Source of the DNA: an uncultured Asticcacaulis sp.
GTDB lineage: Bacteria > Pseudomonadota > Alphaproteobacteria > Caulobacterales > Caulobacteraceae
Length of the DNA: 35,853 nt
Assembly (NCBI GenBank): GCA_936940865.1
Contig: CAKZJB010000176.1
Span: forward strand, 1-35,853
Direction: 5' to 3'
The translations under genes and the position numbers were made by a program. This document shows, one piece after another, positions 1 to 35,853 of the stretch (position 1 is the stretch's first letter; every line of letters starts with the position of its first letter). Below the pieces are notes generated by a model. It was given only the letters and a program-made list of their open reading frames with translations, made no database searches and was not told where the DNA came from.

Positions 1-1778
1 GCTTCGGCACGGGCCGAGGCTTCGTCGTCGTCCGTATCCTCGCGCTCGATGGCTTCCTCGTCCTCCTCGGCCTCGTCCTCATCGGCGATGTCGGGACCGA
101 AGTCGAAGACAGGCTCAGGGCGAGCCGGCGGCGTGAAGTCGACCTCGTCGGCATTGACGGTGCGTACGATCTGCAACTCGGTATGGCCGAGGTCGGTATC
201 GATCTCGATATTGACCTTCAGGCCCCATTCGATGCGAAGCTTGGCGAGATGCACCTGCTTTTCGTTGAGGATGTAGAGCGCCACGTCCATCGGCAGCCTG
301 ACCGTGATGGCGCCGGCGCCGTTTTGCATCGCTTCCATGTCGATGCGGCGCATGGCCGACAGCGCCGCGGAGTCGACCGAACGGACGCGGCCGGTGCCTT
401 CGCAGTGCGGGCAGGGGACGGTCGTGCCTTCCAGGAAGCCGGTACGGCGGCGCTGGCGGCTGATTTCCATCAGGCCGAAGCCCGAAATCTTGCCCATCTG
501 GATGCGGGCGCGGTCTTCGGCCAGCGCGTCCTTGAGCTTCTTTTCGACGGCCCGGTTGTTTTTGGGCTCGTCCATGTCGATGAAGTCGATGACGACCAGG
601 CCGGCCAGGTCGCGCAGGCGCATCTGGCGCGCGGCCTCCTCGGCGGCCTCAAGGTTGGTCTTGAGCGCCGTCGCTTCGATGTTGCGTTCCTTGGTCGACT
701 TGCCCGAGTTGACGTCGATGGCGACCAGCGCTTCGGTCTGGTTGATGACCAGGTACCCGCCCGATTTCAGCGGCACGACCGGCGAATAGATCTTCGAGAT
801 CATGTCCTCGACGCCGAAGCGCGCGAACAGGGGGGCATTGGCCTTGTAGAGCTGGATCTTCTTGGCCTGCGACGGCATGATCATGCGCATGAAGTCCTTG
901 GCGGACTTGTAGCCGTCTTCGCCTTCGACCAGCACGCCGTCGAAATCCTTGTCGAACAGGTCGCGGATCGCCCGCTTGACCAGATCCTCTTCCTCATAGA
1001 TGAGGGCCGGCGCGTTCGAGCGCAGGGTCGTTTCGCGGATGTTTTCCCAGACGCGCAGCAGGTAGTCGTAGTCGCGCTTGATTTCCTGCTTGGTGCGCTT
1101 GGCGCCGGCGGTACGAACGATCAGGCCCATGCCGTGCGGCACGTCGAGGCTCTGGACCAGCGACTTCAGGCGCTTGCGGTCGGCCGCATTGGTGATCTTG
1201 CGCGAAATCCCGCCGCCGCGCGCCGTGTTGGGCATCAGCACGCAATAGCGGCCGGCCAGCGACAGGTAGGTAGTCAGCGCCGCACCCTTGTTGCCGCGTT
1301 CTTCCTTGACGACCTGGACCAGCAGGATCTGGCGGCGCTTGATGACTTCCTGGATCTTGTAGCGGCGGATCAGGTGCTGGCGCAGGCGGCGTTCTTCATC
1401 GGGAAGATCGTCGCCGTCGTCCTCATGCTCGTCCTCGGCGCCTTCGTCGTCGGCGTGGCCGTTGTTGTGGGCGGCCTGCTGGGCCAGCTCGGCCATCAGC
1501 TTCTCGCGGTCGGCGACCGGGATCTGGTAGTAGTCGGGATGGATTTCGTTGAACGCAAGGAAGCCGTGGCGGTTGCCGCCGTATTCGACGAATGCCGCCT
1601 GGAGCGAGGGCTCCACCCGGGTGACTTTTGCGAGATAGATGTTCCCGCGCAGTTGTTTCCGGCTTAGCGATTCAAAATCAAATTCTTCAACCTTGGCCTG
1701 GCCGTTTTGCTGGCCGTTGATTACGACGACACGGGTCTCTTCCGTGTGCGTCGCATCGATTAACATGGTTTTTGCCAT
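1..1778 (-). CDS. rne: Ribonuclease E, N-terminal catalytic part (3' end outside window)
   Basis: Endoribonuclease that processes rRNA and starts mRNA decay, normally the scaffold of the degradosome. About 592 N-terminal residues are present. The start MAKTMLIDATH is typical of alphaproteobacterial RNase E. An S1 domain follows, interrupted at about residues 95-125 by an acidic insert rich in D, E and H. The 5'-sensor/DNase I-like core has catalytic aspartates in VAIDVNSGK and VVIDFIDMDEP, and the Zn-link CPHCEGTGR is intact. A very acidic stretch begins near the window edge, as expected for the start of the disordered scaffold half. The gene is divergent from amiC and has a long upstream region, which fits the known autoregulation of RNase E through its 5' UTR. 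An alternative ATG lies four codons downstream (1766). Seen: domains and motifs. Known: function. The C-terminal length is unknown. Confidence 0.97.
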   Translation of the reverse strand, partial: MAKTMLIDATHTEETRVVVINGQQNGQAKVEEFDFESLSRKQLRGNIYLAKVTRVEPSLQAAFVEYGGNRHGFLAFNEIHPDYYQIPVADREKLMAELAQQAAHNNGHADDEGAEDEHEDDGDDLPDEERRLRQHLIRRYKIQEVIKRRQILLVQVVKEERGNKGAALTTYLSLAGRYCVLMPNTARGGGISRKITNAADRKRLKSLVQSLDVPHGMGLIVRTAGAKRTKQEIKRDYDYLLRVWENIRETTLRSNAPALIYEEEDLVKRAIRDLFDKDFDGVLVEGEDGYKSAKDFMRMIMPSQAKKIQLYKANAPLFARFGVEDMISKIYSPVVPLKSGGYLVINQTEALVAIDVNSGKSTKERNIEATALKTNLEAAEEAARQMRLRDLAGLVVIDFIDMDEPKNNRAVEKKLKDALAEDRARIQMGKISGFGLMEISRQRRRTGFLEGTTVPCPHCEGTGRVRSVDSAALSAMRRIDMEAMQNGAGAITVRLPMDVALYILNEKQVHLAKLRIEWGLKVNIEIDTDLGHTELQIVRTVNADEVDFTPPARPEPVFDFGPDIADEDEAEEDEEAIEREDTDDDEASARAE

Positions 1779-2710
1779 TAAAAGTATCTCCGGAGCGCGG
1801 CACAGCGGGCCTGCGGGCACGAAGCCTGCGGCGGAAGGTGTGGCGCTCATAGGGGTTAGTGAGGCGCGCGCTGGCGACCTTGGCGTCGATGACGACGCTC
1901 GGTATCGCAAGGGGTCCGAAACGGACGGGTGAGGCGCAGCCCATGATTACGTGTTCCAACTCAGATCGCGCAGGACCGGTAAAGGCCGCGCGGGGCGGGG
2001 CCGCACAATTGATCCGCGTGGACATCAAGGACCAGGTCGGATTGCGCGCCCCCTTTAAGGGGTCGTGACGATGGCCCGGTGGCGAAATGCGCTCCGTATC
2101 CCGCATGGTGCCATGTCGCGGCCACCATGCCGGACGACGGGTACGAGATAAGGCCGCCCTGCCGTCTTCACAAGGTCCGCCAATGCTTCGATGTCCTTAC
2201 GCCAGTCAGCGCTTTTGCCGGACAATGTAAGCGGGCGGTACCGATTTGCAACATGGCGCAATATTTCCATTGGCGTCAATGGAATTCTGTTGCGCCGTGT
2301 CTTTGTCCGCACGACCGCGAAGCCTTGCCGGCGACGGATTTCCGACGGACATCGCCATCATATCCGATCACGGAAAATTTAGGGTAAATGCGTTTCTGCC
2401 GCCTTTGACCGAAAATCGGCATTCGTTTAGGGCTGGGATCAGGCGTATCGATCCGGAGTATTCGGGGCAATCCCGCTCAGATGCGGTTACCGTTTTCAGG
2501 GGCGCCTGCATGGCGGCCGATCCCGGAAAATGTTATGAAATTGCGCCTTTGGCGCGCGATCTTTAACGATTTGGCAACCACATCCGTTAGATTCGGGTAA
2601 ACCATAGCTCTTAATCGTATTTCTACGCCGTTAGGGCATGATAGCCCGATGCGATGCGGCGTGCGCCTGTCGCGGGACAACAAAAACAGACAGTGGTGCG
2701 TGGACTGCTT
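1779..2710. promoter_or_regulatory. Long divergent intergenic region between rne and amiC
   Basis: About 930 bases without a convincing gene. The short open frames here have no ribosome binding sites, no recognisable domains and overlap each other on both strands. The region must hold the promoters of both divergent genes. A long rne leader is expected from the family, because RNase E commonly controls its own mRNA by cleavage in the 5' UTR. The part nearest amiC (about 2560-2640) is AT-richer and is the likelier promoter zone for amiC. No specific operator could be named. Confidence 0.5.
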
Positions 2711-3919
2711 ATGCCTGACCGGACGATCCGTCATTCGTTCAAGACCCTGGTTTCCGCCCTGTGCGGCGTAACCCTCGCTTGCGCCGCGCCGGCCTTCGCC
2801 AAGGCGCCGTCGGGCGACGTGGTAAAGGTGCGTCTTGGCGGCAGCGGGTCGACCACCCGCATCGTCATCGAACTCGACAAGAGCGTGGCCGCGCAGCTTG
2901 GCAGCGACGTCGACGATGCGAAGAAGACCGTCATTACCCTGCCCGACGTACAGCTCGATCAGTCGATGAGCGGACCGGGGCAGGGCGTCATTTCCGACTG
3001 GAAGCTGGAAAGCCAGCTGGGCGCCGTGAAGCTCAGGCTCAATTACAAGGCGGGCGCGCGCATCTATCGCCGCTTCCTGCTGCCGCCGGCCGACGGCATC
3101 AGCACCTATCGCTATGTCATCGACGTGGTGCCGGACGATGTGCGGACCGATGCCGTGCCGACGCCCGTCGTGACGACGCCGACCCAGCAGGTCGACGCCA
3201 TCCTGGCCCAGGAACCCGCGAAATCGTCCAGGAAGATCATCGTCATCGATGCCGGCCACGGCGGCAAGGACCCCGGCGCCAAGGGCAGCTATTCCTGGGA
3301 AAAGGACGCCAATCTGGCTGCGGCCAAGGCCCTGCGCGACGCCCTTGAGAAGACCGGCCGCTACAAGGTCATCATGACCCGCGACACCGACAGCTTCGTC
3401 GACCTGGCGGCGCGCGTCCGCATCGCGCGTTCGGCCAATGCCGACCTGTTCATTTCGCTGCATTCCGATTCCGGCACCAGCAGCGAGACCTCGGGCGCGT
3501 CCATCTATACCCTGTCCGATTCGGGAACCGAACGCGCCGCGCGCAAGGCGCTGGCCAAGGGCGACTGGTCGCTCAACGACACGACGTCTTCCGACCAGAT
3601 CGTCAACCGCATCCTGATCGACCTGACACAACGCGCCACCAAGAACCGGTCGGCCACCTTCGCCCAGCTGGTCATGGACCATATCGGCGACTCGACGCCG
3701 CTGCTCAAGAGCAACCTGCGCCAGGCGGGTTTCGTCGTCCTGCTGGCGCCCGACGTCCCGGCCGTATTGCTGGAAATGGGCTATATAACGAATGCCCACG
3801 ACGAGGACATGCTCAACGACAACCATCACCGCCAGGTGATGATGGGGCAGGTGGCCAAGGCGATCGACCAGTATTTCGAAAACGACGTACGCTACGCTTC
3901 GCTTGTCGGCTTCCGTTAG
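2711..3919 (+). CDS. amiC: N-acetylmuramoyl-L-alanine amidase (AmiC type), exported
   Basis: Periplasmic zinc amidase that cuts the bond between MurNAc and the stem peptide and splits septal peptidoglycan during cell separation. With the ATG at 2711 the product is 402 aa and starts with a clean signal peptide (positive MPDRTIRH, hydrophobic core, cleavage near AFA|KAPS). An AMIN-like beta domain covers about residues 35-140. The Amidase_3 domain covers about 175-390, with zinc ligands in DAGHGGKDPG (H near 182), the Glu of EKDANL and the His of SLHSDS, and the catalytic Glu in LLEMGYITN. An ATG 19 codons upstream (2654) would put charged residues before the signal peptide, so 2711 is preferred although its ribosome site is weak. 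It lies just upstream of mrcA, a common alphaproteobacterial cell-wall pairing. Confidence 0.93.
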   Translation: MPDRTIRHSFKTLVSALCGVTLACAAPAFAKAPSGDVVKVRLGGSGSTTRIVIELDKSVAAQLGSDVDDAKKTVITLPDVQLDQSMSGPGQGVISDWKLESQLGAVKLRLNYKAGARIYRRFLLPPADGISTYRYVIDVVPDDVRTDAVPTPVVTTPTQQVDAILAQEPAKSSRKIIVIDAGHGGKDPGAKGSYSWEKDANLAAAKALRDALEKTGRYKVIMTRDTDSFVDLAARVRIARSANADLFISLHSDSGTSSETSGASIYTLSDSGTERAARKALAKGDWSLNDTTSSDQIVNRILIDLTQRATKNRSATFAQLVMDHIGDSTPLLKSNLRQAGFVVLLAPDVPAVLLEMGYITNAHDEDMLNDNHHRQVMMGQVAKAIDQYFENDVRYASLVGFR

Positions 3920-3944
3920 GACGCAGCGTCAACACCCTGAAATC

Positions 3945-3980
3945 AAACGGCTTTCGTTGTCTTGCGGAAGCCGTTTTGCT
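3945..3980 (+). terminator. Probable terminator of amiC
   Basis: A 9-bp perfect inverted repeat (AAACGGCTT at 3945-3953 and AAGCCGTTT at 3968-3976) lies 25 bases after the amiC stop and runs into a T-rich stretch. It separates amiC from mrcA. Confidence 0.6.
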
Positions 3981-4138
3981 TTTGCCGTGAGCCCAATCCG
4001 CCACACCGGCGAAGCGCCAGCGAAATTTCGCGGAATGGCTTTGCGTTCGGGGCGGCATTTGGTAAATGGGAACGGAGACGGGAACGGGGGCATCATGGCT
4101 TCCTATCCTCCCAGAAATACCCGCCCGTTGGAGGTCGT

Positions 4139-6535
4139 TTGGTAAAGTCGTCCGAGCGTATGTTCGCCATGATCGGCGCCGTGGTGATGTCCGTCGTCGG
4201 TCTTGCCGGCTTCGCCATTGCCATCTATGCCGCCTGGCTGTTTCACGACATGCCGGACGGGTCGCAACTGGCCGATTTCCACCCGGTGACCTCGGCGCGC
4301 GTCTTTGCCTGGGACGGAACGCTGATCGGCGAATACGGCCAGGAACGCCGCATCTATATTCCGTACAACCGCATTCCGCCCCGCCTGGCCGAAGCCTTCA
4401 TGGCCGCAGAGGACCGTGATTTCTTCAAGCACAACGGCGTCGATGTCGGCGGCGTGTCGCGCGCCATGGGCAAGAACATCTTCAACCTGGCGCGCGGGCG
4501 GCGCTTCGAAGGCGGTTCGACCATCACCCAGCAGGTCGCCAAGAACCTGCTGCTGGGCAACGAGCGCACGCTCGGACGCAAGCTCAAGGAAGTCATCCTG
4601 GCGCGGCGGCTCGAAAACTCGCTGTCCAAGGAACAGATCCTCGAGCTGTACCTGAACGACATCTATCTGGGGTATCGTTCGTATGGCGTGGGCGCCGCCG
4701 CCTTCAACTATTTCGGCAAGTCGGTCGATGAATTGACCCTTGCCGAAATCGGCTATCTCGGCGCCCTGCCCAAGGGGCCCGAAAACTACCGCCCGTCGAA
4801 CCACAAGGAACAGGCCATCGCCCGCCGCAACTGGGTGCTGGGGGAAATGGTCCGCGCCGGCTGGGTGCCCAAGGCCGAGGCGCAGGCGGCCATGCAGGAA
4901 GACCTGGTCATCCAGGCCAAGCCGGAGCGCGCCAAGTACCACGACGCCGACTTCTTCGTGTCGGAAGTCGAGCGCCGCGCCAAGTCTTTGTTCGCCGACC
5001 ACGACGCCATCTACACCCAGGGCTATTACGTCAAGACGACGCTCGATCCGCGCCTGCAGACCATGGCGCTCCAGGCCCTGATGAATGGCCTCGAAGCCTA
5101 CGACCGCCGCCACGGCTGGCGCGGCGCCTGGGGCAATATCACCGTCAGCGACAACTGGGAGCAGGATGCGCAGGCGGCCTTCGAACGCTTGCCGCAGAAC
5201 GCCCGCATTCCGGCCGAACGCCCAAACTGGCAGATCGGTCTGGTCACCAAGGGCGGTTCGGTTCGCGCCATCGATGGCGGCACCGGCACGATCCGCAGCG
5301 ACGACCTGGCCTGGGCCCAGGCCACGCGAGGCCTGAAAAACGGCGACCTCGTCTTTGTCGAGCCGCAGGAAAAAGGCGTCTATCGCCTGCGTCAGGTCCC
5401 GATCGTCAACGGCGCCCTGGTCGCGGTCGACCCGTATTCCGGCCGTATCGAGGCCATGGTCGGCGGCTATTCCTTCTCGCTGTCCAAGTTCAACCGCGCC
5501 ACCCAGGCCCAGCGCCAGCCGGGCTCTTCGATCAAGCCGTTCGTCTATGCCGTCGCGCTGGAGAAGGACTTCACGCCGGCGTCAATCATCGAAGACTCGC
5601 CTGTGTCGATGATGGGCGGAGACGGCAAGCTGTGGCAGCCGGAGAACTATGAACACGACTTCCTGGGGCCGCAGCCGATCCGCCGCGGCATCGAACTGTC
5701 GCGCAACCTGATGACCGTGCACCTGGCGCAGAAGGTCGGCATCAAGCCGATCACCCAGAAGATCGTCAACGACTACGGCGTGCTGGACAGCATGCCGGCG
5801 GAAATGTCGATGGTGCTGGGCGCCGGCGAAGTCCAGCCCTATCGGCTGGCCACGGCCTATTCGATGTTCGTCAATGGTGGACGGCGCGTGAAGCCGCACC
5901 TGATCGACGAGGTCCAGGACCGCGACGGCAAGGTCATCTATCGTGCCGACGAACGGCAGTGCCCGGCCGCCTGCACGGACGCCTTCGACGGGCTGGAAAG
6001 CCCGCGCCTGCTGCCGCAGGGCGTCCAGGTCATGGACCCGATCACCGCCTATCAGATGAATACATTCCTGCAGGGCGTGACCATCCGGGGTACGGCCGCG
6101 GCGGCGCACGTTCTGGGCTTCCCGATCGGCGGCAAGACCGGCACGACGAACGAATACCGTTCGGCCTGGTTCATGGGCTTCACATCGGATCTTGTCGTCG
6201 GCGTCTATGTCGGCTTCGACGACAACCGCTCGCTGGGGGAACACGAAACCGGCGCGGTCGCGGCCCTGCCGATCTGGATCGACTTCATGCAGCACGCCTA
6301 TGCCAAGAAGCCGCCGCGCGACTTCAACGTGCCGCGCGATGCGACCTTCGCCTATGTCCGCGGCATCCAGGAAGCCTTCAAGCCGGGCACCGAGCCTCAT
6401 TACAGCGCATCGCCGGATGACGAGGGCCCCAAGCCTTATCTCGACACGTGGAAGGGCGGCAACGATGAGGCGCCGCCGTCGGAAGACGAATCGCCGCCAT
6501 CGGCCGGCAAGAAGTCCCCGGACGACTTGTACTAG
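4139..6535 (+). CDS. mrcA: Penicillin-binding protein 1A (bifunctional class A PBP)
   Basis: Inner-membrane enzyme that polymerises lipid II (glycosyltransferase) and crosslinks stem peptides (transpeptidase). The product is 798 aa, the usual PBP1A size. One transmembrane segment is near residues 10-35. The GT51 domain has catalytic Glu91 in AAEDRDFFKHNGVD and the motif EGGSTITQQVAKN. The transpeptidase has SSIK (Ser463), SRN, and KTG at 666-668. I chose the TTG at 4139 because GGAGG ends four bases upstream; the first ATG (4160) is too far from any Shine-Dalgarno sequence, and upstream in-frame sequence is low-complexity arginine-rich and unlike PBP1A. The tail is acidic and proline-rich. 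A 15-bp tandem duplication covers the stop codon (6521-6550). der follows 46 bases later and may be cotranscribed. Confidence 0.95.
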   Translation: MVKSSERMFAMIGAVVMSVVGLAGFAIAIYAAWLFHDMPDGSQLADFHPVTSARVFAWDGTLIGEYGQERRIYIPYNRIPPRLAEAFMAAEDRDFFKHNGVDVGGVSRAMGKNIFNLARGRRFEGGSTITQQVAKNLLLGNERTLGRKLKEVILARRLENSLSKEQILELYLNDIYLGYRSYGVGAAAFNYFGKSVDELTLAEIGYLGALPKGPENYRPSNHKEQAIARRNWVLGEMVRAGWVPKAEAQAAMQEDLVIQAKPERAKYHDADFFVSEVERRAKSLFADHDAIYTQGYYVKTTLDPRLQTMALQALMNGLEAYDRRHGWRGAWGNITVSDNWEQDAQAAFERLPQNARIPAERPNWQIGLVTKGGSVRAIDGGTGTIRSDDLAWAQATRGLKNGDLVFVEPQEKGVYRLRQVPIVNGALVAVDPYSGRIEAMVGGYSFSLSKFNRATQAQRQPGSSIKPFVYAVALEKDFTPASIIEDSPVSMMGGDGKLWQPENYEHDFLGPQPIRRGIELSRNLMTVHLAQKVGIKPITQKIVNDYGVLDSMPAEMSMVLGAGEVQPYRLATAYSMFVNGGRRVKPHLIDEVQDRDGKVIYRADERQCPAACTDAFDGLESPRLLPQGVQVMDPITAYQMNTFLQGVTIRGTAAAAHVLGFPIGGKTGTTNEYRSAWFMGFTSDLVVGVYVGFDDNRSLGEHETGAVAALPIWIDFMQHAYAKKPPRDFNVPRDATFAYVRGIQEAFKPGTEPHYSASPDDEGPKPYLDTWKGGNDEAPPSEDESPPSAGKKSPDDLY

Positions 6536-6581
6536 GACGATCTGTACTAGGAATTGGCCGACTTTCGGGTATAAGGCGCAA

Positions 6582-8207
6582 ATGCCTTTGAAAGTTGCTA
6601 TCGTCGGCCGGCCCAATGTCGGCAAATCGACCTTGTTTAATCGCCTCGCGGGTAAGAAGCTGGCCATCGTCGATGACCGGCCGGGCGTCACGCGCGACCG
6701 CCGCTACGCCACTGGCCAGTTGGGCGATATTCCGCTTGAGCTCATCGACACCGCCGGTTTCGAGGACCTGACGGACGAAAGCCTTGAGGCGCGCATGCGC
6801 CAGCAGACCGAAAAGGCGATCGACGAATGCGACGTCGCCTTCTTCGTCGTCGATGCCCGCGAAGGCGTGACGCCGCTCGACCGCATCTTCGCGGACATTT
6901 TGCGCAAGCGCGACCGGCCGGTCATCATGATCGCCAACAAGGCCGAGGGCCACCAGGCCGCCGCCACCGCCGAAGAGGCGCGCGTGCTCGGCTTCGGCGA
7001 GCCGATCCACCTGTCGGCCGAACACGGCGAGGGGATTTCGGAACTCTACGAGGCGACCGAGCGCTATCGCCAGCTTATCGAAGGCGACTATATGGGCGCC
7101 GACGACGAAGACGGCGACGAGGACGATGACACCAAGCCGATCCGCATCGCCATCATCGGCCGCCCCAATGCCGGCAAATCGACCCTGATCAACCGCATCC
7201 TCGGCGAGGATCGCCTGCTGACCGGGCCTGAGGCCGGAATCACCCGAGACTCGATCAGTGTCAACTGGGAGTATGAAGGCCGCCAGATCCGGCTGGTCGA
7301 TACGGCCGGCCTGCGCCGCAAGGCGCGCGTCCAGGAAAAGCTGGAAAAGCTGTCGACCGCCGACACCATCCGCGCCATCACCTTTGCCGAGGTCGTCGTG
7401 CTGGTGATGGACGAGGCCAATGCCTTCGAGACCCAGGACCTGCAGATCGCAGACCTGGTCGAGCGCGAAGGCCGTGCGCTCATCTATGTCATCTCCAAGT
7501 GGGACCTGGTCGAAGAACCGCAGGCGCGTCTGGGCGAAATCCTCGAAACCGCCGAGCGCATGCTGCCGCAGTTGAAGGGCACACCGCTGGTGACCTTGTC
7601 GGGCGCGACCGGGCGCGGCGTCGACCGCCTGATGCCGGCCGTGCTGAAGACCTACCGCAACTGGTCGGCCAAGGTGAAGACGCGCGACCTCAACGACTGG
7701 CTGGCCCTGGCCGTGCAGCGTCATCCGCCCCCCGCCGTCGACGGCAAGCGCATCAAGCCGAAATACATGGCGCAGACCAAGGGCCGGCCGCCGACCTTCG
7801 TGCTGTTCGCCTCGCGCGCCTATGCCATGCCCGACCACTATCGCCGCTATCTGATCAATAGCTTACGCGAGTCGTTCGACCTGCCGGGCGTGCCGATCCG
7901 CCTGACGGTCAAGGCGAACGCCAATCCGTTCGTCGGCGAAGAGGGCGGCGGCACCGGCGGCCCGAGCCATCCACCGCGTGTGCGCGCCAAGCCGAAGCCC
8001 AAACCCGGTGAAAAGCCGGCGCACCCCGGCCGCGTCCGCCAGAAGCCCAAGGGCGCGGCCCCGGTGCCCAAGGCGACGGTCAAGGCCAAGCCGCGTTCCG
8101 AAGCCGCCAAGGTCAAGAGCTTCCGCGCGAAGCCTTCGGGTCCCAGCACCAAGCCCGGCGCCGCCGGTCCCGGCGGCCGCAGCGGCAAGCCGGGCGGCAG
8201 AAGGTAA
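6582..8207 (+). CDS. der: GTPase Der (EngA), ribosome assembly
   Basis: Essential double GTPase for maturation of the 50S subunit. The product is 541 aa. The first G domain has GRPNVGKS (9-16), DTAGF and NKAE. An acidic linker (about 172-184, DDEDGDEDDD-like) leads to the second G domain, with GRPNAGKS (193-200), DTAGL and SKWD. A KH-like C-terminal domain follows. About 80 extra residues at the C-terminus are rich in K, P, R and G. E. coli Der is 490 aa, so this basic tail is an extension, probably unstructured and RNA-binding (inference). The ATG at 6582 gives the canonical MPLKVAIVGRPN start, with a weak AAGGCG site upstream. The gene follows mrcA closely in the same direction. Confidence 0.97.
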   Translation: MPLKVAIVGRPNVGKSTLFNRLAGKKLAIVDDRPGVTRDRRYATGQLGDIPLELIDTAGFEDLTDESLEARMRQQTEKAIDECDVAFFVVDAREGVTPLDRIFADILRKRDRPVIMIANKAEGHQAAATAEEARVLGFGEPIHLSAEHGEGISELYEATERYRQLIEGDYMGADDEDGDEDDDTKPIRIAIIGRPNAGKSTLINRILGEDRLLTGPEAGITRDSISVNWEYEGRQIRLVDTAGLRRKARVQEKLEKLSTADTIRAITFAEVVVLVMDEANAFETQDLQIADLVEREGRALIYVISKWDLVEEPQARLGEILETAERMLPQLKGTPLVTLSGATGRGVDRLMPAVLKTYRNWSAKVKTRDLNDWLALAVQRHPPPAVDGKRIKPKYMAQTKGRPPTFVLFASRAYAMPDHYRRYLINSLRESFDLPGVPIRLTVKANANPFVGEEGGGTGGPSHPPRVRAKPKPKPGEKPAHPGRVRQKPKGAAPVPKATVKAKPRSEAAKVKSFRAKPSGPSTKPGAAGPGGRSGKPGGRR

Positions 8208-8230
8208 CCGCAACGCTGAGGCAACTGAGC

Positions 8231-8378
8231 GCGCGAAGCGCAATTTTAAGAAGGTCCACAGATTACACAGATTTCACAGATTTTTCTGTGTCTTAACTGC
8301 AGACTTTTGAGTCGGTTTAATCTCAAGGAAGGCGCTTCGCGCACGGATAATCTGTGAAATCTGTGTAATCTGTGGACC
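8231..8378. repeat. 30-bp inverted repeat with an interleaved 11-bp inverted repeat
   Basis: Arms of 30 bases at 8253-8282 and 8349-8378 are perfect inverted copies around a 66-base spacer. Each arm is itself built of short ACAGATT-type units. A second perfect pair, GCGCGAAGCGC (8231-8241) and GCGCTTCGCGC (8332-8342), is interleaved with the first in A-B-A'-B' order rather than nested. The element fills the der-to-GNAT gap and may act as a terminator, be a dispersed palindromic element, or both. No T-tract follows either arm. Confidence 0.85.
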
Positions 8379-8397
8379 CACTTCCCTAAAGCAGGCG

Positions 8398-8874
8398 ATG
8401 ACCGAAATCATTCCCCTCCAAACGGCGTCGCAATCCGATCTGCTGGCGCTTAACAACGCCTTTGCCGCCGAGACCTCGTACCAATCGGAAGATGATTGGG
8501 CGCGGCTTATCGAACAGGCGCGCTTCGGTTATGCCGTACCGCCGGCGGATGGGTTTCTGATCGGCATGGACGAGGCAGCCGACTATCACAGCCCGAATTT
8601 CCTGTGGTTCAAGGCGCGCTTCGATCGCTTCGCCTATGTCGACCGCATCGTCATCTCGGCGTCGGCTCATGGCCGGGGACTCGGCCGCGCGCTTTATGAG
8701 CGTATGTTCGATGACGCAAAAGCCGCGGGTTTCGAGCGCATCGTTGCGGAGGTCAACACCACGCCGCCTAATCCGATCTCATTGGCCTTCCATGAGCGTC
8801 TAGGTTTCGTAGCGATCGCTGAACGGACGTTCAACGATCGCAAGAGCGTTCGTTACTTCGAGCGCCGGCTTTAA
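8398..8874 (+). CDS. GNAT family N-acetyltransferase
   Basis: A 158-aa protein with the GNAT fold. The acetyl-CoA pyrophosphate-binding signature is in SAHGRGLGRALYERM (about 86-100), and the C-terminal half matches the family pattern of an Asn/Pro strand followed by AFHERLGFVAIAER. The substrate cannot be deduced. The start at 8398 directly follows the large inverted repeat and has only a weak AAGCAGG ribosome site. The stop overlaps the stop of the convergent transaminase by four bases in a palindromic TTTAAA. It is probably a single-gene unit. Confidence 0.85.
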   Translation: MTEIIPLQTASQSDLLALNNAFAAETSYQSEDDWARLIEQARFGYAVPPADGFLIGMDEAADYHSPNFLWFKARFDRFAYVDRIVISASAHGRGLGRALYERMFDDAKAAGFERIVAEVNTTPPNPISLAFHERLGFVAIAERTFNDRKSVRYFERRL

Positions 8875-10193
8875 AGCCGCTCCAGTACGCGCCCGAGGCG
8901 GACCATCAGTTCGTCGATATCGGCTGCCGAGACATCGAGCGGCGGGCGGAAGCGGATGCTGTCCGTGCCCGCGCCCAGCAGCAGCAGGCTTTCGGTTTCC
9001 AGCGCCAAGTCGACCAGCCGCCCCTTGTTCCCCGCGCCCATCACCGTAAAGCCCTGATAAAGGCCGAGTCCCCTGATATTGCCGATCTTTTCAGGAAACC
9101 GTTCAACCAGTGCCTGAAGTCCCGAGACCAGGTGTGCTGTCTTTTCCGGCACGGCCTCGAGCAAGCCTTCATCTTCGACGATCTTCCACTCTTCGACAAA
9201 GCGGACCATGTCCGACAGGGTCCCGCCCCAGGTCGAATCGAGCACGCCGATGTCTTCCATCGGGTTGAGCATGTAGACCGCGCCATTGCCGAATTTCTTG
9301 GCAACGGCCACGGCCTGCGGCGGATAGGGGACGTCGAACAGGTCGATGGCGAAGACGTCGCCCGTCTGCCCGCCGGAGGTCTGGACTTCGTCGAGGCCCC
9401 AGCCGATATCGTAGCGATGGCAGAGCTCCGACAGGCCGCGATAGAAGCGCGGCAGGGCCAGGCGATGGCCGCCGGCGCCCTGCAGGGGCTCCAGGATGAC
9501 GCCGCTGATTTCGTCGCCGTGATGGCGCATGACGAATTCGAGGTTGCCCAGCACGACATCGACGGCATGGTCGTTTTCGGCCTCGGTCTTGCGGGCGTCG
9601 AACTCGGGGAAGGGCATCTGCAGATTGCCCTGGATCAGGCCGTGGAAGTCGCGCGTGGCGATCGGATCGTTGCTCAGCTTGGTGATGTTGAGCGTGTAGA
9701 CGGTGCGGCCGTGGAAGGCCTGGTCGAAATAGATGAAGCGGTGATTGAGCGTGTTGTGGCCGCGGGCGCGTTGCTTGTGGTGGTGGAGATTGATGAGATA
9801 TTTCATCATGTTCTCAACCGCTTCGGCACCGGAATTGACGGCATAGACCTCGACGCGCCCCTCCCGCGCCATGCATTTCGGCGCCAGCCGGTGCAGCAGC
9901 CGGTAATAGTCGAGGCAGTACGGCGTCAAAAAATCAGGATTGGCCATCTTGGTATTGGCGGCCAGGACCAGACGTTTGACATAGTCGGGCTCGAACAGGC
10001 GCGGATGGTTATAGCCGATCAGTTTCGAGCCATAGAGGCCGCACCAATCGAAGATCATGTCGCCGTCGACCGTCGCCAGCGTCATCCCGCGCGAGCGCTC
10101 GAGATCGATGCAGAACGGGTAGGGCTCGGCGATCACATAATTGGACAGTTCGGCCAGCATGCTGGCGCTGCGCATACGGGTATTGGCGTTCAT
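8871..10193 (-). CDS. lat: L-lysine 6-transaminase, class III PLP aminotransferase
   Basis: Transfers the epsilon-amino group of lysine to 2-oxoglutarate, giving 2-aminoadipate semialdehyde (cyclising to piperideine-6-carboxylate), a step in lysine catabolism. The product is 440 aa, the usual size. PLP residues are Asp268 in GLDEVQTSGG and the Schiff-base lysine in AVAKKFGNG (299/300). The segments STWGGTLSDMVR and GADSIRFRPPL match the lysine-6-transaminase subgroup and its mycobacterial member more closely than generic class III enzymes. The ATG at 10193 sits in an 11-bp inverted repeat; in-frame ATGs at codons 7 and 12 are alternatives. No piperideine-6-carboxylate dehydrogenase gene is beside it. 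The subgroup call rests on remembered motifs; the class is certain. Confidence 0.85.
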   Translation of the reverse strand: MNANTRMRSASMLAELSNYVIAEPYPFCIDLERSRGMTLATVDGDMIFDWCGLYGSKLIGYNHPRLFEPDYVKRLVLAANTKMANPDFLTPYCLDYYRLLHRLAPKCMAREGRVEVYAVNSGAEAVENMMKYLINLHHHKQRARGHNTLNHRFIYFDQAFHGRTVYTLNITKLSNDPIATRDFHGLIQGNLQMPFPEFDARKTEAENDHAVDVVLGNLEFVMRHHGDEISGVILEPLQGAGGHRLALPRFYRGLSELCHRYDIGWGLDEVQTSGGQTGDVFAIDLFDVPYPPQAVAVAKKFGNGAVYMLNPMEDIGVLDSTWGGTLSDMVRFVEEWKIVEDEGLLEAVPEKTAHLVSGLQALVERFPEKIGNIRGLGLYQGFTVMGAGNKGRLVDLALETESLLLLGAGTDSIRFRPPLDVSAADIDELMVRLGRVLERL

Positions 10194-10212
10194 GAGGCTA
10201 TATGAACGCCAA
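10183..10212. promoter_or_regulatory. 11-8-11 palindrome over the lat start codon
   Basis: TTGGCGTTCAT (10183-10193) and ATGAACGCCAA (10202-10212) are perfect inverted copies around eight bases. The lat ATG is the last triplet of the left arm on the minus strand. In the mRNA this can form a hairpin that hides the start codon, or in DNA it may be an operator. No conventional Shine-Dalgarno sequence is visible for this start. Confidence 0.6.
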
Positions 10213-10255
10213 AATTTACAAAATGAAAGTTAAATCGATCAGATTGTAAAAATAA

Positions 10256-11011
10256 TCATGCAATTTGTTGGGAATGTGCGGCTTGCCACTCGCGGAAATC
10301 GACCGTATCGAGCGGCGGTTGCCGCGTGGGGTCTGCCAGTTCCAGCATCAGCGGCACGAAGGCGTCGGGATGGGGCAGGGACATGGGGTCTTCGCCCGGG
10401 AAGGCCGAAGCGCGCATCTTCGTCCGCATGGCGCCAGGCGACACTATGGCGGCGCGGATTGGTGTGATTTCGATTTCGTCGGCCCAGGCGCGAACCAGGC
10501 TTTCCATGGCGGCCTTGGTGGCGCCGTACGGCCCCCAGAAGGCGCGGCCGCGGGTCGCGGCGGTCCCCGTGGTCAGGAAGACGGCGCGACCCGCTGCCGA
10601 TAGACGCAACAGAGGCTCCAGCGCGCGAATGAGACGCCATGTCGCTGTCAGATTGACGGCGACGATCTTGTCGAAATCCTTGGGATCGTGGTGTGTGACC
10701 GGGCTCAACTGGCCCAGGATCGCCGCGCAATGCACGAAGGTGTCGATGCGGCCGAAACGGTCGAGCAGGGCGGCCGACAGGCGGTCGCAGGCGTCGCCCT
10801 CGGTGATGTCGAAGGGAATCAGAGTCGCGTGCTGGCCGGTTGCGGCGAAGATTTCGTCGTCCAGGTCTTCCAGGCCGGCCTTGGAGCGGGCACAGGCGAC
10901 GACCTGGGCGCCGGCCTTGGCCAAGCCTAAGGCGCAAGCGCGGCCGATGCCGCGCGAAGCGCCAGTCACAAGGGCAATGCGACCCGTTTGCGTGGGCGAA
11001 GGAAGAGACAT
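10256..11011 (-). CDS. SDR family NAD(P)-dependent oxidoreductase
   Basis: A 251-aa short-chain dehydrogenase with a Rossmann fold. The cofactor motif TGASRGIG is at about residues 17-24, a CAAILG segment stands in place of NNAG, and the active site has YGATK (YxxxK) after TTGTAATRG, which supplies the Ser/Thr. The substrate is unknown. It lies 50 bases downstream of purF on the same strand and may be read through from the purine gene. Short-chain dehydrogenases next to purF recur in alphaproteobacteria as far as I recall. It starts at the ATG at 11011. Confidence 0.88.
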   Translation of the reverse strand: MSLPSPTQTGRIALVTGASRGIGRACALGLAKAGAQVVACARSKAGLEDLDDEIFAATGQHATLIPFDITEGDACDRLSAALLDRFGRIDTFVHCAAILGQLSPVTHHDPKDFDKIVAVNLTATWRLIRALEPLLRLSAAGRAVFLTTGTAATRGRAFWGPYGATKAAMESLVRAWADEIEITPIRAAIVSPGAMRTKMRASAFPGEDPMSLPHPDAFVPLMLELADPTRQPPLDTVDFREWQAAHSQQIA

Positions 11012-11061
11012 GTCTGAGCTCGTTAAAGGAAAGGCCGCGAAGGCGACTTCGCGGCTGGGTG

Positions 11062-12573
11062 TCAGTTGGCGCTGGCGAGCAGGGACAACTGGTGGCCCGG
11101 CGAGTCAGCTTCGTCCAGCGCATTTTCGCGATCGGTAAGACGCGTCGGATAGTCGCCGGTAAAATAGTGATCGGTGAACTGCGGGTTCTCCGGGTCGCGG
11201 CGATTGTGACCCATGGCCTTGTAGAGGCCTTCGACCGACAGGAAGCCCAGGGAATCGCATTCCAGCATCTGGCGCATTTCTTCCAGGCTGTGGTTGGCGG
11301 CCATCAGCTTGTCGCGGTCGGGCATGTCGATGCCATAGAAATCCGGGAACATGATCGGCGGAGAGGCCGAGCGCAGGTGGACCTCCTTGGCGCCGGCTTC
11401 GCGCACCATGCGCACGATCTTGACCGAGGTGGTGCCGCGCACGATCGAATCGTCGATCAGGATGACGCGCTTGCCTTCCAGAACCACGCGGTTGGGTGAG
11501 TGCTTCTTGCGCACGCCCAGGTCGCGGATGTTCTGGGTCGGCTGGATGAAGGTGCGGCCGACATAGTGGTTGCGGATAATGCCCAGTTCGAACGGCAGGC
11601 CCGACTGCTCCGAGAAGCCGAGCGAGGCCGGTACGCCCGAATCGGGGACGGGGACGACGATATCGGCGTCGGCGGGGTGTTCGATCGCCAGTTGGCGGCC
11701 CATGGCCTTGCGGACCTCATAGACCGACTTGCCGTTGACCACCGAGTCGGGGCGGGCGAAATAGACATATTCGAACAGGCAGGGACGGGCGCTGCGGGCG
11801 TCGAACGGCTTGAAGGACTTCAGGCCGTTTTCGTCGATTTGGACGACTTCGCCGTGCTCGACGTCGCGTACGAAGGTCGCGCCGATCATGTCGAGCGCGC
11901 AGGTTTCCGATGCCAGTACGTAGGAGCCGGCAAGCTTGCCGATGACCAGCGGGCGGATGCCCAGCGGATCGCGCGCGCCGATCAGCATCTTGCGCGTCAG
12001 GGCGACGAGCGCGAAGCCGCCTTCAAGGTGGCCAAGCGCTTCCAGGAAGCGGTCGATGATCTTGAGCGCGCGCGAGCGGGCGATCAGATGCAAAATGACC
12101 TCCGAATCGGAGGTCGACTGGAAGATGGAGCCTTCGGCGACCAGCTTGGTGCGAAGGTGCATGAAATTGGTGAGGTTGCCGTTGTGGGCAATCGCGATGC
12201 CGCCGGAATCGAGGTCGGCGAACATCGGCTGGACGTTGCGGATGAACGAACCGCCGGCCGTCGAGTAGCGTGTGTGGCCGATGGCGGCATTGCCGGGCAG
12301 CTTGGTCGTCAGGTCGTGGCTGGTGAAGACGTCCCCGACCAGGCCGTGCTGGCGTTCGGTGTAGAAGCGCCGGCCGTCGCACGAGGCCACGCCGCAGGCT
12401 TCCTGGCCGCGGTGCTGCAGGGCGTGCAGGCCAAGAACAGCCACGGCGCTGGCGTCCGCCATACCGTGGATACCGAAAACCCCGCACTCGAGGCGGGGCC
12501 GGTCATCGTCCCTGTCACGGGAAATGGTTTGGGTATCTGTAAGATCGGACAGGCCGGCGGGCTCAAACGACAT
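11062..12573 (-). CDS. purF: Amidophosphoribosyltransferase
   Basis: First committed enzyme of purine synthesis, making phosphoribosylamine from PRPP and glutamine. With the ATG at 12573 (AAAAGAG 6-12 bases upstream) the product is 503 aa. The glutaminase nucleophile is Cys30 in LECGVFGI, preceded by a 29-residue propeptide. The PRPP loop is ILIDDSIVRGTTS. Compared with the Fe-S cluster enzyme of B. subtilis, the cysteine in PxFYGID is Asp and the C-terminal NCGQC-like pair is missing, so a cluster is unlikely (inference from remembered sequence). It lies directly downstream of cvpA, the classic cvpA-purF pairing. Confidence 0.97.
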   Translation of the reverse strand: MSFEPAGLSDLTDTQTISRDRDDDRPRLECGVFGIHGMADASAVAVLGLHALQHRGQEACGVASCDGRRFYTERQHGLVGDVFTSHDLTTKLPGNAAIGHTRYSTAGGSFIRNVQPMFADLDSGGIAIAHNGNLTNFMHLRTKLVAEGSIFQSTSDSEVILHLIARSRALKIIDRFLEALGHLEGGFALVALTRKMLIGARDPLGIRPLVIGKLAGSYVLASETCALDMIGATFVRDVEHGEVVQIDENGLKSFKPFDARSARPCLFEYVYFARPDSVVNGKSVYEVRKAMGRQLAIEHPADADIVVPVPDSGVPASLGFSEQSGLPFELGIIRNHYVGRTFIQPTQNIRDLGVRKKHSPNRVVLEGKRVILIDDSIVRGTTSVKIVRMVREAGAKEVHLRSASPPIMFPDFYGIDMPDRDKLMAANHSLEEMRQMLECDSLGFLSVEGLYKAMGHNRRDPENPQFTDHYFTGDYPTRLTDRENALDEADSPGHQLSLLASAN

Positions 12574-12635
12574 GACTGCTCTTTTCAAAAACGCGAAAGA
12601 CACTGAACCCGCAAAATAGGGACAGAATCTTGATT

Positions 12636-13133
12636 TTACACTTCCGGCGCCACCTTGTCGGCCATTCCGGTGCCTTTTGGCAGGATGGCCTGGATGGTCT
12701 TGGCGCATTGGACGCTAAGCGGATGGATCTTGGCGTCGACGAACCATCGCGGCTGGCGCTCAATAGGCGTTACGTACGAGAAAATCAAATGGAATACGCC
12801 CAAAATCGTCAGGGTCCAGAGCACTCCGACGGCGACGCCCAACCCGCGGTCGACATAACCGGCGGCCTTCTGCTTATGCAGCTTGTCGGACAGGGCGTGA
12901 CCCAGATAGCGAATGCCGACGAAGAGCGCGACGAAGACGATGAAGGCGGCGACATAGGCCGTGATGGTGTCCAGGTGGAAGGCCCTGGCCATGAAGCCGC
13001 GTGATATGGCCGACAAGGTAATGGCGATGAAGAAAGACAGCAGGTTGACGACCTGGCGCAACGCGCCGGTCGAGAATCCGTAAAAGCAAAACACCGCCAG
13101 CATGGCCAGGAAAATCAGGTCGTACAGCGTCAT
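12636..13133 (-). CDS. cvpA: CvpA family membrane protein
   Basis: A 165-aa inner-membrane protein with about four hydrophobic helices (near residues 4-22, 28-45, 58-78 and 98-120), typical of the CvpA/colicin V production family. The molecular role is not settled; the family is linked to envelope homeostasis and sits next to purF in many proteobacteria. The start at 13133 gives MTLYDLIFLAM. It is 62 bases upstream of purF and in the same direction, so they are likely cotranscribed. Confidence 0.92.
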   Translation of the reverse strand: MTLYDLIFLAMLAVFCFYGFSTGALRQVVNLLSFFIAITLSAISRGFMARAFHLDTITAYVAAFIVFVALFVGIRYLGHALSDKLHKQKAAGYVDRGLGVAVGVLWTLTILGVFHLIFSYVTPIERQPRWFVDAKIHPLSVQCAKTIQAILPKGTGMADKVAPEV

Positions 13134-13215
13134 TCAAGCCCCCGGAGGTTTACGCGTAACGGCACATCGCCCGGCTCTGTGGATACCATTAATCGGTCTG
13201 GTTAACAACGGGGGC

Positions 13216-14586
13216 TCAGGCGTCCGCCGGCACGAGCTGCCCGATCGCATCGCTCAAGGTATTGAAACCGCGTAATTTCAAGGGGGGATTATCCATGGCG
13301 TTCTGCGCCGAAATCGCGCTCGAGAAGCCAAGCTTCAAGGCCTCTTTCAACCGCGCCTCCGTACGGCTGACCGTGCGCACGTCACCCGACAGGCTGATCT
13401 CGCCGAACACGACGCAGTCGCGGGGCAGCGCGATATCCGTCAGGGCCGAGACCAGCGCCATGGCGGCGCAGAGGTCGGCGGCGGGCTCGGAGACACGCAA
13501 TCCCCCGGCGACGTTGAGATAGACGTCCTTCTGGGCGAACGACACGCCGCAGCGGGCCTCAAGTACCGCCAGGATCATCGCCAGGCGCCCCGAATCCCAG
13601 CCGACGACGGCGCGGCGCGGCGTCCCATAGGCCGACGGCGCTACCAGGGCCTGGACCTCGACCAGGACAGGACGCGAACCCTCGATACCGGCGAACACCG
13701 CTGAGCCCGAGGGGCGTTCGTGGCGGTCGCCGAGGAACAGGGCTGATGGGTTGGGAACTTCGCGAAGGCCGGAATCGCCCATCTCGAAGACGCCGATCTC
13801 ATCGGTGGCGCCGAAGCGGTTCTTGGTGCCGCGCAGAATTCGGAACGGATAGCCGCGCTCGCCTTCGAAAGACAGCACGGCGTCGACCATGTGTTCGACG
13901 ACGCGCGGACCGGCTATCTGGCCTTCCTTTGTAACATGGCCGACCAGAATAACCGAGGTCCGCTTCTTCTTGGCCAGGCGCACCAGTTCGCCGGCACAGG
14001 CGCGGACCTGCGACACCGACCCTTGCGCCGCTTCGACGGCGTCGCTCCATAGGGTCTGGATCGAATCGATGATGACCAGGTCGAACGGCTCCCGCTTCAG
14101 GGCCTCGAGAATGGCGCGCAGGCCGGTTTCGGCCGCCAGCTCGACCGGCGCCTTGGAAAGTCCCATGCGCGCGGCGCGGCCGCGGATCTGTTCGACGGCC
14201 TCTTCGCCGGAAATATAGGCAACGCGCAGGCCTTTCGACGCCGCCTGGGCGGTGACCTGAAGGAGAAGGGTCGACTTGCCGACGCCCGGATCGCCGGCGA
14301 TCAGGATGGCCGAGCCCGGCACAATGCCACCGCCGCACACGCGGTCGAACTCCTCAATGCCGGTGATCATGCGCTCGGGCGCTTCGTCGACGCAGTCGAG
14401 CGTCTCGAACTGCAGCTTGTTCATGCGCGAGATCTTGCCGGCCTCAGGCTTCAGTCCCCCGGGCGGCGTGGAAAAGGTCTCCTGGACCAGGGTATTCCAC
14501 GCCTGGCAGGCGGAACACTGGCCGGCCCACTTGTTGTGGACGCCGCCACAAGCCTGGCAGACATAGACGGCGGAATCACGGGCCAT
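13216..14586 (-). CDS. radA: DNA repair protein RadA (Sms)
   Basis: RecA-like ATPase that processes recombination intermediates (branch migration, D-loop unwinding). The product is 456 aa, normal for the family. A four-cysteine zinc finger (C10, C13, C24, C27), Walker A GDPGVGKST (98-106), the RadA-specific KNRFGATDE motif, and a C-terminal Lon-protease-like domain are present. I chose the ATG at 14586 because GGAG lies eight bases before it; an in-frame GTG three codons upstream overlaps that Shine-Dalgarno sequence. A GTTC-N7-GTTC direct repeat lies 21-35 bases upstream, suggesting LexA control. cvpA follows after 82 bases. Confidence 0.97.
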   Translation of the reverse strand: MARDSAVYVCQACGGVHNKWAGQCSACQAWNTLVQETFSTPPGGLKPEAGKISRMNKLQFETLDCVDEAPERMITGIEEFDRVCGGGIVPGSAILIAGDPGVGKSTLLLQVTAQAASKGLRVAYISGEEAVEQIRGRAARMGLSKAPVELAAETGLRAILEALKREPFDLVIIDSIQTLWSDAVEAAQGSVSQVRACAGELVRLAKKKRTSVILVGHVTKEGQIAGPRVVEHMVDAVLSFEGERGYPFRILRGTKNRFGATDEIGVFEMGDSGLREVPNPSALFLGDRHERPSGSAVFAGIEGSRPVLVEVQALVAPSAYGTPRRAVVGWDSGRLAMILAVLEARCGVSFAQKDVYLNVAGGLRVSEPAADLCAAMALVSALTDIALPRDCVVFGEISLSGDVRTVSRTEARLKEALKLGFSSAISAQNAMDNPPLKLRGFNTLSDAIGQLVPADA

Positions 14587-14606
14587 GGAATACACTCCGA
14601 AAGAAT

Positions 14607-14621
14607 GTTCCGGATATGTTC
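14607..14621. promoter_or_regulatory. Candidate LexA (SOS) box upstream of radA
   Basis: GTTCCGGATATGTTC is an exact GTTC-N7-GTTC direct repeat, the LexA recognition pattern of alphaproteobacteria. It lies between alr and radA, immediately upstream of the radA ribosome site. Such a pattern is expected about once by chance in a window this long on both strands, so its position is the main support. Confidence 0.5.
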
Positions 14622-14644
14622 TTGTTTGGCGCGGGTGTCAAGGG

Positions 14645-15712
14645 TTAGATGTAGTGGCGTTCCACCCGCGCGGCGATCCGAGTCAGAATCTCGTAGCTGA
14701 TGGTCGATGAAGCGTGCGCGACTTCATCGACCGGCTGGCCGGGACCGAGGATTTCCACCCAGTCGCCAACCGCGACGTCGAGATCGGTGACGTCGAGGCA
14801 GCACAGGTCCATCGAGATGCGGCCCGCCAAATGCCGCCGTTCACCGTTGACGGTGGCAAAGCCGTATGCGCCGAAACTGCGCATCAGGCCATCGGCATAG
14901 CCGATGCCGAGCGTGGCGATCCACATGGGATTGCGCGCTTTGAACGAGGCGCCGTAGCCGACGGTTTCACCGCCTTCGATGTGGCCAACCTGCAGAACCT
15001 GGGCCTTGAGCGTGGCGACCTGCCGGATATCGGGCACCGTCTTGCCGAATGGCCCGCCGCCGTAAAGGCTGATGCCCGGGCGCGTTACGTCGAAGTGATA
15101 GTCGGCCCCCAGGAAGTGCCCGCCACTGTTGGCCAGGGACCGGGGCACGCCCGGGAAGCGCGCCGTGACCGCGTTGAAAATCGTCAACTGTTGAGGATTG
15201 AGCGGACTGTTGGGTTCGTCGCCGCAGACCAGGTGACTCATGACCAGGGCCAGCGGCCGGCGGCCGCGGGAGGGCAGGGCGTCGAGGTCGCCGACACGGA
15301 CGCCCAGCCGGTTCATGCCGGTGTCGATATGCAGTGCCGCCGCAAGGGTGTCCGGCGCGGAAATCCATCGTTGATACTGGTCGGCGGAATTGATGACCGG
15401 CCGCAGGTCGTGCGCCGCGAAAACAGCCGGTTCGCTCAGGCCGTCGAGCACGTAGATGACCGGGCCGGAGCCCAGCGCTTTCCGCAGGTCCACGCCCTCG
15501 GACAGGCGGGCGACGAAAAAGGTCGTGGCGCCATTGCGCGCCAGATGCGAGGCGATAGCGGCCGCCCCGAGGCCGTAGGCATCGGCCTTGACCACGGGCG
15601 CGACTTCGGCCGTGCCCGCACGCGCCTGCAGCGTCCGATAGTTGTGCAGCAGGGCGGAAAGGTCGATGTCCAGGCGGGCGGTCGCCGCGGCGTCTGAAGG
15701 TCGGGTCAGCAT
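14645..15712 (-). CDS. alr: Alanine racemase
   Basis: PLP enzyme that interconverts L- and D-alanine for peptidoglycan. The product is 355 aa. The PLP lysine is Lys42 in VVKADAYGLG and the catalytic tyrosine is about Tyr253 in ETVGYGASF. The N-terminal barrel and C-terminal beta domain are complete. It is in the leftward row dnaB-alr-radA-cvpA-purF, with an 83-base gap to dnaB and 58 bases to radA. The ATG at 15712 is the only plausible start. Confidence 0.96.
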   Translation of the reverse strand: MLTRPSDAAATARLDIDLSALLHNYRTLQARAGTAEVAPVVKADAYGLGAAAIASHLARNGATTFFVARLSEGVDLRKALGSGPVIYVLDGLSEPAVFAAHDLRPVINSADQYQRWISAPDTLAAALHIDTGMNRLGVRVGDLDALPSRGRRPLALVMSHLVCGDEPNSPLNPQQLTIFNAVTARFPGVPRSLANSGGHFLGADYHFDVTRPGISLYGGGPFGKTVPDIRQVATLKAQVLQVGHIEGGETVGYGASFKARNPMWIATLGIGYADGLMRSFGAYGFATVNGERRHLAGRISMDLCCLDVTDLDVAVGDWVEILGPGQPVDEVAHASSTISYEILTRIAARVERHYI

Positions 15713-15799
15713 AGACCGCGCGTAACACGATGCGGATAAAGGGAAAAGCGCTATCTCGGCGCTTTACGAGAATGTGCGCGAGACATGGGTTAGTTCGGC

Positions 15800-17296
<1,497 letters not shown>

Positions 17297-17405
17297 CGAC
17301 AATATAAAGCAGGAAGCATCGCACGAGTCGCGCGCTTGCGCGAACGGCTCACAGCCCCGCTATCCACAGTCTGTGGATTGCGGGTACAAATTAACCGGGA
17401 AAAAT

Positions 17406-17420
17406 GTTCTTATTTTGTTC
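17406..17420. promoter_or_regulatory. Candidate LexA (SOS) box upstream of dnaB
   Basis: GTTCTTATTTTGTTC is an exact GTTC-N7-GTTC repeat with a T-rich spacer ending in TTTT, close to the classic alphaproteobacterial LexA operator. It lies between the terminator of the TonB receptor gene and dnaB, where the dnaB promoter is expected. Confidence 0.55.
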
Positions 17421-17436
17421 TGGTGAAAAGTGAAAG

Positions 17437-17472
17437 AAAAAGGCCCTCCCGGCGAACCGGAAGGGCCTTTTT
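17437..17472 (-). terminator. Terminator of the TonB-receptor gene, bidirectional shape
   Basis: AAAAAGGCCCT (17437-17447) and AGGGCCTTTTT (17462-17472) pair perfectly, and after one mismatch the stem continues with CCGG/CCGG around a CGAA loop. On the minus strand it follows the receptor stop by 17 bases and ends in T5. Confidence 0.9.
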
Positions 17473-17489
17473 CCAGCATTCCCAAAGGC

Positions 17490-19907
17490 TTAGAACGATT
17501 GGCTAAGCTTTCCATAGAGGTAGCGGCCGTTGAACCCGAACGGCGAGAAGCGCGTAAAGGCCAGGGCCCCGGCGCCATTGCCGCTGGTGACGTTGAGCGC
17601 GGCCGGCGTCCTGTCCGGATAGACGTCGAACAGGTTATCGGCGCCGACCGTCAGGGTCGTGTTGGTGGCGAAGCGATAGCTGGCGGAAACGTCGACCAGG
17701 GTCTTCTTTCCGGTGTGGATATCGTTCGTATAGACCGAAGCCGGGTCGATCACGTCGCCGTAGTAAGTGGCGCGCGCCGTGGCCGACCAGGCGCCGCCGC
17801 TCCAGTCGAGACCCAGAGTGCCTTTGTTCTCCGGCGACGAATTCGTCAGGATGTACTGGCGGACGCGGGCGAACAGGACCGGCTGCGGCGACAGCGGCGA
17901 GTTCGACAGGGTCGGCAGGGCATCGATCGAGGTGTTGGTCGTGTTGTAGGCGAACGACAGGTTGAAGCGGCCGAGCGTGTCGGTCGGGATGCGATAGTTC
18001 GCCACCAGGTCGACGCCGTCGGTCGTGGTGTCGACGCCGTTGATGAAGAAGCGGGCTGCACTGACTCCGTAGGGCGCCAGGATGGCCGCCACCTGCGTGC
18101 CGGAAAGGTTTTCCGACAGGACGATGCGATTTTTCAGGTCGATATGGTAGCCGTCAAGCGTGACTTCGAACGGACCCTTGTGGAAGACGAAGCCGAGCGT
18201 GGTGCTGGTCGACTTTTCTGGTTCCAGCGCCTTGCCGCCAAGCGTTTCGGCCACCGTGCTGGTCGCCGGGAAGGTGCCGGTCTCGACGATGGTCGAGGAT
18301 CCGCCGCTGGTCACCAGGACCGAGGCGGTCGAGGTGAAGTACTGCTGTTGCAGAGACGGCGCGCGGAAGCCGGTCGACACCGAGCCGCGGACGGCGAAGC
18401 TGTCCGTCAGATCGTAACGCAGGGCCAGCTTGCCTGAGGTATTGTTCCCGAAATCCGAATAGGTTTCGTAGCGCAGGGCGGCGTCGTAGCTGAACTTGTC
18501 GGTGAAGTTGCCGGCGGCATCGACGTAGACGCCGATGTTCGAACGGTGCTGGTTGATCTCGTTGCTCGGCTGGAAGCCCGGGAAGCCCTGGGCGCCGGCT
18601 GGCTTGCTGGTAACGGGACCGAGTGCGTAGGACTGCAGTTCGCCCGCTTCGATGCGGTAGCTTTCCTTGCGGGCTTCGAGACCGAAGGCCAGGGTCAGGG
18701 GGCTCGACAGGCCGACATTGAACGGACGGCTGACGTCGGCGTTGAACACCAGTTGGTTATAACGCAACTGGCCGTCATAGAAACTGGTCTGCGAAGCCGT
18801 GCCGTAGGACGCGTTGACGCTGTTGCGGGTGTAGAAGGTCAGTTCATTGCCGCCGGCCGTCAGGCTGTAGTCCTGGGTCCAGTCTCCGGTCTGGCCGCGC
18901 AGGCCGACCGTGGCCGATGCGTCGCGCGATTTGACGTTGATGATCGGCAGGAAGCCGTTCGGATAGATGGACGCGACGTTGCCCGACGCGTTCGAGTGAC
19001 GGAAGAACGCCGCGCTCTTGCTGTCGTTCGACGCGAAGCCGGTATTGCCGTAGACTTTCCAGGCATCGTTTATCGGCTTGCCGAAGTTGGCGAAGAAGGC
19101 GCCGGACTTTTGTTCCGGGTCGCCGTAGCGCGTGGTGACGGTGGCGGGCGAGACCAGTGGATCGACATCGCCGCGGCTGGTGGGATTGCGCTTCTTCAGG
19201 TCGGCCGACAGGGTCAGGAAGCCGTCCGAACCGAGCGGGAGGCCGACCCAGCCGTTGACGTCGGTGGTCGCGCCGTCGTGCGCGGTGCGCGACGAATTGG
19301 CGGCCTTCACGTCGGCGTCGTACTGGCCGTACGAGACGCTGACGCCGCCGCCGTGACTGGCTTCGCGCAGGTGCAGGTTGACGACGCCGGCGATGGCGTC
19401 CGAACCGTACTGCGCCGAGGCGCCGTCGCGCAGGACTTCGATGCGGTCGAGCGCGACTTCGGGAATGGCGTTGAGGTCGGTGGCGGCCGAACCGCGGCCG
19501 GCCGAGCCGTTGATGTTGACCAGGGCGGACGTGTGGCGGCGCTTGCCGTCGACCAGGACCAGCGTCTGGTCGGGGGACAGGCCGCGCAGGGTCGCCGGAC
19601 GGACGCTGTCCGTGGCGTCGGTGCCCGACGGGCGCGGGAAGTTCAGGCTGGGGGCCACGCGCGACAGGCCTTGCGCCAGTTCGGTCGAGCCCTGGTTCTG
19701 AAGGCTCTGGCTGGTCACCACGTCGACGGGGACGACGCTGGTCAGGCGGGAGCGATGCTGGGCGCGGCTGCCGGTGACGACGACGTCGCCGGTCTGTGCG
19801 GCTTCGGCGGTGGGGGCCGCGGTTTGCGCGAACGCAGCCTGGGCGCCGAAGGACAGGGCCAGGGTCAGGCTGAGCGCCGTGGTGGTGAGGATGGTCGAGG
19901 TACGCAT
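17490..19907 (-). CDS. TonB-dependent outer-membrane receptor
   Basis: An 805-aa outer-membrane transporter driven by TonB-ExbBD. From the ATG at 19907 there is a signal peptide (MRTSTILTTTALSLTLA, cleavage after AAFA), a TonB-box-like GDVVVTG segment, a plug domain with the conserved LRGLSPDQTLVLVDGKRR and the IEVLRDGASAQYGSDAIAGVVN end, and a 22-strand barrel ending in phenylalanine (YGKLSQSF). An AAAGGA site lies upstream; earlier in-frame ATGs would bury the signal peptide. The substrate is not identifiable; no transport or iron-regulation gene is adjacent. It interrupts the common rplI-dnaB neighbourhood and has its own terminator, so it is probably an independent unit. Confidence 0.93.
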   Translation of the reverse strand: MRTSTILTTTALSLTLALSFGAQAAFAQTAAPTAEAAQTGDVVVTGSRAQHRSRLTSVVPVDVVTSQSLQNQGSTELAQGLSRVAPSLNFPRPSGTDATDSVRPATLRGLSPDQTLVLVDGKRRHTSALVNINGSAGRGSAATDLNAIPEVALDRIEVLRDGASAQYGSDAIAGVVNLHLREASHGGGVSVSYGQYDADVKAANSSRTAHDGATTDVNGWVGLPLGSDGFLTLSADLKKRNPTSRGDVDPLVSPATVTTRYGDPEQKSGAFFANFGKPINDAWKVYGNTGFASNDSKSAAFFRHSNASGNVASIYPNGFLPIINVKSRDASATVGLRGQTGDWTQDYSLTAGGNELTFYTRNSVNASYGTASQTSFYDGQLRYNQLVFNADVSRPFNVGLSSPLTLAFGLEARKESYRIEAGELQSYALGPVTSKPAGAQGFPGFQPSNEINQHRSNIGVYVDAAGNFTDKFSYDAALRYETYSDFGNNTSGKLALRYDLTDSFAVRGSVSTGFRAPSLQQQYFTSTASVLVTSGGSSTIVETGTFPATSTVAETLGGKALEPEKSTSTTLGFVFHKGPFEVTLDGYHIDLKNRIVLSENLSGTQVAAILAPYGVSAARFFINGVDTTTDGVDLVANYRIPTDTLGRFNLSFAYNTTNTSIDALPTLSNSPLSPQPVLFARVRQYILTNSSPENKGTLGLDWSGGAWSATARATYYGDVIDPASVYTNDIHTGKKTLVDVSASYRFATNTTLTVGADNLFDVYPDRTPAALNVTSGNGAGALAFTRFSPFGFNGRYLYGKLSQSF

Positions 19908-20227
19908 AGGGGGGGAGGTCCTTTTGCTCTGCGGGTGTGTGCGTCTTATTTCCGACATGTTCGGTTTTAATTGCGCCATATTTGGACCCGAAGTGCCTTG
20001 GTTTAAAGGGCCGTTTGATCAGAAAAAAATTAAAATAAGACCTTAGAAAAACTAACGGTCACATTTGAGACGATGTGAGCAATCGAAAATCCTTTTGTTT
20101 ACAGTCTTTTTCTGCCTTCCCTGAACGCGCGAGCGTGGTTCTCGCATTACGCGCATATTCGTATGAATGTTGCGGTAAATGAAAAATGGCGTTCGTCGGA
20201 CGTGAACACCGGCCTGTTTTTGGCCAA
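19908..20227. promoter_or_regulatory. Upstream region of the TonB-receptor gene
   Basis: Intergenic DNA between the receptor gene and the rplI terminator. The stretch 20010-20110 is clearly AT-richer than its surroundings (runs of A, TTGTTTACAG) and is the likely promoter zone for the leftward receptor gene. I saw no FNR, LexA or clear Fur box in it. No gene is supported. Confidence 0.4.
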
Positions 20228-20230
20228 GAA

Positions 20231-20261
20231 AAAGCCCCGCGAGTGCGACTCGCGGGGCTAT
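20231..20261 (-). terminator. Terminator of the rpsF-rpsR-rplI operon
   Basis: AGCCCCGCGAG (20233-20243) and CTCGCGGGGCT (20249-20259) form an 11-bp perfect stem with a five-base loop. On the minus strand it follows the rplI stop by about 30 bases and is followed by T5. Confidence 0.93.
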
Positions 20262-20291
20262 TCTTTTAAGCTGGCGATGCCGCTCAGGGCA

Positions 20292-20879
20292 TCAGGCTTC
20301 GTAGGGCGCGTCGGCCAGGGCGGCACCGGCGCCGCCTTCGAGCAGGTCGGCCGCGGCGGCTTCGTCAGCCAGGCGGTCTTCCTCGAATTGCGACGCGATG
20401 ACGTTTTCACCGGCGGCCTGACGATCGGCTTCGTCCTGGCTGCGGGCCACGTTCACCGAGATGGTGATCGCGACTTCGGCGTGCAGGCGGACCTTCAGGC
20501 TGTGGACGCCCAGCGTCTTGATCGGCGTATCGAGCACGATCTGGTTGCGTTCGACCTTGCCGCCGGCCTCAGTGACCGCTTCGGCGACGTCGCGGGCGTT
20601 GACCGAACCGTAAAGCTGGCCGGTGTCGCCGGCCTGACGGATGATCACGTAGGTCGAACCGTCGAGCGCTTCGGCCGTCTTTTCGGCGGCAGCCTTGGCG
20701 GCGGCGTTACGGGCGACGATCTGTTCCTTCTGAGCTTCGAAGATCTTCAGGTTGGCAGCCGTGGCGCGCAGGGCCTTGTGACGCGGCAGGAGGTAGTTGC
20801 GGGCAAAACCGTCCTTGACACCGACGACGTCGCCGATGGTGCCGAGGTTTTCCACGCGTTCAAGCAGAACAACTTTCAT
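20292..20879 (-). CDS. rplI: 50S ribosomal protein L9
   Basis: Large-subunit protein near the L1 stalk that binds 23S rRNA. The product is 195 aa. The N-terminal MKVVLLERVENLGTIGDVV and the glycine/lysine-rich GFARNYLLPRHKAL segment are the L9 signature. The C-terminus has a 45-residue alanine- and acid-rich extension beyond the about 150-residue E. coli length, as seen in other alphaproteobacteria. AGGAGCGAC lies before the ATG. It is last in the rpsF-rpsR-rplI operon, 12 bases after rpsR. Confidence 0.98.
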   Translation of the reverse strand: MKVVLLERVENLGTIGDVVGVKDGFARNYLLPRHKALRATAANLKIFEAQKEQIVARNAAAKAAAEKTAEALDGSTYVIIRQAGDTGQLYGSVNARDVAEAVTEAGGKVERNQIVLDTPIKTLGVHSLKVRLHAEVAITISVNVARSQDEADRQAAGENVIASQFEEDRLADEAAAADLLEGGAGAALADAPYEA

Positions 20880-20891
20880 GTGTGTCGCTCC

Positions 20892-21170
20892 TTACTTCAC
20901 GACGTAAGGCAGCAGGGCCAGGAAGCGGGCGCGCTTGATGGCCTTGGCCAGTTCGCGTTGCTTCTTCTGGCTGACGGCCGTGATGCGCGACGGCACGATC
21001 TTGCCGCGCTCGGAGATGTAGCGCTGCAGGAGCTTGACGTCCTTGTAGTCGATCTTCGGCGCGTTGGCGCCCGAGAACGGGCACACCTTGCGGCGACGGA
21101 AGAACGGGCGGCGGGCGGGGCCGTTGCCGACGGGCGAACCGACGGCGGCGGGAGCAGTATCTTCAGCCAT
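20892..21170 (-). CDS. rpsR: 30S ribosomal protein S18
   Basis: Small-subunit protein that pairs with S6 on the platform. The product is 92 aa, including [29 protein letters not shown] and [22 protein letters not shown], all family hallmarks. An unstructured N-terminal extension of about 20 residues precedes the conserved part. It lies 11 bases downstream of rpsF. Confidence 0.98.
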
Positions 21171-21181
21171 TGTCGATGTCC

Positions 21182-21550
21182 TTATTCAGCGAAGGTTTCG
21201 GACGAGCGCTCGGAACGTTCCGGGCGGTCGCGGCGGGCCAGGATGGGCGACAGTTCGAGGTCGAGCTCTTCGACGCGGACGGTCATGTAGCGGATGACGT
21301 CTTCGTTGATCGACAGCTGGCGTTCCATTTCCTTGACGGCGGCAGCCGGTGCGTCGATGGCGAGGAGCGAATAGTGGCCCTTGCGGTTCTTCTTGACGCG
21401 GTAGGTCAGGTTGCGCAGGCCCCAGTATTCGATCTTGGCGATATGGCCGCCGTTTTCTTCGATCAGGTGCTTGAGCTGGTCGTTGAGGGCTTCCGCCTGT
21501 TGCGGCGAAATGTCTTGTCGTGCGATCACGACGTGTTCGTAGTAAGGCAT
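21182..21550 (-). CDS. rpsF: 30S ribosomal protein S6
   Basis: Small-subunit protein of the platform and partner of S18. The product is 122 aa, with [34 protein letters not shown] and the C-terminal charged tail typical of S6. GAGGAC lies six bases before the ATG. It is the first gene of the operon. Its leader carries a possible S6:S18-binding structure. Confidence 0.98.
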
Positions 21551-21570
21551 TTGTGTCCTCTTCCGATGAG

Positions 21571-21648
21571 AAGGGTGGCATGCCTCGGAGCGGAAGTCTC
21601 TCGGGGCACGATGGTTCAGCGGGTCCGCGAATGCGGCTGACCACCCTT
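21571..21648 (-). ncRNA. Candidate S6:S18 autoregulatory leader of rpsF
   Basis: The rpsF 5' leader can close with an 8-bp perfect stem (AAGGGTGG at 21571-21578 with CCACCCTT at 21641-21648). Inside are a GGTCAGC...GCTGAACC-type hairpin and a CTCCGAGG segment holding a CCG. S6:S18 leaders are known to present a CCG in an internal loop near the rpsF start. The exact published consensus was not checked. Confidence 0.35.
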
Positions 21649-21694
21649 CAGGGGAGCGCCCTCATAGACGAGACGCTCCCGAAACGCAAGTTCT

Positions 21695-21895
21695 TCTGCC
21701 AACGGCCACAAAGGATGGCCGTCGGCAGAAGCATTTTTGCAGCCCAGACGCCGTCGCACGGGCGATCCCGATGGCGCGCCGGCACGAAGCGTTGTCCTAA
21801 CGCTTCGCTCTTTGAGGACAAGGCGGCGGGCAAAGCACGAAAAGATTGGCGCCCTTGCCAACGGCGACCGGGTCAAAGCCAATCGCCGTTGCTAT
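21695..21895. repeat. Mosaic palindromic repeat, copy 1 (most complete)
   Basis: Three modules lie in a row. Module A is an inverted repeat TCTGCCAACGGCCA / TGGCCGTCGGCAGA (21695-21708, 21716-21729, one mismatch). Module B is CGAAGCGTT-GTCCT-AACGCTTCG (21785-21807, perfect 9-bp arms). Module C runs 21838-21895, starting CGAAAAGATTGGCGCCC, with internal arms CAACGGCGA / TCGCCGTTG. Modules B to C recur at 32498-32605, A and C at 34128-34247, and B twice at 35792-35853. It sits between the ribosomal operon and the accessory island. Confidence 0.85.
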
Positions 21896-21915
21896 AAGGG
21901 CGGATTTCGAAAACA

Positions 21916-21945
21916 AAAAAGCGGCCGTCGGCGCGGCCGCTTTTT
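21916..21945 (-). terminator. Terminator of the BON-CBS-SPW operon
   Basis: AAAAAGCGGCCG (21916-21927) and CGGCCGCTTTTT (21934-21945) form a 12-bp perfect stem around six bases, 20 bases after the SPW gene stop, with T-runs on both strands. Confidence 0.9.
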
Positions 21946-21965
21946 CGCGTGTGCCCGGGGGCGGG

Positions 21966-22322
21966 TCAGGCGGGACTCTCGCTTCGCTGGCGATAGAGTC
22001 CCCAGACGGCAAGGACGAAAATCGCCGCGCCGCAAATCCACACGTTCCAGCTGGCGCTGCGATGATCGGTAAAGCCCAGAATCCAGGGGGAGGCGATCAG
22101 CCATGCGCCGGCGACCAGGTCGCCCCAGTCTTCCCACATCATGTTGGTGGACAGGGCGCCGACCCCAAGCAGGGCGACGACCAGTCCCGTAACCAGCGTG
22201 CTCCAGAACGGGGCCCCTGCCGGCGGCGGCTCAAGGCCCATGAGGTGCAGGCCCCACGGTGAAACGATCAGCCAGAGCCCGATAATGCCCATGGCCCATT
22301 CTTGCCAACGTTCGTATCTCAT
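21966..22322 (-). CDS. SPW repeat membrane protein
   Basis: A 118-aa integral membrane protein with four helices arranged as two copies of the SPW repeat: LWLIVSPWGLHL (about 16-27) and AWLIASPWILGF (about 72-83). The family is small, of unknown function, and often found in stress or envelope contexts. GGAG six bases before the ATG supports the start. It is last in a leftward operon after the BON and CBS genes and before a strong terminator, so it probably shares the FNR-type control of that operon. Confidence 0.85.
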   Translation of the reverse strand: MRYERWQEWAMGIIGLWLIVSPWGLHLMGLEPPPAGAPFWSTLVTGLVVALLGVGALSTNMMWEDWGDLVAGAWLIASPWILGFTDHRSASWNVWICGAAIFVLAVWGLYRQRSESPA

Positions 22323-22341
22323 CTCGATCTCCAGGTCTTGA

Positions 22342-22389
22342 CCGCCTGCCCGCGCGGACGCCCGGCAGGGCCGGCGCGCGGGCAGGCGG
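22342..22389 (-). promoter_or_regulatory. Strong GC hairpin between the CBS and SPW genes
   Basis: CCGCCTGCCCGCGC (22342-22355) and GCGCGGGCAGGCGG (22376-22389) form a perfect 14-bp stem with a 20-base loop. No T-run follows on the minus strand, so it is more likely an mRNA processing or stability element, or a Rho-linked pause, than a simple terminator. Confidence 0.6.
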
Positions 22390-22397
22390 GGCTTCGG

Positions 22398-22844
22398 TCA
22401 ATGGGCGGCGTGGTGGCCGGGCCTGGCCTTGGCCAGTTCACGCAGCACTTTCGGGCCATGGCTGCCTGAGGCCGCGTCGCGAAGAATTTCGGCCAGGGTG
22501 ACGATGCCCGTGACCTTCTTCCTGTTGGTGACGACGAGGCGCGCGACCTGTCGGGCTTTCATTTCGGCGGCCGCGTCCTCGACGTCGCTGTCCTGGTCGA
22601 TCGTATAGGCGCCCTTGGTCATGACGTCCTGGACCAGGGTAGTCTTCGGATCGCGGCCTTCGGCGATGACGCGCAGCGTGATATCGCGATCGGTCACGAT
22701 GCCGACCACGTCGCTGTCCGTCCCGACGGGAAGGCAGCCGCAATCGACGGTCTTCATCCGCCGCGCGGCCTCGTCGACCTTGTCCTGGGGACCGATCATC
22801 GTCGGATGGCCGGTCATGATATCCTTGATCTTGGTGGTGCTCAT
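22398..22844 (-). CDS. CBS-domain protein (two CBS domains)
   Basis: A 148-aa soluble protein made of a tandem CBS pair: KDIMTGHPTMIGPQDKVDEAARRM...VVGIVTDRDI (about 7-60) and VQDVMTKGAYTIDQDSDVEDAA...VTGIVTLAEIL (about 70-128). Such stand-alone CBS proteins bind adenine nucleotides and are thought to sense energy charge; comparable genes are part of hypoxic-dormancy regulons such as DosR. The start at 22844 follows GGGAG by seven bases; in-frame sequence further upstream is arginine- and tryptophan-rich and not family-like. It is the second gene of the BON-CBS-SPW operon. The partner is unknown. Confidence 0.9.
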   Translation of the reverse strand: MSTTKIKDIMTGHPTMIGPQDKVDEAARRMKTVDCGCLPVGTDSDVVGIVTDRDITLRVIAEGRDPKTTLVQDVMTKGAYTIDQDSDVEDAAAEMKARQVARLVVTNRKKVTGIVTLAEILRDAASGSHGPKVLRELAKARPGHHAAH

Positions 22845-22887
22845 TGAAATTCTCCCGTTGCTCCAGTCGATCATTCGCATGGCCGGC

Positions 22888-23535
22888 TTACGCCACCACC
22901 AGATGATCGGCCACCGACGCCACGCCCGGAACGGACCATGCCGCCCGCGCCGCCGCATTGCGCTCGGTCCAGGCGTGCACCTGGCCTTCGAGCGTCACGG
23001 AGTTTCCCGACACCTTGACCTGGATGGCGCCGGCTTCGAGTTCGGCATAGCGCTTGAGCGCATCTTGAATGTGCGTCTTGATGTTCGACGCGTTGACGGC
23101 CGGCTTGACCGTGACCTGATTGCTGATCCCGGTGACGCCCGTCAGCTTGCGCACGGCGGTCTCCGCCGCCAGCTTCTGGAACTGCCATTCGACGTCGCCG
23201 GTCAGGAAGACCCAGCCGTCCTGGACCTTGACCTTGACCCGGCCCTTCGGAATGGCCGTGTTCCATTCGATGACGTTGGCGGCGCGCTGGGCGATCTCGT
23301 TGTCGCCGGTCTTCTTGTCGGTCGGATAGACGACCTTGATTTCCTGGGCCACGCCGCGCACCCCCTTGACGCGAAGCGCCGCCTGCTCCGCGGCGACCTT
23401 TTCGGCATAGGAGCCGACCGAGCCGGCAAGTGTGGCGATCCCGTTTTCCACCGCGACGGCTATGCTGGCCGCATCGATGCTCGGGTCGAATTCCAGTTCG
23501 TCCAGGATTTCCTGGCGCAGGCTTAAATCATCCAT
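22888..23535 (-). CDS. Triple BON-domain protein (OsmY-like)
   Basis: A 215-aa protein of three BON domains, each with the glycine-centred pattern of V-x-V-x-x-G-x-V-x-L-x-G: about 25-70 (IATLAGSVGSYAEK), 95-140 (WVFLTGDVEWQFQK) and 165-213 (SVTLEGQVHAWTER). BON domains bind phospholipid, and OsmY-like proteins protect against osmotic and envelope stress. No signal peptide is seen, so the location is uncertain. AGGAG lies before the ATG at 23535. It is first in the operon. A perfect FNR/FixK box is centred 78 bases upstream and a TAGATT candidate -10 stands at the spacing expected for class II activation. Confidence 0.9.
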   Translation of the reverse strand: MDDLSLRQEILDELEFDPSIDAASIAVAVENGIATLAGSVGSYAEKVAAEQAALRVKGVRGVAQEIKVVYPTDKKTGDNEIAQRAANVIEWNTAIPKGRVKVKVQDGWVFLTGDVEWQFQKLAAETAVRKLTGVTGISNQVTVKPAVNASNIKTHIQDALKRYAELEAGAIQVKVSGNSVTLEGQVHAWTERNAAARAAWSVPGVASVADHLVVA

Positions 23536-23606
23536 GGTTAGTCTCCTGATAGCCGGGCCCACCCCGTACCGGTTGGAGAAATCTACGCCCGCAAGCAAAG
23601 GCGATT

Positions 23607-23620
23607 TTGATCATGATCAA
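23607..23620. promoter_or_regulatory. FNR/FixK-type box for the BON-CBS-SPW operon
   Basis: TTGATCATGATCAA is a perfect match to TTGAT-N4-ATCAA and fully palindromic. If centred at -41.5 for the leftward operon, transcription starts near 23572, and TAGATT (minus strand, 23580-23585) lies exactly at -13 to -8. Confidence 0.8.
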
Positions 23621-23665
23621 GCTTGGACGCCGTAGGGTGTCCTCCCCCTGTCTGATTTTCGAAGA

Positions 23666-23737
23666 AAAAAAGGGTGAAGGAATGCGGCGACGGAGGCTCG
23701 ATCCCGCAAAGCATTCCTTCACCCCGGGACAGCCCCG
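23666..23737 (-). ncRNA. Candidate small RNA ending in an intrinsic terminator
   Basis: On the minus strand a perfect 14-bp stem (23673-23686 with 23712-23725, 25-base loop) is followed directly by seven Ts (23666-23672). No gene lies upstream on that strand before the usp promoter. The FNR-type box at 23772-23785, if used leftward at -41.5, would start a transcript near 23737, and TATTGA stands at the -10 spacing. The predicted RNA is about 72 nt, with a CCUCC stretch in the loop that could pair with Shine-Dalgarno sequences. Confidence 0.4.
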
Positions 23738-23771
23738 TGGTCATCAATACATGCATCCGTGTGTCTCCATT

Positions 23772-23785
23772 TTGATGTCGGTCAA
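23772..23785. promoter_or_regulatory. FNR/FixK-type box upstream of usp
   Basis: TTGATGTCGGTCAA matches TTGAT-N4-ATCAA with one change. The centre is 60 bases before the usp ATG, giving a start near 23820 and a 19-base leader if used at -41.5. It may also serve the minus-strand small RNA. Confidence 0.7.
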
Positions 23786-23838
23786 AGTCGAGACCGCTAT
23801 TTCGAAGAAATATCCATGACAAATTCAGGGAGAATGCA

Positions 23839-24705
23839 ATGTCTGTCCGATCTATACTTTTTGTCTATCACGGCGAAGACTACGAAGCCTCGGCGCTGGA
23901 CGAGGCTTGCCGGCTGGCAATCCACACCAGGGCCGAAGTCCGCGTTCTGTACGTCATCGCTCCCCTGACCTGGTATCCGGACCTTTACGAGGGCGACGTC
24001 GTGCAGCTCGAGAAGGAAGGGCTGGCCCGGGCGGAAAAGGCGCAGGCGGCCGCCGAAAAATGTGCGGCCGCCCATGAGCTTCCGTTCACGCGCGAATGGT
24101 TTTCGGATCCTCAGCCCGTCATGCCGCGCATGGTCTTCCAGGCGGTGACGGGCGATCTGCGCGGGGAGATCAGAAAATTCGGGCGCGCATCCGACATCGT
24201 CGTGGCCGGCCGGGGTGCTCCGGACGCCGTTGTGAATCTCGATCATGTGCTGGCGGGGCTTCTGGAAGCCGGCACGCCCGTCCTCGTCATTCCCAGCGCC
24301 GCCGGGCCGTGGTTCGGCAAAAGCGACAGCGTGAAGTCCGTTGTCCTGGCCTGGGACGGCAGTCTGCAGGCTGGCCGCGCCATGCGCGCGCTGGAGGGGC
24401 TGGTGGCGCCAGGCCGGGCGGTTCAGATCATGTGTATCCTGCACGGCAACGGGTTGCGAGGGCCGTGTGATCCCTCGGTGGCGCGATCCTGGCTCGAATT
24501 GCATGGCTTTGCCGCGCATATCTCGCGCTCGGGGCCCTTCGTCACCCAGACGGGGGAAGCCGTTCTCAAGGGCGCCGGGCAGCTGGGCGCGGGACTGCTG
24601 GTGATGGGGGCGTACGGCCATAGCCACTGGAGCCAGGTTATCTGGGGCGGCGTGACCAGTCATGTGCTGAAGCACGCCGGCCTTCCCGTTCTTCTTCATC
24701 ATTGA
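23839..24705 (+). CDS. Universal stress protein, tandem UspA domains
   Basis: A 288-aa protein of two Usp domains: about 1-150 (SVRSILFVYHGEDYEASALDEA...TPVLVIP) and about 160-288 (VKSVVLAWDGSLQAGRAMRAL...GLPVLLHH). The second has the G-x2-G-x9-G(S/T)-like nucleotide loop as MGAYGHSHWSQVIWGGVTS, close to but not identical with the ATP-binding consensus. Tandem Usp proteins are common targets of hypoxic regulators. GGGAG lies before the ATG at 23839. It is transcribed alone from an FNR-boxed promoter. A hairpin spans the stop codon. Confidence 0.92.
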   Translation: MSVRSILFVYHGEDYEASALDEACRLAIHTRAEVRVLYVIAPLTWYPDLYEGDVVQLEKEGLARAEKAQAAAEKCAAAHELPFTREWFSDPQPVMPRMVFQAVTGDLRGEIRKFGRASDIVVAGRGAPDAVVNLDHVLAGLLEAGTPVLVIPSAAGPWFGKSDSVKSVVLAWDGSLQAGRAMRALEGLVAPGRAVQIMCILHGNGLRGPCDPSVARSWLELHGFAAHISRSGPFVTQTGEAVLKGAGQLGAGLLVMGAYGHSHWSQVIWGGVTSHVLKHAGLPVLLHH

Positions 24706-24717
24706 GGGAAGGCCGGC
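24676..24717 (+). terminator. Hairpin across the usp stop codon
   Basis: GCCGGCCTTCCC (24676-24687) and GGGAAGGCCGGC (24706-24717) are perfect 12-bp arms that enclose the last codons and the stop of usp. No T-run follows. It may end or protect the message. Confidence 0.5.
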
Positions 24718-24775
24718 GCTTCACGCGCCTGTCCGCATTTCCAGCCAGCCTGGCGTCACCTGGCGGAGACATGCG

Positions 24776-25228
24776 CTATTGCGACAGCGACCGGGCAAAA
24801 CGGCCGGACGCCGTCGAGGCGCGATCAATGGCAGGGTGTATCGCCCTGCAGACCGAGACACAGGTCTCGGCGTGAAGTCTGCCGAAGGTGGAGGCCATGG
24901 CGTTCACGATCCCGGCGCCTTCGGTCTCCAGTTCCGCGATATCGTCGCGGGTGCGGCAACCGGCGGCCCGCCGGCGCAGCGTCGAAAGCCTGGTATAGGC
25001 GTCGGTCGCCGCCGACGCATAGGCCCCGTTCATCTCGCCGCAGACCTGGCCGATGGCGCTTCCGGCCTCCATCAGGCCGAGAGCAGCCTCGGCGAAGGTC
25101 TCGGACCACACCGTGATCAGCTGGTTGCAGCGCTCGCCGGTCCTTTCGACAGCTTCGGCCGCGGCGCCGGCGAAGAGGCTGGATATTGTCTCGGGGCCCG
25201 CATGGGCGGGCGGTTCGGTGCGGGACAT
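24776..25228 (-). CDS. Phasin-like helical protein
   Basis: A 150-aa, almost entirely helical, alanine-rich soluble protein. Residues about 15-120 resemble the phasin family (amphipathic helix with FAGAAAEAVERTGERCNQLITVWSE), which coats polyhydroxyalkanoate granules. Three or four cysteines (C35, C64, C91 and the CVSVC pair near 125) are unusual for a phasin. No PHA synthase gene is in the window. AAAGG five bases before the ATG supports the start. It is the last gene of the operon begun at 26068. The family call is tentative; a generic coiled-coil protein is the alternative. Confidence 0.55.
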   Translation of the reverse strand: MSRTEPPAHAGPETISSLFAGAAAEAVERTGERCNQLITVWSETFAEAALGLMEAGSAIGQVCGEMNGAYASAATDAYTRLSTLRRRAAGCRTRDDIAELETEGAGIVNAMASTFGRLHAETCVSVCRAIHPAIDRASTASGRFARSLSQ

Positions 25229-25283
25229 GACGACCTTTCGTCTCGATGGATACGAAGGGCGAGCGGAGCCGCCCCGAAAGCGG

Positions 25284-25814
25284 CTACCCGGCCGCGCGTA
25301 CGGGCAGCAGTTCGCGCAGGCGGGCGGACAGGCGCGGCGGCGGAAGCCGCGTCAGATCCTTGGAAATTTCGAGCACGATGGCGTCCTTCACATCGGCGTT
25401 GAGATGGGACCTCAGGCTGCCGAGCCAGGCCGGGGGCGCGATGACCACCAGTTCGTCGAAGCGGTGGAGAAGCTTGGCGTGATTGAGGGCATTGGCCACC
25501 TTGCAGGCCAGGTCGTCCTTGAGCTTGCGGCGCAGATTGACGTGCGGGGCGCTGAGGTGGCGCAGCTTTCCGACGGATTCGAAGACGGTCGAAATCGCAT
25601 TCCGGCCGGCGTCGTAGGCGGCCAGGGGCTCGACCTTGTAGTCAAACTCCGGAACCGGTTCGAAAGCCCAGGTCTCCCGCTCTTCGGGACCGGACCGGTC
25701 GGACCGGACCTGGTTCTCCGGGCGCCGCGTCAGGATTTTCGCGCCGTCGCCGTCCGCGACCAGAATCCAGTATTTCGACCGGGCGCCGCGATAGGGCAGG
25801 ATGGGCCGATGCAT
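25284..25814 (-). CDS. Host attachment protein family (baeRF/eRF1-like)
   Basis: A 176-aa protein of the family first named for attachment of Agrobacterium to plant cells and later linked to bacterial eRF1-like folds. Diagnostic parts are the N-terminal KYWILVADGDGAKIL (about 15-28), the middle NLRRKLKDDLACKVANALN and the LVVIAPPAWLGSLRSHL segment (about 120-137). GGAGGT seven bases before the ATG at 25814 is the best ribosome site of this region; an ATG five codons earlier would overlap it. It is the second gene of an FNR-boxed operon. The biochemical role is unproven. Confidence 0.85.
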   Translation of the reverse strand: MHRPILPYRGARSKYWILVADGDGAKILTRRPENQVRSDRSGPEERETWAFEPVPEFDYKVEPLAAYDAGRNAISTVFESVGKLRHLSAPHVNLRRKLKDDLACKVANALNHAKLLHRFDELVVIAPPAWLGSLRSHLNADVKDAIVLEISKDLTRLPPPRLSARLRELLPVRAAG

Positions 25815-25846
25815 TGCACTTACCTCCATGTTTACCGGGGACGGGG

Positions 25847-26068
25847 CTATCTCGCCTGCAGGCGCTGCTGGACGATCGCGCCGACCACCACGCCCGAGGT
25901 GAGGCCGGTCAGCAGGGCGATCGCGGCCGCCGCGCGGGGATGCAGCCGGATCTGGCGAAGCGTGGTCAGGTCCACCGAACGCACCCGCCGCGCCGTCTCA
26001 TGAACAAGGTCCTGCATGGCGCCGATCGCTCCTTCCGGAGCCGGGGCGCGCTTGTGATGGGTCAACAT
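25847..26068 (-). CDS. Small single-pass membrane protein
   Basis: A 73-aa protein with one hydrophobic segment near the C-terminus (AAAAIALLTGLTSGVVVGAIV, about residues 45-65) and a basic amphipathic N-terminal part. The family was not recognised. Two starts compete: ATG 26089 and ATG 26068. The FNR-type box centred at 26129.5 predicts a transcript start near 26088, which excludes the first ATG, and AAAGGA lies eight bases before 26068, so 26068 is chosen. It is the first gene of an operon with the host attachment protein (32-base gap) and the phasin-like protein. Confidence 0.7.
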   Translation of the reverse strand: MLTHHKRAPAPEGAIGAMQDLVHETARRVRSVDLTTLRQIRLHPRAAAAIALLTGLTSGVVVGAIVQQRLQAR

Positions 26069-26122
26069 GCGATTGGTCCTTTCAAACATGGGCCGACCTT
26101 AGCCCGGAGCGGAAGCGTGATC

Positions 26123-26136
26123 TTGATCTCGGTCAA
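26123..26136. promoter_or_regulatory. FNR/FixK-type box of the attachment operon
   Basis: TTGATCTCGGTCAA matches the FNR/FixK consensus with one change. Used leftward at -41.5 it gives a transcript start near 26088 and a 20-base leader before the ATG at 26068, almost the same geometry as at usp. Confidence 0.7.
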
Positions 26137-26158
26137 GCTTCCGGATTTTTGGCCGCGC

Positions 26159-26809
26159 TCAGTCGATCAGGCGCAGGACCAGCGACTGCGTGGCCGTGCC
26201 GCTGCGTGTGCCCAGCTTGGCGTATATGCCGCGGATATGCGCGCGGACCGTGTGGACGGAGATATTGTTGGAGATGGCGATCTTCTTCGGACAGAGGCTG
26301 CGGACCAGGCCCAGCAGGACCTTGGTTTCCATCGCGGTCAGCCCGAATGCCTCGGCGACCGACCCTATGTCCAGGTGCTGGTCGGTCGGCCGGATCGCCA
26401 CCTCGAGGTGGCCGGTGTCGAGATCCAGGCAGCGGACATAGAGGCTGGTCCATTCCCCGTCCTCGACGGCGATGATCTTGTGATGTCTTTTCTTCAGATC
26501 CCGCCGCGTGTTGGCCAGGGCCTCGTCGAAGCTGGCCTGCGCGCGGCCGGAGCGGAAGCGCAGCTGGCGCATCCCGTTCAGGCAGAGGCCGCCGTCCTTG
26601 AGCATCTGGCGGCCAAGGAGATTGGCGAATTCGACGCTGTTGTCCTTGTTGAGAACGAACCTGATGTCCGGTGCGAACTCGAAGCTTTGCTGCAGGAGAT
26701 GGTGGGCGATCGAAGACGCGCTGTCTTCATAGGTTTCCCGAAACGGATAGACCGGGCGCGGGAGGGGGGAATGCGATACGACATCGTCAGCAAATTGGAT
26801 ATCTGGCAT
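26159..26809 (-). CDS. PAS-like/LuxR-family transcription regulator 1
   Basis: A 216-aa regulator. The N-terminal half (about 40-140) has a PAS-like pattern (FVLNKDNSVEFANLLGRQML). The C-terminal LuxR helix-turn-helix is at about 150-215: LTAMETKVLLGLVRSLCPKKIAISNNISVHTVRAHIRGIYAKLG. There is no receiver domain. It is a clear paralogue of the regulator at 31857-32507: both share VRCLD/ARCLD..GH(L/V)EV and ISVHTVRAHIR.IYAKLGTR. GAGGA before the ATG at 26809 supports the start. It lies just downstream of the fimbrial operon on the same strand, with its own FNR-type box at 26954. Likely targets are the fimbrial genes (inference from context). Confidence 0.85.
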   Translation of the reverse strand: MPDIQFADDVVSHSPLPRPVYPFRETYEDSASSIAHHLLQQSFEFAPDIRFVLNKDNSVEFANLLGRQMLKDGGLCLNGMRQLRFRSGRAQASFDEALANTRRDLKKRHHKIIAVEDGEWTSLYVRCLDLDTGHLEVAIRPTDQHLDIGSVAEAFGLTAMETKVLLGLVRSLCPKKIAISNNISVHTVRAHIRGIYAKLGTRSGTATQSLVLRLID

Positions 26810-26953
26810 GATGATCCTCTTTTCGGGTGCCGGCGTACCGGAGCACTAATCTATTTTCTGGAGATTGCTATGCGTGGCTTTTGCCGGCCGCCTGTTCTCT
26901 AATCTACGCTTTACTGCTGGACCGGGACATTACCGCGCCTGCTCACACGCTTA

Positions 26954-26967
26954 TTGACCTCGATCAA
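26954..26967. promoter_or_regulatory. FNR/FixK-type box upstream of LuxR regulator 1
   Basis: TTGACCTCGATCAA (TTGATCGAGGTCAA on the minus strand) has one change from consensus. Leftward use at -41.5 gives a start near 26919 and a leader of about 110 bases, longer than at the other boxed genes. Confidence 0.6.
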
Positions 26968-26985
26968 ATGTGCGGCGGCCATTTG

Positions 26986-27858
26986 TTACCGGGGCGAGAC
27001 CTCTATTGTTATAACATCGCTGTATGTACCGGCGAATTTGCCCTCGACGGAACCGATGGTGATATCCATGGGCAGGGAAAGCCCGTCTATCGTGGCCGGC
27101 GGATCCAGCGATTCCGTTGCCTTGAGGTTTAAATTTATTGGAATACCATTCAGAACCAGGGAATAGCTGATCGGCGAGGCGTCGGGCCAGGCCTCATTTC
27201 GCAGAACACCATGGTTTTTTGAGGAAATCTGGGCGAATACCCCTGTATTGGCGCGGATCTGGACGAAGGCACGCCGGTGCGCGCCGGTCGTGAGCTGGCC
27301 GAAATCGATGGCGGAGGCGTGCGAACTGCCGAAACGGCCCGAGGCTCCCGCGATATTGACCTGCGCGCGGGCCGGTACGCTGACGGTGAACGTGCCGTAG
27401 ACATAGGTGTCGGACGTCGCGGTGTCCGGCCGGATGCCGACCGCGAGCGGAACGTCGTACCGGCCCGGGTGCAACACGGCGTCCTGCCCCGGCTTGAAGG
27501 TCCATACGACCGTTGCGTGCGGCCGCGCCGGATCGAGGTGCAGTACCAGGGTGTCGGGGGTGAACGCCCCCGGCGTCTCGACGGTGAACAGCGCGGGGTT
27601 CGGACCGCCGACGGCGATCTGCTCGATCGGCTGCAACCGGCCGTCCAGGAGCCGCACGGTGACGTCGCACGCCTTGCCGTCGATCAGGTCCAGCGCCATT
27701 TCGGCCTGGGCATGCAGGCCGGACGCCGCGAAGGGGTCGTAGACCGTGGTCGTGGTTTTCAGGGCGCCGGGCCTGACCTCGCAGGCCTGGGCGGAGGACC
27801 AGAAGCCGAATGCCGCGGCGCTAATGGCCGTAAGAAGAGATATCGATCTTGCCAACAT
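26986..27858 (-). CDS. Spore coat U domain fimbrial protein, probable tip adhesin
   Basis: A 290-aa exported protein. A signal peptide (MLARSISLLTAISAAAFGFW, cleavage near AQA|CEV) is followed by two beta domains. The C-terminal one (about 150-290) is a spore-coat-U domain with the family ending GKFAGTYSDVITIEV. A two-domain SCPU protein at the end of a chaperone-usher operon usually forms the pilus tip. The start overlaps the end of the usher gene by 38 bases in another frame, which suggests translational coupling. The adhesin role is inferred from position and domain structure, by analogy to archaic and sigma-type pili. Confidence 0.85.
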   Translation of the reverse strand: MLARSISLLTAISAAAFGFWSSAQACEVRPGALKTTTTVYDPFAASGLHAQAEMALDLIDGKACDVTVRLLDGRLQPIEQIAVGGPNPALFTVETPGAFTPDTLVLHLDPARPHATVVWTFKPGQDAVLHPGRYDVPLAVGIRPDTATSDTYVYGTFTVSVPARAQVNIAGASGRFGSSHASAIDFGQLTTGAHRRAFVQIRANTGVFAQISSKNHGVLRNEAWPDASPISYSLVLNGIPINLNLKATESLDPPATIDGLSLPMDITIGSVEGKFAGTYSDVITIEVSPR

Positions 27859-30358
27859 TGACCAATCCGTTTCTGTCGTTGGGGATGGTGATCCGTTTGA
27901 CGGCGCGGCCTTCGAAGCGCAGCGTGTAGGAGCCGGCGGCCAGGCCGTCGATGACGAAGCGGCCCGCGCTGTTGGTGAAAATGGTCTGGGGTTCGAAACT
28001 CTTGTCGGTCTCGCTGGTGACGACCGCGGTGTGTTCGGCAATGGGCGCCCCGTTGTCCAGCAGGTAGCCGAGCGCCATCTTCCAGTGCGACGAACCGATC
28101 CGGACGCGGTAGGGCGAAGCCTGCGACGGGAAGACGCGGGGCGACGTGTCGACCAGATTGTAGCCGTCGGGCAGGCCGTCGACGTCGTAGGAATAGGTCC
28201 GCTCCGTATAGCTGCTTTCCAGGGGCACGACCGCCGGACCCAGAAGGCCGTTCCGGGCCTGAACGCGGTCGGCCTCATCGCGAACGACGACTTTCGAGCC
28301 CGTGAGGCTGGAATGCAGCGGAAGGATCATGAAGCCATGGCTCGACGGGCGGCCGATGGCGAAGCTGCCGTCGGCGAAGGTGACGGCGGTCGAAATGCGC
28401 AGGTGGGACTGGCGGCTGTCGCTTCCCGACTGCCGATAGTCGACGTTCTGTTCCGCATGGGCTTCGAAGCGGTTGTTGAGGTAGTTGACTTCGCCGGCGA
28501 TTTCCTTGCCGTGGCTGTCCTCCTGCACGGCGATGCGGCCGTCGAAGTCGTCGATGTGGTCTTCCCGGAAGCGCGACAGTTCGACCGTGCGCATGTGGTT
28601 GTCGTGAGTGTCGTAGCGTGCATCGACCGAACTTCGCTGACCGAGCGGCATACTGATGCCGAAGCTGATATAGCCGCCCAGCCGCCGGTCCGGGGCGCGC
28701 TCCATGCCCAGATTGACCGTCGCCGACAGCCTTGACCAGGATCTGGTCGCCGACAGCTCAACGGACTGCTGCCGCGGCAGGTGACGGAATTCCGCCGCGT
28801 GCGCACCCAGGGAAAGGGTAAGAACGGGCTGGCGCAGTTCGACGCGGCCATCGACCCGCCAGCGCTCCTCCACTTCCGAGCCCACAAGGACGTACGGCGA
28901 TGCAAAGTGCCCTGTCCTGGTCTCGGCCGACAGGGTCGTCACGATGCTGCTGCGCCGCGATATGGCGCTTTCCACGCGATAGTCGAGGGCGGCGGCCGAT
29001 CCGGACCTGCCGTCATAGCGGCTCATGGCGGCCGTAAGCCCTACGATCCCGAAATGGGTTCCCGTGGCGACCTGGGCCGAGACGAGCCAGTTGTGGCCGG
29101 CCGCCTGGCCTCCGATGCCGGCGGTCAGGCGGTCGGTAAAGCCCTTTGTCCAGTACCCGGACACCAGGACCGGTCCGCCGTAGCTGCCTTCGGACAGTCC
29201 GGGGCGCAGGCCGGCGGAAAAGCCGAAATCGGTAATTCCCCGTTGCAGAAGGTTGACGGAATTGAAAAGCGAAAGCGACGTGACTTCGCGGCGGCCGGCC
29301 AGATCCTCGACCAGCAGCTTCACGTTGCTGGCCCCATAGGGGACGCCGAAGTCCGAGAATTCATACCGGCCCGGCGCAAGGTGCAGGCGGCGGCTCTCCA
29401 GGCCGTTGACCAGCACGATGATGGTCGAGTCGCGGTCGAGCGTCAGGGCGCTCCGGCCCGACGGGTGGATGTTCTGGAAGGGGCGGATATCGTCGTAGTT
29501 CCTGGCGACGCTCAGGCCCAGCAGGGCGCCGGCGCCCTGAAGGCCCGTGATGGGAAGGTTGAATTCGCCGGCGTCGAGGCGAATGGCGCTGTCGAAAAAA
29601 TCGCGGGTGAGGCGCGTCTGCGACCTTTGCCACTTGGGGCCGCTGCCGAGGTCTGTCCAGGTTCCGCCAAAGCGAAACGTGGTTCCCGGAAAGCCGCCGG
29701 CCGTGACGAAGCCGTCGACATTGACGAACATGGGCAGGTCGAGCGTGCGCCCGTCCTGCTTCTCGTACGGCTTGTCGGCCGAGATCGTCACCGCGGATCC
29801 GAGCCGCGCCGGCGGCTGCACGGCCTTCAGATCGGGTGCGCCGCGGCCGGCGAGGGTGATGTGGTCGACATTGAGGTCGTCGAGCGCGATATCGACATGA
29901 AGTTCCAGCGCGGCCGGGTCGAACGCCACCTTGACGCCGGGAATGGTCAGCGACGCGATCGCGATCTGCGGCGTGTCCCCGGCCGCCTGGCGCAGGCGGG
30001 CAAGGTCGCGGGGCGTCAATATGCCGTCGAGCAGGGCCAGAAGCCGGGTGCTGTCGACGACGCCGTTGCCGCGGGCATCCACCTGGACTTCGATGTCGCC
30101 GAGTTCCTTGCGGTTTGCGATGACCGGTACGACGAGGGGCGTCAGGGCCGGCGGGGGCGGAGGCGGCGCCAGGCGGCGCACCGAGGTCACGGCGTCTTCC
30201 ACCACCGGCGACGCATCGCGGGGAGGGGCGCCGGGAGACGCGTCCGTGGCCCGCGCCCAGCCTGCAGCTGCGATCGCCCAGAAGACGATCGCCGATACCG
30301 GCGCGAGCGCGGGCCACGGACGGTCCCCGTGCGGTACGGGGCGCGACGTCCGGGTCAT
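27821..30358 (-). CDS. Fimbrial outer-membrane usher
   Basis: An 845-aa outer-membrane pore that assembles and secretes fimbrial subunits. Signal sequence with a long proline-rich segment (RLAPPPPPPALTPL, near 63-76), an N-terminal chaperone-binding domain (about 75-160), the barrel with DLNVDHITL, VDGFVTAGG and GVPYGASNVKLLVEDLAGR, and a C-terminal carboxypeptidase-regulatory-like beta domain (TIFTNSAGRFVIDGLAAGSYTLRF cut short here to its key GRFVIDGLAAG). The length matches ushers of spore-coat-U systems. It is four bases downstream of the chaperone gene and overlaps the tip gene. Confidence 0.92.
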   Translation of the reverse strand: MTRTSRPVPHGDRPWPALAPVSAIVFWAIAAAGWARATDASPGAPPRDASPVVEDAVTSVRRLAPPPPPPALTPLVVPVIANRKELGDIEVQVDARGNGVVDSTRLLALLDGILTPRDLARLRQAAGDTPQIAIASLTIPGVKVAFDPAALELHVDIALDDLNVDHITLAGRGAPDLKAVQPPARLGSAVTISADKPYEKQDGRTLDLPMFVNVDGFVTAGGFPGTTFRFGGTWTDLGSGPKWQRSQTRLTRDFFDSAIRLDAGEFNLPITGLQGAGALLGLSVARNYDDIRPFQNIHPSGRSALTLDRDSTIIVLVNGLESRRLHLAPGRYEFSDFGVPYGASNVKLLVEDLAGRREVTSLSLFNSVNLLQRGITDFGFSAGLRPGLSEGSYGGPVLVSGYWTKGFTDRLTAGIGGQAAGHNWLVSAQVATGTHFGIVGLTAAMSRYDGRSGSAAALDYRVESAISRRSSIVTTLSAETRTGHFASPYVLVGSEVEERWRVDGRVELRQPVLTLSLGAHAAEFRHLPRQQSVELSATRSWSRLSATVNLGMERAPDRRLGGYISFGISMPLGQRSSVDARYDTHDNHMRTVELSRFREDHIDDFDGRIAVQEDSHGKEIAGEVNYLNNRFEAHAEQNVDYRQSGSDSRQSHLRISTAVTFADGSFAIGRPSSHGFMILPLHSSLTGSKVVVRDEADRVQARNGLLGPAVVPLESSYTERTYSYDVDGLPDGYNLVDTSPRVFPSQASPYRVRIGSSHWKMALGYLLDNGAPIAEHTAVVTSETDKSFEPQTIFTNSAGRFVIDGLAAGSYTLRFEGRAVKRITIPNDRNGLVNVGKIDISSYGH

Positions 30359-30362
30359 GGAG

Positions 30363-31091
30363 CTACCGACCGACCGGGAGCGTCAGCGAGGCGCCGTCCG
30401 CAAGCTTGGGGTCGACGAACAGCCAGCGCGAAGCTCCCGGCGCCAGTTTGGACGTCTCTCCGTATTTGACCTTGTCTCCCGGCAAGGGCTCGGCATGGCC
30501 GCCGCGAACCAGCTGCCAGCCCGCGTCGGCCAGGTCCGCGACCCCGTCGCCGCTATTGTTGACCAGGGCGGTGACGTGCCCGTGTCCGTCCGGCTGCAGG
30601 TTCTGGGAAATGGACAGGGCCGACTTGGCCTTGGGAGACTGGACGACCGCCGTGGTATTGAAGTTGGTGGTCAGCGCGATCTTCGATGTCTTTCCGGGCT
30701 CCAGCTCCCTGGTGACGTAGGTCACGTTGAGCTGCTGGACCTTGACGACATAGATGCGGCCGGTGTCCACGTGGGGTTCGCCGATATAGCGGACCTGGAA
30801 CGACTGGGATTTTCCCGGCTGGACGGTCGCCTGCACGGGAAAAACCAGGAACTGGTCGTCGGCCGGCGTAAAGGTCCGCTTGCCATTCTCATCGACCTGG
30901 ACGCTGAAGACCTTGATTTCGAGATCGATCGGATTCGCGTCCGTATTGTCGACCGTCAGCCGCCTGCTGGACTGCTGGCCTGACGGCGCCAGGACATAGG
31001 ACATGGGCGAAACCTGATAGGCTTTCGCCGGGCCCACGGCCGCAGCGGAAATGAGTATTGCCGCCACGATGCGGCTAAGCGTCTTTGACAT
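30363..31091 (-). CDS. Periplasmic fimbrial chaperone
   Basis: A 242-aa PapD-like chaperone that completes the fold of fimbrial subunits by donor-strand complementation. Signal peptide (MSKTLSRIVAAILISAAAVG, cleavage near AKA|YQV). The Ig-like N-terminal domain has LAPSGQQSSRRLTVDNTDANP (key RLTVDN), the conserved FVFP-like FLVFPVQATVQPGKSQSFQVRYIG region, and a second domain ends in basic PVGR. GGAG five bases before the ATG supports the start. It is downstream of the pilin gene behind a partial terminator and directly upstream of the usher gene. Confidence 0.92.
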   Translation of the reverse strand: MSKTLSRIVAAILISAAAVGPAKAYQVSPMSYVLAPSGQQSSRRLTVDNTDANPIDLEIKVFSVQVDENGKRTFTPADDQFLVFPVQATVQPGKSQSFQVRYIGEPHVDTGRIYVVKVQQLNVTYVTRELEPGKTSKIALTTNFNTTAVVQSPKAKSALSISQNLQPDGHGHVTALVNNSGDGVADLADAGWQLVRGGHAEPLPGDKVKYGETSKLAPGASRWLFVDPKLADGASLTLPVGR

Positions 31092-31104
31092 GGTAGCTCC
31101 AGGT

Positions 31105-31134
31105 AAAAAAAGCGGCGGCCCCCTGACCGCCGCT
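31105..31134 (-). terminator. Attenuating terminator between the pilin and chaperone genes
   Basis: AGCGGCGG (31111-31118) and CCGCCGCT (31127-31134) form an 8-bp stem with an eight-base loop. On the minus strand seven Ts follow. It lies inside the operon, only eight bases after the pilin stop, and should lower expression of chaperone and usher relative to pilin. Confidence 0.8.
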
Positions 31135-31142
31135 CTTGGCCG

Positions 31143-31610
31143 TCAGCCGACGGTCAGCGTGAAGGTTTCCGAATAGGTGCCGGCGGCCCAGGGCAGGCTG
31201 GCCAGCTTCATCGTCATGTGGCCCGGCACGCCCGTGCCGAGTTCCGCGCCGCTGAACAGACCGATGTTGTACGGCGAGGTCGAGCCGTTCACTTGCGGCG
31301 TTTGCACCGCGTTGATCGGACCTTGCAGGTCGACGCCCCAGGTGTAGGCAATGGTGTTGGGGCCGTTCACGAGGGCGCCGTTCGTGGCCTTCACCGTCAG
31401 GTTCGGGTTGGTTTTGTTGTTGCATTGCACGTTGAGGTCGGCGATGCGTTGCAGGCTCAGCGTGCCCAGGTTCAGGGCCGGATTGGTGATCGTCACGCCG
31501 CACACCGCGGGCACGTTGCCGCTGACCGAGACGCTGTCGGCGAAGGCGGCATGGCTAGAAAGGCCCAGGGTGGCAGCGGCGGCAACGGCGAGGATTGCAA
31601 TCTTACGCAT
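31143..31610 (-). CDS. Major fimbrial subunit (spore coat U type pilin)
   Basis: A 155-aa exported subunit: signal peptide (MRKIAILAVAAAATLGLSS, cleavage near AFA|DSV), mature part of all-beta character with two cysteines (in PAVCGVTI and NVQCNNKT) fit for one disulfide, and a C-terminal strand ending TYSETFTLTVG, the usual SCPU/pilin donor-strand pattern. AAGGAG lies before the ATG. It is the first gene of the leftward pilin-chaperone-usher-tip operon. Its promoter must lie in 31611-31795; no full FNR box is seen at a class II distance, so control may pass through the flanking LuxR proteins (inference). Confidence 0.88.
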   Translation of the reverse strand: MRKIAILAVAAAATLGLSSHAAFADSVSVSGNVPAVCGVTITNPALNLGTLSLQRIADLNVQCNNKTNPNLTVKATNGALVNGPNTIAYTWGVDLQGPINAVQTPQVNGSTSPYNIGLFSGAELGTGVPGHMTMKLASLPWAAGTYSETFTLTVG

Positions 31611-31795
31611 GATAAACTCCTTTTGTTTGATCGTCAGGAAGGAACGGCCGTCCCTTCCGCCGCCTTTTAATCACGATGCCCATGGGGCCACATGGCCAAG
31701 GCCGTTAACCAAGTTGCATTAATCAATCCGGGGTACCGGGCGATAAGACCGACCGGCGAGCCGCCTCAAGGACCACGGCGGGGCCGCCAGGCGGA
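31611..31795. promoter_or_regulatory. Divergent region between the pilin gene and LuxR regulator 2
   Basis: Promoter region of the fimbrial operon. It contains a TTGAT half site (minus strand, within 31713-31726) but no complete FNR palindrome. Short palindromic steps around 31675-31700 (CATGGGGCCACATGG) are possible regulator sites; nothing firmer can be said. Confidence 0.35.
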
Positions 31796-31809
31796 TTGAT
31801 CGGGGTCAA
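31796..31809. promoter_or_regulatory. FNR/FixK-type box upstream of LuxR regulator 2
   Basis: TTGATCGGGGTCAA has one change from consensus. Rightward use at -41.5 gives a start near 31844, and TATGAA (31831-31836) stands exactly at -13 to -8. Confidence 0.75.
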
Positions 31810-31856
31810 ACGCCCGCGGCGGCGATCTGATATGAAGACTCGTGGAGAGTGCATTC

Positions 31857-32507
31857 ATGGAAGATCGGGTTCTTGCCGGCGACGCCCGGGACCATCACGC
31901 CGACACGGCGGCCGGGGACGATTGTTTCCCCGACGGAGCGAGCGTCGTGAAGACGTGGCGTCTGCTTTACAAGAGCTTCGAAAACGACCGCTGCAGCCGG
32001 TTCCTGATCGACAAGGATTTCAACCTGGTCCTTGCCAATGGCCGCGCCCGCCGCTTGCTCAAAAGCCAGGAAATATTGAGCGGCGGACGCACGCTCCATT
32101 TCAGGTTTCCGGCTGCCGAGGCCAGCCTGGAAGCGATCGTCGCGACCGCGCGCGGTCATGGCCATCATTGGCATCACAAGGTCGCGCCTATCCGGGAGGG
32201 GCGGTGGGCCAGTCTCTATGCCCGCTGCCTTGACCCGGATTCCGGCCATGTCGAAGTGCTGGTGCGGCCGCTGGAGCCGCCGCAAACCGAATCTTCCATG
32301 GCGCCGGTCATGGAAGCCTTCGCCTTGACCGCCATGGAGGCAAGGGTCCTGCTGGGGCTCGTTCTCAGCCTGTCGCCCAAGGTCATCGCGTCGCGGAACA
32401 GGATCTCGGTCCATACGGTCCGGGCGCATATCCGCAACATCTACGCCAAGCTCGGAACGCGCGGCAATTCCGCCACACTGTCCCTGGCGCTGCAGTTGTT
32501 GTCCTGA
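31857..32507 (+). CDS. PAS-like/LuxR-family transcription regulator 2
   Basis: A 216-aa paralogue of the regulator at 26159-26809 with the same layout: N-terminal PAS-like part (FLIDKDFNLVLANGRARRLL, about 50-69) and C-terminal LuxR helix-turn-helix (LTAMEARVLLGLVLSLSPKVIA...ISVHTVRAHIRNIYAKLG). The histidine-rich HGHHWHHK near residue 104 is not in the partner. The ATG at 31857 has GGAG nine bases upstream; an in-frame GTG at 31842 would precede the predicted transcript start. The last codons and the TGA stop lie inside a mosaic repeat copy, so the 3' end may have been altered by the repeat. Divergent from the pilin gene, it probably controls it. Confidence 0.87.
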   Translation: MEDRVLAGDARDHHADTAAGDDCFPDGASVVKTWRLLYKSFENDRCSRFLIDKDFNLVLANGRARRLLKSQEILSGGRTLHFRFPAAEASLEAIVATARGHGHHWHHKVAPIREGRWASLYARCLDPDSGHVEVLVRPLEPPQTESSMAPVMEAFALTAMEARVLLGLVLSLSPKVIASRNRISVHTVRAHIRNIYAKLGTRGNSATLSLALQLLS

Positions 32508-32605
32508 CGCTTCGCTCTTTGGGAGCAAGGCGGCGGCCGGCAAGGTACGAAAAGATTGGCGCCCTTGCCAGGGGCGAGCGGGTCAAGGTCAATCGCCGCG
32601 GGTAC
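32498..32605. repeat. Mosaic palindromic repeat, copy 2
   Basis: GTTGTCCTGACGCTTCGCTC (32498-32517) equals the right part of module B, then a spacer similar to copy 1 (AAGGCGGCGG) and module C from 32548 (CGAAAAGATTGGCGCCC) to 32605. Similarity to 21791-21895 runs over about 100 bases. The left end lies inside the luxR gene. Confidence 0.85.
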
Positions 32606-32675
32606 AATACCGACGGCGATTGGCCTGGTTGCGCAATGTATCCGAAAAGGGGTGTCCGCCTTATCGGGTTGCCGT

Positions 32676-33155
32676 CTATGGCAGGGCAATCATGTGCCGC
32701 TGGACGCGTCCGTCCGCGCCGGTGGACTGGCAGCCCGTATGGAGAAACCCGCACGCCGACAGCATGGCGGCCGCGCAGGCGTCGTTTTCCGCATGGCAGG
32801 CCTGGAGCGGGCGGTTGAACTGCCGGTCGCGCAAGGTTTTCAGGAATGCCAGGGCGGCGGCGGTGCCATATCCGCACCCCCTGTACCCCGGCGATATGAA
32901 GACGCGAAGGGCCGGGCAATGCGACTTTAGAACGCCTGCGAATTCGGAAGCGGCAAAGTCGAGTCCGACGTGGCCGACCCGCCGGCTGCCGACGAAAATA
33001 TCCCAGGAGGGCTGCCTTTCGGGACCGTCGGCAAAACCGTCCGTCGGCAGCATGTGGCGGGGCCTAAGTCTGATTTCGGCTTTCGATGCCGGTGACGCGA
33101 TAATCGAGGGTGGGGGAGAATAAGCGGCCTGGGGTTGCAGAACTGTGAGCGACAT
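32676..33155 (-). CDS. GNAT family N-acetyltransferase 2
   Basis: A 159-aa acetyltransferase. The acetyl-CoA loop is in ISPGYRGCGYGTAAALAFL (about 88-106) and the C-terminal CHAENDACAAAMLSACGFLHTG follows the RimJ/RimL-like pattern of Asn-x-x-Ala...G-F. The N-terminal 30 residues are proline-rich and may not be part of the fold. The start ATG 33155 has only a weak AGAG upstream. It lies 51 bases downstream of the FixK-type gene, so the two may be cotranscribed. The substrate is unknown. Confidence 0.8.
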   Translation of the reverse strand: MSLTVLQPQAAYSPPPSIIASPASKAEIRLRPRHMLPTDGFADGPERQPSWDIFVGSRRVGHVGLDFAASEFAGVLKSHCPALRVFISPGYRGCGYGTAAALAFLKTLRDRQFNRPLQACHAENDACAAAMLSACGFLHTGCQSTGADGRVQRHMIALP

Positions 33156-33206
33156 TTGGGTACTCTAAAAAGGGGATGAAATATAATGATGACGGCGCCG
33201 ATACCG

Positions 33207-33869
33207 TCAGTCGTAGTCGGCGCGCAGAATATCCCAGCGCAGGATATCCAGGCGATGCGGCGATACCTGGCGGACGACACCTGTCTTTTTGAGCTTGGAC
33301 AGGACGCGGGAAACCGTTTCGAGGGTAAGGCCGAGATAGTCTCCGATGTCGGTGCGCGTCATCGGCAGCATCAGGACGCCATCTCCCGAAGACTGCTGAC
33401 GCTCGGCCATTTCGACGAGAAAGGCGCGTACCCGCCCGACGGCATCCTGGCGGCCCAGGGCGAGAAGGTGGTTTTGAGCCTGGTTCAGGAGCTTCAGGGC
33501 AATCGCCAGGAATTGCTGCAGATCGTCGCCTGCGCCTGGTCGAAGGACCTGCAGTCCGGTCTTGGTGATGGCGTCGGCGAAGAACTGATGCTCGGCCTCG
33601 GTTTCGAGGCCGAAGACGTCGCCGGGCAGATGGAAGGCGTAGATCTGGCGCCGTCCGTCCGACAGGATGCGGTAGATGCGCACGAGGCCATAGGCGACCC
33701 GGTACACGGGACCGGTTTCATCGCCGGCGACATATATCTTTTGTCCGGAACGGAATGTCACCAGCGGTTTGCCGGCAATATGGTCCAGACCGCGGCGATC
33801 CTGTGCGGCACGGTCGGGAAACGTGATCTGGGAAGAACGCGGGGACATTGGTTGCAACGAGTCGAACAT
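33207..33869 (-). CDS. Crp/Fnr regulator of FixK type
   Basis: A 220-aa transcription factor: cNMP-binding-like beta roll (about 35-120), long dimer helix, and winged helix-turn-helix with TRTDIGDYLGLTLETVSRVLSKL. The recognition helix carries E-x-x-S-R (ETVSR), the set of residues that reads TTGAT half sites in FNR and FixK. The protein has no cysteine at all, so it cannot hold the FNR Fe-S cluster; FixK proteins lack it too. AAAGGG eight bases before the ATG at 33869 supports the start (a GTG three codons earlier is less likely). A FixJ-type gene is next upstream. It is the best candidate to bind the six TTGAY-N4-RTCAA boxes of this island. Confidence 0.88.
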   Translation of the reverse strand: MFDSLQPMSPRSSQITFPDRAAQDRRGLDHIAGKPLVTFRSGQKIYVAGDETGPVYRVAYGLVRIYRILSDGRRQIYAFHLPGDVFGLETEAEHQFFADAITKTGLQVLRPGAGDDLQQFLAIALKLLNQAQNHLLALGRQDAVGRVRAFLVEMAERQQSSGDGVLMLPMTRTDIGDYLGLTLETVSRVLSKLKKTGVVRQVSPHRLDILRWDILRADYD

Positions 33870-34127
33870 GGCTACCACCCTTTAACTGTTTATTGATTAT
33901 CTATCGCCCAAGTCCACTGGCAATCATATTCAGGAATATTGCCTAGGTAGTTTTACGTATCGGGTGCGGAAATTCTTTCTTCCGTTTAAGAATCCGCGCG
34001 ATGTTATAAGTACGCGAGTATTTCGCCGAGCGTTTAGTCGCGAATGCTCAGGTCAGTAGTTTTTTAATTAAACTTATTTTTTAAAATCGGCTGCCCATGG
34101 ACCCGTTGCGGCCAGGCAAACCTTATA
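33870..34127. promoter_or_regulatory. AT-rich promoter region of the FixK-type gene
   Basis: No gene. The stretch is much AT-richer than its neighbours. TAGGTAGTTTTACGTA (33944-33959), about 75-90 bases before the ATG, contains a spaced GTA repeat that might be a FixJ-type site; this is a weak suggestion from memory of fixK promoters. No FNR-type box is seen, so autoregulation by FixK is not evident. Confidence 0.3.
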
Positions 34128-34247
34128 CCAACGGTCGTAAAGAATGACCGTTGGCATTCGTTTTTTTCAGCTCAAACGCCGCATCGGCGGCGACGGGCAG
34201 TCGCCCTTGCCAACGGCGATCGGGTCAATGTCAATCGCCGCTGGTAT
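34128..34247. repeat. Mosaic palindromic repeat, copy 3
   Basis: Module A: CCAACGGTC (34128-34136) and GACCGTTGG (34146-34154), followed by seven Ts a few bases on, so this copy could also terminate rightward transcription. Module C: CGCCCTTGCCAACGGCGAT (34202-34220) to 34247, with arms like copy 1. Its right end reaches the first base of the fixJ-like stop codon. Confidence 0.85.
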
Positions 34248-34849
34248 TAGTTTTCCGAAACCGCCACCATCAGACGCACCAGTTGCGGCAGATTTCTGAT
34301 CCGCAGCTTGGACATCAGATTGGCGCGGTGAATCTCGACTGTGCGGGGACTGATATCGAGCCGGTGCGCGATCAGCTTGTTGGACAGGCCATCCACGATC
34401 GCGTCGAGAACCTGACGCTCACGCGTTGTCAGGGCCTGCAGCCGCTTTCGGATATCTTCGTGGCTCGGCGCTTCATCATGGGTTTTGGCGGGCGTGCACG
34501 CATTTTCCACGGCTTGCAACATCCTCTGGTCCTGAAAGGGCTTTTCCAGAAAGTCCGCCGCGCCCGCCTTCATGGCCTCCACGGCCTTGGAAACCTTTCC
34601 CTGTTCGGAAACGACGATCACCGGGGTTGCGTTGTCGCGGGCCTTTACCTCTTTGATCAGATCGAGGCCGCTAACGTCTGGCAGGCACATATCGGTAATA
34701 AGGCATGCCGGAATTGCACCGTCCAGTTCACCGAGAAAACTGCGGCCGCTGTCGTGCGTGCGGACGGCGTAGCCGGCGGTTACGAGGAGAAAGGCCAGGG
34801 AATTGCGGGCGGCTGCATCAGTGTCGATAATATGAATGACCTGACTCAT
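34247..34849 (-). CDS. FixJ-type response regulator
   Basis: A 200-aa two-component regulator: receiver (about 1-120) with phosphoacceptor Asp53 in ITDMCLPD, Ser81 and Lys103 in LEKPF, and a LuxR-type DNA-binding domain (about 137-198, TTRERQVLDAIVDGLSNKLIA...RTVEIHRANLMSKL), which is the FixJ/NarL layout. In the acidic pocket the usual D-D(-D) is D9-T10-D11, so one conserved acidic residue is Thr. No sensor kinase (FixL type) is in the window. It stands upstream of the FixK-type gene on the same strand with 377 bases between. A FixJ-to-FixK cascade is likely from family knowledge. The ATG at 34849 has a poor ribosome site. Confidence 0.87.
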   Translation of the reverse strand: MSQVIHIIDTDAAARNSLAFLLVTAGYAVRTHDSGRSFLGELDGAIPACLITDMCLPDVSGLDLIKEVKARDNATPVIVVSEQGKVSKAVEAMKAGAADFLEKPFQDQRMLQAVENACTPAKTHDEAPSHEDIRKRLQALTTRERQVLDAIVDGLSNKLIAHRLDISPRTVEIHRANLMSKLRIRNLPQLVRLMVAVSEN

Positions 34850-34965
34850 AGTAACGCGGGCTCACTGTTTGACGAGTTGCAGGCAGGACCGGATTGTGCT
34901 TGCTGAGGCGAAATCGCATGGCAAACAAGCACAACGGTCGGTTAAGGCGCGTGTTTTGACGCGCG

Positions 34966-35208
34966 TCAGAAAGCCGAAGGCGTTTCGCACCGGACGTTTC
35001 GTCCGGATAATGGGGAGCTGCGTCTGTTCAGAAGGGCGTGGCGGGCACCGGTAAAACCGTCGCCCTCCCTGCGGAAGCGATCAGAGAAAACGATATCGTA
35101 CAGTTGCTTTCTGCGCTGCACAAACTTGCCGTAGATATCCAACATGATGCGCCCCGGGGTTTTCAGCTTCCACTCAGCCCCATAGCTCGCTTTAGGCGGG
35201 AAATCCAT
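34966..35208 (-). CDS. Hypothetical protein, doubtful
   Basis: An 80-aa frame with no ribosome site and no recognised domain; it starts three bases after the stop of the next upstream frame. The basic, mixed composition (FVQRRKQLYDIVFSDRFRRE) could be real or chance. It could also be the broken remnant of a longer gene together with 35212-35490. Confidence 0.2.
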   Translation of the reverse strand: MDFPPKASYGAEWKLKTPGRIMLDIYGKFVQRRKQLYDIVFSDRFRREGDGFTGARHALLNRRSSPLSGRNVRCETPSAF

Positions 35209-35211
35209 TAA

Positions 35212-35490
35212 CTAAAGTTGATAATCAGGATGTGTTCTTCCAGGCGCAAAGTCCGCGCGCCCACCGCAAACCGGTGCTCCGAAAGGGAGGCTTTTTCGCT
35301 TAATATATTGAATAATATAAGATTTTAATAGGTGTTGATCAGGCAAAAATACAGTATACAACTTGTTAATACCGATAACATCAGGATTTGGATCATATGC
35401 TTCGAGGTATTTTTTGTACGAAGCGTACGCAATTTGGCACGCGCCCAGCCAATTCCGCCGGGGTTCCATAACGCAAAGAACGTCGAACAT
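35212..35490 (-). CDS. Hypothetical protein, AT-rich, possibly transferred or a remnant
   Basis: A 92-aa frame with protein-like composition (IAYASYKKYLEAYDPNPD, INKLYTVFLPDQHLL) and many A/T-ending codons, unlike the rest of the window. No Shine-Dalgarno sequence precedes the ATG and no family is recognised. It may be a recently acquired gene or the end of a degraded one. The FNR-type box at 35748 lies upstream on the same side. Confidence 0.3.
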   Translation of the reverse strand: MFDVLCVMEPRRNWLGACQIAYASYKKYLEAYDPNPDVIGINKLYTVFLPDQHLLKSYIIQYIKRKSLPFGAPVCGGRADFAPGRTHPDYQL

Positions 35491-35747
35491 GCGCGATCAT
35501 CGGGGATGTTGGGCATGCATCCGGCTGGCCGCCGGCGGACGCTGACAAGGAACCTGAAGGTATGGAATGTCCGCCTGGACGTCCCACGGCTTTCGCGGCG
35601 CGAGCGTCGGCATGCATAGAAATGTTCGGGCGCCGGCCCGGTTCCGCGCTCTCCCGCCAGATGCCGGGCCGGCCCCGTACCGCGCAAAGGGGGGACGGGC
35701 CCTTTTGGCGGAACACTGTCAGTCTGTCACGATCTCCGGCCCTTATC

Positions 35748-35761
35748 TTGATCTGGATCAA
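35748..35761. promoter_or_regulatory. FNR/FixK-type box without an obvious target
   Basis: TTGATCTGGATCAA is a full match to TTGAT-N4-ATCAA. No good candidate -10 stands at the class II distance on either strand within the window; the target may lie beyond the right edge, or leftward into the weak frames. Confidence 0.65.
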
Positions 35762-35791
35762 ACTCCAGCGCATCCGCACGCTCGCCGCCCA

Positions 35792-35853
35792 CGAAGCGTG
35801 TCCTGACGCTTCGCTCCTTGAGGACCACGAAGCGTTGTCCTGACGCTTCGCTC
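35792..35853. repeat. Mosaic repeat, two tandem B modules at the window end
   Basis: CGAAGCGT-GTCCTG-ACGCTTCG at 35792-35813 and CGAAGCGT-TGTCCTG-ACGCTTCG at 35828-35850, both followed by CTC, separated by CTTGAGGAC. They match module B of copies 1 and 2 (21785-21807, 32498-32517). The element continues past the window. Confidence 0.85.

Follow-up and report, generated by a model that had tools for sequence, protein, structure and literature searches.

A FixK-type box regulon in Asticcacaulis and its predicted link to a chaperone-usher pilus through boxed luxR genes

Introduction

The closest described counterparts of the locus considered here, a 35,853-nucleotide stretch of DNA from an uncultured Asticcacaulis sp. 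(the window), are the FixLJ-FixK system of Caulobacter and the microoxia response of Bradyrhizobium diazoefficiens with its regulator FixK2. The fixL-fixJ-fixK genes, the type of box and a cbb3 oxidase are common to those systems and to this genome. The box consensus of FixK-type regulators is of the TTGAY-N4-RTCAA type. The genome described here differs from the Caulobacter and Bradyrhizobium systems: it has fixK in three paralogous copies, a fixJ/fixK pair next to which no fixL lies, and a pilus cluster whose luxR genes have boxes. The microoxia-induced proteins of B. diazoefficiens include, among those that the source names, universal stress proteins (Usp), CBS-domain proteins, phasin and host-attachment proteins, and putative FixK2 targets are counted within its table of such proteins (PMC6515984).

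The low-oxygen-activated (lxa) locus of Burkholderia cenocepacia encodes Usp proteins together with a BON protein and a heat-shock protein. Control by a FixK/Anr-like regulator has been proposed for it, it has likewise been compared with DosR, and deletion of the locus lowers attachment to host cells 12-fold (PMC6127331). It is described as a 50-gene locus, belongs to a bacterium of another class and is compared with the window here by gene kinds; the word pili is absent from the main text of that paper (PMC6127331).

A search of one open-access library gave no literature match for FixK, a chaperone-usher pilus and oxygen together. LuxR-type regulators encoded with a chaperone-usher pilus are exemplified by EcpR/MatA of the Escherichia coli common pilus (ecp), which shares this arrangement with the present locus, and no link of ecp to FNR or FixK is proposed here. 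In Pseudomonas aeruginosa, the global anaerobic regulator Anr targets a regulator gene local to a chaperone-usher fimbrial cluster (Anr-cgrABC-cupA), an arrangement like the one proposed here. The local regulators of cupA are the Cgr proteins, which are not known as PAS-LuxR proteins. The gene cgrA belongs to the listed Anr regulon (PMC6588701). Class and pilus both differ from those of the window, and Anr-cgr-cupA is, in principle, a precedent for a route from FixK through LuxR to a pilus.

Six boxes in the window

The pattern scanned, TTGAY-N4-RTCAA, specifies 10 positions. It matches the window exactly at the six coordinates given by a first-pass annotation and at no others, and the first 23.6 kb hold zero matches, as that annotation had also claimed. 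Shuffled windows contain a mean of 0.05 boxes and reached six in 0/100 cases; none of 20,000 random placements gave six boxes in 12.15 kb. No strand is assigned to the boxes.

The box TTGATCATGATCAA (23607..23620) has its centre 78.5 bp 5' of the start of a BON-domain gene (22888..23535, minus strand; PF04972), the first in an operon with a CBS-domain gene (22398..22844, minus strand, its start taken from the gene call; PF00571 matches the longer frame 22398-22958) and an SPW-repeat gene (21966..22322, minus strand; PF03779). A -10-like TAGATT, agreeing in 4/6 letters, lies 21 nt past this box. The box TTGATGTCGGTCAA (23772..23785) is centred 60.5 bp 5' of the universal stress protein gene usp (23839..24705, plus strand; PF00582), and a good -10, looked for at 20-22 nt past the box, was not found. 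The box TTGATCTCGGTCAA (26123..26136) is centred 61.5 bp 5' of a gene (25847..26068, minus strand, from the gene call) that encodes a small protein with a hydrophobic stretch and no NCBIfam match. This gene heads the operon of a host-attachment/baeRF12-family protein (25284..25814, minus strand; PF10116 and PF18856). At 24776..25228 (minus strand) lies an uncharacterised protein, perhaps phasin-like by eye, with no Pfam or NCBIfam support. Two further boxes, discussed below, front luxR genes. For the last, TTGATCTGGATCAA (35748..35761), no target gene is visible because contig C176 ends at 35853, 92 bp from the box.

Pfam matches confirm the BON, CBS, SPW, Usp, host-attachment, usher and two GerE/LuxR genes that had been named from the letters alone. 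As to class II activation, also suggested at that stage, the distances are class-II-like at several genes; the -10-like hexamers near the boxes agree in only 3-4/6 letters. Within the genus, a box stands at the three closest BON relatives, out of 8 loci, and at the two closest host-attachment relatives, out of 5 loci examined, while the more distant relatives of both are without one. The gene kinds do resemble the DosR regulon, as had been proposed, but only loosely, and the boxes are of FNR/FixK type; Bradyrhizobium with its FixK2 targets and Burkholderia with its lxa locus come closer. The DosR dormancy regulon was set aside as a frame, the FixK2 and lxa systems agreeing better in gene kinds and box type. 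Dormancy-type gene content of this sort is ordinary: a FixK regulon would be expected to include it, and it contributes little that is new.

A regulon spread over the genome

The motif scan of the whole genome, called for by the first-pass annotation, found the expected unevenness: 46 sites in 5.07 Mb, strongly clustered, against 2 for the reversed control pattern. For 35/46 boxes, the centre lies 40-160 bp ahead of the start of a called gene; such zones account for 8.6% of the bases examined. Boxed targets, named by eye from sequence and gene order, include narK/narGHJI, nrdD/nrdG, a cbb3-type oxidase, hemN, ackA and several usp genes. Because many boxes front such typical FNR/FixK targets, the FNR/FixK-type regulon with its clustered boxes is, as judged from sequence, real: palindromic boxes stand at the promoters of low-oxygen genes above chance. 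The window is not the single oxygen-limitation island but one of several clusters, others being on contigs C126 (nine boxes), C61 (five) and C52 (four).

FixK- and FixJ-type regulators

The FixK-type CRP/FNR regulator of the window (33207..33848 or 33207-33878, minus strand; Pfam HTH_Crp_2, Crp and cNMP_binding) includes the stretch LGLTLETVSRVLSKL. It combines CRP/FNR domains with the ETVSR recognition helix that had been noticed earlier, and with zero cysteines it lacks those of an Fe-S cluster, as is characteristic of FixK. It is called here a FixK-type paralogue, not a FixK orthologue, because it scores 141.6 bits against the NCBIfam Caulobacter FixK equivalog (cut-off 300). The FixJ-type response regulator (34247..34849, minus strand), likewise recognised at first reading, has the expected receiver and GerE domains and scores 244.1 bits against NCBIfam FixJ (cut-off 255). 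It has no adjacent fixL: no kinase ORF was found in the 1 kb upstream, up to the contig end.

A canonical fixL-fixJ-fixT-like-fixK set is carried by C126, the contig with the largest box cluster, and the same gene order is found in three congeners. The fixJ and fixK of the window are extra copies, and the window is not the master locus. Since the three FixK paralogues of the genome have an identical recognition helix (ETVSR), the gene at 33207 need not be the acting FixK.

The pilus cluster and its luxR genes

The pilus genes lie on the minus strand. The putative major pilin (31143..31610) precedes the chaperone, and the 18 named loci each have a gene at the corresponding position; the pilin of the window has no family match, and in one relative SCPU reaches 11.9 bits, below its cut-off of 22.4. 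The PapD-like periplasmic chaperone (30363..31091) is divergent, with 18.6 bits for PapD_N (cut-off 23), and homologous chaperones score 19.8 (L130), 19.1 (L142) and 33.8 bits (L134), only the last above the cut-off. The outer-membrane usher (27821..30358) matches the usher family PF00577 at 36.7 bits (cut-off 27.1); no solved structure matched the usher profile by sequence at E 0.01. The putative tip adhesin (26986..27858) is conserved in position and sequence in relatives, and no family assignment for it rises above noise. The cluster is accessory in the genus.

Two paralogous regulators with 47% identity stand on either side of this operon: LuxR1 (26159..26809, minus strand) and LuxR2 (31857..32507, plus strand), both with the GerE domain PF00196. 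Each has a box ahead of it, as the first reading had it: TTGACCTCGATCAA (26954..26967) is centred 151.5 bp upstream of luxR1, and TTGATCGGGGTCAA (31796..31809) 54.5 bp upstream of luxR2. On the luxR2 side, a -10-like TATGAA (4/6 letters) lies 21 nt past the box. An AlphaFold model of LuxR2 (mean pLDDT 82.8, pTM 0.67, residues 1-26 below 50) and structure comparison indicate a PAS-LuxR architecture, that of a PAS-GerE one-component regulator. In this predicted model, the PAS and LuxR helix-turn-helix (HTH) fold is the one also present in the DPO receptor VqmA, with about 20% identity and a high rmsd that reflects a different placement of the two domains; matches to PAS or HTH domains alone reach similar scores. 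No NCBIfam model matches these PAS-LuxR regulators above its own cut-off.

The pilus operon itself has no box in front: the divergent pilin gene starts 192.5 bp from the centre of the 31796 box. The proposed link between the FixK island and a chaperone-usher pilus is upheld as an association, but the boxes front the flanking luxR genes and not the operon. Nor did the pilin promoters yield a shared motif when gapped 5+5 words were sought in at least 5 of 11 upstream regions (shuffle maximum 3), a search that covered 11/19 regions after exclusion of near-copies and that degenerate sites would escape. Because the operon has no box and the pilin promoters no common motif, the step from LuxR to the pilus is drawn from gene linkage.

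Boxes at pilus-linked luxR genes in relatives

A LuxR of this kind accompanies the pilus in 17/17 named Caulobacteraceae loci, a linkage biased by the query profile: the window and six LuxR-linked clusters went into that profile, and four of these clusters are themselves among the 18 loci. Across the 18 named loci (372 kb) there are only four exact boxes, one per locus, all intergenic and each upstream of the pilus-linked luxR, at 141.5-224.5 bp from the picked start. Brevundimonas bullata and Peiella sedimenti are among the carriers of a boxed luxR. The number expected at luxR is 0.0116 over the 18 genomes, about 0.0006 for each, which gives P about 7e-10 under uniform placement, about 7e-6 with ten-fold intergenic enrichment and 2e-5 to 8e-5 when non-coding length or gaps are used, for a 250-bp promoter zone picked after the hits were seen. 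Two of the four boxed loci turned up once the idea was already in place. With the four previously seen loci (two boxed) set aside, 14 remain; these have two boxes, each of them at luxR (P about 4e-5 under uniform placement, 0.0035 under ten-fold enrichment). Control patterns fall at these promoters in 0/8 cases. The distances from box to luxR in these relatives require long leaders. Of the linked luxR genes, 13/17 have no box at 450 bp or less from the picked start, even with one mismatch allowed.

Since four other Caulobacteraceae loci also have a box at the luxR linked to the pilus, the connection from oxygen to the pilus is better supported than the earlier reader could know, and a route from FixK/FNR through PAS-LuxR to the pilus is a recurrent predicted circuit. 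On the usher tree, where long branches make the deep order unsure, the boxed state shows no clustering (4 changes, as low in 172/500 shuffles); on the LuxR tree it takes 3 changes (9/500 shuffles as low). Since deep branches of the usher tree hold four of the five boxed clusters, the circuit may have arisen early in the family and later have been lost in many Brevundimonas and Caulobacter strains. The genome of locus L142 yielded no FixK homologue at E 1e-8 and has only 6 boxes against 3 control sites.

Beyond the family, a survey of 385 genomes of the class found the LuxR profile in 4, the Asticcacaulis genome included, and the usher profile in 14. Usher loci of other families (8 of the 13 found) have no LuxR and no box at the operon, and usher and LuxR never occur together in these 8 loci and 3 LuxR loci outside the family. 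The same circuit outside Caulobacteraceae thus finds no support in the loci examined. The sole box among them, L151:1801, lies away from the operon.

Proposed circuit and alternatives

With a probability of roughly 0.6, the region belongs to an ordinary FixLJ-FixK/FNR low-oxygen regulon, and an accessory chaperone-usher pilus cluster has been connected to that regulon via the local regulators of the cluster. A drop in oxygen would lead FixL-FixJ, in its canonical copy on C126, to raise FixK, and at least one FixK paralogue would bind to the TTGAY-N4-RTCAA boxes, switching on the BON-CBS-SPW operon, usp, the host-attachment operon and the two luxR genes. As predicted PAS-GerE one-component regulators flanking the pilin-chaperone-usher-adhesin operon, LuxR1 and LuxR2 would then set its expression, upwards or downwards, and a second signal at the PAS domain perhaps joins in pilus control.

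A chance clustering of short palindromes with no regulatory meaning is extremely improbable. The pattern does specify only 10 positions, and genomes of the genus hold anything from 4 to 46 sites (control patterns 0-8), but the shuffles and random placements, the position of most boxes at promoters and their retention in the closest relatives all speak against it; these counts oppose chance for the whole set, although one single box could still be chance. It is unlikely, too, that the boxes are read mainly by another CRP/FNR member, with nitric oxide or nitrate respiration and not oxygen itself as the signal. The genome has 17 HTH_Crp_2 hits, 11 of them above the cut-off, and a DNR-like regulator with an ENLSR helix, of the E..SR type, sits among the boxed nar genes of C61 (named by eye). 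Set against this candidate are the three FixK paralogues with their ETVSR helices, one of them adjoined by the canonical FixLJ, and the oxidase cluster and hemN among the boxed genes.

Somewhat doubtful is a reading in which the boxes are real FNR-family sites and the pilus lies outside the response, the luxR genes being oxygen-responsive for other reasons and their vicinity to the pilus incidental or their targets elsewhere. It draws on the unboxed pilus operon, the pilin promoters without a common motif, the majority of linked luxR genes without a box, and more distant pilus clusters that lack this LuxR: in a draw of 149 genomes of the family, 15/22 with ushers, the more distant ones, have no LuxR match. 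Against it stand the pairing of LuxR and pilus throughout the named loci, biased as that query is, the two paralogues on either side of the operon in the Asticcacaulis genome, and the same draw, where a single LuxR match (G074) falls in a genome without an usher match.

Perspectives

The newer part of the preferred reading, a low-oxygen regulon with the pilus attached through local regulators, is the pilus link via boxed luxR genes, in a form that the first-pass annotation did not state. Tentatively, and as a possibility, it can be extended to Caulobacteraceae: a FixK/FNR-family regulator would control the pilus via a dedicated PAS-LuxR, and attachment would be gated by low oxygen and a second signal. 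The wiring is testable: wherever one of the related loci examined has an exact FNR/FixK box close to the pilus, it has just one, and that box sits at the LuxR gene belonging to the pilus. If it works as predicted, it would provide a function and an input for PAS-LuxR regulators that have no NCBIfam name above cut-off, and a parallel, built from different parts, to the Anr-cgr-cupA link of Pseudomonas. It would also show how some Caulobacteraceae couple adhesion to oxygen limitation: the cells may link surface attachment with a shortage of oxygen.

Clustering of FixK-type boxes

An exact motif scan finds six FNR/FixK-type boxes (TTGAY-N4-RTCAA) in the window, at 23607, 23772, 26123, 26954, 31796 and 35748, exactly where the first-pass annotation had placed them, and no others. 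By chance 0.05 boxes are expected from dinucleotide-preserving shuffles, none of which (0/100) reached six. The window is the entire contig C176 of a 5.07 Mb assembly in 245 contigs, and this genome holds 46 boxes versus 2 matches to the reversed pattern, the highest number in the host genus (4 to 46 per genome). Their spread is uneven, and an even one had been named as refuting the island: at least six per 12.15 kb occurred in 0 of 20000 random placements of 46 sites. Outside called genes lie 41 of the 46. Measured from a called start, 35 have their centre 40-160 bp upstream, and such zones cover 8.6% of the 193 kb of DNA around the boxes (starts from a simple purpose-made gene caller). Intergenic repeats of ∼40-110 bp occur at 21791-21897, 32498-32607, 34174-34249 and 35797-35835; the contig ends directly past one of them, which may be why the assembly broke there.

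The products beside boxes elsewhere in the genome were named by eye, from sequence and gene order, unless a Pfam match is given. On contig C61 the boxes adjoin narKGHJI, together with a CRP-type regulator, and an anaerobic ribonucleotide reductase pair. The nine boxes of C126 adjoin usp, acetate kinase, hemN, a cbb3-type oxidase, the fixL-fixJ-fixT-like-fixK set and a phasin-like protein (Phasin_2 at 22.1 bits, under the cut-off of 24.9), and those of C52 a cation ATPase and dehydrogenases. Further boxed usp genes stand on C208, C223 and C227, and part of the 46 boxes have no neighbour of such a kind. A patatin-like gene of unknown kind, named by eye (C227, L031:7800-8987), has a box 59.5 bp upstream. 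The box neighbours fit a standard FNR/FixK regulon. The proposed oxygen-limitation island is one among several such clusters in the genome. Its kinds of gene are already known: Bradyrhizobium microoxia work reports them (PMC6515984), and at the lxa locus a BON protein and Usp proteins increase jointly across sequential isolates, and attachment falls 12-fold when the locus is lost (PMC6127331).

Relatives of the BON gene (22888-23535, minus strand) occur in 8 of 25 host-genus genomes, own included. Eight other loci divide by similarity: a box precedes the gene by 67-147 bp at the three closest (56, 56 and 48%) and is absent from the five at 41-43%. Host-attachment relatives are likewise found in 8 of the 25, own included; at five of the seven other loci, those examined, a box stands at the two closest and at none of the three distant ones. 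In two congeners (L104, L105) a dense boxed cluster, read by eye, unites usp and BON with ATPase and dehydrogenase genes and what may be a small heat-shock gene, and appears to be much the same regulon as the window's in a different gene order.

Candidate regulators

The fixJ-type (34247-34849, minus strand) and fixK-type (33207-33848) genes claimed for the window are present and are additional copies; C126 has the fixL-fixJ-fixT-like-fixK genes, in an order that recurs in three congeners (L127, L128, L129). The FixK paralogues on C126 (L021:9588-10205) and C68 (5862-6509) are 50-51% identical to the window copy and also carry the ETVSR helix, so the window copy need not be the factor at work. 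Only the window copy is cysteine-free.

Class II activation had been proposed from promoter spacing. The distances from box centre to gene start for BON (78.5 bp), usp (60.5), the 25847 gene (61.5) and luxR2 (54.5) are class-II-like. BON, the 25847 gene, luxR1 and luxR2 each have a -10-like hexamer 21 nt past their box, matching only 3-4 of 6 letters; at usp none stands at that spacing.

A pilus operon linked to predicted PAS-LuxR genes

The putative pilin (31143-31610), chaperone (30363-31091; under the Pfam cut-off, with one homologue over it), usher (27821-30358; over the cut-off) and putative tip adhesin (26986-27858) form a single minus-strand operon, followed by luxR1 (26159-26809, minus strand), with luxR2 (31857-32507, plus strand) divergent from pilin. 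The two LuxR proteins are 47% identical, and the AlphaFold model of LuxR2 (pLDDT 82.8) shows a predicted PAS domain and LuxR helix-turn-helix. A GNAT acetyltransferase gene (32676-33155) sits between luxR2 and fixK; in the Pseudomonas cupA cluster, cgrB likewise encodes a GNAT protein, which may be coincidence.

Of 149 genomes drawn from the family, 8 have the LuxR and 22 the usher, own genome included. Among the others, the six whose ushers are closest all carry a LuxR next to the usher; G074, the seventh with a LuxR, lacks an usher match, and the remaining 15 usher genomes, whose ushers are more distant, gave no LuxR match. Other host-genus genomes in the draw have no LuxR and one weak partial usher match, so the pilus cluster is accessory there. 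An usher profile made from the window together with the six clusters that have an adjoining LuxR retrieved 18 loci (14 from Brevundimonas, 2 from Caulobacter, 1 from Peiella and 1 from a Sphingomonadales MAG), four of them (L135, L136, L138, L139) being among those six clusters. A LuxR of at least 131 bits lies inside the pilus cluster at 17/17 Caulobacteraceae loci; the Sphingomonadales MAG has a weak match (62 bits). At the 8 of 13 usher loci examined outside the family, there is no such LuxR and no box at the operon. Nine Brevundimonas and Caulobacter loci (L137-L141, L144-L147) have a further, weak GerE-type regulator (51-58 bits; ∼5149-8068, minus strand) divergent from pilin, and none of the nine is boxed at the main luxR.

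Boxes at pilus-linked luxR genes

Exact boxes occur in 4 of the 18 usher loci, one per locus, each upstream of the pilus-cluster luxR, at 224.5 (L134), 219.5 (L135), 198.5 (L136) and 141.5 bp (L142) from centre to script-picked start, in genomes with 8, 14, 11 and 6 boxes in total. Chance would give 0.0116 in 250-bp luxR zones over the 18 genomes (P ∼7e-10); P is 7e-6 under ten-fold intergenic enrichment; scaling by non-coding length gives 2e-5, by gap number 8e-5. The idea arose from boxes at the luxR of two of the six clusters, Peiella and B. bullata; once the four loci that belong to the six clusters are omitted, 14 loci remain, with two boxes, each at luxR (P ∼4e-5; 0.0035 with ten-fold enrichment, 0.005-0.009 by non-coding share). 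With each of eight control patterns (other spacers, reversed, letter swaps), the 18 loci and the window together yielded 0 to 2 matches, none at a pilus-linked luxR promoter. The other thirteen linked luxR genes lack a box, also when one mismatch is allowed, and the L142 genome has no FixK homologue at E 1e-8.

On the usher tree, whose deep order is unsure owing to long branches, the boxed window, L134, L142 and L135 sit on deep branches, with boxed B. bullata besides; the boxed label takes four changes, unclustered (172/500 shuffles as low). On the LuxR tree it takes three (9/500).

Listings of one open-access library yielded no published FixK/FNR box at a pilus-linked PAS-LuxR gene, and a search for a motif common to pilin promoters found none. 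In Pseudomonas, fimbriae are known to be under a global anaerobic regulator via a local regulator, and PMC6588701 lists cgrA in the Anr regulon. Most likely, low oxygen would raise FixK activity through FixLJ, and FixK would bind the predicted boxes, with direct activation of the dormancy-type genes and activation of the pilus by way of LuxR1 and LuxR2, whose action on the pilus we infer from gene linkage.
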